From positions 62,001 through 126,000 of the forward strand of contig NZ_JAHVHT010000005.1 of assembly GCF_019802125.1 (NCBI RefSeq): a DNA stretch of 64,000 nucleotides, in the 5' to 3' direction. Positions 1 to 64,000 of the stretch are shown one piece after another. Source of the DNA: Tateyamaria omphalii. Its GTDB lineage: Bacteria > Pseudomonadota > Alphaproteobacteria > Rhodobacterales > Rhodobacteraceae. The notes below the pieces were generated by a model. The model made no database searches, was not told where the DNA came from, and saw only the letters and a list, made by a program, of their open reading frames with translations. Both the position numbers and the translations under genes were made by a program. Every line of letters starts with the position of its first letter. Position 1 is the stretch's first letter.

Positions 1-514
1 CGCCCTCAACAGCAAGAACCTCACGGCGCAGATATCTGGCGAAAGTGTGCTTTTCCTGGTCGGAGAAACCTTCGGTTGTCACAGCATAGTACATGCCGAA
101 AACGTCACCGAACGAATCGTTCACGTAAGGCTGCGATGCACCTTGCGGAAGAAAGAGCGCGGCATCGGAGACACGCGCGCGCAGTTTGGTCCAGATGTCC
201 GGCAGTTCCGTACCGTCGATTGTGTCAACGATCTCGACCTCGATCACAGACAGTCCGGGCGTATTGCGTGAAGTGATCTGGCCCACCTCGTCCATCTTCT
301 GGATAGCGCTTTCCAGCGGCTCCGACACTTCGCGTGCCAACTCTTCAGCGGATGCACCGGGATACTCGGTTATAATGGCCGACACCTTGATGGTAAATGC
401 CGGGTCCTCGAGCCGTCCCAGAGACAGGAACCCGCCAATTCCACCAAACAGGAATGTCAAGATAAGCAGCCAGGTGATGATCGGCCGGTCGATACTAAAA
501 CGCGCAATATCCAT
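1..514 (-). CDS. RND-family efflux transporter, N-terminal part (cut by window edge)
   Basis: The gene reads leftward out of the window and only about 171 codons are present. The N-terminus MDIARFSIDRPIITWLL, a long first membrane segment and the following EYPGASAEELAREV stretch are typical of AcrB/MexF-type RND inner-membrane pumps, with TM1 followed by the start of the periplasmic porter domain. It starts 11 bp after the stop of the adaptor gene upstream (526-1674), so the two form an adaptor-pump operon. The pump would export hydrophobic compounds using the proton gradient. Substrate cannot be read from the sequence. The start at 512-514 is the only ATG that retains the complete first helix. 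Confidence 0.9.
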   Translation of the reverse strand, partial: MDIARFSIDRPIITWLLILTFLFGGIGGFLSLGRLEDPAFTIKVSAIITEYPGASAEELAREVSEPLESAIQKMDEVGQITSRNTPGLSVIEVEIVDTIDGTELPDIWTKLRARVSDAALFLPQGASQPYVNDSFGDVFGMYYAVTTEGFSDQEKHTFARYLRREVLAVEG

Positions 515-525
515 CTGCCTTACCC

Positions 526-1674
526 CTAGTCGAAGTCGGCGGAGAAGCGGCGGATGGCGTCACCGCTGCGCAAAGAGCCAACGCCAGCCACGACAATTTC
601 CGCGCCGTGCGCCAAGCCATCGGTGATCAGAATGTCACCTGACGCGGCAACGCCAACCGACACATCCTGTCGCCGCACGACAACCGCGCCATCCTGATCC
701 TCGACCAGCATCACGAATTTGGTGCCATTGGGGTCTAAGCCAACCGCGGACGGTGGCACCGGTATACCCTCGGCCATTCCGTTCAGACGCGCGTGCACCG
801 TAACGGATGCGCCGGGCAAAAGGAGCCGACCCTGCGGCGGGTCAAGAGTAAGTGTGACGCGAAAAGTCTGGCCGACTTGGGACGTCTCGGCGTTCACTTC
901 ACGGAAAGCGAGCGGATACTCGGTATCCTGACCTTGAAGGCGCGCGGTAAGAGTTACGTCCGGATCCTCACCCAGCTCCTGCACAAGCACTTCGGGTACG
1001 TCAATATCGACCTGTAGTGCGGACAGGTCGTGCAAGCGAACAATCTGCGTTCCCGCCGCGATGGTAGAGAAGTTGGCGACATGGCGTGCAGCCACCACTG
1101 CATCGAATGGTGCGAATATCTCGGTCTGTTCAAGAGCGTATTCAGCATTCCGCAAGGCAACCCGCGCCAGATTCACCTCGGTTTGCGCATCCAGCACCTG
1201 CGCCTCGCTGACTGTACTGCCTGACAGCCTGTTAAAGCGGTTCAGAGTACGTTCCGATTGCTCAAGCGCCAGTCGAGCACGCTCAACCTCGATCTCGAAT
1301 GGTTCCTGATCCAATTGTGCGATACGCGTTCCTCTCGGCAGGAGTTCACCTTCCGGAGCCTTCAGGTCCACGATGCGACCATCGACCTGAAAACCCAAGT
1401 CAACCGTTTCGCGCGCTGCTATTTGACCGAAAAAGGTTCTTTGGACGGATGCTTCAACTTGATCCGTCACGATGGTTTTAACCAGGCGTGGCGCGTCCTG
1501 GCCCTCTGCGGCGCGTACCGAGAAACCGGTTACGATAGCCAGCATCAGAACGAGCGTTTTCAGAAAATTGACGGGCAGCCCATCGGTTCGAACCCGATCC
1601 CTGCGTTTGACTTTATCGGAATTCACCAGGCGAAACTCTAAGAAGCGGGAGGCAAAACCAGTGCAGCGGAACAT
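526..1674 (-). CDS. RND efflux periplasmic adaptor subunit (membrane fusion protein)
   Basis: A 382-residue HlyD/AcrA-type adaptor that would link the RND pump to an outer-membrane channel. The order is a hydrophobic N-terminal export segment (about residues 35-57, LKTLVLMLAIVTGFSVRAA), a lipoyl/barrel-sandwich half (VDLGFQVDGRIVDL), a short coiled-coil hairpin rich in E, R and A, the second lipoyl half (IFAPFDAVVAARHV), then beta-barrel and membrane-proximal domains. The ATG at 1674 is chosen because AGGAGA lies just upstream, although the reading frame stays open to 1803. The n-region before the hydrophobic segment is unusually long, so a start nearer residue 35 is possible. Stop and pump start are 11 bp apart. 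Confidence 0.88.
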   Translation of the reverse strand: MFRCTGFASRFLEFRLVNSDKVKRRDRVRTDGLPVNFLKTLVLMLAIVTGFSVRAAEGQDAPRLVKTIVTDQVEASVQRTFFGQIAARETVDLGFQVDGRIVDLKAPEGELLPRGTRIAQLDQEPFEIEVERARLALEQSERTLNRFNRLSGSTVSEAQVLDAQTEVNLARVALRNAEYALEQTEIFAPFDAVVAARHVANFSTIAAGTQIVRLHDLSALQVDIDVPEVLVQELGEDPDVTLTARLQGQDTEYPLAFREVNAETSQVGQTFRVTLTLDPPQGRLLLPGASVTVHARLNGMAEGIPVPPSAVGLDPNGTKFVMLVEDQDGAVVVRRQDVSVGVAASGDILITDGLAHGAEIVVAGVGSLRSGDAIRRFSADFD

Positions 1675-1759
1675 GTACGTTCTCCTGTTTCCGTTGCCCC
1701 GCCATTCACAACGCGGAGCCAGATCGATCAAACCAAGAAGATGCGGAGCACCTTTTTCT

Positions 1760-1778
1760 GAATATTTTTCAGATATTC
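1760..1778. promoter_or_regulatory. Candidate TetR operator (perfect 6-bp inverted repeat)
   Basis: GAATAT and ATATTC are separated by 7 bp in the 362-bp gap (1675-2036) between the divergent adaptor and TetR genes. Spacing and position suit a dimeric TetR repressor controlling the efflux operon and possibly itself. The rest of the gap is AT-rich and shows no ORF or RNA gene that I can support. The assignment is inference from symmetry and location only. Confidence 0.35.
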
Positions 1779-2036
1779 GATGCGCGCCAGAACAGTCAAC
1801 CAAAAATATGAGGATGTTTCATGTATGGATCTATAGACGCCTCAAATTTCCAAGCCTCAGCCATTTTTCTATTATTCCCTCGGTACAAATCGACTTTTTG
1901 AAGTGTTACTTAACCTCAAAGCAGTTTCCCGCGCAGGAGACTTGAAGAAGCCGGAGGTTTTGGGCGGAAAAGTGCCCGATGTTCTTGATCGGTCATCATA
2001 CGCCTGTTAGAATATGAAAAATTTTCTGGTTTTGAG

Positions 2037-2699
2037 ATGCCCAAAAAAGCCTCAGGTCAAGAAAGTGTCAGAACACCCGTTCAAGAGCGAAGCCAGAAGC
2101 GTGTCGCTCAAATTCTATCCGCGGCGCGCGCAATCATCGAACGCCAGGGGGCGGCTGGCCTGAAGATGAGCACAATCGCGGCAGAGGCCGACGTGTCCAT
2201 CGGATCCATCTACCAGTACTTCCCGAACAAGAGCGCAATCATCGCAGCACTGGCTGAGCAGGTACTTGGTGCGAACACGCGCAAGAATATGGAAGTTCTG
2301 GCCAAAAGGCCGGCGTCCCTTGTTCAGCTCTCACACATCACCACCGAACTTTTGGACCAGTATTACCGGCTACTGCGAAATGATCCCGTATATAGGGACA
2401 TTCTGACCGGACATGCCTCGGACAAGAAACTCCTGACAGCCGATCAGGATGACACAGTGGCAAATCGCGACCACATCTTTGCTATGTCGAACCATCTGTT
2501 TCGCGCAGAAGAACATGAACGCGCCAAGATGGCCTTGCTAATGATTGTGTCGTTTGGCGGTGCGGCTGCGGCAATTGCAGCCGACTGCTGCGAAGACGAG
2601 GGCAGACGTGCAATGGAAGATGCCAAGGCCATGCTTTTTGCTGCGTGGGAGGTTTCGATCCTTCCTCTCGGCCACAAACACGGCGCGTCTGACAAGTAG
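2037..2699 (+). CDS. TetR/AcrR family transcriptional regulator
   Basis: A 220-residue one-domain repressor. The N-terminal helix-turn-helix (about residues 25-70) ends in the family hallmark SIGSIYQYFPNKSAII. The C-terminal half is all-helical and would be the ligand and dimer domain. It is divergent from the RND adaptor gene, so regulation of the efflux pump is the simplest assignment, and it converges with the hydrolase gene. It is clearly paralogous to the TetR gene at 6007, sharing GLKMS, IG(S/T)(I/V)YQ(Y/F)FPNKSAII. No strong Shine-Dalgarno is visible before the ATG. Confidence 0.85.
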   Translation: MPKKASGQESVRTPVQERSQKRVAQILSAARAIIERQGAAGLKMSTIAAEADVSIGSIYQYFPNKSAIIAALAEQVLGANTRKNMEVLAKRPASLVQLSHITTELLDQYYRLLRNDPVYRDILTGHASDKKLLTADQDDTVANRDHIFAMSNHLFRAEEHERAKMALLMIVSFGGAAAAIAADCCEDEGRRAMEDAKAMLFAAWEVSILPLGHKHGASDK

Positions 2700-2716
2700 G
2701 TACGCAGCGCTTTACA

Positions 2717-3736
2717 TTAAACGTTCGCCTTGAGCATGGAAACAGCTTGATCGAACGCCCGCCGTGCCGCGGGAACGTGTCCACCGATGTTGATGAAGAT
2801 GTGGACCAGGTCTTCGAACAGGTGCAATTCGGTTGGAACACCGGCATCCTTCAGTTTTTCAGCATAAGCGCAGCCTTCATCGCGCAACGGATCGAATCCG
2901 GCGACCAGAACACCAGCGGGACACACGCCACTCACCTCGCCCAAAAGCGGGGACGCCAGTGGGTCGAGGGCTTGTGACACATCCTCAAGATAGTGGTCTG
3001 TGAACCATTCCATCTTCGGCTTTTCAAGATAGTAGCCGAGCTCGAACAGGTCGTAGGATCGGCTCTGCTTGCTCATGTCGAGCCATGGCACCCACAAAAG
3101 CTGGTATTTCGGGGACACATCCGCATCGCGCCGTTGTTGTGCCACGATAGCTGCTGCATTGCCTCCGGCGCTATCGCCACCGACAGCGATACGCTTTGGA
3201 TCAAAGCCCAACGAAACGGCATCGCGCGCAATCGCGTCGAAGGCCGCAATGCAATCGTTGATCCCAACAGGGAATTTGAATTCAGGCGCAAGGCGGTAAT
3301 CCACGGCCACAACGGCCATATTCACCTCATACGCAAGCTGGCGGCAGATGTCGCGGTGCGATGTGAGCGAACCACCCACATGCCCGCCGCCGTGATAGAA
3401 TATCAGCACTGGGGCATCTGTGTTCGGCAAAGCGTTGGGACGATGGATTTCGCAAGGTATGGGTCCGTTGGGACCATCACAGCTGTGCGGCGTGATCATG
3501 ACGTCTGGATGAGGGGGATGGGTAAGCCAATCGCCCTGTATGTCAAACCCTTCACGTGTGCTGGCGACGCTTCCGATCTTGCCTGGTGGGTCGCCAAAGC
3601 GTTTGACCATCATCTGGATCAGAGGATCAAGCCGCTGACCGTCGATGACAATGGGTTCACCACCGAGCAGGCGGACAATCGGGGCGGGCAGTCGACAGGC
3701 TTTTTGTGCTGCAAACTTCAGGATCGAGTTCATCAT
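2717..3736 (-). CDS. Alpha/beta hydrolase, HSL-like (family IV) esterase/lipase
   Basis: A 339-residue carboxylic ester hydrolase. It has the oxyanion-hole motif HGGG (about residues 115-118), the nucleophile motif GDSAGG (Ser about 189), a likely catalytic Asp in FDPLRDEG and His in the LVHIF region, the set expected of the GDXG/hormone-sensitive-lipase group. No signal peptide is seen, so it is probably cytoplasmic. It is the last gene of a three-gene operon. Its start overlaps the dehydrogenase stop by 4 bp (ATGA). With the monooxygenase and dehydrogenase upstream it could hydrolyse an ester formed by oxygen insertion into a ketone. The substrate is unknown. Confidence 0.88.
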
Positions 3737-4545
3737 CTGAGCGCCTTCAAATACGCTTGTTTCTTCTTCTCGCCCTGCTTCTCAAGATAGCTGACCACGG
3801 GGCGCAGCAAGCTCGGGAACATCATCATCAAGGACGCCATGAATCCGTCTGACGACGGCAACCAGGTTTCCAGTTTGCCCTTGGTGATCGCTCGGACCGT
3901 GTGGTCCGCGATCTCATCGGGCGTCAGGGGTTTGGCGTTGCCGATGAAGTTCAGCGGCGATCCATCCGGGTTCGCCATCTCTGCCGCCAGCATCGGCGTA
4001 TCGATGGCGCTGGGAAATAGACCACCGACGCCCACGCTATGTGGATGAAGTTCCATCGCAAGCGCTGCCATGAAACCGCGCAGCCCGAACTTGGATGCGG
4101 AATAGGACGCGCTGTTTTTCATGGGGCCAACGGCAGCAAGCGACATGATGGAAAAGATGTATCCGCTCTTGCGTGCTTTCATGGATCGCGCGGCCGCGGC
4201 AGACAGCACCATCGGCGCTGTCATGTTGATGTCCACATGCGCCCGCATCAGGTCATCCGGCACAGTGCCCACGGGTCCCGGAACGATCATGCCCGCGTTG
4301 TTGACCAGCAGATCAACCGGCACTCGCACGTCTTCGATGCGATCACAAAGACGCCCGAGGTCCTCTTCCGACCTGAGGTCGGCAATGATCAGTTCCGCCT
4401 GCTGCGGAAGTGTGAGCGCAACACGTTTGAGTGCAGCTTCATCCCGGTCGGTGAGGACCAGACCATACCCTTCCTTGGTCAGCCGCTTGGCCAAAGCTTC
4501 ACCTACGCCGCCAGCGGCGCCTGTGATCAACGCACGGTTCATCAT
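3733..4545 (-). CDS. Short-chain dehydrogenase/reductase (SDR)
   Basis: A 270-residue classical SDR: cofactor motif TGAAGGVG (about residues 8-15), NNAG (82-85), a serine near 132-135 and the catalytic YSASK (Tyr148, Lys152). It would interconvert an alcohol and a ketone with NAD(P)(H). It starts with two Met codons (4545 and 4542). The monooxygenase stop overlaps this start and its own stop overlaps the hydrolase start, so the three genes are translationally coupled. The order FMO, SDR and lipase recalls the mycobacterial mymA-lipR-sadH set. Confidence 0.9.
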
Positions 4546-5912
4546 GCTACCTCCAGCGCCTTCGGCAGCGCGGGCTGAGCGGAAGGATTGAAGTAGCCGG
4601 GTTTCGGCTCGTCCCAGTTCATATGCTTGCGCAGCGCTTTGAACTCTCGCTTGAGGGCATCGATGTTGGCATAGGTGGCATGCCGGTCGCTGGCCACATA
4701 ACGGATGCCACCGCTCAGGTCGGGCTCGTGGCTCTTGATCCGGTTTTCCAGTTGCGCCCAGGCTGCTGCATCATCGCGTTGCGACAGGATCGTGCGGCCA
4801 ATGAGATCGGCCATTCCGTCAAAGAGCTTGTAGATGCCCCCATTGGTTTCGGTGAAACCAAGCCCGAACAGCTGGTTGTTGCTGCGCGAGAACATGTGCA
4901 GGTAGTTATCGGGCCGGTCCCCTTTCCAGCTGAAAAGGCTCGGATCGACATAGGGTACCTTCCATTCGTATCCGGTGGCGCAGATGACCACGTCAATTTC
5001 TTCGCGGGAACCGTCCTTAAACAGGACATGCTTGCCGTCCAGACGCTCCACATCGCCTTTGGCGAGGATATCGCCGTGGGCAAGGTAATGCAGCAGTTGG
5101 GAGTTCACGATAGGGTGGCTTTCCAGCACGCGGTGGTCTGGTTTGGGCAGGCCGAGACGTGTGAGATCGCCGTTGAGGAACTTCAGCAGCCCACCAAAGA
5201 CCCTTTGTTGCAGCCAGAGCGGCAGATTGGGGCCCTGATCGGCAAAGACGTCCGCCGGTTTGCCCATGATATGCTTGGGAACAAAGTGATAGCCGCGTCG
5301 AACAGAGATGTAGGCCTTGTCTCCGGCAACGGCTGCATCGCACGCGATGTCACAGCCAGAGTTGCCCGCGCCGATGATCAGCACCTTCTTGCCGCGGAAT
5401 TCATCCATGTGGCGGAAGGAACTGGCGTGGCGTACCTCGCCATCAAATTCTGCGGTGTCCCGCGCCCACCCGGGCAGCTTCGAATGCCACGTCGTGCCAG
5501 ACACGCAAACCAGCCAGCGGTAGGTGCGGCGCTCACCGGTAGACAGGTTCACGGTCCATGCGCCGTCCTCAAATGAGGTCGAAGTCACTTCGGTGTTGAA
5601 GGTGATGTGCGGATAGAGGTCATGCGCCCGCGCAAAGGACTTCATGTATTCAAAGATCTGCCGGTTCGACGGGTAGTCCGGATAACTGTCCGGCATCGGG
5701 AAGTCAGAAAAATAGGAATGTGTCTTGGACGAGATGAAATGCGCGGATTCGTACATCGGTGTCCCGGGGTTATCGATGTCCCAAATCCCACCGACTTCGC
5801 TATGGCGTTCAAAAACGTCAAAGGCAATTCCAAGGTTCTTGAAAGCACGTGCCAAGGCCAATCCACCAGGTCCCGCGCCAACGATACATACTGTGTCAAT
5901 GAGGTTCGCCAA
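4542..5912 (-). CDS. Flavin-containing monooxygenase (FMO / Baeyer-Villiger-like)
   Basis: A class B flavoprotein monooxygenase of about 456 residues. It has an FAD Rossmann motif GAGPGG near the N-terminus, the FMO fingerprint FxGxxxHxxxF (FDGEVRHASSF, about residues 156-166), an NADPH Rossmann motif GAGNSG (about 181-186) and the late ATGYEWKVP motif. The reading frame is open to an ATG at 5930. However, AAGGAGA sits inside that extension, 7 bp ahead of a TTG at 5912, giving an N-terminus that begins just before IDTVCIVGAG. I therefore prefer TTG-5912. This also leaves a perfect palindrome (5926-5946) outside the coding region. It is first gene of the FMO-SDR-lipase operon. Confidence 0.88.
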   Translation of the reverse strand: MANLIDTVCIVGAGPGGLALARAFKNLGIAFDVFERHSEVGGIWDIDNPGTPMYESAHFISSKTHSYFSDFPMPDSYPDYPSNRQIFEYMKSFARAHDLYPHITFNTEVTSTSFEDGAWTVNLSTGERRTYRWLVCVSGTTWHSKLPGWARDTAEFDGEVRHASSFRHMDEFRGKKVLIIGAGNSGCDIACDAAVAGDKAYISVRRGYHFVPKHIMGKPADVFADQGPNLPLWLQQRVFGGLLKFLNGDLTRLGLPKPDHRVLESHPIVNSQLLHYLAHGDILAKGDVERLDGKHVLFKDGSREEIDVVICATGYEWKVPYVDPSLFSWKGDRPDNYLHMFSRSNNQLFGLGFTETNGGIYKLFDGMADLIGRTILSQRDDAAAWAQLENRIKSHEPDLSGGIRYVASDRHATYANIDALKREFKALRKHMNWDEPKPGYFNPSAQPALPKALEVA

Positions 5913-5925
5913 CGTCACTCTCCTT

Positions 5926-5946
5926 AACATGAGTGTTTATCATGTT
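5926..5946. promoter_or_regulatory. Candidate TetR operator (perfect 7-bp inverted repeat)
   Basis: AACATGA and TCATGTT flank a 7-bp spacer in the gap between the divergent monooxygenase and TetR genes. A second, imperfect dyad (ATATGTGAG/CTCATAT) follows at about 5951-5971. Both fit binding sites for the adjacent TetR protein, which would then control the operon and itself. The function is inferred from symmetry and position. Confidence 0.45.
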
Positions 5947-6006
5947 TGAAATATGTGAGAACTCCTCATATTAGTCAACAAGAGAGATTCTGTGGGCAGG
6001 AGAGAC

Positions 6007-6693
6007 ATGGTCAGCGCATCAATCAACGTCAGGAAAGAGCCGGTGCAGGCGCGCAGCAAGGCACGGGTCGAGCAGATCTTGAACGCCGCCGAAGATCTGA
6101 TCTCGAAACAGGGCAGTGACGGGCTCAAAATGAGCGCTGTTGCCAAACAGGCGGCTGTACCCATTGGGACAGTCTACCAGTTTTTTCCCAACAAAAGCGC
6201 AATCATACAGACTTTAGCCATCGCTGTGATGGAGGATGTCCGGACAGGGCTGACGGCCCAGTTTTCAGGGATCGACAGCCTGAATGATGCAGCGGATAAG
6301 GTCGAGGAAGCACTGCGTGGCTACTACCGGTTTCTGCGCTCAAACCCGACAGTGCGAGACATCCTTTGTTCGACACAAGGCGACAAGAAATTGCAGCAAC
6401 TCGATCTCGACGACAGCCGCAAGAACGGCGAATTGCTGTTCGATTGCCTGGAGAAGTTCGTTGCTGATTCTCATCACGACCAGTTACGGCACATGTGTTT
6501 CATGAACATGCACCTGACGGGATCACTGGTCAGGCTGGCCGTCAATCTGGATCCGGTCGAGGCCGAGGGCTTGCTTTCCCAATTTGCAATTGGTCTGCGA
6601 AATCAGATTGAAAGCCTACCTGATCAGAAGGCGCATGACGCAGAAGGTGGTCCGGCAATGCAGCCGATACCGCAGGGCGCGAAATCCATATAG
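6007..6693 (+). CDS. TetR/AcrR family transcriptional regulator (paralogue of 2037-2699)
   Basis: A 228-residue TetR-family repressor. The N-terminal HTH ends in PIGTVYQFFPNKSAII and the C-terminal part is helical. The frame is open from a GTG at 5992, but GGCAGGAGAGAC directly precedes the ATG at 6007, which is a better start. It is divergent from the FMO-SDR-lipase operon and probably represses it through the dyads between them. The patatin gene follows 18 bp downstream in the same direction, probably cotranscribed. The close resemblance to the regulator at 2037 suggests duplication, with the two copies bracketing the metabolic operon. Confidence 0.85.
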   Translation: MVSASINVRKEPVQARSKARVEQILNAAEDLISKQGSDGLKMSAVAKQAAVPIGTVYQFFPNKSAIIQTLAIAVMEDVRTGLTAQFSGIDSLNDAADKVEEALRGYYRFLRSNPTVRDILCSTQGDKKLQQLDLDDSRKNGELLFDCLEKFVADSHHDQLRHMCFMNMHLTGSLVRLAVNLDPVEAEGLLSQFAIGLRNQIESLPDQKAHDAEGGPAMQPIPQGAKSI

Positions 6694-6711
6694 ATCCAAG
6701 GCGGGTAAACC

Positions 6712-7941
6712 GTGTCATTCACGACCTCAGAACAACACTTGAACGTTCGTCACTTCCCAATTGCGGTGCTGATGGCCTGCGTTCTCATCCTTGCCGGATG
6801 TGGAGTGCACGACCGAGCGCTCCTGACGCCGGACGCCGCAACCTACGAAGGTTTTGAACCTGTCGGTGTTCCATATGCGGTAAGGGCGTTCGGCGATCTC
6901 TCTGGCCCGCAAAACGCGGGCATCGTCGACGACCTGACCGCGGCACTCAGACAACGCGGAAACAGCAACGGACTGAACATTCTGGCTCTCTCCGGCGGTG
7001 GGCCCGACGGTGCATATGGCGCAGGTGTGTTGAACGGATGGACGGCGACGGGACAGCGTCCGGAGTTTGACATCGTTACCGGAATTTCCACCGGTGCGAT
7101 CATCGCCCCGTTTGCATTTCTGGGACCTGACTACGACGGTTCACTCACGCGTTTCTATACAACAACTGACACGACCCGCATCGCTAGATTTCGGATTCTG
7201 CCTGCGGTGATCAGCGGTGGGGCACTTGCCGACAATGCGCCTCTGGCACGCGCAATCGAAGAGGAACTCACTGATGCACATATCCGAAGAATTGGAGAAG
7301 AGCATCGCAAGGGGCGCCGCCTGATTATTGGCACAACGAATATGGACGCCGAGCGCCCCGTTTTGTGGGATATCGGCGAGCTCGCAAACGTCAACACGCC
7401 AGAAGCATTTGCTTTGGTGCGACGGGTCATCCTTGCGTCCGCAGCAATCCCGGTTTTCTTTCAGCCCGTTCGTATTCCAGTTTCGGACGGGACATCGGTC
7501 AAGGAAGAACTCCACGTGGACGGTGCACTGACTCAGCAGATCTTTACCTATCCATCAGACTTGCCACTTCGAAGTATATTGAAAAACGCTGGTCTCGCGA
7601 ACAAGGACAACACGGTCTGGCTGATCCACAACAAGCGTCTTGAACCCAGGTTCGAAGCGCAAAGCACGCGGCTGGGCGACATGGCAGACCGTACCCTGAA
7701 TACACTGATCAGATCGCAAAGCTACGGCGATATCGCGTTCATCCTTGCCTTGGCCGAGAGGGACGGGCTGCGTGTTAACGGTCTTGCCGTTCCACCACGG
7801 TTTGACAAGGAGCCCCAGCAGGCCTTTGATCCGGTCTATATGAGTGAACTCTACAGAATTGGTGTCGAAGACGGTTCGGATCCGCAAACATGGTATCGCG
7901 ATCTCGATCAGGTGCTGTTCGGAGAGAAAGCACTGCCTTGA
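6712..7941 (+). CDS. Patatin-like phospholipase lipoprotein
   Basis: A 409-residue patatin-fold acyl hydrolase. The N-terminal signal ends in a lipobox, LAGC, with Cys30 as probable lipidation site, so the protein is likely anchored to a membrane facing the periplasm. The oxyanion loop GGGPDGAYG lies at about residues 95-103, the nucleophile elbow GISTG at 124-128 (Ser126), and the dyad aspartate in DGAL at about 270. It would release fatty acids from phospholipids or other lipids. The predicted start is a GTG with a weak AGGCGGG upstream. It lies 18 bp after the TetR stop, so it may belong to the same lipid-related regulon. Confidence 0.85.
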   Translation: MSFTTSEQHLNVRHFPIAVLMACVLILAGCGVHDRALLTPDAATYEGFEPVGVPYAVRAFGDLSGPQNAGIVDDLTAALRQRGNSNGLNILALSGGGPDGAYGAGVLNGWTATGQRPEFDIVTGISTGAIIAPFAFLGPDYDGSLTRFYTTTDTTRIARFRILPAVISGGALADNAPLARAIEEELTDAHIRRIGEEHRKGRRLIIGTTNMDAERPVLWDIGELANVNTPEAFALVRRVILASAAIPVFFQPVRIPVSDGTSVKEELHVDGALTQQIFTYPSDLPLRSILKNAGLANKDNTVWLIHNKRLEPRFEAQSTRLGDMADRTLNTLIRSQSYGDIAFILALAERDGLRVNGLAVPPRFDKEPQQAFDPVYMSELYRIGVEDGSDPQTWYRDLDQVLFGEKALP

Positions 7942-8107
7942 TCATCTGAACATGAGCGTTCAACCGCCGCGGTGCGAGCACAGGCCAAGAAAATGCGGTT
8001 CCACGAAGTAGCTCTGCATTGACCACATTCCGGCAAATCATCATCCCCGTGAGAAGAAGGCCAGAGAGCAACCCCGAACCTACACCACGCATCAGGTGGT
8101 CCAAAAA

Positions 8108-8905
8108 TCATGGGATCTGGTCGTCATTTTGAGCCAGCGCATCGCGCAACGCGTCGCCTGCAAGATTGATGGCGAGCACCGAGCAAACGACAGCCAGTCC
8201 AGGCCAAATCATCTGCAAGGGGGTGGACCGCATGTGTATGCGCGCATCAAGCAGCATTGAGCCCCATTCGGGCATTGGTGGCTGAACGCCAAAACCGAGA
8301 AAGCCGAGAGCCGAGATACCAAGGATCGCCCGGGCGAACATGCCGGTCCAAACGACTGTCAGAGATGGCAAAAGTGCAGGGATGTAATGCCAACGCGCGA
8401 TTGCCAGCGCAGACAGCCCTGCCAAACGGGCTTGCACAACGTATCCACGGTTTTGCAATGACAGGCCGATACCGCGAGCGACACGCGCGTAGCGCATCCA
8501 CCCGGTGATCGTGAGGGCAAATATCAAGCTGCCGGTGCCAGCTCCCAGGACCCCCGCAATGACAACCGCCGCGACAAGATCGGGAAAAGCAAGGAACGTA
8601 TCCGTTGTCCGCATGCAAACCCAGTCCATCACGCGCCCGCCCAAGGCAGCGACCAGGCCAATAAGTGTGCCGACCAACAGGCCGACGAGTGAAATCAAGA
8701 AAGCAATACCAATGGTCCATTTCGCGCCATGCAGAAGGCGGGACATGATATCTCGGCCCAGTGCATCGGTGCCAAGCCAATGGTCAGCGTCCGGTGCGCT
8801 CAGGCGATTTGGTATGTCGATTGCTGTGGGTGCATGGGGCGCAAGAAGTGGCCCAATTAAAGCAAGGGCAAGAAGCACTGCGGACAGGACAACTACACTA
8901 CGCAT
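8108..8905 (-). CDS. ABC transporter permease, DppC/NikC type
   Basis: About 265 residues, last gene of the nine-gene minus-strand operon. The N-terminal membrane helix is followed by the LLAPHAPTAIDIPNRL... WLGTDALGRDIMSRLLHGA region diagnostic of DppC/OppC/NikC permeases. The EAA-like loop (around VVQARLAGLSALAIARWHYIPALLPSL) would contact the ATPases. ATG-8905 is preferred to the longer frame at 8950 and overlaps the DppB-like stop by 8 bp. It forms the heteromeric pore with the upstream permease. Substrate is a peptide, metal or metal chelate; the CobW-type gene in the operon favours a metal. Confidence 0.88.
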   Translation of the reverse strand: MRSVVVLSAVLLALALIGPLLAPHAPTAIDIPNRLSAPDADHWLGTDALGRDIMSRLLHGAKWTIGIAFLISLVGLLVGTLIGLVAALGGRVMDWVCMRTTDTFLAFPDLVAAVVIAGVLGAGTGSLIFALTITGWMRYARVARGIGLSLQNRGYVVQARLAGLSALAIARWHYIPALLPSLTVVWTGMFARAILGISALGFLGFGVQPPMPEWGSMLLDARIHMRSTPLQMIWPGLAVVCSVLAINLAGDALRDALAQNDDQIP

Positions 8906-9833
8906 CCCGCTCTCCGATCCGCGGGTCAATGGCGCGATAAAGCAGGTCAATCAAAAGATTGACCGTCACAAATAGAACCGCAGTGAGGATCACCACTGCC
9001 TGCACCTTGGGGAAGTCCCGCGCTTCGATTGCGGAAACGAGAAACGTGCCCAGACCAGGCCGCGCGAAGATCACTTCGACCATAACGGCGCCCTCCAGCA
9101 AAAAGGCGAGTTCAAGTCCGAATACGGTGATCACCGGAATGGCGGCATGAGGCGCAACATGATCGCGCTCGAGAGCACGCCTGCTTATGCCCCGCCGCCG
9201 GAATGCCGGTAGGAAGGATTGGCCCCGCGCTTCGAGAAGACCAGAGCGCAGGATCCGGGTGAGCGAAGCCGCAACGCCAAGTCCAAGTGTCAGGGCAGGT
9301 AGAATGACATGCGCCGAGGTGCGGGCACCCATCGCAGGCAACCACCCAAGCTGAACCGCAAACAACAGGATCAGAAGCAAGCCAAGCCAATAAGCCGGAA
9401 TCGCGGCGCCGATGGATGCAAGCGCGACGGCAAGCCTATCCAGCCAGCCGCCCGGTTTTTTGGTTGCCAGCAGCGCAAGTGGTATCGAAAAAAAGAGGCC
9501 AATCAGCAGCCCGAGAACCGCCAGCGGCACAGTGTAACCGATGGCTGTGACCAGCTCCGGCCAGACATCGCGCCCAGTGACTGCCGACTGACCAAAATCG
9601 CCTTGCAGCAACGGGCGCAGCCAAGATGCAAAGGCCGTCCAGAACCCCGTATTGAATCCCGCCTCGGTACGAATTTGGTCAAGCACCGCATCAGGCACCA
9701 CGGCTTGATATCTGGCGATCGCGACCGCAAGGGCCGGATCACCCGGCGCGTGCCACAACAGTGAAAATGTGGCGAGGGCTGTACAGACCAGCACAACGCT
9801 TGCGCGTAGAAACAAGGCCAGAACAGAGGCCAC
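8898..9833 (-). CDS. ABC transporter permease, DppB/NikB type
   Basis: A 311-residue inner-membrane permease with about six helices. It shows the family features LLWHAPGDPALAVA near the N-terminus (a G-DP motif of DppB-type proteins) and a C-terminal EVIFARPGLGTFLVSAIEARDFPKVQ block. The start is a GTG whose G overlaps the stop of the ATPase gene upstream (TAGTG), so translation is coupled. It pairs with the DppC-like gene downstream. Confidence 0.88.
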   Translation of the reverse strand: MASVLALFLRASVVLVCTALATFSLLWHAPGDPALAVAIARYQAVVPDAVLDQIRTEAGFNTGFWTAFASWLRPLLQGDFGQSAVTGRDVWPELVTAIGYTVPLAVLGLLIGLFFSIPLALLATKKPGGWLDRLAVALASIGAAIPAYWLGLLLILLFAVQLGWLPAMGARTSAHVILPALTLGLGVAASLTRILRSGLLEARGQSFLPAFRRRGISRRALERDHVAPHAAIPVITVFGLELAFLLEGAVMVEVIFARPGLGTFLVSAIEARDFPKVQAVVILTAVLFVTVNLLIDLLYRAIDPRIGERDA

Positions 9834-10558
9834 TATGCAGCCCGCTCAAGCGCGCCGAGGGCAAAGGCGGCATCGCGCAGTCTGTGTCCGTACGCCGTTT
9901 TGGGTTCCGCGACAAACGCCTTTGCCGCACCGATCTCCTCAATCCTGCCAGCACGCAGCACGGCGATATCATCTGCATATGCCGCAGCATAACCTAGGTC
10001 ATGCGTAACGATCATTGCCGCAAAACCTTCTTCCGCCTGCAGCTCAGCAATCAGCCGGGCTGTGTGCTTTTGCGTCACGGCATCCAGAGCAGATAGCGGC
10101 TCATCGAAGAGGACCAGCGGCGGTGCAGCGATCAACGCGCGCAATATGCCGACGCGCTGTGCCTGACCGATGGACACCTCGGATGGCCGCCGGTCCAGCA
10201 GGTCGGTAGAGATCTCCAGCCCATCGCAGAGCCGTTGAAGACGGCTCGGGTCACATTGCAAGCGTTTCGCCACGCAAGGCTCCATAACTGAGCGGCGGAG
10301 CAACAAGTGGGGGTTAAATGCGCTTCGAGGCTCCTGCATGACCAGAGCGGGGCGAATGTAACGGGGTGACGCGCCAGCCCATGTGACCTGTCCGGTCGTG
10401 CAAGGCACCAGGCCAAGGGTGGCCCCAATGAGGGTCGACTTGCCAGCGCCACTCTCCCCAACGACGGCCAATGTACGGGCAGGTTCCAAATAAAGGGAAA
10501 CGTCTTCCAACGCTCGCATCCTTCCGCGCCGGACGGAGACTCCGTCGACATTCAGCAC
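9833..10558 (-). CDS. ABC transporter ATP-binding protein, DppF/NikE type
   Basis: About 241 residues from a GTG at 10558 that overlaps the end of the preceding ATPase gene. The frame is open to 10660, but that extension is not domain-like. It has Walker A GESGAGKST, a modified signature SIGQAQRV, Walker B LVLFDEPLSALD and switch-His THDLG. It lacks the usual C-terminal oligopeptide-transporter extension, so it is shorter than DppF (about 330). It would form a heterodimer with the ATPase at 10552-11235 to energise import. Confidence 0.87.
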   Translation of the reverse strand: MLNVDGVSVRRGRMRALEDVSLYLEPARTLAVVGESGAGKSTLIGATLGLVPCTTGQVTWAGASPRYIRPALVMQEPRSAFNPHLLLRRSVMEPCVAKRLQCDPSRLQRLCDGLEISTDLLDRRPSEVSIGQAQRVGILRALIAAPPLVLFDEPLSALDAVTQKHTARLIAELQAEEGFAAMIVTHDLGYAAAYADDIAVLRAGRIEEIGAAKAFVAEPKTAYGHRLRDAAFALGALERAA

Positions 10559-11235
10559 GGCAATTCCAACCAATTGCGATGGGCGCAAAGCGCCTTGGCC
10601 GCCGATGTTTGGGGTGTAGCAAGCACGGTCTCGGTCGGCGCATTTTCCACCACGTGACACGCATCCATTACGATCAGCCGCGACACTCGCGCGGCTGCAA
10701 GGCCCAGGTCGTGGGTGATGAGCAAAAGCGCCGTTTGTCGTTCCTTAAGATACGCGTCCAGCAAGTTCATGGTGCCCGCCGCAACGACAGGATCCAGCGC
10801 AGACGTGGGTTCATCCATAACCAGCAGGTCCGGCGCGCCCAGCAATGCCAATGCGATGACAAAACGCTGCTGCATCCCACGGCTCCATGCCCAGGGCCGC
10901 TTCCGCATATCGCCTGCTTCGATGCGAAGCGCTTCAAACAAGGCATCCCTGCGTACCACGTCAGGATCAAGGCCCAACGCGCGCTCTGCTTCACGCCAAT
11001 GGAACTGCATGGATCTCAACGGGTCGAGCGCATCATCCGGGCTTTGCGGGACAAGCGCCACGCTTTGACCGCGCGCGCGGAGTGTATCCACCAACGCGTG
11101 TCCAAGCGTGGACTTTCCAGACCCTGACGCTCCGACAAGTCCAACGCGCTCGCCGGGCTCGATGATGATGTCGGTTGGATATAGGATAGAGCGACCTGAG
11201 CGATGGACGCTCAGGCCACGCGCAACAATTGTCAT
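10552..11235 (-). CDS. ABC transporter ATP-binding protein, DppD/NikD type
   Basis: A 227-residue nucleotide-binding protein: Walker A GASGSGKST, degenerate signature SRGMQQRF, Walker B LLVMDEPTSALD, switch-His THDLG. Like its partner it is short, nearer to NikD (about 254) than to DppD (about 327). The start overlaps the binding-protein stop by 4 bp, which indicates one transcript for all transporter components. Confidence 0.87.
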   Translation of the reverse strand: MTIVARGLSVHRSGRSILYPTDIIIEPGERVGLVGASGSGKSTLGHALVDTLRARGQSVALVPQSPDDALDPLRSMQFHWREAERALGLDPDVVRRDALFEALRIEAGDMRKRPWAWSRGMQQRFVIALALLGAPDLLVMDEPTSALDPVVAAGTMNLLDAYLKERQTALLLITHDLGLAAARVSRLIVMDACHVVENAPTETVLATPQTSAAKALCAHRNWLELPC

Positions 11236-12755
11236 TTGGTCAACGCAGTCTCGTGCGTGATCCAGTAGGTTTCGGTCGGATGAACCGCATACCCTGTCAA
11301 ACCGGCACGCGCCACATTGACCTGAGAAACATGAAAAACGGGAAGCATCGCTGCCTCGGCAGCAATGATGTCTTGCACCCGGTCATAGATCGCTTTGCGT
11401 TCTGCATGATCGAACGTGGTGCGTCCATCTTTCAGCAACCGGTCCAGTTCTGCATTGCTGTAGCCGCCGGAATTGGAACCTCCCTCGGTTTTCAGAAGTG
11501 CCTCCAGAACCGCGCCCGGATCGCCCTGCGGTGTTGTAACCCAGGCCTGCAGGAAGAGGTCCGCTTGCCCGGATGCGATGGCATCGTTGCTGGCCCCAAA
11601 TTCACCCAACCGAACACTGGCGTTGATACCAATCGCTTGCAGGAAGGCTTGCGTCAGTTCCGCGGTCGGCGGAAGCGCTGCGCGTGACGCATAGGTGACG
11701 ATGTCGATTTCCAGCGGCTCGCCATTCCACATCCAGAACCCCCCTTCCTTGACCGCGCCGGCCTCTGCCAAAAGCTTTTCGGCCAAGGCGGGGTCGTAGA
11801 CCGGGTCAATGTCGGCGGCCCAACTTTTGCCGTCGGGATAGACAGTGCCTGCAGGCATGCCCCCAACACCGGAAAGCACCGCTTCCACAATACCCTGCCT
11901 GTCGATCGCTGCAGACACCGCACGGCGGATCAAAGGGTTCTTCATCGGCCCACTTTTTGCGTTGACTGTATAGAAATAGAGCCGCGCTGTGGGCGCAGAA
12001 AAGCCCTGTGCGCCCGTTTCCTGAATGCGTGCAAAGTCGGTTTCGGGATAATTGATAACCATATCAACCTCACCCGCTTCAAATGCGAGCGCGGCCGCGC
12101 CAGGGTCCGGGATCACCATCACACGCACTTCTTCCAGCCCGGGCGTCCCAAGACGGTAATCTGTGTTGGCTTCAACGCGATAGAGCTGATCAGGCACCGC
12201 TTCGCGGAAAATGTACGGTCCGGTCGCATTGATGGGGAACGCATCCGATGACTGACCCAGCACTGCAATGCCAGGCTCAGACAATGTCCATGGGAAGGCC
12301 GCGTTCGGACTGTTTGTTTCAAACACGATCACGCGGTCATCCTCCGCGACCAACCCAGAGAGGTCGAGAAGGTTGGCAACCCGCGCGTTGTGCGCCGGAT
12401 GGCCTTCTTCAAGGATGGGTTCAATTGCAGCAACAACCGCATCCGCAGTCACAGGTGCACCGTCGTGAAACTTGAGCCCATCGCGCAGAGTCACGCGCCA
12501 TGTTGTCGCTGCCGATTGCTCGATACCTTCGGCAAGGCGAGGATAAAGATTGAGCTCATAATCAAGCCCCATGAGCGTTTCAGTCACGCCAGTCTGGTTC
12601 GACATCCAGCCGTTGTAGCCCGCGCGCGGGTCCGGCACCTCGGCCTTTGGACCGTACCCCACTGAAATTGTGAGGCTTCCATCCTGCGCAGTTGCAGGCA
12701 TTGCGGCGGCACAGGCGAAGACGACAGCCGTGGCAAGAGATTTTAGAAGTGACAT
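11232..12755 (-). CDS. ABC transporter substrate-binding protein, SBP family 5 (peptide/nickel type)
   Basis: A 507-residue periplasmic protein. MSLLKSLATAVVFACAAAMPATAQ is a Sec signal peptide with an AxA cleavage site, and AAGGA lies 7 bp before the ATG at 12755. The frame is open to 12971 but the signal peptide fixes the start. The body has the family 5 pattern (ETLMGLDYELNLYPRLAEGIE, LRDGLKFHDGAPVTADAVVAAIEP). This fold serves di/oligopeptides, nickel, haem or metallophores. Because a CobW/ZigA-type GTPase and DUF1826 are upstream in the same operon, a metal ion or metal chelate is a reasonable but untested guess. Confidence 0.88.
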   Translation of the reverse strand: MSLLKSLATAVVFACAAAMPATAQDGSLTISVGYGPKAEVPDPRAGYNGWMSNQTGVTETLMGLDYELNLYPRLAEGIEQSAATTWRVTLRDGLKFHDGAPVTADAVVAAIEPILEEGHPAHNARVANLLDLSGLVAEDDRVIVFETNSPNAAFPWTLSEPGIAVLGQSSDAFPINATGPYIFREAVPDQLYRVEANTDYRLGTPGLEEVRVMVIPDPGAAALAFEAGEVDMVINYPETDFARIQETGAQGFSAPTARLYFYTVNAKSGPMKNPLIRRAVSAAIDRQGIVEAVLSGVGGMPAGTVYPDGKSWAADIDPVYDPALAEKLLAEAGAVKEGGFWMWNGEPLEIDIVTYASRAALPPTAELTQAFLQAIGINASVRLGEFGASNDAIASGQADLFLQAWVTTPQGDPGAVLEALLKTEGGSNSGGYSNAELDRLLKDGRTTFDHAERKAIYDRVQDIIAAEAAMLPVFHVSQVNVARAGLTGYAVHPTETYWITHETALTK

Positions 12756-12765
12756 GAAACGTCCT

Positions 12766-13038
12766 TTAGTTTCCTTGAGCAGTCGTACTGGTGAAAGAAT
12801 GTCGGTCCTTGGCGAGAGATCTGGCTTCCGTCTCCGATAAGAATTGCAGTGCATCTTCGGTTGCCAGACCGTTGGCACAAGCGCGGTCCCAAAGACGCCG
12901 AACAGAGGCAGGCGACCACGGCAAAGCCGCCTGAGACACCCAATTGCGCAGTGGCGCAGGCAAAGCATCATAGCTGCGCATCGGGTCGCTGTTGCGACGC
13001 GTCCGGCGAAGCGTCGTCGCCCCGAGATTGCGGGTCAT
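12766..13038 (-). CDS. DUF6525-like small protein
   Basis: A 90-residue basic protein with the recognisable core DPMRSYDALPAPLR... AALPWSPASVRRLW, which I recognise as DUF6525, a small family common in Rhodobacterales with no known function. There is no signal peptide or membrane segment. Its ATG overlaps the DUF1826 stop (ATGA) and its stop is 10 bp before the binding-protein start. Its coupling to both implies a role linked to the metal chaperone or transporter. Confidence 0.75.
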   Translation of the reverse strand: MTRNLGATTLRRTRRNSDPMRSYDALPAPLRNWVSQAALPWSPASVRRLWDRACANGLATEDALQFLSETEARSLAKDRHSFTSTTAQGN

Positions 13039-13670
13039 GCGATGCCCACAGTACGGTCCACGTTATCAAGCACGAGAACCAGACGCGTCTCTCCCGTCCC
13101 TTCAATGGGAGGAGATCGGTGCAGAAGACCCGATGGCGGCTGTTCCTGCCACAAAGTGCCACGCAGCAAAATCGGCGAGCCAGTTGGTGCGGTAAACACG
13201 CACTTGGGATCTTCTCCTCTTGTTGAGACTCCGTACTGTGTGCCGGTTCCGCGATAGGTGCAGATAAGCTGGCCCGTGATCGCATCTATATGGAACTTTC
13301 GGCAGGCGTTTGAGGTAACAGCTTGCAATCGAAGGCGTAGGTACTGCGCACGCATCAGAGCCGCGAACAGACGGGCCAGGTCAGCAACATCATCAATAAG
13401 CTGGGCCCGTTCTGCACAGGCCGGAGTACCTGCAACTTCACAAAACGAGCCCAACGTTGCACTGACCGCCTCAGGCTTTACTACAACGCGCCCTTGCGGC
13501 AGCAAAGCCGGGTCCAGATGGTCTATCCAGGTTTGCAACCGTTTCGCGGGACGTCTCCGCCAAATCGCCGCAGCGCAACCCGGTCGTAGAAACGCAGCCA
13601 AATCTTGGGAACGCTCAGCCACGGCAACGCCTACGGCAGCATCCCGGATAGCAGTGCGATGGAAGCTCAT
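13035..13670 (-). CDS. DUF1826 domain protein
   Basis: About 211 residues from ATG-13670, which overlaps the CobW stop by 4 bp. The longer frame to 13763 lies inside the CobW gene and is not needed. The DUF1826 features are an N-terminal AIWRR element, a middle [18 protein letters not shown] segment, a YRGTGTQY motif and a C-terminal hRSPP...RLVLVLD end. His, Cys and Asp in CRKFHID and HRSPP could bind a metal, as in cupin-like folds. The family is often found beside CobW-type GTPases, as here, but the reaction is unknown. Confidence 0.75.
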
Positions 13671-14878
13671 GCCACTTGTTCCGCGCGTCGCCAGGCAGGA
13701 AAGGGATCCGGGTAGTCCGGAAGTGTATCGGGACCTGCCGCAAGCTCTTCCGGCACCAGACATGCATCAAGGCGCGCCTTCAGCGTCGGCCAGTCGATCC
13801 CGGATCCGATAAACACCAGCTCCTGACGCCTGTCGCCCCATGGTTCTTGCCAATGGGCTTGCATATAGATGCGGGCACTCTCGTGATCCGGCCAGCGATC
13901 CTTTGGCACTGACGCCCACCAGGTACCAAGCGGTTGCACGCTGGACAACGCACCTGCCAGCGAAAACTCCGCGACCCAACCCGGCCGCGTTGCGATCCAG
14001 AAGTGCCCCTTGGCCCGGATGACACCCGGCAGATCACCGTTGAGTATGTCCAAGACCCTTTCGGGAACAAAGGGTCGCCGCGCCCGATAGACAAAAGAAG
14101 CAACTCCGTATTCTTCGGTCTCTGGCACATGGTCGGCAAACCCGTAAAGCTCCTTGGCCCACATTGGGTGTTCATGCGCCTTCTCGAAATCAAACAACCC
14201 GGTGTCAAGAATGGCATCTGCAGGGACATCAGACTGATCAGTCTCTATGATCCGCGCGTCGGCATTGAGGCTGCGAATGATCTTGCGGGCGGCATCGACC
14301 CGGTCCGGACCAGCATCTGTGACCTTGTTCAGGATTACGATGTCCGCGAACTCGATCTGATCTGTCAGCAGGTGGACCAATGTGCGCTCGTCTTCCTCGC
14401 CCATCGTTTCTCCCCTGTCATGCAGGAAATCGTGGCTCGAAAAGTCACGCAGCAGATTCACCGCATCCACTACGGTCACCATTGTATCGAGGCGCGACAC
14501 GTCGGACAGGCTGTTGCCGGATTCGTCTCTGAAGTCGAAGGTGGCGGCGACCGGTAGCGGTTCCGAGATTCCGGTCGACTCGATCAACAGGTAATCAAAC
14601 CGGCCCTCAGCAGCGAGGCGGCGGACCTCATCCAGCAAATCGTCGCGCAGGGTGCAGCATATGCAGCCATTCGACATCTCGACCAGGGTTTCGTGTGTGC
14701 GACTGAGTTCCGTGTCGGCCCTTACCAGATCGGCATCAATGTTCACTTCGGACATGTCATTCACGATCACGGCAACGCGTCGACCGTCCCGATTGTTTAG
14801 GACACGGTTGAGCAAAGTGGTTTTTCCTGCTCCCAGGAAACCGGACAACACGGTAACGGGCAATCGGGCATCAATCAT
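13667..14878 (-). CDS. CobW/ZigA-type metallochaperone GTPase
   Basis: A 403-residue COG0523 G3E GTPase: P-loop GFLGAGKTT (residues 13-21), EVNIDADLV switch region, the metal-binding CICC (72-75), ESTGISEP Walker B-like motif, NKVTDAGP guanine-specificity motif, then a CobW_C domain. Members deliver zinc, cobalt or other metals to client enzymes. ZigA/ZNG1-type proteins work under zinc limitation. Its start overlaps the flavoprotein stop (ATGA) and its stop overlaps DUF1826. The precise metal cannot be read from sequence. Confidence 0.88.
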
Positions 14879-15792
14879 GCGGCAGCCTCAAGCGGTTGTA
14901 TCAGTTGGGGAAAGACGAGGGACTGGTGGCAACCGATACCGGCGGTCGCGCCATCACCGATAGCGGATGTGACGTTGTGCGACGGACGCGCACAATCTCC
15001 GGCGGCAAAGACACCATCCACCGAAGTCTGGCCCATTGGGCCAGTCTGAACGAATGGACCAAGTGGCCCACTGGCGCTGGCGCAGCCAAGCATATCGGCA
15101 GGCGTGCCGCTCAGGCTGATCCGTGGCGCAGCGAAGACGGCTGCAAATTCAGATTGCGCACCATCATCGAATACGACGGATATGCCCGTCGCGGTCAGGT
15201 TCAAGCGTTCGACGAAGCGCGGGTCGGCTTTCAAACCGTCTGATAGAGAACCCGCCGCCTCAAAATCACCGGTCACGCCGGTCAGGACGGTAACATCATC
15301 ACTCCAGTCAGCGCGAAGCAGTTCCACTTGGTGTCCCGACATAGCATGATTTGCCAGTACCGCGAGCGGACGACCACGAACCTCGAAGCCGTGACAATAT
15401 GGGCAGTGCAACAGTGACTTTCCCCACGCTTGATCACAGCCGGGTAGATCGGGGAGCATATCGGCAACGCCATGTGCGAGAATGATGCGGCGGGCGGGAA
15501 TCGTTTCACCAGAAGCGAGGGTAATCTCGAAATTATCGCGATCTCCGCCAACTGATACGACCTCTCCGTCACACCGGGTGACTGACGGATAGCGCTGCAC
15601 ATCCGCTTTGAAGGCAGCCAAGATATCGCCGGGTGGCTTTCCGTCCCATCCCGGCACACCATGAGCAGCTTCGGAGGCCCGGTTGCGCGGTGCGCCGGCA
15701 TCAACGACGGCAACGGTCCGGCTGGCACGACCAAGCTGCAGTGCGGCGCTTAGCCCGCCGAAACTGCCTCCGACAATGACAACGTCCTGCAT
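14875..15792 (-). CDS. Thioredoxin-reductase-like FAD/NAD(P) oxidoreductase
   Basis: A 305-residue flavoprotein with FAD motif GGSFGG (residues 8-13) and a redox-active CPYC at 130-133 in the HCPYCHGFE context, followed by an NAD(P) region and the C-terminal FAD motif VFAAGDCA. The body resembles the stand-alone TrxB-like reductases that often sit beside Rrf2 regulators. ATG-15792 is chosen because GGGAG lies 7 bp upstream; the open frame to 15996 crosses the promoter. It is first gene of the long operon, divergent from Rrf2. The electron acceptor is unknown. Confidence 0.87.
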
Positions 15793-15826
15793 TCTGCAGC
15801 TCCCTGAGTCGTGGTGCTCACAATAC

Positions 15827-15843
15827 GTAACTATTGAAGTTAC
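15827..15843. promoter_or_regulatory. Candidate operator, 6-bp perfect dyad
   Basis: GTAACT and AGTTAC are separated by 5 bp in the 105-bp gap between the divergent flavoprotein and Rrf2 genes. It is likely a regulator site, either for Rrf2 or, given the metal-related operon, for a Fur-family protein such as Zur. The sequence alone does not decide. Confidence 0.4.
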
Positions 15844-15845
15844 TA

Positions 15846-15876
15846 GATTTACGCAACTGCATTTGTTACGTAAATC
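15846..15876. promoter_or_regulatory. Candidate operator, long imperfect dyad
   Basis: GATTTACG-N-AAC is mirrored by GTT-N-CGTAAATC around a 7-bp centre, so 11 of 12 positions per arm pair. It sits just upstream of the Rrf2 ribosome-binding site (GGAGG) and next to the 15827-15843 dyad. Two adjacent dyads suggest cooperative autoregulation and control of the divergent nine-gene operon. Confidence 0.45.
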
Positions 15877-15897
15877 GCAAATGGAGGAAATCCGCGC

Positions 15898-16296
15898 ATG
15901 AAACGCAACAGCCGGCTGTCTTTGGCGCTGCACACATTGGGTCACATGGCCCGCGAGCCTGATCGTGTGCGCACCTCTGCCGACATTGCCGACCATGCCG
16001 GGACAAACCCGGTTGTGGTCAGACGCGTGCTGGGACGGCTACGCAAAGCCGGCCTTCTTGCTGCCGAGAAAGGGCATGCTGGCGGCTGGCGGCTGGCCAG
16101 ATCGCCGCAAGAGATCACGTTGGCGGATGTCTACGTCGCCCTGGAAGAAAGCATGGTTGCGACACCTGGAAACGAGGCTCAACCAGATTGTTCAGTAGAG
16201 CACGCGCTCCATCAAAAGGTCGCATCGGTCTTGGAAGACATCGAGCGAAGCCTGATCGAGAAGCTGTCCGCGACAACAATTGCCGAGGTCCGGTAG
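15898..16296 (+). CDS. Rrf2 family transcriptional regulator
   Basis: A 132-residue winged-helix protein: SRLSLALHTLGHMA, then a recognition helix region NPVVVRRVLGRLRKAGLL and the wing KGHAGGWRLARSPQEITL. It lacks the three-cysteine cluster of IscR/NsrR; the only cysteine visible is in the PDCSVEHAL region near the C-terminus, as in YwnA/CymR-like members. It is therefore unlikely to bind an Fe-S cluster by the usual ligands, but a single-thiol redox switch is possible. It is divergent from the flavoprotein-CobW-transporter operon. Confidence 0.85.
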   Translation: MKRNSRLSLALHTLGHMAREPDRVRTSADIADHAGTNPVVVRRVLGRLRKAGLLAAEKGHAGGWRLARSPQEITLADVYVALEESMVATPGNEAQPDCSVEHALHQKVASVLEDIERSLIEKLSATTIAEVR

Positions 16297-16556
16297 TTAC
16301 CCAAACACGGCTTCGCGCGGTATAAACCGATCAGCCGGACTGAAGGATGCTGCATGACAGTGGCTGAACGATAGTCCGATCACCAATGAGCCGGATGAAA
16401 TGCCGGGGCAATGTTCTGTTTTCTCAACAAAGGTATGAATTGAGGCAATGTGCGCCCGCCATCGCATTGCGTTTCAGCGACGTTCAAGGCAATAACCGCT
16501 GCAAGGCAGCTCTGAGATCCGTCTAGCCACCTGAAAAGCTAGATGAGGGAACAGAT

Positions 16557-18563
16557 ATGTCATCCACCTTTACCAAGGTGTGCGTCACGGTGGCTTTGAT
16601 GCCGGCCGTTGCCATCGCCCAAGACCAGACTGAAACCGAAACGCCGCCCGAACCGAACGACGATGCGTTTCTCGGAACCATCGTTTTGTCAGCGCCGGAC
16701 AACCCGATTGCGGAGGATGGAATCTCCGTAACGAGTGAGGGGCTCGCGCTGAGCAACCCCGCGGACTTGTCCGAACTCTTCGTGGCCGAGCCGACAATTG
16801 CTGTTGGCGGCTCAATCCCGATGTCACAGAAAGTCTACGTAAATGGGATCGAGGAGAATAACCTCGCCATCTCGATTGATGGAGCGCGGCAAAACAACAA
16901 AGTCTTTCACCACAACACCACGACCCTCATTGACCCTGCGCTGCTCAAGGCTGTGCGAATCGAACCTGGCGTGGCGTCGGCGGATGCGGGACCTGGGGCG
17001 CTGGCCGGGGCGCTGGCCTATGAGACAAAGGATGTGGATGACCTGCTGGATCATGGCGACACCTTTGGCGGGCGCTACAAGCTTGAGTATGACAGTAATG
17101 GAGATGTGTTTTCGAACAGCCTGAGCCTTTACGGACGCGACGGCGGTTTCGAGTATTTGCTGTTCGGAAAGTCTGCCACGGGCAACAATCGGGAAGACGG
17201 CGATGGCAATGACATCCTTGCCTCCGGCACTGACTTGAACAGCCTCTTGGGCAAGATTGCATATGAAACCGAAGGCGGCCATCGTTTTGAGTTTTCTGCT
17301 GAAAACGTGGCCGATGACGACGTGCGTCCGTATCGCGCCAATATCGGCGAGGTGATAGGAGGTTCGTTGCCGTTGACGCGGCCCTATGATCTGCAAAGGG
17401 AAAACTATTCGATCACCTACACCCGCACGAACCCCACGGATATGTGGAACCCCACGATCCGACTGAGCTACAGCGGGACGGAATTGTTGAACGACGAGAC
17501 GAATGAACCAGAACGTCAGCGTGTCTTTGGTGAAACCACCAGCTTGAACGGCGAGATTTCGAACCGCTTCACACTGAGTTGGGGTGAGATCAATGCCGGT
17601 ATCGATTTCTACAAAGATGAAGCAAACATTGATTTTGTAGACTTCACCGATCCCAACGAAGACTACAATGTCGGTGAAGAGTTGCAAAACATAGGGGTCT
17701 TTGCACAGGTTCGGATGGAGCCAAACGCCAACACGCGCCTGTCCTTCGGTGCGCGGGCAGACTTTCAAGACTTCGAAGCACGCGATGGCTACAAACAGTC
17801 GGAAAGCGGCTTGTCCGGGAATGTATCGGGTGAGTGGGACGTCACCGACCGGGTTACTGTCGGTGCGGGATACTCACATGTGTGGGGCGGGCTTGAACTG
17901 GCCGAAACATACATCATGACGCCAATCTGGAACTATCCGGCAGACGGTCTTGGCACAGTCACTGCGGACAACGCGTATATCGCGGCAAGCTACACGACCG
18001 GAACATGGGCGATCGACGGCAAGGTGTTCGGCACCGATATCAACAACGCCCGTGCTGCCAGTATCCGCAGCAGTAGCGGTGCCAACATCCGTGCGGATGT
18101 AGAGTCGCGTGGGTTTGAGTTGGGCTTCTCCACCACTTGGGACGGTGGCTTCTTCCGTGTGGGCTATGCCAACATCGATACTGAAGTAAACGGGCGCGTT
18201 GCGGACTCTTTTACCGGGAACTATCTGACAATCCCTCTGGGTGAGTTTTTCACGCTCCAAACTGCACACCGTTTCGACAACGGTATCCTCGTGGGGGGCG
18301 ATGCGCAAATTGCGTTGGACTACAGCGATACATTCGACTTCCTGGGCGGGTCACCAACGATTGATGGCTACACAGTGGTTAACACCTTTGTGGAATACTC
18401 ACCCAAGCGCATGGAAAACCTGACGCTGCGAATGGAGGTCAACAACCTCTTTGACGAGCAGTACACAGCACGCGCGACATATGGGCAGGATTTCCCGACC
18501 GAGGTCGTATCCTTGCCGGAGCCCGGACGGTCGATACGCTTGAGTGCTGAAATTCTGTTTTGA
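16557..18563 (+). CDS. TonB-dependent outer-membrane receptor (probable siderophore receptor)
   Basis: A 668-residue receptor with a signal peptide (cleavage after VAIAQ), an N-terminal plug domain carrying VYVNGIEENNLAISIDGARQ, and a C-terminal barrel ending in the terminal-Phe pattern RLSAEILF. GAGGGA precedes the ATG. The plug and the NNKVFHH segment resemble the haem/haemoglobin receptor group rather than FatA-like receptors, so haem is an alternative ligand. Its position, converging with the ferric-siderophore ABC operon, favours the locus's own siderophore. No TonB-ExbBD genes are in the window. The 260-bp upstream gap (16297-16556) shows no clear iron box. Confidence 0.85.
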   Translation: MSSTFTKVCVTVALMPAVAIAQDQTETETPPEPNDDAFLGTIVLSAPDNPIAEDGISVTSEGLALSNPADLSELFVAEPTIAVGGSIPMSQKVYVNGIEENNLAISIDGARQNNKVFHHNTTTLIDPALLKAVRIEPGVASADAGPGALAGALAYETKDVDDLLDHGDTFGGRYKLEYDSNGDVFSNSLSLYGRDGGFEYLLFGKSATGNNREDGDGNDILASGTDLNSLLGKIAYETEGGHRFEFSAENVADDDVRPYRANIGEVIGGSLPLTRPYDLQRENYSITYTRTNPTDMWNPTIRLSYSGTELLNDETNEPERQRVFGETTSLNGEISNRFTLSWGEINAGIDFYKDEANIDFVDFTDPNEDYNVGEELQNIGVFAQVRMEPNANTRLSFGARADFQDFEARDGYKQSESGLSGNVSGEWDVTDRVTVGAGYSHVWGGLELAETYIMTPIWNYPADGLGTVTADNAYIAASYTTGTWAIDGKVFGTDINNARAASIRSSSGANIRADVESRGFELGFSTTWDGGFFRVGYANIDTEVNGRVADSFTGNYLTIPLGEFFTLQTAHRFDNGILVGGDAQIALDYSDTFDFLGGSPTIDGYTVVNTFVEYSPKRMENLTLRMEVNNLFDEQYTARATYGQDFPTEVVSLPEPGRSIRLSAEILF

Positions 18564-18566
18564 TCC

Positions 18567-18588
18567 TGTGGGGCTCTAGGGCCCCACA
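18567..18588. terminator. Possible bidirectional terminator hairpin
   Basis: TGTGGGGC pairs perfectly with GCCCCACA around a 6-base loop between the convergent receptor and ATPase genes, overlapping the ATPase stop codon. No clear T-tract follows on either strand, so it may be a weak terminator or an mRNA 3' end stabiliser. Confidence 0.4.
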
Positions 18589-19334
18589 TCTACCAGGCGG
18601 CGGTCACCAATCGCGATGACCGCCGCATCTGTCCTGTAGATACGGTTGATCAGGTCCTGGGAAATCACCTCTTTCGGGCTGCCTGTGGCGGCGACACGCC
18701 CTTCGGTCATCACCACGAGATGATCGGCATAGGCCAGTGCATAGTTGATATCGTGCAGGACGATGACGATCGAACGCTGCTGTTCATCCGCAAGCGTGCG
18801 GAGCTGCGTCATCAGGCCACGCGCGGCCGCGATATCGAGATTGTTCAGCGGCTCGTCCAGAAGCAGGTAATCCGTGCCCTGGGCAAAGATCATGGCAAGA
18901 AGTGCATTTTGCCTTTGCCCACCCGACAGTGTTTCGAGCGCCCGGTTGCGCATGTCTGAGAGCCGAAAAGCGTCGAGGGAATTGTCGACAATCCGATGAT
19001 CTTCGGCCGTGAGGCGGCCACGGGAGTGCGGGTAGCGACCGAAGGCGACCAGGTCCGAAACCGTGAGGCGTGGTGCCGCGTCCTGAATTTGCGGCAGGAT
19101 CGACAAAACCCGAGCAAGCGCACCCGTGTCACAGGTCGTGATGTCTTGCCCATCTATGTCAATTCCACCCGATTGCAGCGGCATCAGTCGAGCCACCAGC
19201 GACAGCAAAGTGGACTTTCCCGCACCGTTAGGGCCGATCAGCGCGGTAACTCCATGTCGCGGCAAATCAAGCGAGACATCGCACAGAACAGGCTTACCAG
19301 CGATGTCGTAGGTCACGTTGCGGATCGAGATCAT
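18576..19334 (-). CDS. Ferric-siderophore ABC transporter ATPase (FecE/YclP type)
   Basis: A 252-residue ATPase of the iron-chelate group: Walker A GPNGAGKST, signature LSGGQRQNA, Walker B YLLLDEPLNNLD, and VLHDINYALAYAD. The LDEPLNNLD wording is typical of siderophore importers. Its ATG overlaps the stop of the permease upstream. It is last in the minus-strand operon DUF2218, binding protein, two permeases, ATPase. Confidence 0.9.
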   Translation of the reverse strand: MISIRNVTYDIAGKPVLCDVSLDLPRHGVTALIGPNGAGKSTLLSLVARLMPLQSGGIDIDGQDITTCDTGALARVLSILPQIQDAAPRLTVSDLVAFGRYPHSRGRLTAEDHRIVDNSLDAFRLSDMRNRALETLSGGQRQNALLAMIFAQGTDYLLLDEPLNNLDIAAARGLMTQLRTLADEQQRSIVIVLHDINYALAYADHLVVMTEGRVAATGSPKEVISQDLINRIYRTDAAVIAIGDRRLVDVGP

Positions 19335-20275
19335 CGAAAACGGCCCTTGAGCAAGAGGAAGAAGAAAAGCAAACCACCCAGCAGATCCACAACCACGGAC
19401 AGCGGTGTGGAAAGGGCAAACACACGCTCCATCACCAACTGTCCTCCGACGAGTGTGATGGCCGAGACCAACGCGGCAATCGGCAGCAGGCGCGCGTGGG
19501 TCACGGACGGATCAATCAGCCTTGCGAGGCTGACCACGAGGAGGCCGAGGAACGCAACCGGCCCAACCAGCGCAGTGGACACCGAGACGAGCGCTGCAAT
19601 CAGCAACAGTGCAAGCACCGTTTCGCGTCTGACCCGCACACCCAGATTGGTCGCCGCATCATGGCCAAGGGCAAGCACATCCCATTGCCGCCGCTTGTGC
19701 CAGGCCATCGCCAGGACGCCAAAGCTGAGTAGTGCGGCGAGCGGCAACAAGTCGGTCTCGATCCGGTTAAACCGCGCGTAGGATGCGCCCTGAATGACCT
19801 GAAACTCGTTTGGGTCGATCATGCGCTGCCAAAACGCAGTCAATGCACGAAAGAGCGTGGCAAATATGATGCCCGTCAGGATCATACGCAGCAGATCGCC
19901 ACGGGTCTGCACAATCAGCGTTCCGAACAACAGGACAGCTCCAGACATCAAAAGACCGGTGTTCAATCCAAACACGGCAATTGGCGGCAGGCTTATCGTT
20001 GTCTGCGCCCCCAGAAAAAACACCAGCCCGGTCAAGATCAGGCCATATAGGGCATCAAACCCGACAATCGATGGCGTCAGGATGCGGTTGCCCGACACGG
20101 TCTGAAACAGCACCGTAGAGGTGGAGATTGCCAGCGCCACCAACAGCAGGCCGGCCAGCTTGCCGCCCCGAAACGGAAGGACGAAACTCCATGCACCTTT
20201 GGCACCGACCGTCATGTACAAGACGACACATACAGCGAGCACCAGACTGAGATAGAGAACCGGCCTAGAGCGCAT
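19331..20275 (-). CDS. Ferric-siderophore ABC permease (FecCD family, YclO-like)
   Basis: A 314-residue BtuC/FecCD-type permease with about nine hydrophobic segments and the typical ILTPSIVGFDALYGLI, MILTGIIFATLFRAL and GPVAFLGLLVVSLARL blocks. It overlaps the first permease by 11 bp. Together they form the inner-membrane channel for the iron-siderophore. The pair is closer in pattern to the YclN/YclO and FatC/FatD petrobactin/anguibactin permeases than to FhuB-type fusions. Confidence 0.88.
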   Translation of the reverse strand: MRSRPVLYLSLVLAVCVVLYMTVGAKGAWSFVLPFRGGKLAGLLLVALAISTSTVLFQTVSGNRILTPSIVGFDALYGLILTGLVFFLGAQTTISLPPIAVFGLNTGLLMSGAVLLFGTLIVQTRGDLLRMILTGIIFATLFRALTAFWQRMIDPNEFQVIQGASYARFNRIETDLLPLAALLSFGVLAMAWHKRRQWDVLALGHDAATNLGVRVRRETVLALLLIAALVSVSTALVGPVAFLGLLVVSLARLIDPSVTHARLLPIAALVSAITLVGGQLVMERVFALSTPLSVVVDLLGGLLFFFLLLKGRFR

Positions 20276-21218
20276 GGGATCTGGGGCGATACAGAAGCCA
20301 AAGGAAAATCACCGCACCGAGGATGCCCATGACCGTGCCCACTGGAATCTCGAAAGGGTGCCGCAGAAGGCGACCGATGACATCGGACGCCAGAACCAGC
20401 GCGGCGCCACCACTCGCAATCAGCGGCAGCGTACGCCGTAAATTGTCACCTGCGTAGCGCGCCACGATGTTTGGCACAACGAGGCCAAGGAATGGGATAG
20501 CGCCCACGGTTACCACGACCAGCGCCGTTACGACGGATATCGCAAGCAAGCCCACGATCATCACCTGCTCATAGTTCAAACCGAGGTTGATGCTGGCCGT
20601 GCGCCCCAGGCCCAGGATCGCAAACTGATCTGCTGCCATGTAGGTCAGTACGGCCACAAAAGCAGCCACCCACAGCAGCTCGTAGCGCCCACGCAACACG
20701 CCAGAGAACTCTCCGTTCATCCAAACGTCGATGTACTGTATCAGGTCACCCTGGTACGCGATGAAGGTGACGCCAGCCCCCAGCACGCCCCCATAGATCA
20801 ACCCCACCAATGGGATGAGCAGCGGTTGTGTCGGTGGCAGCCGCTGAATGATGAGCAAAAAGCCGACGCTGGCCAGTAGAGCCGTGGTTGAGGCAACCGC
20901 CATCTTGGTGAGCAAACCGGCTTCCGGTGCAGCCCATGTGGCAAAGAGAATGCCGAGCGCAGCACCTTGTCCAGTACCGGTGGTCATCGGCTCCACGAAC
21001 CGATTGCGCACCATACTTTGCAGCAGAGCGCCGCAAACTGCCAATGCGCCACCAGTGATCACTACAGCCAGGGTGCGCGGCACGCGGCTGTCGCGCAGCA
21101 ACTCCCATGCCGCCGGATCGCGCAGCAGATCAACGGGTTGCAGCGGGATAACCCCGACAAAGAGCGATAGCAGGCCGAGAACGAAAAGCCCTCCGCCCAG
21201 CAACAGGCCCAACCTCAT
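20265..21218 (-). CDS. Ferric-siderophore ABC permease (FecCD family, YclN-like)
   Basis: A 317-residue FecCD-family permease: a hydrophobic N-terminus, LRDSRVPRTLAVVITGGALAVCGALLQ (the coupling and substrate-gate region), FVEPMTTGTGQGAALGI, and GAIPFLGLVVPNIVARYAGDNLR near the C-terminus. It starts 4 bp after the binding-protein stop. It is the partner of the permease downstream. Confidence 0.88.
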   Translation of the reverse strand: MRLGLLLGGGLFVLGLLSLFVGVIPLQPVDLLRDPAAWELLRDSRVPRTLAVVITGGALAVCGALLQSMVRNRFVEPMTTGTGQGAALGILFATWAAPEAGLLTKMAVASTTALLASVGFLLIIQRLPPTQPLLIPLVGLIYGGVLGAGVTFIAYQGDLIQYIDVWMNGEFSGVLRGRYELLWVAAFVAVLTYMAADQFAILGLGRTASINLGLNYEQVMIVGLLAISVVTALVVVTVGAIPFLGLVVPNIVARYAGDNLRRTLPLIASGGAALVLASDVIGRLLRHPFEIPVGTVMGILGAVIFLWLLYRPRSHAL

Positions 21219-21222
21219 GTGG

Positions 21223-22119
21223 TCATAGATCCGTCAGTGCAGCAGCGATTTCATCCAACGTCAGCATCATCGACTGGATGCCACCGCCGGCCAGGTAGAT
21301 CGGCGCAGAACTGAGATAGACGACCCTGTCATTTTTCCACGCGTTGGTCTCGTGCACCAGCGGGTTGTTCAACGCGGCACGCGCGCTGGCACCGTCTTCA
21401 CCGATGGCGGACATGCGATCGATGACCAGCAGAATGTCCGGATTGGCATCCCGGATGAATTCGAAACTGATGGCTTCGCCGTGCGTACTCTCTTCGACCG
21501 TCTCGACAGTCGGGGGCAGGCCCAAATCCGTATGAAGCCATCCGAAGCGACTTTCGGCACCGTAAGCAGATACCTTCGGACCATTGGTCATAACGATGAG
21601 AGCATTGCCGTTACCTTCCAAAGCGGCTGCAAGCGTATCGAGCCTTGCGTTGAACGTTGCAGCCAATGCAGCGGCCTGATCTTCCTTGCCGAAGATCGTT
21701 CCATAGGCTGCCAGCCGGTCAAGGCCCTGACCCACGACATCCTCCCAGATGGTCATGTCCACCGTAGGTGCAACGCGAGCGAGATCGGGTACCACTTTGG
21801 ACGAGCGCCCACCGGCCAGGATAAGGTCGGGAGCAAGAGCAGCGATGGCTTCGTAATCGGGTTCGAACAGTGTCCCCATGGGGGCCGCACCGTCCATGGC
21901 GTCCGTCAGGTAGTCGAGCATGGGTGGGCCAACGACACCGTCGGCGCTGACATCCAGCGCTTCGAGCGTGTCGAGAATGGCAAAATCCATCACGGCGATG
22001 GTTTGGGGCAAAGGGGTGACCTCAACCTGGCCCGAATAGGTTTCAATGGTGGTGGTTTGGGAATGTGCGGCGGTGCCGAATGCAAAAAGTGCTGCGATGG
22101 TGGCAGTAAAGCGAAGCAT
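21223..22119 (-). CDS. Siderophore-binding periplasmic protein (YclQ/FatB/CeuE type)
   Basis: A 298-residue class III binding protein. The signal peptide MLRFTATIAALFAFGTAAHSQ has no lipobox, so it is a soluble periplasmic protein in this Gram-negative. The N-terminal lobe has TPLPQTIAVMDFAILDTLEAL, a pattern characteristic of YclQ/FatB/CeuE proteins that bind catecholate/petrobactin-type complexes. The linker helix and LILAGGRSSKVVPDLARVAPTVDM follow the family. The location beside asb genes makes ferric petrobactin or its photoproduct the likely ligand. The gene follows DUF2218 with a 95-bp gap. Confidence 0.87.
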   Translation of the reverse strand: MLRFTATIAALFAFGTAAHSQTTTIETYSGQVEVTPLPQTIAVMDFAILDTLEALDVSADGVVGPPMLDYLTDAMDGAAPMGTLFEPDYEAIAALAPDLILAGGRSSKVVPDLARVAPTVDMTIWEDVVGQGLDRLAAYGTIFGKEDQAAALAATFNARLDTLAAALEGNGNALIVMTNGPKVSAYGAESRFGWLHTDLGLPPTVETVEESTHGEAISFEFIRDANPDILLVIDRMSAIGEDGASARAALNNPLVHETNAWKNDRVVYLSSAPIYLAGGGIQSMMLTLDEIAAALTDL

Positions 22120-22214
22120 TTAGTCCTCATGCAGGCTGGCACGCATGGCTGGGACTGGCTTTGCGTTTAGGTTGTGGAGCCCCGTTAGCGGATTCGACGG
22201 GTCGGGTAAATGTG

Positions 22215-22520
22215 TCAGTGGTGTGCGGCGTGTGCGTCGATGGACCACGACATCGTTTCAAACTCTTCGCGAAAGGCGAAGCGTACCAGATGCGCATCGA
22301 TCATGCGCTGCGCGTCCATTGGATCTTCACCACCTTTGAGAGCGATGGTGATGACCAGTGCACTATCTGTGGCAACAAAGGTCGTGTCACCGAAGCCCAA
22401 GGCTGCAAAGCCGCTATTTTCGGTGCACTGCGCCTCAACCTTGTGGGCGAAATGCTTGCACAGCTGTTGAAGATAGCGCGATCCATTCGGGGTATCATAG
22501 GTGCCGGTAAGAGATATCAT
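22215..22520 (-). CDS. DUF2218 domain protein
   Basis: About 101 residues beginning MISLTGTYDTPNG. DUF2218 features are SRYLQQLCKHFAHKVEA, an FGDTTFVAT strand and the end HLVRFAFREEFE. The family is small, cytoplasmic and often found near siderophore uptake genes; function is unknown. The reading frame extends upstream to 22634, but AGGA is spaced 8 bp from the ATG at 22520 and the extension lacks family similarity. It is first gene of the importer operon, just below the candidate iron box. Confidence 0.8.
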   Translation of the reverse strand: MISLTGTYDTPNGSRYLQQLCKHFAHKVEAQCTENSGFAALGFGDTTFVATDSALVITIALKGGEDPMDAQRMIDAHLVRFAFREEFETMSWSIDAHAAHH

Positions 22521-22530
22521 GCTCATTTTC

Positions 22531-22547
22531 CTGATTATTTTAATCAG
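22531..22547. promoter_or_regulatory. Candidate iron-responsive operator (RirA-type IRO box)
   Basis: A perfect 17-bp palindrome (CTGATTA-TTT-TAATCAG) lies just upstream of the DUF2218 start, in the 233-bp gap between the divergent uptake and biosynthesis operons. It contains TGA-N9-TCA, the consensus described for the RirA iron regulator of alphaproteobacteria. Its position would block transcription of the uptake operon and possibly the polyamine/siderophore operon when iron is plentiful. Confidence 0.6.
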
Positions 22548-22753
22548 AATTAGATGATTCACAAAATAATTCAACTCTATAAACAGGTTAGCTCCGGCTT
22601 CGGTGGTTTTCTGCGCGCGCCAAAGATTTTGCAACCAACCGCTTGCACAATCTGAGATTGAGGTTTAGGCCATAGGCAAATACGCCCGGTAGGCCCAGCC
22701 GAACACGCTTTGCATCGGTGACCACCAAGCTTCTGATGGACACGAGGCGGCGT

Positions 22754-24706
22754 ATGAACACCCTTGCTGACATTTCTGATGATGTGGCGACGATTGCGCC
22801 CAAAGGCGCGGCGATACCGTCATCCGGTGCCGCCGCAATCTACGGTGTTGACCGGTGGTCGGACGGTCTGATCTGTGTGACACCGTCCGGCGACTTGGCA
22901 TTGAAAAACCCAAGTCATCTCACCGCGCCGCCGGTGTCCTTGCCAGTGATCCTGGAAGCGCTGGAAAGGCGTGGCATCCCGGCACCGCTTTTACTTCGGG
23001 TACAGCCCTTTCTTGATCGCTCGTTGACGCGGCTGCACGAGGCCTTTGCCGCAGCCATCCGGGACATTCGCTACAAGGGATGCTACCGCGGGGTCTTTCC
23101 CATCAAGGTGAATCAGCAGCCCGAGATTGTGGAGCGCGTGGTCGAGGTGGGCCGAGAGGCCCATTTCGGGCTGGAGGTTGGATCGAAACCGGAACTCCTG
23201 ATCGCACTGGCACAGTCCATGTCGCCCGAAGCTTTGTTGATATGCAATGGAGCGAAGGACGCGGGGTTCATGCGTCTTGCGATGCTGTCACAGAAGCTGG
23301 GTTTCAACACAGTGATCGTGCTGGAAAGCCTGCAGGAGTTTGAGACTGTCCACCGGATTGCCGAGGACTTGGAGCTGCGCCCGCGGCTCGGAGTACGCAT
23401 CAAGCTGACAGAGACCGTAACCGGCAAGTGGCAGGCCTCCTCGGGAGATCGCTCTGTCTTTGGCATAAGCGCGCTGGACCTCTTGAAATTGACTGCCCGG
23501 CTGGAAGAGACCGAGATGATGGATTGCCTCGTCCTGCAGCACACTCATGTCGGATCGCAGGTACCGGACATCATGGACGTGCGACGCGCAGCAACAGAAG
23601 CCTGCCGTTTTTATACCGAACTGTCACGCATGGGCGCGCCTCTACGATACCTGGATCTGGGCGGTGGGCTGGGGCTGGACTACACCGGCGCGCGGCAGGC
23701 GGATGAAAATTCAATCAACTATACGGTCAAGGAATACTGCGCAAACCTCGTCGAAAGCGTGTTTTATGCGATGGAGGAGGCAGGGTTGCCGCATCCGACC
23801 ATCGTCACGGAAAGCGGTCGTTTCATTGCCGCGCAATCGGCGATTTTCGTTTTCAATGTCCTTGACGCCACGCTGTACGACACGCCCGAACGACCCATGG
23901 TCACATCGGACGATCATCACCTACTGAGTGATCTGCTGGCGGTGGAAAGCTATGTCGAAAGTGATCGGTTGCAGGAGGCGCTGAACGACGCGATCTATTA
24001 TCGCGACGAAATCCGGACCTTGTTTCGCCATGGGCAAATTGGGCTTCACTTGATGGCGCGGGCTGAGCAAGCCTTTCTGTTCCTGCTGTCGAGATTCAAA
24101 CATGTAGGTGCCCAGGATGGCTTTTCCGGGCTGATTGACCAGCAATTGTCCGGTTTCGTGGACCACTACCATGGCAACTTCTCGTTGTTTCAATCCTTGC
24201 CGGATGTCTGGGCAATTGATCAGGTGCATCCCGTTATGCCCCTAAGCCGCTTGGACGAGGTACCCACGCGACGGGCGATCCTGACGGATCTGACCTGTGA
24301 CAGCGATGGCAAGATTGAACGTTTCGTATTGGCTGATGGGATGGCTTCCGCATTGCCTGTGCACGCGCTGCGCGAGGGCGAAGACTACCACATCGGCGTG
24401 TTCTTTGTTGGCGCTTACCAAGAGACCCTCGGTGATCTGCACAACCTGTTCGGCGATCCAAACGTGGTCACCATCTCGCTTGATCCAGAGGGCGGTTTTG
24501 ACATTGAGCACGAGACCGAAGGCGACCGGATCTCTGAGGTGATGTCCTATGTCGAATACGATCCGCAAACATGCCTTACGACATTTCGCAAGACGGTCGA
24601 AAGGGCTGTGAAAGAGGGACATGTCGATGCTGATGAACGCCGTATGATCATGGCTGCCTACAAGGATGGCCTCGCTGGCTCCACCTACTTTTCCGCTGAC
24701 CGCTAA
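22754..24706 (+). CDS. speA: Biosynthetic arginine decarboxylase (SpeA family)
   Basis: About 650 residues, the usual SpeA length. It is a fold-III PLP enzyme converting arginine to agmatine. Visible residues: PLP lysine in YRGVFPIKVNQQ (about 118), HTHVGSQVPD, the glycine loop LDLGGGLGLDY, ESGRFIAAQSA and the catalytic cysteine context LTCDSDGKIERF. ATG-22754 (GAGG 6 bp upstream) is preferred to 22718. It starts the plus-strand operon that runs through the polyamine genes into the siderophore genes and is divergent from the uptake operon. It likely feeds the agmatinase at 27105. Confidence 0.92.
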   Translation: MNTLADISDDVATIAPKGAAIPSSGAAAIYGVDRWSDGLICVTPSGDLALKNPSHLTAPPVSLPVILEALERRGIPAPLLLRVQPFLDRSLTRLHEAFAAAIRDIRYKGCYRGVFPIKVNQQPEIVERVVEVGREAHFGLEVGSKPELLIALAQSMSPEALLICNGAKDAGFMRLAMLSQKLGFNTVIVLESLQEFETVHRIAEDLELRPRLGVRIKLTETVTGKWQASSGDRSVFGISALDLLKLTARLEETEMMDCLVLQHTHVGSQVPDIMDVRRAATEACRFYTELSRMGAPLRYLDLGGGLGLDYTGARQADENSINYTVKEYCANLVESVFYAMEEAGLPHPTIVTESGRFIAAQSAIFVFNVLDATLYDTPERPMVTSDDHHLLSDLLAVESYVESDRLQEALNDAIYYRDEIRTLFRHGQIGLHLMARAEQAFLFLLSRFKHVGAQDGFSGLIDQQLSGFVDHYHGNFSLFQSLPDVWAIDQVHPVMPLSRLDEVPTRRAILTDLTCDSDGKIERFVLADGMASALPVHALREGEDYHIGVFFVGAYQETLGDLHNLFGDPNVVTISLDPEGGFDIEHETEGDRISEVMSYVEYDPQTCLTTFRKTVERAVKEGHVDADERRMIMAAYKDGLAGSTYFSADR

Positions 24707-24727
24707 CTGATGAACGAGGATGTATAC

Positions 24728-25933
24728 ATGGGACGTGTTTTAGTGATTGGGGCCGGTGGCGTCGGCGCTGTCGCGGTCATGAAGATGGCGATGAACCCGG
24801 AGATTTTCACTGACATCACCCTGGCCAGCCGCACCCTGTCAAAGTGCGAGGACATCGCTGCAAACGTGCGGAAGCGCACGGGCGTCACGATCAAGACAAC
24901 GCAGGTGGATGCCATGGATGTGGCGGCCACGGTTGCTCTGATCCGGGAGAGTGGGGCGGAATTGCTGGTCAATCTTGCGCTGCCCTACCAGGATCTTGCG
25001 CTGATGGATGCCTGTCTGGAGGCGGGTATACACTATCTCGATACCGCGAATTACGAGCCGGAAGACGACGCCAAGTTCGAATACAGTTGGCAGTGGGCCT
25101 ATCAGGATCGGTTCAAGGAGGCCGGGCTGAGCGCCGTTCTGGGATCGGGGTTTGATCCGGGTGTGACGTCGATTTTCGCCGCATGGGTGCGCAAGCACAA
25201 GCTGGACGGCATCCGTTTGATCGACATTCTCGATTGCAATGGCGGTGATAACGGCAAGCCCTTTGCCACCAATTTCAATCCGGAAATCAACATTCGCGAG
25301 GTCACTGCCATTGCCCGCCATTGGGAGAATGGCGATTGGGTCGAAACCCCGGCCATGACGCGCAAAGTCGCCTTCGACTTTCCCGAAGTGGGCGAAAAGA
25401 ACATGTATCTCATGTATCACGAGGAACTAGAAAGCCTGAAAACCCACTTCCCCGAGGTCGAGCGCGCACGGTTCTGGATGACCTTTGGTGATGCCTACAT
25501 CAACCATGTCACCGTTCTGCAGAATGTGGGTATGACCCGCATTGATCCGGTCATGCACGAGGGGCAGGAGATCATTCCGCTGCAGTTTCTGAAGTCCGTG
25601 CTGCCTGACCCAAGCGATCTTGGCGAACTGACGAAGGGCAAGACCTGCATCGGCGACATCATCACCGGACCGACCGCCGAGGGTGAAAAGACCTGTTACA
25701 TCTATAACATCTGCGATCACGAGGAATGCTTTGCCGAAGTGGGCAGTCAGGCCGTGGCCTACACTACCGGTGTTCCAGCGATGATCGGCGCAGCCATGAT
25801 GCTGAAGGGGATATGGAAGGCGCCCGGTGTCTGGAACACCGAGCAACTCGATCCCGATGCCTTCATGGACATGCTCAACACCAATGGCCTGCCCTGGCAA
25901 GTCGTAGAACTCGACGCGCATCCGGTGTTCTGA
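24728..25933 (+). CDS. Carboxy(nor)spermidine synthase (saccharopine-dehydrogenase family)
   Basis: A 401-residue NAD(P)H-dependent enzyme of the LYS9/CASDH family. It has a Rossmann motif GAGGVGAVA at the N-terminus, LASRTLSKCEDIA, ANYEPEDDAKFEYSWQW, a GSGFDPGVTSIFAAW core and DILDCNGGDNGKPFATNFNPEINIRE, all typical of carboxynorspermidine dehydrogenase. It would condense putrescine (or 1,3-diaminopropane) with aspartate semialdehyde. Because putrescine is made by the neighbours, carboxyspermidine is the expected product. ACGAGGA 7 bp ahead supports ATG-24728 over 24710. Confidence 0.9.
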   Translation: MGRVLVIGAGGVGAVAVMKMAMNPEIFTDITLASRTLSKCEDIAANVRKRTGVTIKTTQVDAMDVAATVALIRESGAELLVNLALPYQDLALMDACLEAGIHYLDTANYEPEDDAKFEYSWQWAYQDRFKEAGLSAVLGSGFDPGVTSIFAAWVRKHKLDGIRLIDILDCNGGDNGKPFATNFNPEINIREVTAIARHWENGDWVETPAMTRKVAFDFPEVGEKNMYLMYHEELESLKTHFPEVERARFWMTFGDAYINHVTVLQNVGMTRIDPVMHEGQEIIPLQFLKSVLPDPSDLGELTKGKTCIGDIITGPTAEGEKTCYIYNICDHEECFAEVGSQAVAYTTGVPAMIGAAMMLKGIWKAPGVWNTEQLDPDAFMDMLNTNGLPWQVVELDAHPVF

Positions 25934-25935
25934 AC

Positions 25936-27108
25936 GTGAATATCGTCGATCTCTCACGGCAAGGCTTTGCGCGGCTCGACTTATCCCGGGTCCCGTCGCC
26001 CTGCTTTGTCGTTGACGAGGTGGCGGTGGAGCGCAACCTTTCCATCCTTCAAGACATGTCCGAGCAATCGGGCGCGCAGATCCTGTTGGCGCTCAAGGCG
26101 TTTTCAATGTTCGCGCTCGCCCCGCTGGTGGATCGGTACCTTGCCGGAACTTGCGCTTCGGGCCTCTTCGAAGCGCGATTGGGCCGGGAGAGGTACACAG
26201 GTCTGGTCAGCACTTATTGCGCAGGGTTCAAAGACCGTGAACTGCCCGAGATCATCGGGCTTTCCGATCACCTGATCTTCAACACGCCCGCGCAGCACCG
26301 TCGTTTTGCACCAGAGATCGAGGCGGCGCGGACGGGGGGTGAGAACGTCAGCATCGGGCTGCGTATCAACCCAGAACACTCGGAAGGGTGGAACCCGAAA
26401 TACGACCCGGCGGCGCCATGCTCGCGTCTTGGCGCACCCGTGTCTCAGATGTCCGACGCCGATCTGGACGGGATTGAGGGGCTGCATATGCATACTCTGT
26501 GCGAACAAGGGTTCGAGCCCCTTTTGCGCACATGGGAAGCGGTCGAACCTCACCTTGCAAGCTGGCTGCCACGGATGAAATGGCTCAACCTTGGCGGTGG
26601 CCACCACATTACAATGCCTGACTACAACCGCGACGGTCTGATCGGCCTCGTTCGCCGCATCCGCGCGCAGTATGACATCGAGGTCTTTCTTGAGCCAGGA
26701 GAGGCAGTCGCGCTGCATGCGGGGATACTCGTGGGCGAGGTGCTGGATGTGGCGCAGAACGACATGGCGCTAGCGATCACCGATATCTCCGCCACCTGCC
26801 ACATGCCCGATGTGATCGAGGCACCCTATCGCCCCGATCTCTTGGGCGAACGGAAGGAAGGCGCGCCTGTCCGCATTGGCGGTCCATCTTGCCTTGCCGG
26901 GGATGTGATCGGTGACTACATGCCCGTCGCGCCGCTGAGCCCCGGTGACAGGATCGCTTTCCTGGATCAAGCGCACTATTCAATGGTCAAGACCAACACA
27001 TTCAACGGCGTGCCGCTGCCGGGGATCGCGCTTTGGAACTCGGATACCGACGATCTGCGGATGATCCGAACCTTCGGCTACGATGACTTCGCGAGGCGAC
27101 TGTCATGA
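25936..27108 (+). CDS. nspC: Carboxy(nor)spermidine decarboxylase
   Basis: About 390 residues from a GTG two bases after the dehydrogenase stop; the frame is open upstream inside that gene. It is a PLP-dependent alanine-racemase-fold decarboxylase: PLP lysine in LLALKAFSMF (about residue 54), the ASGLFEARLGRE segment, NLGGGHHIT, LEPGEAVAL and CLAGDVIGDYMP. It removes CO2 from carboxyspermidine or carboxynorspermidine to give spermidine or norspermidine. Adjacent enzymes predict spermidine. Its end overlaps the agmatinase start by 4 bp. Confidence 0.9.
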   Translation: MNIVDLSRQGFARLDLSRVPSPCFVVDEVAVERNLSILQDMSEQSGAQILLALKAFSMFALAPLVDRYLAGTCASGLFEARLGRERYTGLVSTYCAGFKDRELPEIIGLSDHLIFNTPAQHRRFAPEIEAARTGGENVSIGLRINPEHSEGWNPKYDPAAPCSRLGAPVSQMSDADLDGIEGLHMHTLCEQGFEPLLRTWEAVEPHLASWLPRMKWLNLGGGHHITMPDYNRDGLIGLVRRIRAQYDIEVFLEPGEAVALHAGILVGEVLDVAQNDMALAITDISATCHMPDVIEAPYRPDLLGERKEGAPVRIGGPSCLAGDVIGDYMPVAPLSPGDRIAFLDQAHYSMVKTNTFNGVPLPGIALWNSDTDDLRMIRTFGYDDFARRLS

Positions 27109-27959
27109 TGCATTTCCTGGCCGGCGAACTGACTGACGACGAGCGCGATGTACGAACCGCACGTTTCCAAGTGATCCCGGTGCCGCTGGAACGCACTGTG
27201 TCCTACGGTGCGGGAACGGCGCAGGGGCCAGCCGCAATCCTTGAGGCAAGTACACAGTTGGAACGGTTCTTTGCCGGGTCCGAAGCTTGCACACGCGGCA
27301 TCGCCACACAGGAACCTGTCGAATGCACCGGTGCGTTGCCGGACGTGATGGAAGCCATCGCCGCGCGCACAGAGGGCTCGGTCCGTGCGGGCGCAATTCC
27401 CATCGTTCTGGGTGGAGAACATGCGCTGAGCTACGGCGCCGTGCGTGGTATTTCCCGTGCGCTGACACGGCCAATCGGTATCGTTCAGATCGACGCACAT
27501 GCGGATCTGCGCCGCGCCTATCTGGGCGAGCGTCACTCCCATGCCTCCGTCATGCAGCTTCTGGTCGAAGAAGAAGGTGTGGCGCTGGCCCAATTCGGTG
27601 CCCGTGCACTGTGTCAGGAGGAAATGGACCGCCGCAAATCGGCTGGTGTTTTCTACAAGGATGCAGAGGAACTCGTCGTCGGCAACGTGCAGGCTGTTGA
27701 TCTGCCGCCCGACTTTCCCAAGGACATCTACATCAGCTTCGATGTGGACGGCCTCGACCCGTCCATTCTGCCGGATACGGGCACACCCGTGCCTGGAGGT
27801 CTTGGCTACTACCAGACACTCAACCTCTTGCGACACGCCCTCAAAGGGCGCCGTTTGGTTGGGTGTGATGTGGTCGAACTCGCGCCCACCGCCGCAAGTG
27901 CGGTTTCAGACTTTACTGCAGCGCAGGTCGCATATGCGTTGATGTCCCTCGCGGACTGA
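27105..27959 (+). CDS. speB: Agmatinase (ureohydrolase family)
   Basis: A 284-residue dinuclear manganese ureohydrolase. The metal ligands lie in GGEHALSYG, DAHADLR and SFDVDGLDPS, and the conserved GCDVVELAP is near the C-terminus. It would hydrolyse agmatine to putrescine and urea, completing the arginine-to-putrescine step started by SpeA. Arginase or guanidinobutyrase are other members of this fold, but the SpeA neighbour favours agmatine. Start overlaps the decarboxylase stop. Confidence 0.88.
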   Translation: MMHFLAGELTDDERDVRTARFQVIPVPLERTVSYGAGTAQGPAAILEASTQLERFFAGSEACTRGIATQEPVECTGALPDVMEAIAARTEGSVRAGAIPIVLGGEHALSYGAVRGISRALTRPIGIVQIDAHADLRRAYLGERHSHASVMQLLVEEEGVALAQFGARALCQEEMDRRKSAGVFYKDAEELVVGNVQAVDLPPDFPKDIYISFDVDGLDPSILPDTGTPVPGGLGYYQTLNLLRHALKGRRLVGCDVVELAPTAASAVSDFTAAQVAYALMSLAD

Positions 27960-27999
27960 GCCAGGCAAACCGCCCCAGCTACCCCGACATTGAAACGAT

Positions 28000-28045
28000 C
28001 TGATCGAATCCGACCCGACCACGCTCGCAGGGTTATCTCGATCAG
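28000..28045 (+). promoter_or_regulatory. Inverted repeat in the leader of asbA
   Basis: CTGATCGA and TCGATCAG form a perfect 8-bp inverted repeat with a 30-base loop in the 104-bp gap between speB and asbA, ending 3 bases before the AGGAGG ribosome-binding site. A small palindrome, CGATC-T-GATCG, overlaps its left arm. It could be an operator or an mRNA hairpin tuning asbA translation. It could also be chance. Confidence 0.3.
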
Positions 28046-28063
28046 TGCAGGAGGTATGCAAAG

Positions 28064-29878
28064 ATGCACTCGACAGTTTTACAGATCCCGGAAAGCGCCG
28101 CACCCTCGGCGCCATCTCTGGAACTCTCGCAAACTCAACCGCCCGCCGCCATTTCACAAGCCTGCGCAGAACGTGCGACGCTCAAAGGATTGCTCAATTG
28201 CTACATCCGCGAAGTGTGCCCAGGCAGTATACCGCGTGCCGATGACCGTTCTGCGCCCATGGCAATGGAATTTGCGCTACCGGAAAGTTGCGCCCGCTTG
28301 CGGGCGGAAGTGACGTATTGGTCGCTGGTTGGTCCTCACGACTTCGGGACCGTGACCATATTCGATCAAACCGTCAAGATGTGGCGCCCGGCACATCCGG
28401 CTCAAGTCATCACGATGCTTCTGATGGAATGTGAGGCCAGGATTTCCGGTGCTGACAGCAATGGAATGCTTGAACTCATGCGGCGTGTTCTCAACAGCTA
28501 CGACCAGATCAGCAAGCTCGGTCAGAATGCACGCGGCCCAAGCGCCAGCTTCCTGTCGGCAGAGCAGGGCCTGCATTTCGGTCATTGGCTTCACCCCACA
28601 CCAAAAAGCCGCGAAGGCATGACCGATTGGCAGCAAGCTGTCTATGCCCCCGAATTCCGGAATTCGTTCCAACTGCACTACTTCGCCGCTGACAACACCC
28701 TCGTTGAAGCGGGGTCTGCGGACGCGCAAAGCACGCACGCTTTGCTAGCGGACATCCCGGGGCTCGCACTTGACGACATTGGCCCTGATGAAACGGTGAT
28801 CCCGCTGCATCCATTGCAGGCGCAGGCAATGCTTCTCAGGCCGGAAGTACAGGCCCTGATTGCTGCAGGGCATCTTCGAAACCTGGGCCTACGAGGCGGC
28901 AAATTCGCTGCAACCTCATCAGTGCGCACCGTCTATGCGTCCGATTATCGATGGATGTTGAAGTTTTCGCTTCCGGTGAAAATCACGAACTCGCATCGCG
29001 TGAACCTCCATCACGAGTTGGAAGCGGGAGTCGTCATGGCGCGTTTGCTGAAGAAGATCGGGCCGCTGTCGCCGCGGTTCCAGATCATCAACGACCCCGC
29101 CTTCGTCACATTGAGCCTGCCGGATTGTAGTGAAAGCGGTTTCGAAGTGATCTTTCGTGAAAATCCGTTCATGGGCCAGGCGGGTGACGGTGTCGTCACC
29201 ATAGCGGCCTTGACCGCCGATCCACTGCCCGGACAGCACTCACTCCTTTCAAGGAGTGTAATGGACTTGTCTCGGCGGGAAAACAGCCTGCCCAGCAAGA
29301 TCGCGCTGCGATGGTTCAAAGCATACCTGGACTGCGCCGTGCGGCCTGCTCTGGATCTGTACGAACGTTGGGGCATCGCGCTTGAGGCTCATCAGCAGAA
29401 CAGTCTTCTCGACATTGGGAGCGGTTTGCCCACCCGAGCGTTCTTCCGCGACAATCAGGGGTACTATGTCGCCGACACACTGCTGGACACTCTCTCCGGA
29501 CTGGAGCCGAGCCTACGGAACATCAAGGCACTCTGCTTTGCAGAGGCCGAGATCAACGAACGCTATTGCTACTATCTCATCGTCAATCAGGTGTTTTCCA
29601 TCATCAGCCGGTTGGGCCGTGACGGTCTGGCCGACGAAAGTGCGCTGGTCACGCGGTTTCGTGCCTTTCTGCAGGAGGTCGGAACGCTGGCCAAGGGTCC
29701 CGCCGCAGGCTTCGTAAAGTTTGTCCTGAATGCCGACCATCTGCCTGCCAAGGGTAACTTGCTGACCCGTCTGCATGACGTGGACGAATTGCAGGCCGAC
29801 GGGGAAAAGGCTGTCTACGTCCGTTTGGCAAACCCACTCGCAATGTCAGCCGCGGAGGATTGTCATGTCCGTGCATGA
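28064..29878 (+). CDS. asbA: Petrobactin synthetase AsbA-like (IucA/IucC NIS synthetase)
   Basis: A 604-residue NRPS-independent siderophore synthetase, close to Bacillus AsbA in length. It carries the family motifs VIPLHPLQAQ, the KFSLPVKITNSHRVNL nucleotide-binding stretch, and EAHQQNSLLD. It would activate citrate as an adenylate and couple it to spermidine. A strong AGGAGG lies 9 bp before the ATG. Which of the two NIS enzymes acts first is assigned by gene order only. It overlaps the next gene by 14 bp. Confidence 0.85.
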   Translation: MHSTVLQIPESAAPSAPSLELSQTQPPAAISQACAERATLKGLLNCYIREVCPGSIPRADDRSAPMAMEFALPESCARLRAEVTYWSLVGPHDFGTVTIFDQTVKMWRPAHPAQVITMLLMECEARISGADSNGMLELMRRVLNSYDQISKLGQNARGPSASFLSAEQGLHFGHWLHPTPKSREGMTDWQQAVYAPEFRNSFQLHYFAADNTLVEAGSADAQSTHALLADIPGLALDDIGPDETVIPLHPLQAQAMLLRPEVQALIAAGHLRNLGLRGGKFAATSSVRTVYASDYRWMLKFSLPVKITNSHRVNLHHELEAGVVMARLLKKIGPLSPRFQIINDPAFVTLSLPDCSESGFEVIFRENPFMGQAGDGVVTIAALTADPLPGQHSLLSRSVMDLSRRENSLPSKIALRWFKAYLDCAVRPALDLYERWGIALEAHQQNSLLDIGSGLPTRAFFRDNQGYYVADTLLDTLSGLEPSLRNIKALCFAEAEINERYCYYLIVNQVFSIISRLGRDGLADESALVTRFRAFLQEVGTLAKGPAAGFVKFVLNADHLPAKGNLLTRLHDVDELQADGEKAVYVRLANPLAMSAAEDCHVRA

Positions 29879-31568
29879 GGCCGTGCGCCATGAAACCACC
29901 GGCGACCGCGTGCTGCGCCAGTTGTGCGAAGCCTTTGTGTTCGAGGGTCTGTGCAACCCGGCGCCGAGAGTGGGTATAGGATACTGGACATGGGGCAATG
30001 CGACGTTCCGGGCAAAGATCGCCGAGGGCGGTTTTGACCGCCCCAGGATCACGCCGGGATCCGTGCAGATACGGCATACGACGGGTTGGAGAACGGCGTC
30101 CGTCTCCGACGTGCTTGCTGCTGCACCGATGTCGGACACCATCCGCGAGGAGTTGGCTGAGGATTTGCGGCGCACCGAGGTATTGACCGACTTGACTGCA
30201 CCGCTGGTCCGGCAGCGTGGTCCGCGCACAGAAATGGATTGCAACGCACTGGAAAGCGCACTGGACGAGGGGCATCCGTACCATCCCTGTTTCAAGGCCC
30301 GCAGCGGGTTTTCAGACGCAGACCACATGAGCTACGGGCCGGAAGCCGGACGCTCTTTTCAGCTGGAGTGGCTGGCCGTGGACCAGACGCTGGTTGATCA
30401 AGTCCTGCCCGATGGCTTCCTCGCGACAGAGTTGGATGCGGCAACAAGGCTGCAATTGTGTGCGCAGGCGACCGCGAAAGGCGTGACACTTGCGGCGCAT
30501 TGCCTGATTCCAGTGCACCCATGGCAGGCGCGCGCTTTGCAAGGCGACGCGACCTATCGGGCCTGGCGCGACGCCGGGCGCATCACGCCATTGGGCGCTT
30601 TCGGTGATCGCTACAGCGCCACGCAGTCGGTGCGCACGCTTGCGAATGTCGACCACCCGGAGCGCGCGCATGTGAAGACCGCAATGGCAATGCGCAACAC
30701 ATCGTCCCTGAGGATCATGGAACCGCACTCAGTGTGCGTTGCCCCGGCGATCAGCAAGTGGCTGGCCGCCATCGTTGAAAGTGATCCGGTATTCCACGAT
30801 GCGTGTGGTCTGAGGCTGCTGCGAGAATATGCCGGGATCATTGTTGGACGGGAAACACCTTTGGCCGGGCACCTCGCGGTGCTCTATCGCGAAAGCCCAC
30901 AAAGCGTTGGTCTGGACTCTGGTCGATTGGTGCCACTGAACGCCTTGGCGGTCACGGAAAGCTCAGGCGATCCGCTCATTCACCCGTGGATAAACAAGCA
31001 TGGGCTACACATTTGGGTCGATCAATTGCTGCGCATGGTGATCTTGCCGGTATGGCACCTGATGGTGGCGCATGGGATCGGGCTTGAGGCGCATGGCCAG
31101 AACCTGCTGTTGGAACATGACAATGGATGGCCGGTCGGGTTGGTCGCAAGGGACTTCCATGAAAGTGTCGAATACGTTCCCAACCTGCTGTCACAACCGG
31201 AGTTGGTTCCTGATCTGACAGTCATCGATCCCGTCTATGACGCCGCTGAACCGGGCCGCTTCCATCGCATGGCCTGTGCCGAAGATCTGCGCGAATTGGT
31301 GATGGATACCCTCTTTATCTACAACCTGTCCGAGGTGGCCGCGCTTCTGCAGCGCCACTACGGGCTGGCCGAAGCCCTGTTTTGGCAGCGGGCACGGACG
31401 GTGATCGACCAGCATGTCGCGCGCCATGGTTTGAAGGAGCGTCAAGCAGCCTTCAAACCGTTCGCGCCGCGCATTTCCACTGAGTCTCTGATGAACCTCA
31501 AGCTGAATGGTGGGGCGGGCGTGTTTCGCCACACCGTTTCCAATCCGCTGAGCGAAATGAAAGGATAA
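29865..31568 (+). CDS. asbB: Petrobactin synthetase AsbB-like (IucA/IucC NIS synthetase)
   Basis: A 567-residue second NIS synthetase: LIPVHPWQARAL, VKTAMAMRNTSSLRIM and EAHGQNLLLEHDNG. It should add the second amine to the citryl intermediate. ATG-29865, with GGAGG 6 bp upstream, is used; the frame open to 29775 lies within asbA. It is coupled to asbA by overlap and lies 3 bp before asbC. Confidence 0.85.
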   Translation: MSVHEAVRHETTGDRVLRQLCEAFVFEGLCNPAPRVGIGYWTWGNATFRAKIAEGGFDRPRITPGSVQIRHTTGWRTASVSDVLAAAPMSDTIREELAEDLRRTEVLTDLTAPLVRQRGPRTEMDCNALESALDEGHPYHPCFKARSGFSDADHMSYGPEAGRSFQLEWLAVDQTLVDQVLPDGFLATELDAATRLQLCAQATAKGVTLAAHCLIPVHPWQARALQGDATYRAWRDAGRITPLGAFGDRYSATQSVRTLANVDHPERAHVKTAMAMRNTSSLRIMEPHSVCVAPAISKWLAAIVESDPVFHDACGLRLLREYAGIIVGRETPLAGHLAVLYRESPQSVGLDSGRLVPLNALAVTESSGDPLIHPWINKHGLHIWVDQLLRMVILPVWHLMVAHGIGLEAHGQNLLLEHDNGWPVGLVARDFHESVEYVPNLLSQPELVPDLTVIDPVYDAAEPGRFHRMACAEDLRELVMDTLFIYNLSEVAALLQRHYGLAEALFWQRARTVIDQHVARHGLKERQAAFKPFAPRISTESLMNLKLNGGAGVFRHTVSNPLSEMKG

Positions 31569-31571
31569 CCG

Positions 31572-32795
31572 ATGTTCGTTCTGAACGACCGGCATACCGA
31601 TATCGCGCCCTTGCCTGCAAAGGCCTACGTCAACCCCGACACTCATCGCTATGCAATTCATCTGCAACAAACAGACAATGCCTTGAGCCATATCCTGGCT
31701 CTGTGGTGGGCAGGGGCCGGGGTGTTTCCGATCCATCCCACCATTCCCGCGACCAAAGCCCGCGATATGGCCGTTCAGGCGGGATGCGATCGACTTGTCA
31801 CCGAAGCGGGAGTGCATGAATTGCAAAATGCCAAGGAGCCGTCGGGCGGCGTTCTGGTGCAAATGAGTTCAGGCACCACCGGTGCGCCAAAAGTGATCAC
31901 CCGCAGTTGGGATCAGGTACGCCGCGAGCTGGAAAGCTATGTGTCGGCATTCCCGGACCCTGCGGACATGACGCCTGTCATTGCCTGCCCGATCACGCAT
32001 TCCTATGGCCTGATCGCAGGTGTCATGGTGGCGCTTGAGCGCGGTCAGATGCCTGTCGTCGTCGATACGCTCAACCCGAAATACATCCTGCGCCGCCTGC
32101 GCGAGATACGTGCCCCTTTGCTCTACACGTCTCCGGCGATGCTGCACACGCTGGCAGCGTTCACGCCCTCTGACCAACCAATTTACGCTGCCATGACATC
32201 CGGCACGATCCTGTCGAAGCCCTGGTTCGAGCAGATCCGGTCCAAGACCAAGCACCTGTTTCAGCAATACGGCTGTTCGGAAGCAGGTTGTATTGCAATC
32301 AACCCCGACCTTCAGGATGCCGCAGCAGTTGGCTACCCGCTTCCCCACTTCGATCTGAAGACGAGCGGCGACCCTTCTGCACCCGCTCCCATCACCGTCC
32401 ATGACGGGCAGCACGTGATCGACACAGGTGATCTCGGATATCTGACATCGGACGGTATGCTCGTCTTCGTCGCGAGGCAGGATGACGTCATCGATGTTGC
32501 GGGCTTCAACGTCTACCCACAGGAGGTAGAGCAAGCGGCCCTTTCGATGGAGGGTGTCGGCGACGCGCTGGCCTTTGCACGCAAGGATGCGTTGGGGGGT
32601 GACCGTGTCAGTCTCATGTTCGAAGGGGCCGGGGTCGCACCAAACGAACTGCGACAGTGGCTGATGCAAAGACTGGCGCCATATCAGTTACCCGCCACGC
32701 TTCACGCCGTGCCACGCCTCCCGCGTGAGGCAAATGGCAAGATCAACCGCCGCGACGTTGCCCGTCAGTTCGCTGATCTGGAGGCGTCCACATGA
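31572..32795 (+). CDS. asbC: 3,4-dihydroxybenzoate-AMP ligase AsbC-like
   Basis: A 407-residue ANL-family adenylate-forming enzyme: P-loop SSGTTGAPK (residues 99-107), YGCSEAGC, DTGDLGYL and C-terminal ANGKINRRD with the catalytic lysine. It is shorter than typical acyl-CoA synthetases, as AsbC is. It would activate 3,4-dihydroxybenzoate and load it on the carrier domain of the next protein. Its stop overlaps that start by 4 bp. Confidence 0.85.
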   Translation: MFVLNDRHTDIAPLPAKAYVNPDTHRYAIHLQQTDNALSHILALWWAGAGVFPIHPTIPATKARDMAVQAGCDRLVTEAGVHELQNAKEPSGGVLVQMSSGTTGAPKVITRSWDQVRRELESYVSAFPDPADMTPVIACPITHSYGLIAGVMVALERGQMPVVVDTLNPKYILRRLREIRAPLLYTSPAMLHTLAAFTPSDQPIYAAMTSGTILSKPWFEQIRSKTKHLFQQYGCSEAGCIAINPDLQDAAAVGYPLPHFDLKTSGDPSAPAPITVHDGQHVIDTGDLGYLTSDGMLVFVARQDDVIDVAGFNVYPQEVEQAALSMEGVGDALAFARKDALGGDRVSLMFEGAGVAPNELRQWLMQRLAPYQLPATLHAVPRLPREANGKINRRDVARQFADLEAST

Positions 32796-34069
32796 ACGAC
32801 GCGCATATCCTTACAGCAATTGAAAACACTCTACGCGGCCCAATGGCCAATTCACATATGGACGAATTCGGCCCCGACGCGCGCTTGAACGAGGATCTGC
32901 ATCTGGACTCGGTGCTGCTCCTGCACCTGCTGCTGCATCTCGAGACGATCCATGGCGTCGAGGTGCCGGAACGGGAAATGAGCAAGTCGGGCATCGGTAC
33001 CGTCCGCGACCTGACTGCCTTTCTCATGGGGCGGTCCATCGCCCCCGAAACCGATGATGAGGAAGAGATCGATATCAAGGTCCACTGCGTCGTCAGTTGC
33101 CTGAGTGCCGCAATCAAGGCCTGCCCGGGACTGGACCACAGGCCGTTCTATTTCGGGGTCTGGGACACCGGGTTCGAAGTCGATGATGCCTATCGCCTGT
33201 CCTATCACGGGCCATCGGTGAAGCATGACCACTTCCGTCATTGGTTCAGGCGTCTTTACGGCGTCAATGTGATCGGTTGGTACAACAAGGACCAGACCAA
33301 GGCCGAAAACATTGCGCGTTTCGAACGGCTTCTGGCGAACAAACGCAGCACGGAGCATCTGATGGTGATGCTGGATATGTATCACCTTCCCGAGCGGGAG
33401 AATAAGTTCAACCAGAACCCGTTCCCCCACTATGTCATGATCGAAAAGACACCTGACGCTGACCGGTGGTTCATGCACGACCCGGACTACCGATGGGAAG
33501 GAGTGTTGGCCCGCACGACAATACTGCATGCCATTGCGCAGCCCACAGTGGCGGGCGGCTATATCTTTGACCGGGCCGAGGCGCGTGCCCCTCGAGACGA
33601 GGATTTGCGTGCCTATTTCGAAGCGGTCTTTCTGGAGAAACGAAACCCGATGATTGATGCCACGCGCCAGATCGTGCGTGCGCATCTCGATCCGGCGGAA
33701 CCGCTGGATCACACCGATCTTGCACAGGCCTTGCGCGAACTGCCCGTGCTCGCGATCCGCAAATACGCCTATGAACATGGGTTTGCGGTGTTCTGGCGCG
33801 CGCTAGGATTGCCCGATCAGGAGTTCGAAGAGTGGTGCGACGAGATCGAAGCACTGCACCAGGGGTTCCGGTCGCTCCAATACAAGATCACCAAACTCTC
33901 CGCCTCCGGAGACCCCGCACTGGCTGCACAAGTCTTTTCCGCTCTCGACGTGCTGGATCAACGCGAAACCCAAATCAAGGCCGGGCTGAAAGCCTGGTTC
34001 GTCAAATGGCAAGTCTCGACCTTCGCGTCGGGTGAAGTTGCCCTCGTCATGACAGGAGCAGACCAATGA
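32792..34069 (+). CDS. AsbD-AsbE fusion: aryl carrier protein plus condensing (transferase) domain
   Basis: A 425-residue protein. Residues 1-85 are an acyl/aryl carrier domain with phosphopantetheine-site Ser40 in EDLHLDSVLLL. An acidic linker (ETDDEEEID, about 85-95) follows. The remaining 330 residues match AsbE in size and position (DUF6005-like), with FYFGVWDTGFEV and KHDHFRHWF near the start of the domain. In Bacillus, asbD (about 90 codons) and asbE (about 330) are separate. The fusion would tether the loaded dihydroxybenzoyl group to the enzyme joining it to spermidine. It overlaps both neighbours by 4 bp. Confidence 0.82.
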   Translation: MNDAHILTAIENTLRGPMANSHMDEFGPDARLNEDLHLDSVLLLHLLLHLETIHGVEVPEREMSKSGIGTVRDLTAFLMGRSIAPETDDEEEIDIKVHCVVSCLSAAIKACPGLDHRPFYFGVWDTGFEVDDAYRLSYHGPSVKHDHFRHWFRRLYGVNVIGWYNKDQTKAENIARFERLLANKRSTEHLMVMLDMYHLPERENKFNQNPFPHYVMIEKTPDADRWFMHDPDYRWEGVLARTTILHAIAQPTVAGGYIFDRAEARAPRDEDLRAYFEAVFLEKRNPMIDATRQIVRAHLDPAEPLDHTDLAQALRELPVLAIRKYAYEHGFAVFWRALGLPDQEFEEWCDEIEALHQGFRSLQYKITKLSASGDPALAAQVFSALDVLDQRETQIKAGLKAWFVKWQVSTFASGEVALVMTGADQ

Positions 34070-34905
34070 AGATCTCGCTTTGCACGATCACGTTCCGCCA
34101 CCATCTTGTCAGCCTGGAACAGATCGCGGACTGGGCCAGCCGAAACGGGTTCCACGGGATCGAGATCTGGGGGGCGCATGCAAGGCATATCCCCTTCGCA
34201 ACCGGCCATGATGCGCGTTGGTTGGCAGGCTTCGGACTGCGTGTTCCCATGGTCAGCGACTACCTTCCTTTGGACAGGCCCGATGCGTTGCATCGAAAAA
34301 CAGCTGCGGCGCTTGATCAAGCCCGGCGCTGGGGAACAAACAACATCCGCACCTTCGTCGGTCGGAACGGCAGCGATGACACGTCCGATCCTGACCGCGC
34401 CGACTTGACCAAGGCGTTGCGGGACGCATGCGCACAGGCAGCCGAACAAGATGCATATCTGCTGGTCGAAACCCATCCCGGTACCTTGGCCGATACGCTC
34501 GCATCCACTGTCCGACTGCTGGAGGAGGTTGACCACGCCGCCCTTGCCGTAAATTTCGACGCACTGCATGTCTGGGAGGGTGGCGATGATCCCCGCACTG
34601 CACGGCAGGTGCTGCGGCCAAAGATCCGCAACTACCACTTCAAGAACATCGCGTCGCGATCCGCGCTGCCTGTCTTTGCACCAAACAACATCTATGATGC
34701 GGCCGGGTCGCGAGACGGGATCGTGCCGCTGCTGGACGGAGAGATGGACTATGGCCCGCTTCTGCGCGATCTTGCCGAAGAGCCTGATGCATCAGTGTCG
34801 CTCGAATGGTTCGGCAGCGATGTCTTCAACACGTTGAAACGCGACTGCGCCGAGCTTCAAAAGACAGTTGCAGCCCGAGCCACACCTTTGCAGAACGCAT
34901 CCTGA
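34066..34905 (+). CDS. asbF: 3-dehydroshikimate dehydratase AsbF
   Basis: A 279-residue TIM-barrel metal enzyme converting 3-dehydroshikimate to 3,4-dihydroxybenzoate. The match to AsbF runs end to end: SLCTITFRHHLVS at the N-terminus, NGFHGIEIWG, MVSDYLPL, NNIRTFVGRNGS, LVETHPGTLADTL, FDALHVWE, YHFKNIAS, FAPNNIYDAAG and SLEWFGSD. The metal-binding Glu, Asp, His and Glu of the family fall in ETHP, FDALH, YHFKN and LEWF. This is the signature gene that separates petrobactin-type from other citrate siderophores. It starts inside the asbDE end. Confidence 0.93.
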   Translation: MKISLCTITFRHHLVSLEQIADWASRNGFHGIEIWGAHARHIPFATGHDARWLAGFGLRVPMVSDYLPLDRPDALHRKTAAALDQARRWGTNNIRTFVGRNGSDDTSDPDRADLTKALRDACAQAAEQDAYLLVETHPGTLADTLASTVRLLEEVDHAALAVNFDALHVWEGGDDPRTARQVLRPKIRNYHFKNIASRSALPVFAPNNIYDAAGSRDGIVPLLDGEMDYGPLLRDLAEEPDASVSLEWFGSDVFNTLKRDCAELQKTVAARATPLQNAS

Positions 34906-34916
34906 CACAGCCTGCC

Positions 34917-36734
34917 ATGCTGTTTCGCTTTTTCGAAAACCGGATCGATCCGTTTGCCGGTGCAGTGGAGGGCCCACCTCCGGGCACCGTTCTTGGGTAT
35001 GTGCGGACGCAACTTGAACCCTATCGCAGGTGGCTGCCGTGGATCGCCCTTGTCGGACTTCTGACCGCGCTGATGGAGAGCGGGCTGATTTTCTATTCCG
35101 GGCGCCTCATCGATTTGATGAGCACCAGCGGACCGGCGGCGTTCTGGGACCAGCATGGCACCGAAGTGCTGTTGGCGTTGTTTGTCGTGCTTGTGGTCCG
35201 GCCCGCACTCGTGACGCTCAACTACCTGCTGCTTGAACAGACGCTGTCATCAAACCTGCAGGAACAGGTGCGATGGCGTGCGCACAAGCACCTTTTGGGC
35301 CAATCGGTCGGGTTCTTCCAAAACGACTTTGCCGGGCGATTGTCGAACCGGGTGATGCAGATGGGTCCGGCGGTGCAGGACAGCGTGCACATGACGTTCG
35401 AGGGGCTTTGGTTCAGCGTTACCTACATCGTCGGGGCAGCCGTCATCCTCGGCCAAATCGACATCCGCCTGGCACTGCCCCTCGTCCTTTGGGTTGTTGG
35501 CTACGCCTTCTACGTCCGCCACATCGCACGACGGGTCGGGACAGCATCTGAGCGATGGGCAGACGCGCGGTCCCTGGCTACGGGGCGGGTTGTGGACGCC
35601 TACAGCAACATCGAGACGGTCAAGCTGTTTGCGGATGACAGGCAAGAGCAGGGTTACGCGCTGTCGGCCCTGCGCCGTCTGCGCCTGCGCTTTCAGCGGT
35701 TCTTGCGGCTGATGACCATTCTCGCCTTCGGGATGAATGCGATCAACGGTGTGCTCATCCTGATACTTGTAGGACCCGCAATCTGGTTCTGGATGCAAGG
35801 CACAGTATCGGTTGGCGAAGTCGCGGCCACGTCTGCATTGGCAATCCGCCTTAACGGGATGAGCACGTGGATCATGTGGGTGACCATCCGATTGTTTGAA
35901 AACAGCGGTATCATTCAGGAGGGTTTGCGCTCGATCGCGGCGCCACACCTGATCACCGATGCACCCAGCGCCACCGCCTTGCCGCGCCGCGCAGGCGAGA
36001 TTTCCATTGAAAATGTCACCCATCGACATGGCAAGGATGGGGGTGGGCTGGGCGGGGTGTCCTTGAAAATCCCCGCTGGCCAGAAACTCGGCCTTGTGGG
36101 TCGATCCGGTGCCGGGAAATCCACACTCGCCAACCTGCTGATGCGATTTCAGGATCCCGAGCACGGGCAAATTCGGATTGACGGGGTCCCAATTGCCGAG
36201 CTGACGCAGCGCAGTCTACGCAAACAGATTGGCATGGTCAGCCAGACCGGCTCGCTCCTGCACCGGTCAATCCGTGAAAACCTGCTATACGGCAACGAAC
36301 ATGCAACCGAAGCAGACATGATCCGCGCGGCAACACAAGCCAAGGCCCATGATTTCATTTTGGACTTGCGCGACAGCGCGGGACGGCAAGGATACGACGC
36401 CCATGTCGGTGAGCGGGGTGTCACGCTTTCCGGCGGACAGCGTCAGCGCATCGCAATTGCCCGCGTCATTCTGAAAGACGCGCCAATTCTTGTCCTTGAT
36501 GAGGCGACCTCGGCCCTCGACAGCGCAGTTGAGGCGGAGATTCAAAGCGCGTTGCACGCGGTGATGGAAGGCAAAACGGTGATCGTCATTGCACACCGTT
36601 TGTCCACATTGGCAAAGATGGATCGGGTGGTCGTCTTAGACGAGGGCAGGATCGTAGAGGACGGCGCGCCAGACGCATTGCGATTGGGAAGAGGCCTCTT
36701 TGCACAGCTTTGGCAGCGACAACAGGCGTCCTAG
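34917..36734 (+). CDS. ABC exporter, fused TMD-NBD (candidate siderophore exporter)
   Basis: A 605-residue half-transporter. Six membrane segments fill about residues 1-330, followed by an ATPase domain with Walker A GRSGAGKST, signature TLSGGQRQR, Walker B ILVLDEATSALD and switch-His AHRLST. It would act as a homodimer in the inner membrane. It starts 11 bp after asbF (ATG-34917, no strong Shine-Dalgarno; the frame open to 34806 lies inside asbF). Being last in the operon, it is the best candidate to move the finished siderophore out of the cytoplasm. It shows no peptidase or other extra domain. Confidence 0.88.
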   Translation: MLFRFFENRIDPFAGAVEGPPPGTVLGYVRTQLEPYRRWLPWIALVGLLTALMESGLIFYSGRLIDLMSTSGPAAFWDQHGTEVLLALFVVLVVRPALVTLNYLLLEQTLSSNLQEQVRWRAHKHLLGQSVGFFQNDFAGRLSNRVMQMGPAVQDSVHMTFEGLWFSVTYIVGAAVILGQIDIRLALPLVLWVVGYAFYVRHIARRVGTASERWADARSLATGRVVDAYSNIETVKLFADDRQEQGYALSALRRLRLRFQRFLRLMTILAFGMNAINGVLILILVGPAIWFWMQGTVSVGEVAATSALAIRLNGMSTWIMWVTIRLFENSGIIQEGLRSIAAPHLITDAPSATALPRRAGEISIENVTHRHGKDGGGLGGVSLKIPAGQKLGLVGRSGAGKSTLANLLMRFQDPEHGQIRIDGVPIAELTQRSLRKQIGMVSQTGSLLHRSIRENLLYGNEHATEADMIRAATQAKAHDFILDLRDSAGRQGYDAHVGERGVTLSGGQRQRIAIARVILKDAPILVLDEATSALDSAVEAEIQSALHAVMEGKTVIVIAHRLSTLAKMDRVVVLDEGRIVEDGAPDALRLGRGLFAQLWQRQQAS

Positions 36735-36909
36735 ACCAAGATATTCGCCTGTGTTGATCAGCATCCTCATCTGGCCCTCAAGTGCTTTCCTATCGGACAG
36801 GTTTTTCCTATCAGTGAAGAGAATCCGAGGCCTTCATCCTTTGTTTTGACCATCAGGCTGCAATTGATGTTGAGGTCATATCCTTGAGTTTTTGCAGCGT
36901 GACGGTGCG

Positions 36910-37566
36910 ATGAACAACAAACGGCGCGAGGCGAGCGTAGCAACACAGTTAACGCAAGATCCCCACGCGGGACAAACTGGCGCGCGCGAGAAGGTCCTAG
37001 AGATTGCGATCGGTCGCGAGGTGCGCGCCCAACGTAAGCAGCAGAACACAACGGTCGCTGAACTCGCACGCAAAACAGGGCTTTCGCTCGGCATGTTGTC
37101 GAAGATCGAAAATGGCAACACTTCACCATCACTGAACACTCTGCAGCTTTTAGCTGATGCGCTTTCGGTGCCGCTCACCAGCTTTTTTCGCCAGTTCGAA
37201 GAGCGACGCGAAGCAGTGCACACCAAGGCTGGTCAAGGGGTGGAACTGGAGCGTGAGGGCACACGCGCAAATCATCAGTACAGCCTTTTGGGCCACATTG
37301 GTGCCAATGTCTCGGGTGTCATTGTCGAACCCTATCTCATCACGCTGACCAACGAGTCCGACGTTTTTCCCACGTTTCAACATGGCGGGATCGAGACAAT
37401 CTACATGCTGGAAGGCGAGGTCGACTATCGGCACGGCGACAATGTCTATCCGTTGAAACCAGGCGATACGTTGTTTTTTGATGCAGATGCACCCCACGGA
37501 CCCGAGCGCCTGGTGCGCCTGCCCGCGCGCTACTTGTCCGTGATCAGCTATCCGCAGACCAACTAA
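36910..37566 (+). CDS. XRE-family regulator with C-terminal cupin domain
   Basis: About 218 residues. The HTH_3 domain covers about residues 30-85 (VRAQRKQQNTTVAELARKTG, SLGMLSKIENGNTSPSLNTL). A cupin_2 domain (about 145-215) contains GGIETIYMLEGEVDYRHGD and LKPGDTLFFDADAPHGPE. Such proteins sense a small ligand and control a neighbouring nitrogen or amine pathway. It lies upstream of and in line with the glxB-C-D-glutamine-synthetase genes, separated by 215 bp, and probably controls them. ATG-36910 is used rather than 36892; evidence between them is weak. Confidence 0.85.
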   Translation: MNNKRREASVATQLTQDPHAGQTGAREKVLEIAIGREVRAQRKQQNTTVAELARKTGLSLGMLSKIENGNTSPSLNTLQLLADALSVPLTSFFRQFEERREAVHTKAGQGVELEREGTRANHQYSLLGHIGANVSGVIVEPYLITLTNESDVFPTFQHGGIETIYMLEGEVDYRHGDNVYPLKPGDTLFFDADAPHGPERLVRLPARYLSVISYPQTN

Positions 37567-37781
37567 ACGCACCCGGCAGAGTGCGCGAGGCCATTGAGTA
37601 GCGCTATTTGTTCCTGAGCCCGTACCGAACTGCGCGATAGGGTCCGAGGTGCACCTTCTTGTGCTCTGAAATTCAGCATACACTTGCCTGTAGAGAAAAA
37701 AATTTTCCCCTTGTTCTTGTTGATGATCCGATTTCCACCTACCGTTTGCAGGCACTGAACCGCGGGGGAGCGCTGCCAATC

Positions 37782-38711
37782 ATGTGTGGAATCGTAGGGT
37801 TATTCCTCAAAGACCAATCACTCGCGCCACAGCTTGGACATATGCTGACCGAGATGCTGATTGCGATGACCGATCGAGGTCCGGACAGTGCAGGCATTGC
37901 GATCTACGGGGATGAAACCGATGGGCAGCTGAAACTGACATTGCAATCTCCGAACCCGGAACAGGATTTCGACGGGCTGGCAGAAGAGCTTGGTACCGCA
38001 CTGAATACGACCGTTGCGCAGACCGTGATCGACACACATGCAGTGTTGCATGTTCCCCGCGATCAATTTGATGCCACACAGCGAGCGCTGGCGAAAATAC
38101 GACCATCGGTTCAGATGATGAGCCGTGGCGAGACACTCGAAATCTACAAGGAAGTAGGGCTGCCACAGGATGTAGCGGCACGATTTGACCTGCGCAGCAT
38201 GGCGGGCACTCACGGCATCGGGCATACACGCATGGCAACCGAGTCCGCCGTGACGACAATGGGTGCGCACCCGTTCAACACCGGCAGCGATCAGTGCCTT
38301 GTCCACAACGGATCACTTTCGAACCACAACGCCTTGCGACGCAAGCTGCGCCGTCAGGGTGTTGCGATCCAAACCGAAAACGATACGGAAGTGGGTGCCG
38401 CATATCTAACGTGGAAAATGATGAACGGAGCGACCCTCGGCCAGGCACTGCAATCGAGCCTGGATGACCTCGATGGCTTCTTCACCTTTGTTGTGGGTAC
38501 AAAGGACGGCTTCGGCGTCGTCCGTGATCCGATTGCCTGCAAACCGGCCGTCATGGCGGAAACCGATCAATATGTCGCTTTCGGCAGCGAGTATCGGGCG
38601 CTGGTGAATTTACCCGGCATCGACACTGCCCGCGTCTGGGAACCCGAACCAGCAACTGTCTACTTCTGGTCCCATGACGGGGGCCAAACCGTGCACGACA
38701 AGGCGGCGTGA
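37782..38711 (+). CDS. glxB: Class II glutamine amidotransferase, GlxB/MgsA-like
   Basis: About 309 residues beginning MCGIVG. Cys2 becomes the N-terminal nucleophile after Met removal, which fixes the start at 37782 although the frame is open to 37659. GTHGIGHTRMATES, AHPFNTG and LVHNGSLSNHNALR are the expected Ntn-amidotransferase motifs. It corresponds to the amidotransferase domain of glutamate synthase as a separate subunit, as in GlxB or the N-methylglutamate synthase subunit MgsA. It works with the next two genes. Confidence 0.87.
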   Translation: MCGIVGLFLKDQSLAPQLGHMLTEMLIAMTDRGPDSAGIAIYGDETDGQLKLTLQSPNPEQDFDGLAEELGTALNTTVAQTVIDTHAVLHVPRDQFDATQRALAKIRPSVQMMSRGETLEIYKEVGLPQDVAARFDLRSMAGTHGIGHTRMATESAVTTMGAHPFNTGSDQCLVHNGSLSNHNALRRKLRRQGVAIQTENDTEVGAAYLTWKMMNGATLGQALQSSLDDLDGFFTFVVGTKDGFGVVRDPIACKPAVMAETDQYVAFGSEYRALVNLPGIDTARVWEPEPATVYFWSHDGGQTVHDKAA

Positions 38712-38712
38712 C

Positions 38713-39396
38713 ATGCAGACCTATGATCTGGAAGCAGATGGTCTGCGCGGGCTCAACGCGGCACTGCATCAGCAAAGCGCCGACACGAACCAGACCCAAT
38801 GGGCAGTCATCAACCCCAAGGGCAGCCATGCCATCGCCGTGGGTCTCGACGCGCCGATTGAAGTCACCGTCAAAGGGTCAACGGGCTACTACTGCGCTGG
38901 CATGAACCAGCAAGCGACGGTGCGGGTCGAAGGTTCGGTCGGGCCAGGCGTGGCCGAGAACATGATGTCGGGCGAAGTCATCGTCGAGGGCGATGCCAGC
39001 CAATATGCAGGGGCCACCGGCCACGGAGGGCTGCTCGTCATCAAGGGCAATGCCAGTTCTCGCTGCGGAATTTCCATGAAAGGCATCGACATCGTCGTGC
39101 ATGGCAGTATCGGTCACATGTCCGCCTTCATGGCGCAGGCGGGCACGCTCGTGGTCTGCGGTGATGCCGGGGATGCGCTTGGGGACTCCCTCTATGAGGC
39201 ACGGCTGTTCGTGCGCGGATCGGTCAAGAGCCTGGGAGCCGATTGCATCGAAAAGGACATGCGCCCGGAACATCTTGAGTTGCTCAGGGACTTGCTGGAG
39301 CGGGCAGGTGCAGATGCCAAACCGGAAGAGTTCCGGCGCTACGGCTCGGCCCGCCAGCTCTACAACTTCGATGTCGACACATCGACGGCATACTGA
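38713..39396 (+). CDS. glxC: GXGXG-domain subunit, GlxC/MgsB-like
   Basis: About 227 residues with the repeated glycine-rich beta-helix pattern of the glutamate-synthase C-terminal domain (YYCAGMNQQATVRVEGSVG, MMSGEVIVEGDAS, GRGGLLVIKG-type repeats). Its start lies one base after the glxB stop. It is probably a structural subunit of a three-part glutamate-synthase-like enzyme. The frame open to 38674 lies inside glxB. Confidence 0.87.
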   Translation: MQTYDLEADGLRGLNAALHQQSADTNQTQWAVINPKGSHAIAVGLDAPIEVTVKGSTGYYCAGMNQQATVRVEGSVGPGVAENMMSGEVIVEGDASQYAGATGHGGLLVIKGNASSRCGISMKGIDIVVHGSIGHMSAFMAQAGTLVVCGDAGDALGDSLYEARLFVRGSVKSLGADCIEKDMRPEHLELLRDLLERAGADAKPEEFRRYGSARQLYNFDVDTSTAY

Positions 39397-39407
39397 CGAA
39401 AACCGGG

Positions 39408-40754
39408 ATGACACAGATGGACGACACCACGCCGCGCACCGTTCCGATCCAGTCGGAGACTTTCAGCAACGCGGTCAATGCCGAAATCCGGCGGGCCGCC
39501 GAAACCGGGATTTACGACATCCGTGGCGGTGGCGCGAAACGGCGCGTCCCGCATTTTGACGACCTGCTGTTTCTGGGCGCATCCGTGTCGCGTTATCCGC
39601 TCGAAGGCTACCGAGAGCGGTGCGACACCTCGGTGACTTTGGGCGGACGCTTCGCCAAGAAACCGATCGCACTGGATATACCGATCACAATTGCGGGGAT
39701 GAGCTTTGGCGCGCTGTCAGGCCCGGCAAAGGAGGCGCTGGGGCGCGGCGCCTCTGCGGCCGGAACATCTACGACCACGGGCGACGGCGGCATGACACCC
39801 GAGGAACGGCAACACTCGGACAAGCTGGTCTATCAGTACCTTCCGTCGCGCTATGGGATGAACCCAAACGATCTGCGCAAGGCGGATGCCATCGAAATCG
39901 TGGTCGGGCAGGGGGCCAAGCCGGGTGGCGGCGGTATGCTGCTTGGGCAGAAGATCAGCGACCGCGTGGCAGAGATGCGCACCTTGCCCAAGGGGATCGA
40001 TCAACGCTCCGCCTGCAGGCATCCGGATTGGACCGGGCCCGATGATCTTGAGATCAAGATCCTGGAGCTTCGCGAAGTTACCGGCTGGCAGGTGCCGATC
40101 TACGTAAAGGTCGGCGCGACGCGACCCTACTATGACACCGCGCTGGCCGTGAAAGCCGGTGCAGATGTCGTCGTCATGGACGGGATGCAGGGCGGAACGG
40201 CGGCAACGCAGGACGTATTCATCGAACATGTCGGCATCCCGACGCTCGCCTGTATCCGACCGGCGGTACAGGCGTTGCAGGATCTGGGTGTTCACCGCGA
40301 GGTGCAGCTTGTGATCTCGGGCGGTATCCGCAACGGCGCGGATGTGGCCAAGGCGATGGCGCTGGGTGCAGATGCAGTTGCTATCGGGACCGCTGCGCTG
40401 ATCGCACTGGGTGACAACGATCCGAAGTGGGAGGCCGAGTATCAAAAGCTGGGCACCACAGCAGGGGCCTATGATGATTGGCACGCAGGCAATGACCCGG
40501 CAGGCATCACCACGCAGGACCCCGTGCTGGCCGCTCGGCTTGATCCCGTTGATGCGGGACGGCGGCTGCGCAACTACCTCAAGGTCCTGACGCTCGAGGC
40601 GCAGACCATCGCCCGCGCCTGCGGTCACAACCATCTGCACAATCTCGAACCCGAAGACCTTTGCGCCCTGACAATGGAAGCCGCCGCCATGGCCCGTGTC
40701 CCGCTGGCTGGCACGGACTGGTATCCGGGCAAACCGGGGTTTTTGAGCGCCTGA
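39408..40754 (+). CDS. glxD: FMN-binding glutamate synthase-like subunit, GlxD/MgsC-like
   Basis: A 448-residue FMN-dependent TIM barrel of the glutamate synthase central/FMN family: ITIAGMSFGALSGPAKEALGRGA, TTTGDGGMTPEE, GQGAKPGGGGMLLG, YVKVGATRPYYDTALAVKAGAD, DGMQGGTAATQ and SGGIRNGADVAKAMALGADAV. With GlxB and GlxC it would transfer glutamine-derived nitrogen, or methylamine nitrogen if the set is an N-methylglutamate synthase. The gene starts 11 bp after glxC. Confidence 0.88.
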   Translation: MTQMDDTTPRTVPIQSETFSNAVNAEIRRAAETGIYDIRGGGAKRRVPHFDDLLFLGASVSRYPLEGYRERCDTSVTLGGRFAKKPIALDIPITIAGMSFGALSGPAKEALGRGASAAGTSTTTGDGGMTPEERQHSDKLVYQYLPSRYGMNPNDLRKADAIEIVVGQGAKPGGGGMLLGQKISDRVAEMRTLPKGIDQRSACRHPDWTGPDDLEIKILELREVTGWQVPIYVKVGATRPYYDTALAVKAGADVVVMDGMQGGTAATQDVFIEHVGIPTLACIRPAVQALQDLGVHREVQLVISGGIRNGADVAKAMALGADAVAIGTAALIALGDNDPKWEAEYQKLGTTAGAYDDWHAGNDPAGITTQDPVLAARLDPVDAGRRLRNYLKVLTLEAQTIARACGHNHLHNLEPEDLCALTMEAAAMARVPLAGTDWYPGKPGFLSA

Positions 40755-40806
40755 CAGGCGGCGCGCCTTTGCATTTCAGACATCAATAAAGAAGGGAAAG
40801 CGCATC

Positions 40807-42135
40807 ATGACCACCGATCTGGCAGCTTTCGCACAGGAAAACGGCGTCAAATACTTCATGATCTCTTTCACCGATCTCTTCGGTGGGCAGCGCGCCAAGC
40901 TGGTGCCGACACAGGCCATCGTCGACATGCAGGAAGAGGGCGCAGGCTTTGCAGGCTTTGCCACGTGGCTCGACATGACCCCCGCCCATCCCGACATGCT
41001 GGCCATACCCGACCCTTCGTCGGTCATTCAACTGCCCTGGAAACCGGAGGTTGCGTGGGTAGCCGCCAATTGTGTGATGGAGGGCGAAGATGTTGCGCAA
41101 GCTCCGCGTAACGTCCTGCGCCGGCTGATCGAAGAATCGGCGGCTCTGGGGCTGCACGTCAAAACTGGTATCGAAGCCGAGTTCTTTTTGCTTACACCCG
41201 ATGGCGCACAGATCAGCGACCCATTCGATACTGCCGAAAAGCCCTGCTACGATCAGCAGGCCGTCATGCGCCGATATGATGTCGTGCGCGAGCTCTGCGA
41301 TTACATGCTGGAACTGGGCTGGGGACCCTACCAAAATGACCACGAAGACGCGAATGGTCAGTTCGAGATGAACTGGGAATTCGACGATGCCCTGAAGACC
41401 GCCGACAAGCATAGCTTTTTCAAGTTCATGACCAAGTCAGTCGCGGAAAAACACGGTTTCAGAGCAACGTTCATGCCGAAACCCATCGAAGGGCTCACCG
41501 GCAACGGCTGCCATGCCCATGTGTCGGTCTGGGATGCGCCAGGCAATACGGCCAAGACAAATGTGTTCGCAGGCGATGGAGACGGACCAACAGGTGAGGT
41601 AGGCCTTGGTCAGCAAGGCAAGTATTTCCTCGGCGGTATCATGCGGCACGCCACGGGGATGGCTGCAATCACAAACCCGACTGTCAATTCTTACAAGCGG
41701 ATCAACGCACCATCCACAGTGTCAGGAGCAACCTGGGCGCCAAACACAGTTACTTGGACGGGCAACAACCGCACTCACATGGTACGGGTTCCCGGGCCAG
41801 GCCGGTTCGAACTTCGTCTGGCCGATGGCGCTGCAAATCCTTACCTCCTGCAAGCGGTCATCATCGCGGCGGGACTTTCCGGAATTGGCAACAAGTCCGA
41901 CCCCGGACCGCGGCACGACATAGACATGTACGCAGAGGGCCACACGGTCAAAGACGCATCAAAACTGCCGCTGAACATGCTGGACGCACTGCGTGCATTC
42001 GATGCCGATACCGAATTAAAGGCCAAGATGGGCGACGCATTTTCGGCAGCTTTCCTGAAGATGAAGCATCAGGAATGGAACAGTTTCATGGCGTCCTTTT
42101 CCCAGTGGGAGAAAGATCACACGCTTGATGTCTGA
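40807..42135 (+). CDS. Type III glutamine synthetase / gamma-glutamylmethylamide synthetase-like
   Basis: A 442-residue glutamine-synthetase-family ligase. Typical pieces are KYFMISFTDLFGGQRAKLVP, EAEFFLLTPDG, NDHEDANGQFEMNW, GNGCHAHVSVWD and NRTHMVRVPGPGRFELRLADGAANPYL. It resembles GlnT of rhizobia and GmaS of methylamine-using marine bacteria. These are hard to separate by eye. GAAGGGAAAG lies ahead of the ATG. Directly after glxBCD it fits either ammonium assimilation or the methylamine route. No N-methylglutamate dehydrogenase genes lie in the window. Confidence 0.85.
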   Translation: MTTDLAAFAQENGVKYFMISFTDLFGGQRAKLVPTQAIVDMQEEGAGFAGFATWLDMTPAHPDMLAIPDPSSVIQLPWKPEVAWVAANCVMEGEDVAQAPRNVLRRLIEESAALGLHVKTGIEAEFFLLTPDGAQISDPFDTAEKPCYDQQAVMRRYDVVRELCDYMLELGWGPYQNDHEDANGQFEMNWEFDDALKTADKHSFFKFMTKSVAEKHGFRATFMPKPIEGLTGNGCHAHVSVWDAPGNTAKTNVFAGDGDGPTGEVGLGQQGKYFLGGIMRHATGMAAITNPTVNSYKRINAPSTVSGATWAPNTVTWTGNNRTHMVRVPGPGRFELRLADGAANPYLLQAVIIAAGLSGIGNKSDPGPRHDIDMYAEGHTVKDASKLPLNMLDALRAFDADTELKAKMGDAFSAAFLKMKHQEWNSFMASFSQWEKDHTLDV

Positions 42136-42173
42136 ACCCCCGCCGCAGCTCTGTTTCGAGCCAAACGATCTAC

Positions 42174-42611
42174 CTAGGTGATCTTGCGCGCTTGAACGGC
42201 CTCAAGAAACTCCGAATAGTCGCGGTAGTAGTCGGCTTCATCATAAAAGTGCGACGCCAGAACCATGCAAACCGCACCTTGGCTGAAATTGTCCATCTCG
42301 CGCCAGATCATGTTCTTGATATGCAAACCCTTCCTCGGGTTGCGCAACCAGACTTCGGACTGTGTGGTGCCATCATCGATTTTCATGCGGAAGCTGCCTG
42401 ACAGGGCAAAAACCACCTGCTCAAGTTCGCGATGCGCGTGGCCTCCACGCTCTGAATCAACCGGTACGTTATAGAGGTAGTAGACCCGGCGAATGTCGAA
42501 CGGAACGTGCCGCCCCCCTTCAATGAAGGTCAGATCACCGCGCGGGTCCGACACGATCGGCAGATCGACAAAGCTGGCGTTTCCGTTGAAGTGGGGGATG
42601 TCTTCATTCAT
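42174..42611 (-). CDS. FdtA-like sugar 3,4-ketoisomerase (WxcM-like cupin)
   Basis: About 145 residues from ATG-42611; the frame is open to 42692 and the start is uncertain. It is a cupin with DPRGDLTFIEGG, RVYYLYNVP, the metal/catalytic region RGGHAHRELEQVVFALSGSF, and HIKNMIWREM. It matches FdtA/QdtA proteins, which convert dTDP-4-keto-6-deoxyglucose to the 3-keto sugar. The DegT aminotransferase at 44767 would then form a 3-amino sugar such as dTDP-Fuc3N or Qui3N. Confidence 0.82.
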   Translation of the reverse strand: MNEDIPHFNGNASFVDLPIVSDPRGDLTFIEGGRHVPFDIRRVYYLYNVPVDSERGGHAHRELEQVVFALSGSFRMKIDDGTTQSEVWLRNPRKGLHIKNMIWREMDNFSQGAVCMVLASHFYDEADYYRDYSEFLEAVQARKIT

Positions 42612-42797
42612 GTCGTAGCTTACTCGGTTGTGTTGCATCGTCAGGCGAAAGTGGTTCTTGGCCCGTGGCCGTTTTCCATATGCCACCACCATTGCAAGTG
42701 GCGAACGCGGTTTGGAACGGGGGCCTTTTCATAACCTGTGTGGCAGGATTTGAAACGTGTTTCTCGCGTTGAGCGATATTTGACTGAACATGTCCAA

Positions 42798-43796
42798 CTA
42801 TCGCCCTTTCCGTCGCGCGATCAGAGCGGATATTCTGGCGAGCCAGACAAACCAGGCGTAAGACCTCGCCGCGCGTTTATACACAAAACGGGGTAAGGCA
42901 CTAGAACTCGCGGCAGCCAGTGACGCCTGAAACTCGGACGACGCCTGTATCGATTCCCAAACGCGCGTGACGCGGGGCATTTCACCGCGCAGCTGCGGTG
43001 CATTGAATACCATCGCCTGCGCCCGGATCGCAGCACGCAAGGTTTGTAGAGCGAAGGGGCGATGTACCTCTGCGCCGAAGCCATTTTCACGGATCAGATG
43101 CCAAAGCCGCAGGCTTGCGTCTGCTGCATCCAGCCGCGCAGCGCTTGGTCCCTTTGTGATCGCTGCAGCATTGTCCTGCCGGTAGAAGAACACCCCGTCG
43201 CAAAAGGCAACGGTCGCGCAGCCAAGAAAGAAACGACGGACGGTATATTCGTCTGCAAATGCGTTGAAATCATCAAAGCCCATATTTTGCAGAAAGCGCA
43301 TGGGCCACAGCGCGTTTCCTGAAATCGTCCAGTCCAGAGAAGCGACAAACGCATCTCGTCCTGACAGGGTGACAGTACGGTCGCCCCTATACCCAACGAT
43401 CCGACGATCTTGTGTTTCATCAGCATGATAGAACACAACGTCGGGCAAAACGGCGTCACACTTGGTTTCAACGGCGCGTGCGTGCAGTTTTGAAAGCCAA
43501 TCAGGTGAAAAGAGATCGTCCTGTGAACTGTAGACGAACCACCGTCCAGTCGCATGGGGCGCCGCGAAATTGACGGCCTTGGCTGCGCTGCCGAGGTTTT
43601 GCCCAGTGTTCAGATACTTGATCCGGCTATCCTCGGACGCATGGCGCGCAATGACGGCATGGCTGTCATCGGCCGAACAGTCATCGATGCAGAGTGCCTC
43701 GAACGCAGCAAAGTCCTGCCGGCGCAGAGAGGCCAATGTTTCGTCCAAATATGCAGCGCCGTTATATACTGGCAAAAGAACGGTAATTTCAGCCAT
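42798..43796 (-). CDS. Glycosyltransferase family 2
   Basis: A 332-residue GT-A glycosyltransferase: EITVLLPVYNGAAYLDETLASLRRQ, the acidic IDDCSADDS, SSQDDLFSPDWLSKL as nucleotide-sugar/metal DxD-like region. The C-terminal end is basic. It overlaps the preceding glycosyltransferase gene by 8 bp. It would add a sugar to a surface polysaccharide or lipid-linked glycan. Donor and acceptor are unknown. Confidence 0.87.
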   Translation of the reverse strand: MAEITVLLPVYNGAAYLDETLASLRRQDFAAFEALCIDDCSADDSHAVIARHASEDSRIKYLNTGQNLGSAAKAVNFAAPHATGRWFVYSSQDDLFSPDWLSKLHARAVETKCDAVLPDVVFYHADETQDRRIVGYRGDRTVTLSGRDAFVASLDWTISGNALWPMRFLQNMGFDDFNAFADEYTVRRFFLGCATVAFCDGVFFYRQDNAAAITKGPSAARLDAADASLRLWHLIRENGFGAEVHRPFALQTLRAAIRAQAMVFNAPQLRGEMPRVTRVWESIQASSEFQASLAAASSSALPRFVYKRAARSYAWFVWLARISALIARRKGR

Positions 43797-44745
43797 GTTG
43801 CATGGTCAATTTACGCATCATCTTTCGAGCACGTCGACGTTCAGACTTCCAGATATAGAACGCCAGAAACGGGTGGCGTAGGGCCATCGCCAGGAACGCG
43901 CCGGCTTCGTCAGAGTAAAGGGCCGTTCCGAGGTCCGCCTTGACCTGTTCCCTTTGCAGGATGCGCAAGATCCTGTGTTCATCAGGAAGACCAAAATGCC
44001 GGGCATCAAGTTTTCGCTGACGCATGATGGCACGTGTCGCCGTGAAACCTTTTTTACGTCGTGCCTGAAATGCCGCGATATCGGCGTGATATCCGTCGGA
44101 ACTCGTCAGCCCGGTACCGAGACGATATTGCACCAGCTCTTCCTTGATCACCGTAACCCGGTTTTCGAGTGCGGCACGAAACCCCAGCACCAGGTCCTCA
44201 TATGCTTCGGGATCAAGGGCACCAAAGTCTTCATAAAGACTGCGATGCCACGCACCTGTTGCGCCGATATACAACGCCTTTGACCGAGCAGCACGCGCAG
44301 CGTCCCACGTGTTGTAGAACAAGGCGGTTCTGAAATTGCCATGAACGGGCTTGTCATCGGGATCAATCACGTCGGCGTAGGAACACAAAAGCAGGCAATC
44401 CTCCCGTTCAAAAGCCTGTGCGATCCGCTCGCTGCGATGGGGATAGGACTTGTCATCACCCGCGGCGGCAATCAACACATCGCCACTGCTGAGCTGATGC
44501 ACTTTGTCGAGGTTGCCTGCGAGACCAAGGTTTTGCGGGTTCCTGTTCAGAATGATCTGATGCGGACCATCATAGCCAGCAACCGTTTGCTGTATCACGT
44601 CAAAGGTATCATCCTTTGAGTGATCGTCAGAAATGACGATTTCCAATTGAACGCCGGTCTGCCCAAGAGCACTTTCAACGGCAGCCCGAACGGTATCGCG
44701 TTGATTGTAAGTCAGCAGGATGTAGGACAGCGACGGCAATGACAT
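43789..44745 (-). CDS. Glycosyltransferase family 2
   Basis: A 318-residue GT-A enzyme with LSYILLTYNQRDTVRAAVESALGQTG, IVISDDHSKDDTFDVI and IAAAGDDKSYPHR (DD motif). It has a basic C-terminus ending RRRARKMMRKL that could touch the membrane. It lies 21 bp after the aminotransferase gene, with which it is probably cotranscribed, followed by the other GT2 gene. Confidence 0.87.
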   Translation of the reverse strand: MSLPSLSYILLTYNQRDTVRAAVESALGQTGVQLEIVISDDHSKDDTFDVIQQTVAGYDGPHQIILNRNPQNLGLAGNLDKVHQLSSGDVLIAAAGDDKSYPHRSERIAQAFEREDCLLLCSYADVIDPDDKPVHGNFRTALFYNTWDAARAARSKALYIGATGAWHRSLYEDFGALDPEAYEDLVLGFRAALENRVTVIKEELVQYRLGTGLTSSDGYHADIAAFQARRKKGFTATRAIMRQRKLDARHFGLPDEHRILRILQREQVKADLGTALYSDEAGAFLAMALRHPFLAFYIWKSERRRARKMMRKLTMQHG

Positions 44746-44766
44746 TTCGTTGACCTATGCCCAACA

Positions 44767-45882
44767 CTACAGTGTCGGCGCTACTCGGTTGACGGTTTCA
44801 ATAACGCGTTCCACATGGGCCTCCGGCATCTGCGGCCCGATCGGCAAGCTGAGCATATCGTCGGCCAACCGTTCAGCCAGCGGGAATGCGCCGGGCGCAT
44901 ATGCAAGCTCTGCATAGGCTTTCTGCCGATGCGGTGCGATAGGATAGTGAATCAGCGTACTGATCCCTTCATCTGCCAGTTTCGCCATCAAAACATCGCG
45001 CTTGGGGTGCTGGATCACATACAGATGCCAGACAGGTTCGGCCCAATTTGGAACAACAGGTGTAATGACACCCTGAAGCGCATCGCTGTAGCGCCCCGCG
45101 ATATCACGGCGGCGCTTCGTCCAATCGTCGAGATGCTCCAGCTTGGCGGCAAGGATTGCGGCCTGGATCGGATCAAGCCGGCTGTTGGTGCCCTGCTCGT
45201 CGTTCACGTATTTCTTGCTTGAGCCATAGTTGCCCAAGACACGGACCTTTTCGGCAATATCCTCACGATTGGTCGTGATTGCCCCGCCGTCGCCAAGGGC
45301 ACCCAAGTTCTTACCGGGATAGAAACTCCAGCACACCACGTCGCCATGTGCGCCGACGCGACGCCCCTTGTATGTCGCACCGTGGGCCTGTGCGGCATCC
45401 TCGATCAGCGCCAACTTGTAGGCCTCCGCAATCTCCAGCAGAGGATCAAGGTCGGCCGGTTGACCATACAGGTGCACCGCGATGATCCCGCGAGTGCGTG
45501 GCGTGATCGCGGCCACGACAAGTGCGGGATCGACATTGTAGGTCTGGGCATTGGGCTCCACAGGGATTGGCGTTGCGCCTACCGCCGATACAGCCAACCA
45601 TGTCGCAACGAAGGTATGTGACGGCACGATCACCTCATCGCCGGGTCCAATGTTCAAAGCACGCAAACTCAGAATCAATGCGTCAAGCCCATTAGCCACG
45701 CCAACACAGTGAGCGGCACCGCAATAGGCGGCGTAGGCGTTCTCGAACGCTTCGACCTCCGGGCCCTGAATATACCACCCACTGGCCATGACGCGCTGAA
45801 CGGCGGCATCTATTTCCGGTTGTATCGCCAGATACGCTGCGCGAAGGTCGAGAAAGGGGATTTGCGCCATGTGCTCAGCCAT
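44767..45882 (-). CDS. DegT/DnrJ/EryC1 aminotransferase (FdtB-like)
   Basis: A 371-residue PLP sugar aminotransferase. N-terminal IPFLDLRAAY, GVANGLDALILSLRAL, VIVPSHTFVATWLA, IEDAAQAHGATYKG and PLP lysine in SFYPGKNLGALGDGGA (Lys191). FdtB/QdtB-type enzymes aminate C3 of dTDP-3-keto-6-deoxyhexoses. The FdtA-like gene in the same run supports this. First gene of the minus-strand glycan operon, divergent from the GNAT gene at 46035. Confidence 0.88.
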   Translation of the reverse strand: MAEHMAQIPFLDLRAAYLAIQPEIDAAVQRVMASGWYIQGPEVEAFENAYAAYCGAAHCVGVANGLDALILSLRALNIGPGDEVIVPSHTFVATWLAVSAVGATPIPVEPNAQTYNVDPALVVAAITPRTRGIIAVHLYGQPADLDPLLEIAEAYKLALIEDAAQAHGATYKGRRVGAHGDVVCWSFYPGKNLGALGDGGAITTNREDIAEKVRVLGNYGSSKKYVNDEQGTNSRLDPIQAAILAAKLEHLDDWTKRRRDIAGRYSDALQGVITPVVPNWAEPVWHLYVIQHPKRDVLMAKLADEGISTLIHYPIAPHRQKAYAELAYAPGAFPLAERLADDMLSLPIGPQMPEAHVERVIETVNRVAPTL

Positions 45883-46034
45883 GTTCCAAGGTTCAATTCG
45901 ACTGCCGGTCTACACTTGTTTTCATCCATGTGGAATGCGACAGTCACCCGCCCGGCTAGACTATTTCGGGGGCCGCAAGCAACCGGTCCGAAAACCAGGA
46001 TTTTCAACCCGGTAAGTACAAAGGTGTCCGCGGA

Positions 46035-46595
46035 ATGACAGTCGAGAGCAGCGAGCGAATTGAAGGTGTACGGCTTGCCCTGCGCCTGGCGCAACCAGAA
46101 GATGCAGCTTACATCCATGGCCTTCGCATGGACCCCGCCTACAATCGGCATTTATCCGCCGTCACAGGAACCGTGGAAGATCAGGCCAACTGGCTGCGGC
46201 GCTACAAGGACCGCGAAGCCGCAGGTGAAGAGTACTACTATGTGATAGAGCGTCTGGATACCGGGCAACCATGCGGCCTTGTCCGGCTCTACGACATCGA
46301 AGACGACCAGTTCACTTGGGGCAGCTGGATTCTGGATCACAACAAGACGCCGAAAGCTGCTTTGGAAAGTGCAGTGCTGATCTACGTTCAAGGCTTCGAA
46401 CAGCTTGGTATGAAGAAGTCTGTGTTTGATGTTCGCGCCGACAATGATCGCACCTTGGCATTTCACACCCGTTTCGGAGCCATCGAAACCGGTCGGAATT
46501 CGCAAGATGTCTTCTTCAAATACAGCCGCGATCAGTTTCAGTCAGACAAGGACGGCCACATGAGCGTCTTGCGCGAAGCCCAAACGGCACGATGA
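46035..46595 (+). CDS. GNAT-family N-acetyltransferase
   Basis: A 186-residue acetyltransferase-fold protein: LALRLAQPEDAAYIHGLRMDP, EYYYVIERLDTGQPCGLVRLYDI, FTWGSWIL and the late RADNDRTLAFHTRFGAIETG segment typical of RimJ/PseH-like GNATs. It sits in the amino-sugar region and could acetylate the 3-amino group, replacing the hexapeptide enzyme FdtC. This is inference from context. It is followed by the ABC exporter after 83 bp. Confidence 0.82.
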   Translation: MTVESSERIEGVRLALRLAQPEDAAYIHGLRMDPAYNRHLSAVTGTVEDQANWLRRYKDREAAGEEYYYVIERLDTGQPCGLVRLYDIEDDQFTWGSWILDHNKTPKAALESAVLIYVQGFEQLGMKKSVFDVRADNDRTLAFHTRFGAIETGRNSQDVFFKYSRDQFQSDKDGHMSVLREAQTAR

Positions 46596-46678
46596 ACGTA
46601 AACAGCGTTTAGACTTTACAGGCCTTGCTATAATGCCTAGCTGTCCATCTCTGTCTCACGGAACCAGAATGTATCCGA

Positions 46679-48451
46679 ATGTTTGAGAGCACGCTCGACC
46701 GGTTGAACAGCAGACTGATTGTCCGCCTGTTGCGGGAAAACTTTCGCCTGCAATTGCCGAACTATTCGATTGCCATGGTGGCCATGGTGGCCATCGCCGC
46801 AACCACGGCGCTGACAGCGTGGATCATGAAGGACATCATCGACTCCATGATCGAGTCGGGTAATCGGGCGCAGGTTTTTGGCGTTGCCGCCTCGGTGGCC
46901 CTTATCTTCACCATCAAGGGGATCGCGACGTACACACAGACGGTGTTCCTGAGCCGAGCCGGCAACAGTATTGTCGCAGCACAGCAACGCAGACTGTATG
47001 CGGCCATCCTGAAGCACGGTGTGGCCTTCTTCACTGAACGGGATTCATCCGACCTGTTGATGCGGGTCACCTATTCGGCTCAAGCTGCCAGAACGGTCGT
47101 TGAAACGCTGGTCATGGGATTTGTGCGAGACCTTTTGACGCTGATCGGCTTGATCGTCGTCATGGTGTATCAACAACCCACTCTGTCCCTGTTTTCCCTG
47201 CTGTTTGGGCCCATCGCACTTTACGGCGTGCGCCGCATTCTTGCGCGCGTGCGCGAGATCATGCAGGCGGAAATGACCTCTATGGCCGAAATCATCAAGG
47301 TCATTCAAGAGACCGCGGTTGGCATCCGCGTGGTCAAAGCCTTCGCGCTTGAAGACCGGATGAACCTGCGTATGAAATCCGCTGTTGCGAATGTCGAAGA
47401 TCGTGCCAACGCACTGGCCCGGCTCGAGGCAGCCACGAGCCCGCTCATGGAAACCCTGTCCGGCTTTGCAATTGCGGCTGTGGTCGCGCTGAGCGTGGTG
47501 AACCTTTTCGGAGAGGACGCAAGCACGCCCGGACAGCTGATGTCATTCGTGACTGCGCTTCTTATGGCCTATGAACCCGCGAAGCGTCTCGCACGGATGC
47601 GCGTCACGATTGAGGCCGGGATGATCGGCGTGGGCGTCATGTACGAAGTGGTGGACATGCCGGTCACACTGGTCGAATCCGAAAACGCGCGTGGCCTGCC
47701 TTCGGGTGCAAGTGCCGTGCACCTCCAGGATGTTCATTTCGAATACAAGGACGACCAGACGATCCTTAACGGTCTCGACATCGAATTCCCGGCCGGCAAA
47801 ACAACAGCTCTCGTTGGCCCATCAGGTGGCGGCAAGTCCACAATCATGAACCTGATCATGCGGATGTACGATCCCACCAGGGGAAGCGTCGAAATCGGAG
47901 ACGTAGATCTGCGTGAAGCGACATTTGCATCGCTCCGCGAGAAGATCGCTTTTGTTGGCCAGGACACCTTCCTGTTCTCGGGCACCATCCGTCAGAATAT
48001 TGCCCTTGGGAAACCGGAAACCACGGACGAAGAGATCATTGCGGCTGCAAAGGCAGCCCACGCTCATGACTTCATCTCCCAATTTGAATTGGGCTATGAC
48101 ACGATTGTCGGCGAAAATGGAGCCAGTCTGTCAGGTGGTCAGAGGCAGCGGCTTGCCATTGCGCGTGCCGTATTGCGCGACAGTCCGATCCTGCTGATGG
48201 ACGAAGCGACAAGTGCGCTCGATTCCGAATCCGAACATCTGGTCAAACAGGCGCTGGACGATTTGACGAAGGGCCGTACGACGATTGTCATCGCGCACCG
48301 GTTGTCCACAATCATCAACTCAGACCTGATCCTCGTCATCAAAGATGGTAAGGTTGAAGAACAAGGCGATCTGAACACGCTTCTGGCGCAGAAGGGCCTG
48401 TTCCGCAGGCTGTATGACCGTCAGTATGAAAAAGCCGAACCCAGATCCTGA
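46679..48451 (+). CDS. MsbA-like ABC exporter (TMD-NBD)
   Basis: A 590-residue half-transporter with six membrane segments in the first 320 residues and an ATPase with Walker A GPSGGGKST, signature SLSGGQRQR, Walker B ILLMDEATSALD and AHRLSTI. It is of the lipid/glycan flippase type (MsbA, PglK). The surface-glycan neighbours suggest it moves a lipid-linked glycan. A 9-bp repeat (GCCATGGTG twice, 46772-46789) encodes a Met-Val-Ala repeat in the first helix. Confidence 0.87.
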   Translation: MFESTLDRLNSRLIVRLLRENFRLQLPNYSIAMVAMVAIAATTALTAWIMKDIIDSMIESGNRAQVFGVAASVALIFTIKGIATYTQTVFLSRAGNSIVAAQQRRLYAAILKHGVAFFTERDSSDLLMRVTYSAQAARTVVETLVMGFVRDLLTLIGLIVVMVYQQPTLSLFSLLFGPIALYGVRRILARVREIMQAEMTSMAEIIKVIQETAVGIRVVKAFALEDRMNLRMKSAVANVEDRANALARLEAATSPLMETLSGFAIAAVVALSVVNLFGEDASTPGQLMSFVTALLMAYEPAKRLARMRVTIEAGMIGVGVMYEVVDMPVTLVESENARGLPSGASAVHLQDVHFEYKDDQTILNGLDIEFPAGKTTALVGPSGGGKSTIMNLIMRMYDPTRGSVEIGDVDLREATFASLREKIAFVGQDTFLFSGTIRQNIALGKPETTDEEIIAAAKAAHAHDFISQFELGYDTIVGENGASLSGGQRQRLAIARAVLRDSPILLMDEATSALDSESEHLVKQALDDLTKGRTTIVIAHRLSTIINSDLILVIKDGKVEEQGDLNTLLAQKGLFRRLYDRQYEKAEPRS

Positions 48452-48493
48452 GCCACGTGCGTCAGGCCGCCATGACAAAAATCTGTTGTGGTG

Positions 48494-49759
48494 CTATTGC
48501 GTTGCCATCTTCTGCGCCCTGACGTCGGCAGAGCCTGTGTTTTCAAGCAACTGATCAATGTGCTCACAGAACGTGTCCACTGGAAGCTTGTAGGACGCCG
48601 CAAAGGCTTCGTAGCTGCTTTTGACGGTGGTATCCGCCTCTACGAAACAGTACGTCATTTCACACCCGGCCGCGTGGGCCAGGTTGGAGAAAAAGCACGC
48701 GCCGTCATACTCTTGAAGTGCCCAGACAAGACTTTGACTGCCAGGGCTCATAAACAGGGTATTTGCGAAAGCGGCACCTGTTGGCCCGATAACGAATTCC
48801 GCGTTGTACATCAGGCTCACCTGTTCGCGGAACGTCAGTTGTTCCATCTGCACCGCTGTAAATCCGCGGGCTTCGGCTGCAACACGAATATCTTCCTGAT
48901 TATAGGAACGCGCGCGCGGTGGCCGTACCAGAAAAACACGCTTGGGGCTGTCGGCGTCCCGCTCAATTCCAAGGTTTTCTAGGACGGCATGGCGCACTTG
49001 GCGCACCACATCGACATTCTGGATGTAGTCTTCGGGCTCAGGCCACATGTGGTCGCGCATGTTGAACGGACCCGACACAGGTGACGGAATGTGTACGAGC
49101 CTGTCAAACCGATGAAGTACATCGCCACGCAGGCCGATCACCTCACGGTCTCCCCGGCACAGATCAAGCGTTTCCCTGAACGAGGGAATGGTAAGTGCAG
49201 TTTCGGGCACCAACAACGGGTAGTCTTTGAACTCAGCAGGCAGATTGCGAGACAACCAAACAACCGGCAGTATTTCAGCCAGCCAATGATACCAATTGGC
49301 ATCACCATGCCCAAAGGCGCAGATACCATATGGAACTTCAGCGGTTTGTGAGTGGCTTGTGACGAAGTAGTCCTGAAAGAAGAACCCGCTATTGGTCAGG
49401 AGGCTTGTCCTGTCCAGGCTATCGTACATCTCATCGGGCAGCAGAAGATTGTACCCTTTGTAAAGAAAGGACGACCCCGATCTGCCAGCGACGTTTTCGA
49501 TTACCAGCGGCTGAATGGGCGGAAGCGGTCTTGTAAACAGCTCCACCTCAGTCTCCAGCGGGCGGGGCTTGGCAACTTGACTTTCCGAAGGCCCGAAAAC
49601 CGGATCAAGTCGCGTTGCACCATGGTCAACGACACTGGAGAGACGATACCCCTTGTACCCCATCAAATCCAAACCGAAGGAAGACAGGCGAGCAACCGCG
49701 GATGATCTGGTCTGGCCACGCACCAGGCGCTTGACGATACTGCGTCGAATGTTTGTCAT
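48494..49759 (-). CDS. Glycosyltransferase family 61 (DUF563) protein
   Basis: A 421-residue GT61 protein. The diagnostic C-terminal region has RVFLVRPPRARSYNQEDI, FREQVSLMYNAEFVIGPTGAAFANTLFM and CEMTYCFVEADT. The middle has FGHGDANWYHWLAEILPVVWL, a pattern common in capsular-polysaccharide members. No signal peptide. It converges with the ABC exporter gene and belongs with the surface-glycan block. Sugar specificity cannot be read. Confidence 0.83.
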   Translation of the reverse strand: MTNIRRSIVKRLVRGQTRSSAVARLSSFGLDLMGYKGYRLSSVVDHGATRLDPVFGPSESQVAKPRPLETEVELFTRPLPPIQPLVIENVAGRSGSSFLYKGYNLLLPDEMYDSLDRTSLLTNSGFFFQDYFVTSHSQTAEVPYGICAFGHGDANWYHWLAEILPVVWLSRNLPAEFKDYPLLVPETALTIPSFRETLDLCRGDREVIGLRGDVLHRFDRLVHIPSPVSGPFNMRDHMWPEPEDYIQNVDVVRQVRHAVLENLGIERDADSPKRVFLVRPPRARSYNQEDIRVAAEARGFTAVQMEQLTFREQVSLMYNAEFVIGPTGAAFANTLFMSPGSQSLVWALQEYDGACFFSNLAHAAGCEMTYCFVEADTTVKSSYEAFAASYKLPVDTFCEHIDQLLENTGSADVRAQKMATQ

Positions 49760-50054
49760 TTTTCCTGCCGGTAGCCCCTGCTCGCCATGCCAATCCTCTT
49801 CCGGACAACCAAGTCCTGCGGCCTCTAAAGGCCACTTTTGAAATACCAGTTACACGTGCAATGATAAAAGTGACATCGCTTTGCAAGCGGCAACTGGAAC
49901 TTGATTTGCCTCAGCAACACATCATGCGTGGAAATCCGCACATTTACCCAACGTACAAACACTTTCCGCATCGTTTCGGCAATCTACAGCCTATCTCGTC
50001 CACAGACTTTGGGATGCAGTCGCACGGGCAGCACAACGGGCAAAGGCCCAAAAG

Positions 50055-50495
50055 ATGAAACGGTTATTCCAAACGTATCTATTGTGGCTGCTTTCGGTTT
50101 GCGTCGCACATTCTGCATGTCCCCCACCCGAAGTACAATTCATGCGCTGTACGCTCCAAAACGAAAAGACCCTCCAAGTGTGCCAGACCGACACCCACGC
50201 ACGGTACATCTATGGCAGGCCAGGAACGGTACCGGACATCGAGATACAAAGGGCATTTGGCAAAGGTGCAAGCCGCGTTCCATGGGACGGACAGGGCAGG
50301 CAAATCACCGAAGGCATCTCGTTTTCAAAGAATGGGTACACATATGCGGCATATGCCGGAATACAGAGGCTCTACGGTGACGCCGAAGATACACACCCGC
50401 TTTCCGTTGGGGGCGTTGTGGTGTTCGGCCCCTTTGGTGCGTATCTGTTCGACCACGCCTGTCTCCCTGAAACGGTGGAGTGGCTTGGGTATTGA
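50055..50495 (+). CDS. Small secreted protein of unknown function
   Basis: 146 residues. An N-terminal signal MKRLFQTYLLWLLSVCVAHSA is followed by a mature part with several Cys (CPPPEVQFMRC, LQVC, HACLP), suggesting disulfides in the periplasm. GYTYAAYAGIQRLYGD and VVVFGPFGAYLFD look like beta strands. I do not recognise the family. It stands alone, after a 295-bp gap (49760-50054) where I see only a small GGCCT/AGGCC hairpin near 49820, and before the convergent DMT gene. Confidence 0.65.
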   Translation: MKRLFQTYLLWLLSVCVAHSACPPPEVQFMRCTLQNEKTLQVCQTDTHARYIYGRPGTVPDIEIQRAFGKGASRVPWDGQGRQITEGISFSKNGYTYAAYAGIQRLYGDAEDTHPLSVGGVVVFGPFGAYLFDHACLPETVEWLGY

Positions 50496-50524
50496 AGTCT
50501 GGCATTCTCTACAGCGCCGGACAA

Positions 50525-51382
50525 CTACCGCAACAGGGTCGTCCACATTGCAGCAGCAACAATCAGAACCGCGCCAATGAAAAAGGCGGGGGTGGGCACT
50601 TCGGCAAAGAATATGAAACCCGCGGTCGTTGAGAAAACCAAGCTGAGGTAGCCGAGAACCGAAAGAAAGGCGGCCTCGGCCCTGATATGTGCCTGCAAGA
50701 AACAGAACTGCGCGGATTGCGCGAAAAGGCCAATGGCGAGAAGCGACCAGAGGTGATCCGGAGCGATCGGCGACCAGACCACAACGGCAAACGGTGCCGT
50801 CAGCACGGCCAGGCCAGCGGTGTAGAACACCATCATGACAACAAAGGGCGTTTCGGACAGTTTACGGGTCAAGATGATCGCCGATGTGCCAAACAGGACC
50901 GTCAGAAAGGCGGCGGGCAGGCCCCAGTCAAGCGTCATGGCGCCAGGTTCCACGGCGACATAGACACCGACAAAGGCCAGCCCCGCTGCCCACCAACGAC
51001 GTCGTGGCACGACCTCCTTCAAAATGAGCATGGCGAGGATCATGGTAACTACGGGGCGGGTGAAGCTGATGGCCGTGAACAATGCGAATGGCAAGCGGGC
51101 GATGGCGAAGAAGCTGGCCGTAAGGGCCAGCGCCGACAAGACAACGCGCAAGGCGTGAAGTGGTAAACGGTTTACGGCTCTGAACGCCTGTCGCGCACTC
51201 CAGACAAACGGCACCATGAGTGCAAGCCCTGTGACCGCTCTCAGAAAGACAAGTTGGACGGCCGCATAGTCCAGGCCCATTGCCTTGACGATCGCCAAGG
51301 CAAAAACGTTGAGCGCCATGTCAGCCACGAGCCATGCGCCACCGGACAGATTGCGAGCAGCCGTCCCGTCAGCGAGGGGCAA
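50525..51382 (-). CDS. EamA/DMT-family transporter
   Basis: A 285-residue drug/metabolite transporter with about ten hydrophobic helices in two EamA repeats. The second repeat starts near LDWGLPAAFLTVLFGTSAIIL. The start appears to be a TTG at 51382 within the deacetylase stop region; the first ATG in frame would cut the first helix (about residues 14-34). It could move a metabolite of the ROK-controlled pathway in either direction. Last gene of the ROK operon. Confidence 0.83.
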   Translation of the reverse strand: MPLADGTAARNLSGGAWLVADMALNVFALAIVKAMGLDYAAVQLVFLRAVTGLALMVPFVWSARQAFRAVNRLPLHALRVVLSALALTASFFAIARLPFALFTAISFTRPVVTMILAMLILKEVVPRRRWWAAGLAFVGVYVAVEPGAMTLDWGLPAAFLTVLFGTSAIILTRKLSETPFVVMMVFYTAGLAVLTAPFAVVVWSPIAPDHLWSLLAIGLFAQSAQFCFLQAHIRAEAAFLSVLGYLSLVFSTTAGFIFFAEVPTPAFFIGAVLIVAAAMWTTLLR

Positions 51383-53666
51383 GAAGGTTCGCCATCAGGC
51401 GGTATGCTCCAGGCACACCATGCTCGAGCTGATGATGCAGGATCAAGGCACAGTGGGTGTGACGCCCCTTGCCAATTTCCGCTGTCAACAGTGCGCCGTG
51501 CAAAGGCGCCTCTCCAGCATCGGCCATGGACAGGAGCGGTTCGTATGCTGCATCCCAGCTTTTGGCAAAGTACAGGCCACGTTCCTTGTCCCACCCCTCC
51601 CAATCGTCGGCACAGATGGTGTTGGGATGCGACAGGATCGGGTGATCGGTCAGATGTGTCACCTTGGCCGTTTGATCCGTTACGCGCCAACGCAACGAGG
51701 GTTGACCGATCTCGATCCGTTTGGGTGGCGTAGCATCAGGGTCCCAATTGTCCCATGGTCGATGGTAAAGGGTCAGCAGGGTTCCACCTGCCGCTGTCCA
51801 ATCATGCAAGTCTTGCAATGCCCCACCCAGATCGGAACGGAATTTGACGGCAAAAATGCCAATCACGATAGCGTCGTATGCGGCCAGTTCCGCTGGTGTT
51901 ATCTGCCCTGCTTCAAGTGACGTAACATCAAAACCTGCGCACGCCAGCCAGTGCGCAACCCGGTCATGGCCGCCCCCGACATAGCCAATCCTCGCGCGGG
52001 GCAGCGCGCAGTCAACAATGTGAACCGTCACTTCGGCCGGTTTCGTAAGTGCACGCGGCGGAACATGCGGATGGCGGACGATTTGAGCAATCTTGGCCGC
52101 TTGGCCATCAAGTGCCAGAGGGATCTTGTATGTGCCGACCGGCATGTCGTCGGGCAGAGTGATCGCGAAACCGTCACCAGTGGGGGTGGCAATCCAGCTG
52201 TCTGGTAAGGTGAGACTGGCCTCACCACATGCCGGAACCCGGGATAACAAGGATATCCCAAAACTGCGGCGTTCGCTTTGGAGATTCACGACCTCAATCA
52301 TTGGATCAAGCGCAATGCGGGGGCTTGCCAGAATGAGGGGTGGTGTTTCGAAAGACAGATGAGTCTGGCTCGCGACCTCCCCGGTAAGTACCGTCACCGT
52401 CACAAACGGTGCCGAAGGCGCATCCGGCAGATAGGTATCCGGCGTCGAGGGTGTGGCGGCGGCTTTATCAGTATGCAATGTCGCGCCACTTGCGCTCCAT
52501 CCTTGGGGAACGACGATCTGCGTCTCAACATCAGCGTCATCCGCTGCGAGCATAACGGACAGGTTGGTGGTATCGCCCGGTGCAAGAATATCCGCATCGA
52601 CCGCGACATGCGCCTCGACCCCAGATGCCAGTTGGATGGCATACGCAGCTTGCGCGATCTTGCGATTGATCTTGTGTGCATGTTCCGGCGCTGGCCTCGC
52701 AGCCTGCAAGAGTGCCAGGCCCGCCGCTATCTCTGCACGCACTGTTGCATAGTCCGGGAACGCAGCCCGGGCGCTGTCGAAGTGCTGCTGGACTGCAGGC
52801 AGACCCAGATCGGCCAATGTTTTGGACAGACCGGACATCAGGTGATCGTCTGGACCGTCAACATGGGTTTGCGCCAGATGCAGCGGCCAATCGCGGTACT
52901 CTCCCGGCGGCACCCAGCGACCCATGGCTTGCGTCAGGTGGAAGGCGCGGCTTTGCTGGCCGATCTGTGCGTATGAAAAACCAGTGATTGGGTCTCGCCC
53001 ACTTTTGACTGTCAGCGTCTTCGGCGGTGGTGGCAGGTCGTCATCATAGGCCTGACCAGCGCCAGACCACGCAGGCAAATAGAGCTTGGCAATCTGCCAG
53101 GGCGCTTGATCGGTTCCGTAGGACGGGTCAGCGGCCAGTTCCATGACGTCATGCGCAGCCAACGTCATCGCGCGATGATGCCCGTGCTGGCCGGGCACGT
53201 CCAGAAACGTGGGACAGAGGATATCAGGGCGCTCAGTGCGCACGATTTCGACAAAACGACGCATCGTCCTGTCTCGTCCCCAGTGCTCCAACGTCTCGAC
53301 GCCGGACTTTGAGAAACCGAAGTCTCGGATCGGATCGTCTGGTGTTCGGCTTAGCCAATAGAGCCGCAAGTTCAGCACATCTGCCGCACCCTCCATCTCG
53401 GCAGTGCGCAAAACACCCAGAGCAGCGCCAGCTTCCGTGCCAATGTCGTTCTGACCGCCATCGCCACGGGTCGCGCAGGCATAGCTGATATCGATCCCGT
53501 CCCGCAGACCCAATGCGGCCAACATATCCGAGATTTCATCATCCGGATGGGCACCGGAATTCATGAAGGACACGACTGTCTGAAGTCGGCTCAGCGCGTG
53601 GTGCAGTGCAACGATCCGAGGCTTCAGCCTATGGCGCAGAATGCGGGTGTTGTCAGGCAAGGTCAC
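51369..53666 (-). CDS. PIG-L deacetylase with C-terminal class I amidotransferase-like domain
   Basis: A 765-residue protein. Residues about 30-290 are a PIG-L/LmbE zinc deacetylase with SGAHPDDE, RGDGGQND and HGHHRAM as metal and catalytic residues. A beta-rich middle follows. The last 190 residues (RIGYVGGGHDRVAHWLACAGFDV, YDAIVIGIFAVKFRSDLGGAL, THCALILHHQLEHG) resemble a ThuA/GATase1-like fold. Such enzymes remove acyl groups from N-acyl amino sugars. The GTG-53666 start overlaps the ROK stop (GTGA). No signal peptide is evident, so it is probably cytoplasmic. Confidence 0.83.
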   Translation of the reverse strand: MTLPDNTRILRHRLKPRIVALHHALSRLQTVVSFMNSGAHPDDEISDMLAALGLRDGIDISYACATRGDGGQNDIGTEAGAALGVLRTAEMEGAADVLNLRLYWLSRTPDDPIRDFGFSKSGVETLEHWGRDRTMRRFVEIVRTERPDILCPTFLDVPGQHGHHRAMTLAAHDVMELAADPSYGTDQAPWQIAKLYLPAWSGAGQAYDDDLPPPPKTLTVKSGRDPITGFSYAQIGQQSRAFHLTQAMGRWVPPGEYRDWPLHLAQTHVDGPDDHLMSGLSKTLADLGLPAVQQHFDSARAAFPDYATVRAEIAAGLALLQAARPAPEHAHKINRKIAQAAYAIQLASGVEAHVAVDADILAPGDTTNLSVMLAADDADVETQIVVPQGWSASGATLHTDKAAATPSTPDTYLPDAPSAPFVTVTVLTGEVASQTHLSFETPPLILASPRIALDPMIEVVNLQSERRSFGISLLSRVPACGEASLTLPDSWIATPTGDGFAITLPDDMPVGTYKIPLALDGQAAKIAQIVRHPHVPPRALTKPAEVTVHIVDCALPRARIGYVGGGHDRVAHWLACAGFDVTSLEAGQITPAELAAYDAIVIGIFAVKFRSDLGGALQDLHDWTAAGGTLLTLYHRPWDNWDPDATPPKRIEIGQPSLRWRVTDQTAKVTHLTDHPILSHPNTICADDWEGWDKERGLYFAKSWDAAYEPLLSMADAGEAPLHGALLTAEIGKGRHTHCALILHHQLEHGVPGAYRLMANLLAPR

Positions 53667-54853
53667 GCGGGTGGCCTTTCCCACATAGCGGTGGATTGTG
53701 GCGTAAACGCACGGTTGAGGATCAGCGCTGCCGCGCCGAAGGTCGCCGTCATACGCCCGCTGGTGCCGCATTGCAGACGGGGATGAATGGCGTCCGGTCG
53801 GTTGGACACAGACAGTTCCGGCAAAGGCGTGTTGTTTGCAAGATGGTCCAGGATTGATGCAGGCATGGCGCCACCCAAGATAACCGTCTGTGGATCAAAC
53901 AGGTTTTCGATCACCCCCACGGCTTGCCCGAGAGCGTCGCAAGCTGTCTCGAGCCAGCGCATAAGGGCTGGGTCCTTTGCCTTGCAAAGACGATCAAGCG
54001 CCTCGATATCGAGCGGCCCGTTTGCCGCCAACGCGGATTGGATTGAGACACGGCTCACAACCTGTTCGAGCGGTTTCCGTTCCGCATCGGCCATCACCGG
54101 CAGATGTCCGATTTCACCCGCGTTCCCGAATGCGCCATCCACGAGTTGGCAACGATGCACCAAACCGAGGCCAAGGCCTGCCCCAAAGTAAAGAAAGGCG
54201 TAGTCCGTCAAACCTTGTGCCACGCTAAACCGTTCAGCCATAGCTGCGGCATTTGCGTCATTCGAAACGATCACAGGCCTGCCAATCTCCTGACTGAATA
54301 GCCCGGCCACATCCACCGTCTGCCAACCGGGCAAGTCGGATGCCTGACCGGAAAGGCCAGTTGTACCGAACGGGCCGGGCATCACGATCCCTGCACCCAA
54401 CAGCCGTTCGTTGGTAAACCCGCATTCCTTCAACATCCAATCGCGCAACTTCAGAACCGCCACCGTAACTCGCGACGGCGAGAGATCGTCCAGAACCTGT
54501 CGCCGTGTCGCTCGTGGCTTGCCACTAAGGTCAACGAGGGATGTCAGCAAAACATCAGGGCGGATTTCCACCCCAAGCGCAACGCCACCTTCCGGGTTCA
54601 CACCATATTGAACTGCGGGCAGGCCGCGGCCCGCACTTTGAGCACCACGCTCGATCAGGAGCCCCTCGACCTCCAACTCGGCGATGATGTTACTGACGGC
54701 CTGCGTTGAAAGACCAAGCGACCGCGCTACAGCTGCGCGCCCCATCTGGCCGGCGCTGTTGATCAGACCCAGAACAGCCTTTCGATTACGCACCCGTGAG
54801 CGGTCAGGATTCGTGCCGGGGCGAACGTCGAACAAGAGATCGGATCTGCTCAT
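53663..54853 (-). CDS. ROK family transcriptional regulator
   Basis: A 396-residue protein with N-terminal winged helix (about 25-85: KAVLGLINSAGQMGRAAVARSLGLSTQAVSNIIAELEVEGLL) and a ROK sugar-kinase-like domain (VALGVEIRPD, GAGIVMPGPFG, VSNDANAAAMAE, LYFGAGLGLGLV, AGEIGHLPV). The usual zinc motif CxCGxxGC after the GEIGH motif is missing, replaced by KPLEQVVS, which is unusual for ROK repressors. It is divergent from the sugar ABC operon and probably represses it until an amino sugar or its phosphate binds. Confidence 0.87.
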   Translation of the reverse strand: MSRSDLLFDVRPGTNPDRSRVRNRKAVLGLINSAGQMGRAAVARSLGLSTQAVSNIIAELEVEGLLIERGAQSAGRGLPAVQYGVNPEGGVALGVEIRPDVLLTSLVDLSGKPRATRRQVLDDLSPSRVTVAVLKLRDWMLKECGFTNERLLGAGIVMPGPFGTTGLSGQASDLPGWQTVDVAGLFSQEIGRPVIVSNDANAAAMAERFSVAQGLTDYAFLYFGAGLGLGLVHRCQLVDGAFGNAGEIGHLPVMADAERKPLEQVVSRVSIQSALAANGPLDIEALDRLCKAKDPALMRWLETACDALGQAVGVIENLFDPQTVILGGAMPASILDHLANNTPLPELSVSNRPDAIHPRLQCGTSGRMTATFGAAALILNRAFTPQSTAMWERPPA

Positions 54854-54862
54854 GGTTTGGCT

Positions 54863-54919
54863 TTAACTCAAGCAGCCCGATAACTCAACTAACTTGAATA
54901 TTAAACTTGCTTGGCTTAA
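54863..54919. promoter_or_regulatory. Nested dyad, candidate ROK operator
   Basis: TTAACTCAAGCA (54863-54874) is mirrored by TGCTTGGCTTAA (54908-54919) with 10 of 12 positions matching. An inner TCAA/TTGA dyad (54885-54897) has exactly the same centre at 54891. The sites lie in the gap between the ROK gene and the divergent binding-protein gene, where the regulator would control both promoters. Confidence 0.5.
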
Positions 54920-54974
54920 TCCTAAGAGGAATCGGCGGCGAACAATCGGCGCCTTCCAATAGGAGAGGTTGTTC

Positions 54975-56228
54975 ATGACACGTTATTTGAAGGGCATGGC
55001 TCTGGCCGGGATGAGCAGCGCCATGGCGCTCGTGGGCTCAGCTGCATCGGCGGTCGAGATTGAGTACTGGCAATACTTCTTTGACGCCCGCGTGACGGCA
55101 ATGGAGCAATTGATCGAGAATTTCGAGGCCGCAAATCCGGATATCACGGTCAAGATGACCCATTTCCCATATGCCGACTACAGGACCAAGGTTGCCGCCG
55201 CGATCCCGGCTGGTGAAGGTCCGGATGTCGTGCAGTTGTTCTACGGTTGGCTCAATGACTATGTTGCCGCCGACCTGATCCAACCTCTTCCGGCAGAAAC
55301 ATTCCCGGCATCGCAAATCGACGAAGACTTCTTTCCCATGGTGCAAGCGATGAAAGATGGGGATCAGTACTGGGCGTTGCCAACCGCGGTACGATCCCTT
55401 GCGCTGTTCTACAATGAACGCTTGTTGGACGAGGCGGGCGTGGAGCCGCCTACAACCTTTGATGAAATGATGACTGCCGCCAAGGCGATGACGAAACGTG
55501 ATGGTGCAGGCAACATCACACAAGTCGGCATGACCGCCGGTATGACGGCACAAGATCACCATTGGTGGCGCGAAGGATTGATCCGCCAATTTGGTGGAGA
55601 GCCGTATCTGGATGACTACCAGACGGTCAATTACAACAGTGATGCTGGCCTGCAGGCATTGGAATTCTATGCAAGCCTCTTCAGCGGCGACGATGCGGTA
55701 TCTGCCATCGGGTTCATGGATGAACCGCAGGCTGCTTTCAAAGCCGGCCGCGCCGGTTTCCACATAGATGGCTCATTCCGCATCGGATCGCTCGACAAGA
55801 CGCGCGGCCTGAAATGGGGTGTTACCGAACTTCCCGCAACGGCAGAGGGTGCACGATCGAACTATTCCTCTTACTGGGTGAACGCGATCACAACCAAGGC
55901 AGAAGGTGAGAAATACGATGCCGCGGTGAAGTTCATGGAGTATGTCACCTCTGACGAAGCAATGCAGATCTGGCTTGATGTCGTGGGCGAATTGCCTGCC
56001 AAACCATCAGTAGGTCTGACCGAAGCAAACGCCAACAACGAAACCTATGGACCGTTCATTCGTGGTCTGGCCTACGCAAACACCACGAAATTTGCGAACG
56101 AAAGTGGTCAGCGGCAGTTGATGGTCGAAATGGTTGAACGCATGACGCTGGAGGGAATGAGCGCCGCCGACAGCCTAGCCATCGCGGCGGAGGCTGAACA
56201 AAAGATCCTCGACGACTACTACAAGTGA
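54975..56228 (+). CDS. Sugar ABC transporter substrate-binding protein (CUT1 type)
   Basis: About 417 residues. Signal peptide ends near AASAVE. Family 1 extracellular binding protein: EYWQYFFDARVTAMEQLIENFEAANPDITVKM, GEGPDVVQLFYGW, and WALPTAVRSLALFYNERLLDEAGVEPP. AGGAGAGG lies 6 bp before ATG-54975. It captures the substrate in the periplasm for the two permeases downstream. CUT1 proteins carry di/oligosaccharides, glycosides or glycerol phosphates. Substrate is unknown here, but downstream enzymes point to a nitrogen-containing sugar. Confidence 0.9.
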   Translation: MTRYLKGMALAGMSSAMALVGSAASAVEIEYWQYFFDARVTAMEQLIENFEAANPDITVKMTHFPYADYRTKVAAAIPAGEGPDVVQLFYGWLNDYVAADLIQPLPAETFPASQIDEDFFPMVQAMKDGDQYWALPTAVRSLALFYNERLLDEAGVEPPTTFDEMMTAAKAMTKRDGAGNITQVGMTAGMTAQDHHWWREGLIRQFGGEPYLDDYQTVNYNSDAGLQALEFYASLFSGDDAVSAIGFMDEPQAAFKAGRAGFHIDGSFRIGSLDKTRGLKWGVTELPATAEGARSNYSSYWVNAITTKAEGEKYDAAVKFMEYVTSDEAMQIWLDVVGELPAKPSVGLTEANANNETYGPFIRGLAYANTTKFANESGQRQLMVEMVERMTLEGMSAADSLAIAAEAEQKILDDYYK

Positions 56229-56242
56229 TCGTCGTCTCCCCG

Positions 56243-56279
56243 GCAGGCCGCCTGTTTCCTGATCCAAGGGGCGGCCTGC
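56243..56279 (+). promoter_or_regulatory. Intergenic stem-loop after the binding-protein gene
   Basis: GCAGGCCGCC pairs perfectly with GGCGGCCTGC (10 bp, 17-base loop) between the binding-protein stop and the first permease. A short pyrimidine run follows. Such hairpins usually block 3' exonucleases or partly terminate transcription, so that far more binding protein than permease is made. Confidence 0.6.
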
Positions 56280-56301
56280 TACCTTTTCCATGGGGATTGT
56301 G

Positions 56302-57195
56302 ATGCAGTTCTACTCCAACCTCTCGATCAAGCAGAAACAGATCGTCTGGGCCTGGGGCTTTTTGGCGCTACCGGTTCTGTTTTACGGGATCATCCGGTTC
56401 TATCCGACCGGGACGGCTTTTGTGATCTCCTTTCAAGAGTGGAACCTGCTCGGCGACCGCACGTGGATCGGCTGGGAAAACTACATCGAATTGTGGAACG
56501 ACCCGGTGTTCTGGAAGGTGTTCGTGAACACGTTCGAATACCTGCTGATCGGCACACCGCTGTCGCTGGTTGTCAGTTTCATCATCGCCTACCACCTCGA
56601 CAAGCTGCGCTTCATGCATGGCTTTCTTCGGATGCTCTACTTCCTGCCGTTCATGACATCGGCGGTGGCCATGGCGTGGGTCTGGCGATGGTTCTATCAG
56701 GACGTTCCAATCGGGCTGTTCAATAACCTGCTTGCCGCAATCGGCATCCCGCAGATCGCGTTTCTGAACTCCACGACCAATGCACTGCCCGCGGTGTTGG
56801 CACCGGCAGTCTGGGCCGGGCTTGGCTTTCAGGTCATCATCTTCATGGCCGGTCTGCGCGCCATCCCGCAAAGCTACTACGAAGCGGCCAAGATCGATGG
56901 GGTGGGATGGTGGACGGTCCTGACCCAGATCACGATCCCTCTGTTGCGCCCCACTATCGTGTTCATCGTGGTGTTTTCCTCCATCGGGTTCCTGCGCATC
57001 TTCGACCATGTATTCAACATGACCACGAACAACCCGGGCGGGCCGCTCAACTCGACCAAGCCGCTGGTTCTGATGATCTATGACATCGCATTCAACGGCT
57101 TCAACATGGGCTATGCAGCAGCGCAGACAGTTGTTCTGTTCCTGATCCTCCTGCTGGTGTCACTCGCGCAGCTTTGGCTTTTGCGGAGCGATTGA
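56302..57195 (+). CDS. Sugar ABC transporter permease (UgpA/MalF type)
   Basis: About 297 residues with six membrane segments and the EAA loop YYEAAKIDGVGWWTVLTQITIPLLRP. The start is placed at ATG-56302, with GGGGA 5 bp upstream, rather than 56290. Partner of the next permease, which begins 2 bp after its stop. Confidence 0.88.
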   Translation: MQFYSNLSIKQKQIVWAWGFLALPVLFYGIIRFYPTGTAFVISFQEWNLLGDRTWIGWENYIELWNDPVFWKVFVNTFEYLLIGTPLSLVVSFIIAYHLDKLRFMHGFLRMLYFLPFMTSAVAMAWVWRWFYQDVPIGLFNNLLAAIGIPQIAFLNSTTNALPAVLAPAVWAGLGFQVIIFMAGLRAIPQSYYEAAKIDGVGWWTVLTQITIPLLRPTIVFIVVFSSIGFLRIFDHVFNMTTNNPGGPLNSTKPLVLMIYDIAFNGFNMGYAAAQTVVLFLILLLVSLAQLWLLRSD

Positions 57196-57197
57196 GC

Positions 57198-58070
57198 ATG
57201 ACTGCAACCGACATCCGCGCTTCCTCTGCCACGCTCGACCGCTCGGCCATCGTGAAGCCGCGCAATATGGGGCAGATTGTCCGCTGGCTGTTGCTGTTTT
57301 TGGGCGGGATCCTGATGGTCATGCCCATCGCCTACATGATCTCGACCTCACTGAAGTGGCCGCACGAGGTCTACAACGTCAATCTCATCCCCGAAGAACC
57401 AACCATCGAGAACTATACCTACGTTCTGGAAGACGGACGGTTTTACTGGTGGTTCGTCAATTCAATCATCATTGCCACGATCACGACCATCTCGAACCTG
57501 CTGTTTGACAGTCTTGTCGGCTACACGCTATGCAAGTTCCGGTTCCCCGGGCGCCAGATCGTGTTCATCGCGATCCTTTCCACCCTGATGATCCCGACCG
57601 AAATGCTGGTCATCCCGTGGTACCTGATGAGCCAGAGTATGGGGTGGCTCGACAGTTATTGGGGCATCATGTTCCCGGGCCTCATGACGGCGTTCGGTAC
57701 ATTCCTGATGAAGCAGTTCTTTGAAAGCGTTCCGGATGACTTCATTGAAGCGGCGCGCATCGACGGGCTGAACGAGCTGCAGATCTGGTGGACGGTCGCC
57801 ATGCCGCTTGTCAAACCGGCGCTCGCAGCCCTTGCGATCTTTGTCTTCCTCGGCAACTGGACTGCGTTCCTGTGGCCCCTGATCGTCACGAACTCGGTCG
57901 AGATGTATACAATTCCCGTGGGGCTCTCCGGCTTCGGGGACGAGGCTGACGTGGCCTGGGAGTTGATCATGACCGGCGCTGCCATCTCGACCATCCCGAC
58001 GCTTGTCGTTTTCCTGATCTTCCAACGCTTCATCATTCGTGGAGTGGTCATGGCAGGGTTGAAGGGGTGA
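57198..58070 (+). CDS. Sugar ABC transporter permease (UgpE/MalG type)
   Basis: About 290 residues, six membrane segments, with the EAA loop FIEAARIDGLNELQIWWTVAMPLVKP. GGAG 9 bp before ATG-57198 supports this start; the frame open to 57174 overlaps the previous gene. It completes the import channel and is followed 4 bp later by the lyase gene, showing that transport and metabolism share a transcript. Confidence 0.88.
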   Translation: MTATDIRASSATLDRSAIVKPRNMGQIVRWLLLFLGGILMVMPIAYMISTSLKWPHEVYNVNLIPEEPTIENYTYVLEDGRFYWWFVNSIIIATITTISNLLFDSLVGYTLCKFRFPGRQIVFIAILSTLMIPTEMLVIPWYLMSQSMGWLDSYWGIMFPGLMTAFGTFLMKQFFESVPDDFIEAARIDGLNELQIWWTVAMPLVKPALAALAIFVFLGNWTAFLWPLIVTNSVEMYTIPVGLSGFGDEADVAWELIMTGAAISTIPTLVVFLIFQRFIIRGVVMAGLKG

Positions 58071-58074
58071 TGCC

Positions 58075-59589
58075 ATGCCAGAGAACGGCAAAGGGCCCGA
58101 TGCAATGACCGACCAGACCACATTCCCCGATCCCGTCTATCGCGAAACGGTGCTCGCGCCGCTGTTCGAAGGGGTCAAGACGCACTTCGCCGACGGCATG
58201 GCCCAGATCAACCGCGCCCATCTGGTGATGCTGGCCGAAACGGGCATTCTTTCCGCTGGTGACGCGCGCGCATTGGCGCGAGCGGTGAAGGAGATCGAGG
58301 ATGAGACGGATATCTCATCCCTCACCTACACAGGCGAGCACGAGGACTATTTCTTTGTGGTCGAGGCAGCGCTGCGCGCCAAGCTAGGCGATCTTGGTGG
58401 CGCCCTGCACACGGCGCGGTCACGCAACGATATGGACCACACGCTGTTCAAACTTGCGCTGCGCACGAGGGCGCATGCCATGCTGCGGCTGCTGTCGGAC
58501 CTGACCCAAGGCCTGCTGGATAAGGCAGACGCCGAGAAAGAGACGCTGATCGTTGCCTATACCCACGGCCAGCCAGCGCAGCCAACCACCTTCGGACACT
58601 ATCTCTCTGCAGTGATCGAGGTCCTGCTGCGCGACATGGCGCGGCTTGATGCAGCGGCGGACGGTTTGGAACACTGCCCGATGGGTGCAGCGGCGATCAC
58701 CACCAGCGGTTTCCCGATCGACCGTGACCGAATGGCAGAATTGCTGGGCTTTGAGGCGCCGCTTCTCAACGCCTATGGCTGCATCGCGTCCGTCGACTAT
58801 GTAACGGGGCTCTATTCCGCGCTGAAGTTACCCTTCATCCACCTTGGGCGTGTCGTGCAGGACATGGGCGTCTGGGCATCGTTCGAGGTGGGGCAGCTCT
58901 ATGTCCCGAACGCCCTTGTCCAGATCTCCTCCATCATGCCGCAAAAGCGTAACCCGGTACCCATCGAACACATGCGGCACCTTGCCAGCGTCACGGCAGG
59001 GCGGTGCGACATGGTTGTGAACACGATGCACAACACGCCGTTCACGGATATGAACGACAGCGAAGGCGAGGTGCAGCAAGCCGGCTTTGCAGCTTTTGAC
59101 AGCGGTGGCCGGATGCTGCGCCTGCTTCGAGCCTTCCTGCCAGTATGCCGGATCAATGACAGCAACGTGGCCCGAAACACCGACGCGGCCTGTATCACCA
59201 TCACCGAGGTGGCCGACACGCTGGTTCGAGAGGAGGGCCTGTCATTCCGCCAAGCGCACGAGATCGCCGCGGCGACAGCCCGCAACGTGATTGAGGCAGG
59301 TGAGCCCTTGGGAACCGGTTTCACCAGTTTCGCGGCTGCGTTTCAGGCTGAAACCGGTCGCGCGACATCATTGTCAGAAACACGGTTTCAAACGGTCACG
59401 TCAGCCCGACATTTCGTTGCGGTGCGCAACCGCCCAGGCGGACCGGCACCCGCCGCACTGGACGCAGCAATTGCAACCTACGAAGTGGAATTGGGCCGTC
59501 TGATCGAAAGTACCCGTACGCGCGCAGACCGACACGCTGCGGCCAGCACCACGCTGGCCCGCAGCTTTGCAGCCTTGTTGGAGACCTGA
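58075..59589 (+). CDS. Argininosuccinate-lyase-like C-N lyase (fumarase/aspartase superfamily)
   Basis: A 504-residue lyase with LHTARSRNDMDHT, YTHGQPAQPTTFGHYL and the signature ISSIMPQKRNP carrying the catalytic serine (about residues 285-286). Superfamily members eliminate fumarate from N-substituted aspartates. It differs from housekeeping ArgH in SRNDM (usually SRNDQ) and HGQPAQPTTFGH (usually HLQRAQPI..), as in catabolic members of the family. Set between CUT1 permeases and the ATPase, it probably acts on the imported compound, releasing fumarate and an amine. Urea-cycle ArgH is the alternative, but the location argues against it. AAGGGG supports the start. Confidence 0.85.
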   Translation: MPENGKGPDAMTDQTTFPDPVYRETVLAPLFEGVKTHFADGMAQINRAHLVMLAETGILSAGDARALARAVKEIEDETDISSLTYTGEHEDYFFVVEAALRAKLGDLGGALHTARSRNDMDHTLFKLALRTRAHAMLRLLSDLTQGLLDKADAEKETLIVAYTHGQPAQPTTFGHYLSAVIEVLLRDMARLDAAADGLEHCPMGAAAITTSGFPIDRDRMAELLGFEAPLLNAYGCIASVDYVTGLYSALKLPFIHLGRVVQDMGVWASFEVGQLYVPNALVQISSIMPQKRNPVPIEHMRHLASVTAGRCDMVVNTMHNTPFTDMNDSEGEVQQAGFAAFDSGGRMLRLLRAFLPVCRINDSNVARNTDAACITITEVADTLVREEGLSFRQAHEIAAATARNVIEAGEPLGTGFTSFAAAFQAETGRATSLSETRFQTVTSARHFVAVRNRPGGPAPAALDAAIATYEVELGRLIESTRTRADRHAAASTTLARSFAALLET

Positions 59590-59592
59590 TCC

Positions 59593-60651
59593 ATGGCCAA
59601 TCTGTCTCTACGCACACTCACCAAATCCTATGGCCAGACCGAGGTGTTGCACGGCATCGATCTGGACGTCGCGGATGGCGAATTCGTGGTCTTCGTCGGC
59701 CCGTCGGGCTGCGGGAAATCCACCACCTTGCGCATGATTGCCGGGCTGGAAGAGGTGACATCCGGCGAAGTCGTGATCGGTGACCGCGTGGTCAACCACC
59801 TTGAGCCCAAGGAACGCGACATCGCAATGGTGTTCCAGAACTATGCGATCTATCCCCACATGTCCGTGAAAAAGAACATCGCCTTTGGTTTGCGATCTTC
59901 CAAGATGTCCAAGTCTGACAAGGAAGCGCGGATTACCGAGGTCGCCGGTATCCTCGACATGACCCATCTGCTGGACCGCAAACCGGCTCAATTGTCAGGT
60001 GGCCAGCGGCAGCGGGTGGCCATCGGACGAGCCATGGTCCGCAACCCCGCCGTATTTCTGTTCGATGAACCGCTGTCAAACCTCGACGCCCAGTTACGCA
60101 CTCAAATGCGGCTCGAGATCAAAAAGCTGCACCAGCGCGTCGGCAACACAATTATCTTTGTCACCCATGACCAGGTCGAAGCGATGACCATGGCCGACCG
60201 GATCGTGATCATGAAAGATGGTCATATCCAGCAAGTCGGGACCCCGTCTGAAGTGTATCACGCCCCGGCAAACACCTTTGTTGCACAATTCATCGGCGCC
60301 CCTTCGATGAACATGCTCGCCGGTACGTTGACCAAGGATGGCGTGGTGCTGGCATCAGGACAGACAATTGCGACGCAACACGCCAATGGTACCGCACGCT
60401 CAATCCTCTTGGGGGTGCGCCCCGACGATCTGACGTTGGAAGGCGCCGGACAGGCCATTGTCACTGGGCATGTCGCTGTACGCGAGCCGTTAGGGGCGGA
60501 AACGCTGATCTACGTCAAAACCGACGCAGGGGAAATCATTGCCAAGGCCGACGGACGCACCCCGCCCGAGGTGGGTGCAGAGGTGACACTGTCAGCGGAT
60601 GGGACAAATCTGCATGTCTTTGATGCAGACAGCGGGGCGGTGTTGAGGTGA
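59593..60651 (+). CDS. Sugar ABC transporter ATPase (UgpC/MalK type)
   Basis: A 352-residue MalK-like ATPase: Walker A GPSGCGKST, signature LSGGQRQRV, Walker B VFLFDEPLSNLD, THDQVEAMTMADRI, then a C-terminal TOBE domain (about 240-352). It energises the CUT1 importer encoded at 54975-58070. It starts 3 bp after the lyase stop, and its end overlaps the kinase start (GTGA). Confidence 0.9.
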   Translation: MANLSLRTLTKSYGQTEVLHGIDLDVADGEFVVFVGPSGCGKSTTLRMIAGLEEVTSGEVVIGDRVVNHLEPKERDIAMVFQNYAIYPHMSVKKNIAFGLRSSKMSKSDKEARITEVAGILDMTHLLDRKPAQLSGGQRQRVAIGRAMVRNPAVFLFDEPLSNLDAQLRTQMRLEIKKLHQRVGNTIIFVTHDQVEAMTMADRIVIMKDGHIQQVGTPSEVYHAPANTFVAQFIGAPSMNMLAGTLTKDGVVLASGQTIATQHANGTARSILLGVRPDDLTLEGAGQAIVTGHVAVREPLGAETLIYVKTDAGEIIAKADGRTPPEVGAEVTLSADGTNLHVFDADSGAVLR

Positions 60652-61538
60652 GCACGACAGCACCTCCGAGGGTCCTGTGTGTGGGCCGCGTCTACTGCGA
60701 TCTGCTGTTCACTGGTCTTCCGCATCTGCCACGCTTGGGACAGGAAGTTTTCGCCCCGGATCTGAGCATGAGCGCCGGTGGCGGAGCATTCATCACCGCC
60801 GCAGCCGTCAAGGCTGTCGGTGGCTATGGTGGGCTGTGCGCCGTTCTACCTGCCACACCCTTCACGGACATCGTCCTTCGAGACATGGCCGAGGCCGGTA
60901 TTGACTCAAGCCTTTGCGTGACCGCCGCTGCGGACCAGTCGCCACAGATAACGGTGGCGACCGTCTTGGGAGACGATCGTGCATTCCTGACGCATGCGAG
61001 CGGTCCAGTTCTACCGGACACCAATTGGGACGATACATGGCACCATCTGCATATCGGTGAGCTCCGGACACTTGTGGAACACCCCAGACTTGTCGCCCAA
61101 GCCAGGGACAGAAACATGACGGTATCGCTGGATTGTGGATGGGATGATACGCTGATGTTTCGTGGAACAGAGATGTCAGACCTTGTCGCGAGCGTCGACC
61201 TGTTTCTACCCAACGCCTCGGAGTTCGAAACCTTGACCAAAAGCGGTCTAAATAAATGTGCCGCACCTTTGACCGTGATCAAGCAGGGCGCAAGGGGCGC
61301 TCAGGCCGTCACCGCAGATACAAAAGATCACTGCCCGGCACTGCCTGTCGAGGTCGTTGACACGACAGGAGCAGGGGACGCATTCAACGGCGGATTCCTT
61401 GCGACATGGCTGTCCGGTGCCTCCATATCGCAAGCCTTGTCCATGGGCGTCCGCTGCGGAGCTGCCTCGGTCGGGCAGGTGGGCGGAACAGCCGGATTGC
61501 GCAAGATGTCGCAAAACCCGACACAAGCTGCAGAGTGA
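60648..61538 (+). CDS. PfkB-family carbohydrate kinase
   Basis: A 296-residue ribokinase-fold kinase starting at a GTG that overlaps the ATPase stop. N-terminal CVGRVYCDLLFTGLPHLPRLG, and the PfkB signature DTTGAGDAFNGGFLATW with catalytic Asp near 245. It would phosphorylate the imported sugar or the product of the lyase. It resembles FrlD-type kinases of Amadori-compound pathways in size, but specificity cannot be read. The stop overlaps the next start. Confidence 0.87.
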   Translation: MSTTAPPRVLCVGRVYCDLLFTGLPHLPRLGQEVFAPDLSMSAGGGAFITAAAVKAVGGYGGLCAVLPATPFTDIVLRDMAEAGIDSSLCVTAAADQSPQITVATVLGDDRAFLTHASGPVLPDTNWDDTWHHLHIGELRTLVEHPRLVAQARDRNMTVSLDCGWDDTLMFRGTEMSDLVASVDLFLPNASEFETLTKSGLNKCAAPLTVIKQGARGAQAVTADTKDHCPALPVEVVDTTGAGDAFNGGFLATWLSGASISQALSMGVRCGAASVGQVGGTAGLRKMSQNPTQAAE

Positions 61539-62539
61539 TGCACATGTCCCCGACTTACATGCGGCAGGAGATTGATGAGATCCCCGAAGCAGCCCGCCGA
61601 CTTGCCCAGCCTGAAGTGCAAGACGTATTTGTGCGCACCGCCAGCGCTCTGCGGGCGCATGATCCCCGTGCCATTGTAACGATAGCAAGAGGATCATCGG
61701 ACCACGCGGCGACATGTCTGAAATACGCGTTTGAGTTGGTGGCAGGGGTGCCGGTTGCATCGCTTGGTCCATCGGTGGCCACCATCTACGGGGCACAGCT
61801 TCGCTTTGACCGAGTTACAGCGTTCGGGATCAGCCAATCCGGCCAAAGCACAGACCTGGTTCAGATGATGGAATGCGCCGGCGCCGGAGGAGCGCAAACG
61901 GTGACACTCACCAACCAGCCAGACAGTCCCTTGGCTATGACAAGCAGCCATGTCCTCGATGTTCACGCAGGACCCGAACACGCCGTGGCTGCAACCAAGA
62001 GCTATACAAACTCGATTCTGACAGGACTTTGGCTGGCTGCGCATTGGCAGCAAGACCACACTTTGCTTTCCGCCCTGCAAGCGATGCCCGACAGGCTGGA
62101 GACCGCCTCCACCATTGATTTCTCATCCCTGAGCGCGGCACTTGCGGGGCTTGATCGGATCGCAGTGATCAGCCGCGGACCGTCCTTGGGCATTGCATAT
62201 GAAGTTGCGCTAAAAGCGATGGAAGTGTGCACGATCCCGGCCATTGCCTACTCCAATGCCGAAGTCTTGCACGGTCCTTCTGCTGTATTGAAACATGGGT
62301 ATCCCGTCTTGCCGATCTCAGGCGGACCGGCGACCGGGCTTGCAGACACCCTCGCCGTGCTCCGGTCCCAGGGTGCCTTCGTGTTACCAACAGTCTCAGG
62401 TTTGACCGACACACATCCTGCACTTCCAGTCCTGGATGTACTGATCCCGATCTACGGTGCACTTGAAGAAGTGTCCCGACGACGCGGGCTGAACCCGGAC
62501 AAGCCCGCAGGCCTGGCCAAGGTCACAGACACGATCTAG
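61538..62539 (+). CDS. SIS-domain sugar isomerase/deaminase (NagB-II/AgaS-like)
   Basis: About 333 residues with two SIS domains: TIARGSSDHAATCLKYAFEL, FGISQSGQSTDLV, GPEHAVAATKSYTNS in the first, and ISRGPSLGIAYEVALKAMEV, AEVLHGPSAVL in the second. This is the GlmS isomerase module without the amidotransferase half, as in NagB-II glucosamine-6-phosphate deaminase or fructosamine-6-phosphate deglycases (FrlB). It would release ammonia or an amine from a sugar phosphate made by the PfkB kinase. ATG-61538 overlaps the kinase TGA; 61544 is an alternative start. Confidence 0.86.
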   Translation: MHMSPTYMRQEIDEIPEAARRLAQPEVQDVFVRTASALRAHDPRAIVTIARGSSDHAATCLKYAFELVAGVPVASLGPSVATIYGAQLRFDRVTAFGISQSGQSTDLVQMMECAGAGGAQTVTLTNQPDSPLAMTSSHVLDVHAGPEHAVAATKSYTNSILTGLWLAAHWQQDHTLLSALQAMPDRLETASTIDFSSLSAALAGLDRIAVISRGPSLGIAYEVALKAMEVCTIPAIAYSNAEVLHGPSAVLKHGYPVLPISGGPATGLADTLAVLRSQGAFVLPTVSGLTDTHPALPVLDVLIPIYGALEEVSRRRGLNPDKPAGLAKVTDTI

Positions 62540-62556
62540 GCAAGCGAACGAGGGCA

Positions 62557-63849
62557 CTACCGCGACGCGATCGTTTCGTTGCAAGACGGGACACCGTTCG
62601 AAAAGAAGTCCTCTGGCACATGTCTGGCTTCGGTCACGATCAGGTTGCTGTCTTCATCCCACACCATGTCATGTGTCCACACGACTTCTCCCTGGGCCGA
62701 TACCTCAAGCAATCGACCATGTTCGGCCTCCGTCAAAAGCAGATTTCCATTCGGAAGCGTTTGGTGTTTGCCCCGCCGCCAAGTGTAGAACGGTTCATCT
62801 TCAGTTCCTCTGAAATCGACGGTGACGCGCCTGTCACGCGGATCAATCCGCAGAATGCGCGATTGCATCGCACCGGTCGCATTGTCAAAGACGGTGATCG
62901 TCCCATCCGGTTCAAAGTCCGGATCATGCTGTTTGAACCACGGACCATGCTGCCACCATTTCAGGATCCCGGTCTGCGGATCCACGACGGCGACCAGGTT
63001 TGGTTCGCGCAGGCTGAACATCAGGTCACCTGCCTCGAACATCGGGAACGCGGCGGCCATCTCCGGGCGCAGCATCTCTACGTCATTGGGGTGAAACGGG
63101 TCGTCCAGATAGGTAACCCGACCGTCCGCGTCATCTGGCATACGAACCCGAATGTCGAAGATCGCGCGTTGGTCGCCACCCTTGGCCGCAATGACATCGT
63201 TGCGCAGATTGAGGGAAAAGGTCTTCTCTCCGGTGTCTGCGTCCAGGCGCACCATGTCTTCTCCGTACCACGTCCAGATCCCGCCAGCACCGTCGCGCGC
63301 GATCGAATGGTGAAAGCCCCCGCGCACACTCCACATGGTTTGGCCGCATTGGTCCACCCGGGCGATGGCATTGCCCACGTCGAAGGTGACGACAACAGAA
63401 CCATCTTCAAACACTTCCATTCCATGCAACATGACATTCTGCGGAGGAGTGTCGGGGTCGAAGTTTTCGTAATTGATGGGCCAACGATGTACCTCCTGGC
63501 CGCTGGTATCCATCAATCGCACGGCAAAAACAGATGTATCCTGATCGTCACTCAGCCCGGCAATCAACACATAGCCCGGCGCGCGTTCCGTCCCGGGGCG
63601 CTGTTCGTAACCACGGTCAGGCGACGCGGTGCCTGTGTCGTTCGGTGCAACCAGATGGCGTGTGGGTTCCAGTCCAATGTCGTTACGCCAATTGCGCGAC
63701 ACATCCAGATAGGTGCGATGCGCCTCACCAATCTGAGGGGCAGGGAACCAGCCCCACCACGACGAAACAATCCCGTAGACCATGGCGATCAACGCAAGCG
63801 AGGCAATGAAAAATCCACGCGCAAAGCTGTCCGATGACGGCAATTTCAT
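62557..63849 (-). CDS. Membrane-anchored arylsulfotransferase-like (ASST) protein
   Basis: About 430 residues. One membrane segment (about 10-32, GFFIASLALIAMVYGIVSSWWGW) anchors a periplasmic beta-propeller-like domain of the ASST family, with HRWPINYENF, NVMLHGMEVFEDGSVVV, CGQTMWSVRGGFHHSIARD, HPNDVEML and HQTLPNGNLLLTEAEHGRLLEV as repeated blades. His residues in VMLHG and FHHS are candidates for the sulfate-carrying site. Whether it truly transfers sulfate is unproven. GGAAAGG precedes ATG-63849. The start overlaps the end of the next upstream gene (ATGA). Confidence 0.8.
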   Translation of the reverse strand: MKLPSSDSFARGFFIASLALIAMVYGIVSSWWGWFPAPQIGEAHRTYLDVSRNWRNDIGLEPTRHLVAPNDTGTASPDRGYEQRPGTERAPGYVLIAGLSDDQDTSVFAVRLMDTSGQEVHRWPINYENFDPDTPPQNVMLHGMEVFEDGSVVVTFDVGNAIARVDQCGQTMWSVRGGFHHSIARDGAGGIWTWYGEDMVRLDADTGEKTFSLNLRNDVIAAKGGDQRAIFDIRVRMPDDADGRVTYLDDPFHPNDVEMLRPEMAAAFPMFEAGDLMFSLREPNLVAVVDPQTGILKWWQHGPWFKQHDPDFEPDGTITVFDNATGAMQSRILRIDPRDRRVTVDFRGTEDEPFYTWRRGKHQTLPNGNLLLTEAEHGRLLEVSAQGEVVWTHDMVWDEDSNLIVTEARHVPEDFFSNGVPSCNETIASR

Positions 63850-64000
63850 TGAATGACCTTTCCAATTGACGCGCGCGCAGAACCAATGGCCTGGCTGCAA
63901 AGTTCTTCGTGTAAGATGTCGGCCCGTTGCATCAGGTTGCGGGAGGCATCTGGCAAATCCGGAGCCGGGTGAGGCGCGCGCAAGAGGCCAGCCATGGTTG
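63846..64000 (-). CDS. 3' end of an unidentified gene (cut by window edge)
   Basis: Only about 50 codons lie inside the window, ending with SARASIGKVIQ and a TGA that overlaps the ATG of the ASST-like gene. The visible part (MAGLLRAPHPAPDL..., RADILHEELCSQAIG) is not recognised. Translational coupling suggests the two products function together. Confidence 0.5.
   Translation of the reverse strand, partial: TMAGLLRAPHPAPDLPDASRNLMQRADILHEELCSQAIGSARASIGKVIQ

Follow-up and report, generated by a model that had tools for sequence, protein, structure and literature searches.

A petrobactin-type siderophore locus of Tateyamaria omphalii predicted to carry its own spermidine pathway

Introduction

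Rhodopetrobactin, methylolanthanin, and roseobactin have already been published, and polyamine genes have been described beside asb genes in squid-gland roseobacters (available text of PMC4337385) and in Epibacterium ulvae (PMC7989816). The form that a petrobactin-type siderophore takes in the ocean may reflect the polyamine that local bacteria make or obtain (available text of PMC8776838). An initial annotation of this DNA implied that such loci are rare outside Bacillus and Marinobacter, which is overstated: one scan of species genomes returned 185 relatives of the AsbD-AsbE fusion protein (AsbDE), and 75 of the 80 loci kept are alphaproteobacterial by record title.

Gene Content and Order of the Locus

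The window, a 64,000-nucleotide stretch, comes from the genome of a marine roseobacter of the same genus as Tateyamaria sp. ANG-S1. Positions 16557-36734 hold a petrobactin-type (asb) locus encoding AsbA, AsbB, AsbC, AsbDE, and AsbF, together with a TonB receptor, a binding protein, two FecCD permeases, and an ATPase; the locus proposed initially is thus confirmed, with every gene then named present. The features are:

16557..18563, + strand: TonB-dependent outer-membrane receptor (Pfam Plug and barrel)
18576..19334, - strand: FecE-like ABC ATPase
19331..20275, - strand: FecCD permease (PF01032)
20265..21218, - strand: FecCD permease (PF01032)
21223..22119, - strand: periplasmic binding protein, YclQ/enterochelin-binding type (8bf6, E 9.6e-56; YclQ 3gfv, E 1.8e-47)
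about 22215..22529, - strand: DUF2218 protein (PF09981; start inferred from the beginning of the domain)
22532..22546, no strand: TGA-N9-TCA near-palindrome, candidate iron-responsive operator
22718..24706, + strand: SpeA, biosynthetic arginine decarboxylase (TIGR01273, 640 bits, above the cut-off of 624)
24728..25933, + strand: carboxyspermidine/carboxynorspermidine dehydrogenase, CASDH (NF043000, E 5e-122)
25930..27108, + strand: carboxy(nor)spermidine decarboxylase, NspC-like, CASDC (TIGR01047, 399 bits, below the cut-off of 409)
27105..27959, + strand: SpeB, agmatinase (TIGR01230, 193 bits, above the cut-off of 174)
28064..29878, + strand: AsbA-like NIS synthetase (IucA_IucC and FhuF domains)
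29865..31568, + strand: AsbB-like NIS synthetase (top solved relative AsbB 3to3, E 3.4e-82)
31572..32795, + strand: AsbC-like aryl adenylating ligase
32792..34069, + strand: AsbD-AsbE fusion, carrier domain and DUF6005 in a single ORF
34066..34905, + strand: AsbF-like 3-dehydroshikimate dehydratase
34917..36734, + strand: putative ABC exporter, fused permease-ATPase, last operon gene (PF00664 and PF00005)

Gene content, order, tight spacing, protein families, and the conserved AsbF and carrier motifs are direct observations. Ten co-directional genes run from 22718 to 36734, each -14 to 104 nt from the next; the arginine-to-spermidine genes come first, the operon beginning 5.3 kb 5' of asbA, and the position of its last gene suggests a role in export. 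The overlapping frames reported for the asb genes overlap at gene ends alone (AsbA/AsbB by 14 nt, AsbC/AsbDE and AsbDE/AsbF by 4 nt each). SpeA, CASDH, CASDC, and SpeB (22718-27959), the DUF2218 protein, and the exporter (34917-36734) were absent from the initial annotation. No tRNA lies within the window, and base composition has no clear step at either end of the block.

Among the synthesis proteins, the two IucA/IucC synthetases are of AsbA and AsbB type, the former having IucA and AcsD as its closest solved relatives. The top NCBIfam match of AsbC is the PRK08308 acyl-CoA synthetase (455 bits, cut-off 513). AsbDE matches the AsbD model over residues 3-79 (52 bits, cut-off 100) and DUF6005 over residues 94-412 (E 4.8e-145), and Asp39-Ser40 of its carrier domain is invariant across 10 aligned rows. 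AsbC, AsbD, CASDH, and CASDC all score below NCBI curated cut-offs. AsbF residues 1-262 match AsbF 3dx5 (E 5.6e-67), the sole solved relative at E<=0.001, so that an unrelated epimerase is ruled out; Glu135, Asp165, His191, and Glu247, which we take to be its metal ligands, all align with identical residues of 3dx5.

The TonB receptor is 81% identical to its counterpart in the ANG-S1 locus (L075). For the binding protein, first described as YclQ/FatB-like, the YclQ resemblance is the closer one, FatB 7sf6 being a much weaker match; its nearest solved relative, 8bf6, is named merely 'ABC transporter', with YclQ 3gfv next. The TGA-N9-TCA pattern, of a type found in iron-responsive operators, stands at the same place in L075 (in a direct comparison of the window, L075, and L061) and is possibly such an operator, although the bare pattern occurs 21 times across the window. 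A promoter/terminator scan found fewer sites than in shuffles (2 vs a mean of 4.9; 7 vs 12.7).

Predicted Pathway and Product

Within the polyamine cassette, CASDH scores 408 bits against NF043000 (cut-off 800) and matches the solved carboxyspermidine dehydrogenase 8deb at E 7e-156; CASDC matches 9eaf at E 1.7e-121. SpeA starts at GTG, with an alternative ATG possible at 22754, and CASDH may start instead at an ATG at 24710; a TTG start with a 4-nt overlap is inferred for CASDC, and SpeB starts in an ATGA overlap.

By analogy with known pathways, which also guide our reading of export and iron control, SpeA would convert arginine to agmatine and SpeB agmatine to putrescine; CASDH would join putrescine to aspartate semialdehyde, and CASDC would then give spermidine. 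AsbF would convert 3-dehydroshikimate to 3,4-dihydroxybenzoate, which AsbC would load onto the AsbD domain and AsbE transfer to spermidine, and AsbA and AsbB would couple two of these arms to citrate. Petrobactin would leave by the ABC exporter, and its ferric complex would be taken up by the TonB receptor, passed on by the binding protein, and brought into the cell by the FecCD/FecE importer.

The locus is probably self-sufficient for petrobactin, with its own spermidine, synthesis, export, and re-import; support comes from the four polyamine genes, predicted to supply the amine component of petrobactin. The product first proposed, petrobactin or something closely analogous, is supported as the best reading of the genes, each asb step having a gene. 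The predicted ion is that of petrobactin, m/z 719.36, rather than of an acetylated homospermidine form; calculated values are m/z 747.39 with homospermidine and 691.33 with norspermidine, and rhodopetrobactin B has 831.42 (PMC13251462). Against this reading, siderophore activity failed to appear in the published study of Tateyamaria sp. ANG-S1, which has the same locus (available text of PMC4337385).

Polyamine Routes in the Genome

A second putrescine or spermidine route in this genome was rejected for the kinds searched (PF02784, PF01564, PF01276, PF03435, and PF16653). The two PF02784 matches are SpeA and a gene typed as diaminopimelate decarboxylase (TIGR01048, 476 bits, above 298). PF01564 (spermidine synthase) and PF01276 have zero matches, and those of PF03435 and PF16653 are CASDH, a protein that is saccharopine-reductase-like by its best solved relatives, and weaker ones; nothing resembling a homospermidine synthase (HSS) of the saccharopine-dehydrogenase type was seen. 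It is conceivable, though rather doubtful, that the siderophore operon is the host's only source of putrescine and spermidine, petrobactin having been gained as a transferable block that brought its own spermidine pathway into a lineage largely without polyamine synthesis, with spermidine supply tied to iron starvation.

Distribution and Alternative Readings

The cassette is present in 12 of the 80 asb loci, in three different arrangements; with the window CASDH as query, the dehydrogenase was not found in the other 68 (flanks up to 10 kb). The four genes lie directly 5' of asbA in five other loci (L077-L081: Tateyamaria ANG-S1, Roseobacter cerasinus, Roseobacter sp. MH60115, and two uncultured Rhodobacteraceae); Leisingera, Epibacterium, and L151 also have them close to asb, but arranged differently. 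The neighbouring genes that were tested differ from those flanking the block in ANG-S1.

Chance placement of polyamine genes that serve general metabolism would fit the same four-gene operon standing apart from siderophore genes in other roseobacters, and the order-wide counts (nspC at E<=1e-40 in 174 of 390 genomes vs DUF6005 in 15). Because the cassette is possibly the only spermidine source here, it may serve both the siderophore and general metabolism. General metabolism alone is unlikely given the recurrence of the cassette in asb loci, and within Tateyamaria full-length speA and nspC occur together in only 2 of 20 genomes, both within the asb locus. A careful CASDC tree (44 rows) also argues against it, separating 14 linked and 2 further copies as their own lineage from 28 free-standing ones (split 100/100); 13 distant rows (L160, L163, L165, L171, L174, L182, L183, L187, L188, L193, L200, L202, and L205) were left out. 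A quick tree of 57 rows groups the 28 free-standing rows at 94, with the siderophore-lineage rows unresolved among themselves, beside the distant rows.

An analogue built on another amine is a less probable reading still. The families that CASDH and CASDC match take their names from the spermidine route as well as the norspermidine route, and the pair could yield norspermidine if 1,3-diaminopropane were present; in vitro, norspermidine is a substrate for B. anthracis enzymes, and a norspermidine-type derivative has been proposed from North Pacific samples (available text of PMC8776838). Homospermidine is used in alphaproteobacterial rhodopetrobactin (available text of PMC7857480). Against these stand SpeA and SpeB in the operon, predicted to supply putrescine for spermidine, and the lack of an HSS-like gene of the type sought above and of an MllH-like acetyltransferase match in the window. 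The GNAT protein of L131, taken to be MllH-type, found matches by tblastn (E 1e-5) in L131 and L156 only, among the window, L061-L076, the 80 loci, L230, and L231; a different GNAT acetyltransferase lies at 46035-46592, 9.3 kb beyond the block.

The 4 of 4 predicted AsbF metal ligands kept, the FecCD-type importer, and the same lack of an MllH-like match in the window make a methylolanthanin-like metallophore with 4-hydroxybenzoate, instead of an iron siderophore, highly improbable. That reading draws on Methylobacterium mll, a homologous asb cluster with the DE fusion and DUF2218 whose product contains 4-hydroxybenzoate despite an AsbF homologue (available text of PMC11317620).

A locus encoding a pathway to its own amine, in a host with no other recognised route, makes the question of what sets the amine testable by gene removal and feeding. 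It also suggests a tentative rule for genome mining: linked SpeA/SpeB and carboxyspermidine genes may point to spermidine (petrobactin), and an acetyltransferase of MllH type in the locus to the form with acetylated homospermidine.

Comparison with Known Systems

The asbABCDEF cluster of Bacillus anthracis and the petrobactin clusters of Marinobacter and Alteromonas have the same six functions as the window; AsbD and AsbE, fused here, are individual proteins in Bacillus (available text of PMC11317620), and the Alteromonas loci L146 and L148 have no match to the window polyamine genes within their flanks. The Rhodopseudomonas rhodopetrobactin and Methylobacterium methylolanthanin loci share asb homologues, the DE fusion, and DUF2218 with the window (available text of PMC11317620), but encode an acetyltransferase for acetylated homospermidine arms, whereas the window has no match to the L131 enzyme. 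The roseobactin-type locus of Phaeobacter inhibens (plasmid pPGA2_95) shares the receptor, importer, asbA-F with DE fusion, exporter, and DUF2218, but the 23 kb examined there lack all four polyamine genes (annotation; tblastn E 1e-5).

The squid-gland Leisingera and Tateyamaria (available text of PMC4337385) and Epibacterium ulvae U95 (PMC7989816) have, as here, asbA-F with the DE fusion plus SpeA, CASDH, CASDC, and SpeB. Leisingera and Epibacterium have the cassette 5' of the receptor gene and an exporter of opposite orientation, whereas in the window the cassette adjoins asbA and the exporter closes the operon; gene order in Tateyamaria ANG-S1 is identical to that of the window. Since asb loci with polyamine genes are known in relatives, this locus is a further, tidy example of that arrangement rather than a surprise; new here are the genome route search, the count of 2 in 20 for the genus, the 100/100 tree split, and the neighbours that differ from those in ANG-S1.

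The petrobactin-type genes and their operon

The initial annotation proposed a petrobactin-type gene set at 16557-36734, and every gene it named is found there. The AsbF identification is borne out by a match to solved AsbF (3dx5; E 5.6e-67, nearly full length aligned), and in a check set beforehand the four residues that we take to bind metal, Glu135, Asp165, His191, and Glu247, are identical in 3dx5. The top solved relative of AsbB is AsbB 3to3, those of AsbA are IucA and AcsD, and AsbD and AsbE form a single fused ORF (AsbDE, in which DUF6005 is the AsbE domain). The binding protein had been called YclQ/FatB-like; its nearest solved relatives are 8bf6 and YclQ, and the FatB match is far weaker. 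For the TonB receptor, the best solved relatives align to the N-terminal third only, and none names a ligand.

The operon starts upstream of asbA, with four polyamine genes (the cassette), and ends with an ABC exporter gene; these five genes were absent from the initial annotation.

Features of the operon and its border (window positions)
15898-16296: Rrf2 regulator, just outside the block
22718 (start): SpeA, upstream of asbA; TIGR01273 above curated cut-off
24728 (start): carboxyspermidine dehydrogenase (CASDH), upstream of asbA; NF043000 below curated cut-off
25930 (start): carboxyspermidine decarboxylase (CASDC, NspC-like), upstream of asbA; TIGR01047 below curated cut-off
27105 (start): agmatinase (SpeB), upstream of asbA; TIGR01230 above curated cut-off
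36734 (end): ABC exporter, final gene of the operon

Because NF043000 and TIGR01047 score below their cut-offs, the dehydrogenase and decarboxylase are assigned through family and solved relatives; as judged from sequence, the pair may have norspermidine specificity. With the starts listed above, the intergenic gaps from SpeA to the exporter are 21, -4, -4, 104, -14, 3, -4, -4, and 11 nt; the largest, 104 nt, lies directly before asbA and would be the likeliest spot for an internal promoter. A TGA-N9-TCA near-palindrome (22532-22546), reminiscent of rhizobial iron boxes, lies in the intergenic region that separates SpeA from the divergently oriented DUF2218 gene. The pattern recurs, less palindromic, at the equivalent place in Tateyamaria sp. 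ANG-S1; the window has 21 copies of the bare pattern, and the site is therefore a weak candidate for control.

Distribution of asb loci and linked cassettes

Of 390 genomes sampled from the order, 15 have DUF6005, among them the source genome, a 4.49 Mb assembly in which the window is bases 62001-126000 of contig 5; the eight other genus members in that draw have none. A scan of named species genomes yielded 185 AsbDE relatives, and the loci of the best 80 of these were searched with the window proteins (tblastn, E 1e-8, flanks up to 10 kb; ten loci are shorter than 20 kb). CASDH is found in 12 of the 80, CASDC and SpeB in 11 each, and SpeA, which often lies beyond the flank covered, in six. 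All 12 CASDH-bearing loci belong to the 17 roseobacter-type Rhodobacteraceae (counted from record names, Agaricicola left out). Two roseobacter-type loci in which CASDH was not matched, L109 and L119, are short contigs, and the L119 genome has the cassette on a separate short contig, adjoining a receptor gene. At L147 the cassette lies ~69 kb from asb on the same contig, the L082 genome has, on a different contig, a copy that belongs to the free-standing lineage, and the L138 genome has no nspC at E<=1e-40.

Among plasmid records, AsbDE is found in 71, of which 47 are from Phaeobacter, and CASDH (E<=1e-40) in 97. Among the matches listed, the two lie near each other on a Leisingera sp. S132 plasmid and widely separated on one of Ensifer canadensis, where CASDH is 40% identical. 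The S132 plasmid locus (L231) has a CcdA/CcdB-family pair between asbF and the exporter gene, at 16252-16784.

The asb loci vary in other ways too. Within the DNA covered, the window's AsbF is unmatched in ten of the 80 (L102, L107, L108, L110, L112, L114, L115, L131, L150, and L155), from Rhizobiaceae and Rhodopseudomonas infernalis; AsbA, B, C, and DE are all there, and these loci may have a different aryl acid supply or AsbF elsewhere in the genome. At L074 (G181), asbA, asbC, asbDE, and asbF are each matched as 2-3 pieces, as if by cluster decay or poor assembly. A divergent group from one genus (code g7; L018-L022 and L025, in G168, G188, G113, G260, G163, and G302) shares only ~39-41% identity with the window in AsbF and 43-46% in AsbDE; the g7 members included in the AsbDE tree (L066, L069, and L073) stand apart there.

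Lineages and possible mobility

In other roseobacters the same four genes are present also apart from siderophore genes. When 44 such decarboxylases are placed in one tree, 16 siderophore-lineage sequences separate from 28 free-standing ones (split support 100/100). Fourteen of the 16, the window's included, are called asb-linked, L225 solely from a receptor neighbour on a broken contig. Since the other two (L219 and L224) are not so called, the asb-linked label alone requires three changes on this tree. L219 has asb on the same contig; the L224 cassette, which has TonB-receptor and Fec-like genes as neighbours and whose genome (G248) gives no DUF6005 match, is perhaps a remnant or part of another polyamine siderophore system. 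In a quick AsbDE tree of 91 sequences the window groups with five others (support 95), and all six have the cassette directly upstream of asbA. Cassette presence as labelled requires six changes on this tree, an overcount, because L109, L119, and L147 are scored as cassette-free.

All genes from receptor through exporter are shared by the window and ANG-S1, at 69-94% identity. None of nine flanking window genes (SBP, cobW, reductase, Rrf2, XRE-cupin, three glutamate-synthase-like, and one glutamine-synthetase-like) is found at the ANG-S1 locus, in stretches of 2.3 kb next to the receptor gene and 10.5 kb next to the exporter gene. A kept block with differing flanks suggests transfer of the locus as a single unit. 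The window contains no tRNA, base composition has no clear step at the block ends, and no integrase is among the flanking proteins scanned. Beyond the block, next to the XRE-cupin regulator gene (36892-37566), the stretch 37779-42132 encodes a glutamine amidotransferase and a glutamine-synthetase-like protein, and the two genes that separate these look glutamate-synthase-like by eye; together they might form a set of the N-methylglutamate or glutamine type.

Other routes to spermidine

Searches of the source genome found no second speA or nspC, spermidine synthase, OKR-type decarboxylase, or HSS-like (homospermidine synthase) gene of the saccharopine-dehydrogenase type, and its single further AR-fold match is diaminopimelate decarboxylase. 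Of 20 genus genomes, only two carry full-length speA, and only those two carry full-length nspC: the source (G000) and G392 (probably ANG-S1, to which it is identical across the 4.9 kb compared). Spermidine synthase is present in one of the 20, and the DUF6005 search covered eight of the other 18. Six of the 18 others (G230, G335, G346, G395, G396, and G399) have a further, weaker decarboxylase-like match, so total loss of polyamine synthesis across the genus does not follow. At E<=1e-40, nspC is missing from four (G181, G183, G285, and G298) of the order's 15 asb-positive genomes and from 16 of the 38 asb genomes searched among those of the best-80 loci; these gene counts argue against a simple asb-nspC rule. 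The open-access literature, as far as it was searched, yielded no statement that a cell makes its spermidine solely through an asb/polyamine operon.

Comparison with described systems

Phaeobacter inhibens 2.10 differs from the window in having none of the four polyamine genes at distances of up to 11 kb from its AsbDE. Squid-gland roseobacters are reported to have four polyamine genes upstream of the siderophore genes, with putrescine suggested, and ANG-S1 is reported not to have shown siderophore activity (PMC4337385). For Epibacterium ulvae the same four enzymes are named, spermidine is proposed, and CAS activity is reported (PMC7989816); petrobactin analogues are described in further papers (PMC11317620, PMC13251462, PMC8776838, PMC7857480). 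The locus is real and complete: petrobactin-type genes linked to genes for spermidine synthesis, a kind already published.
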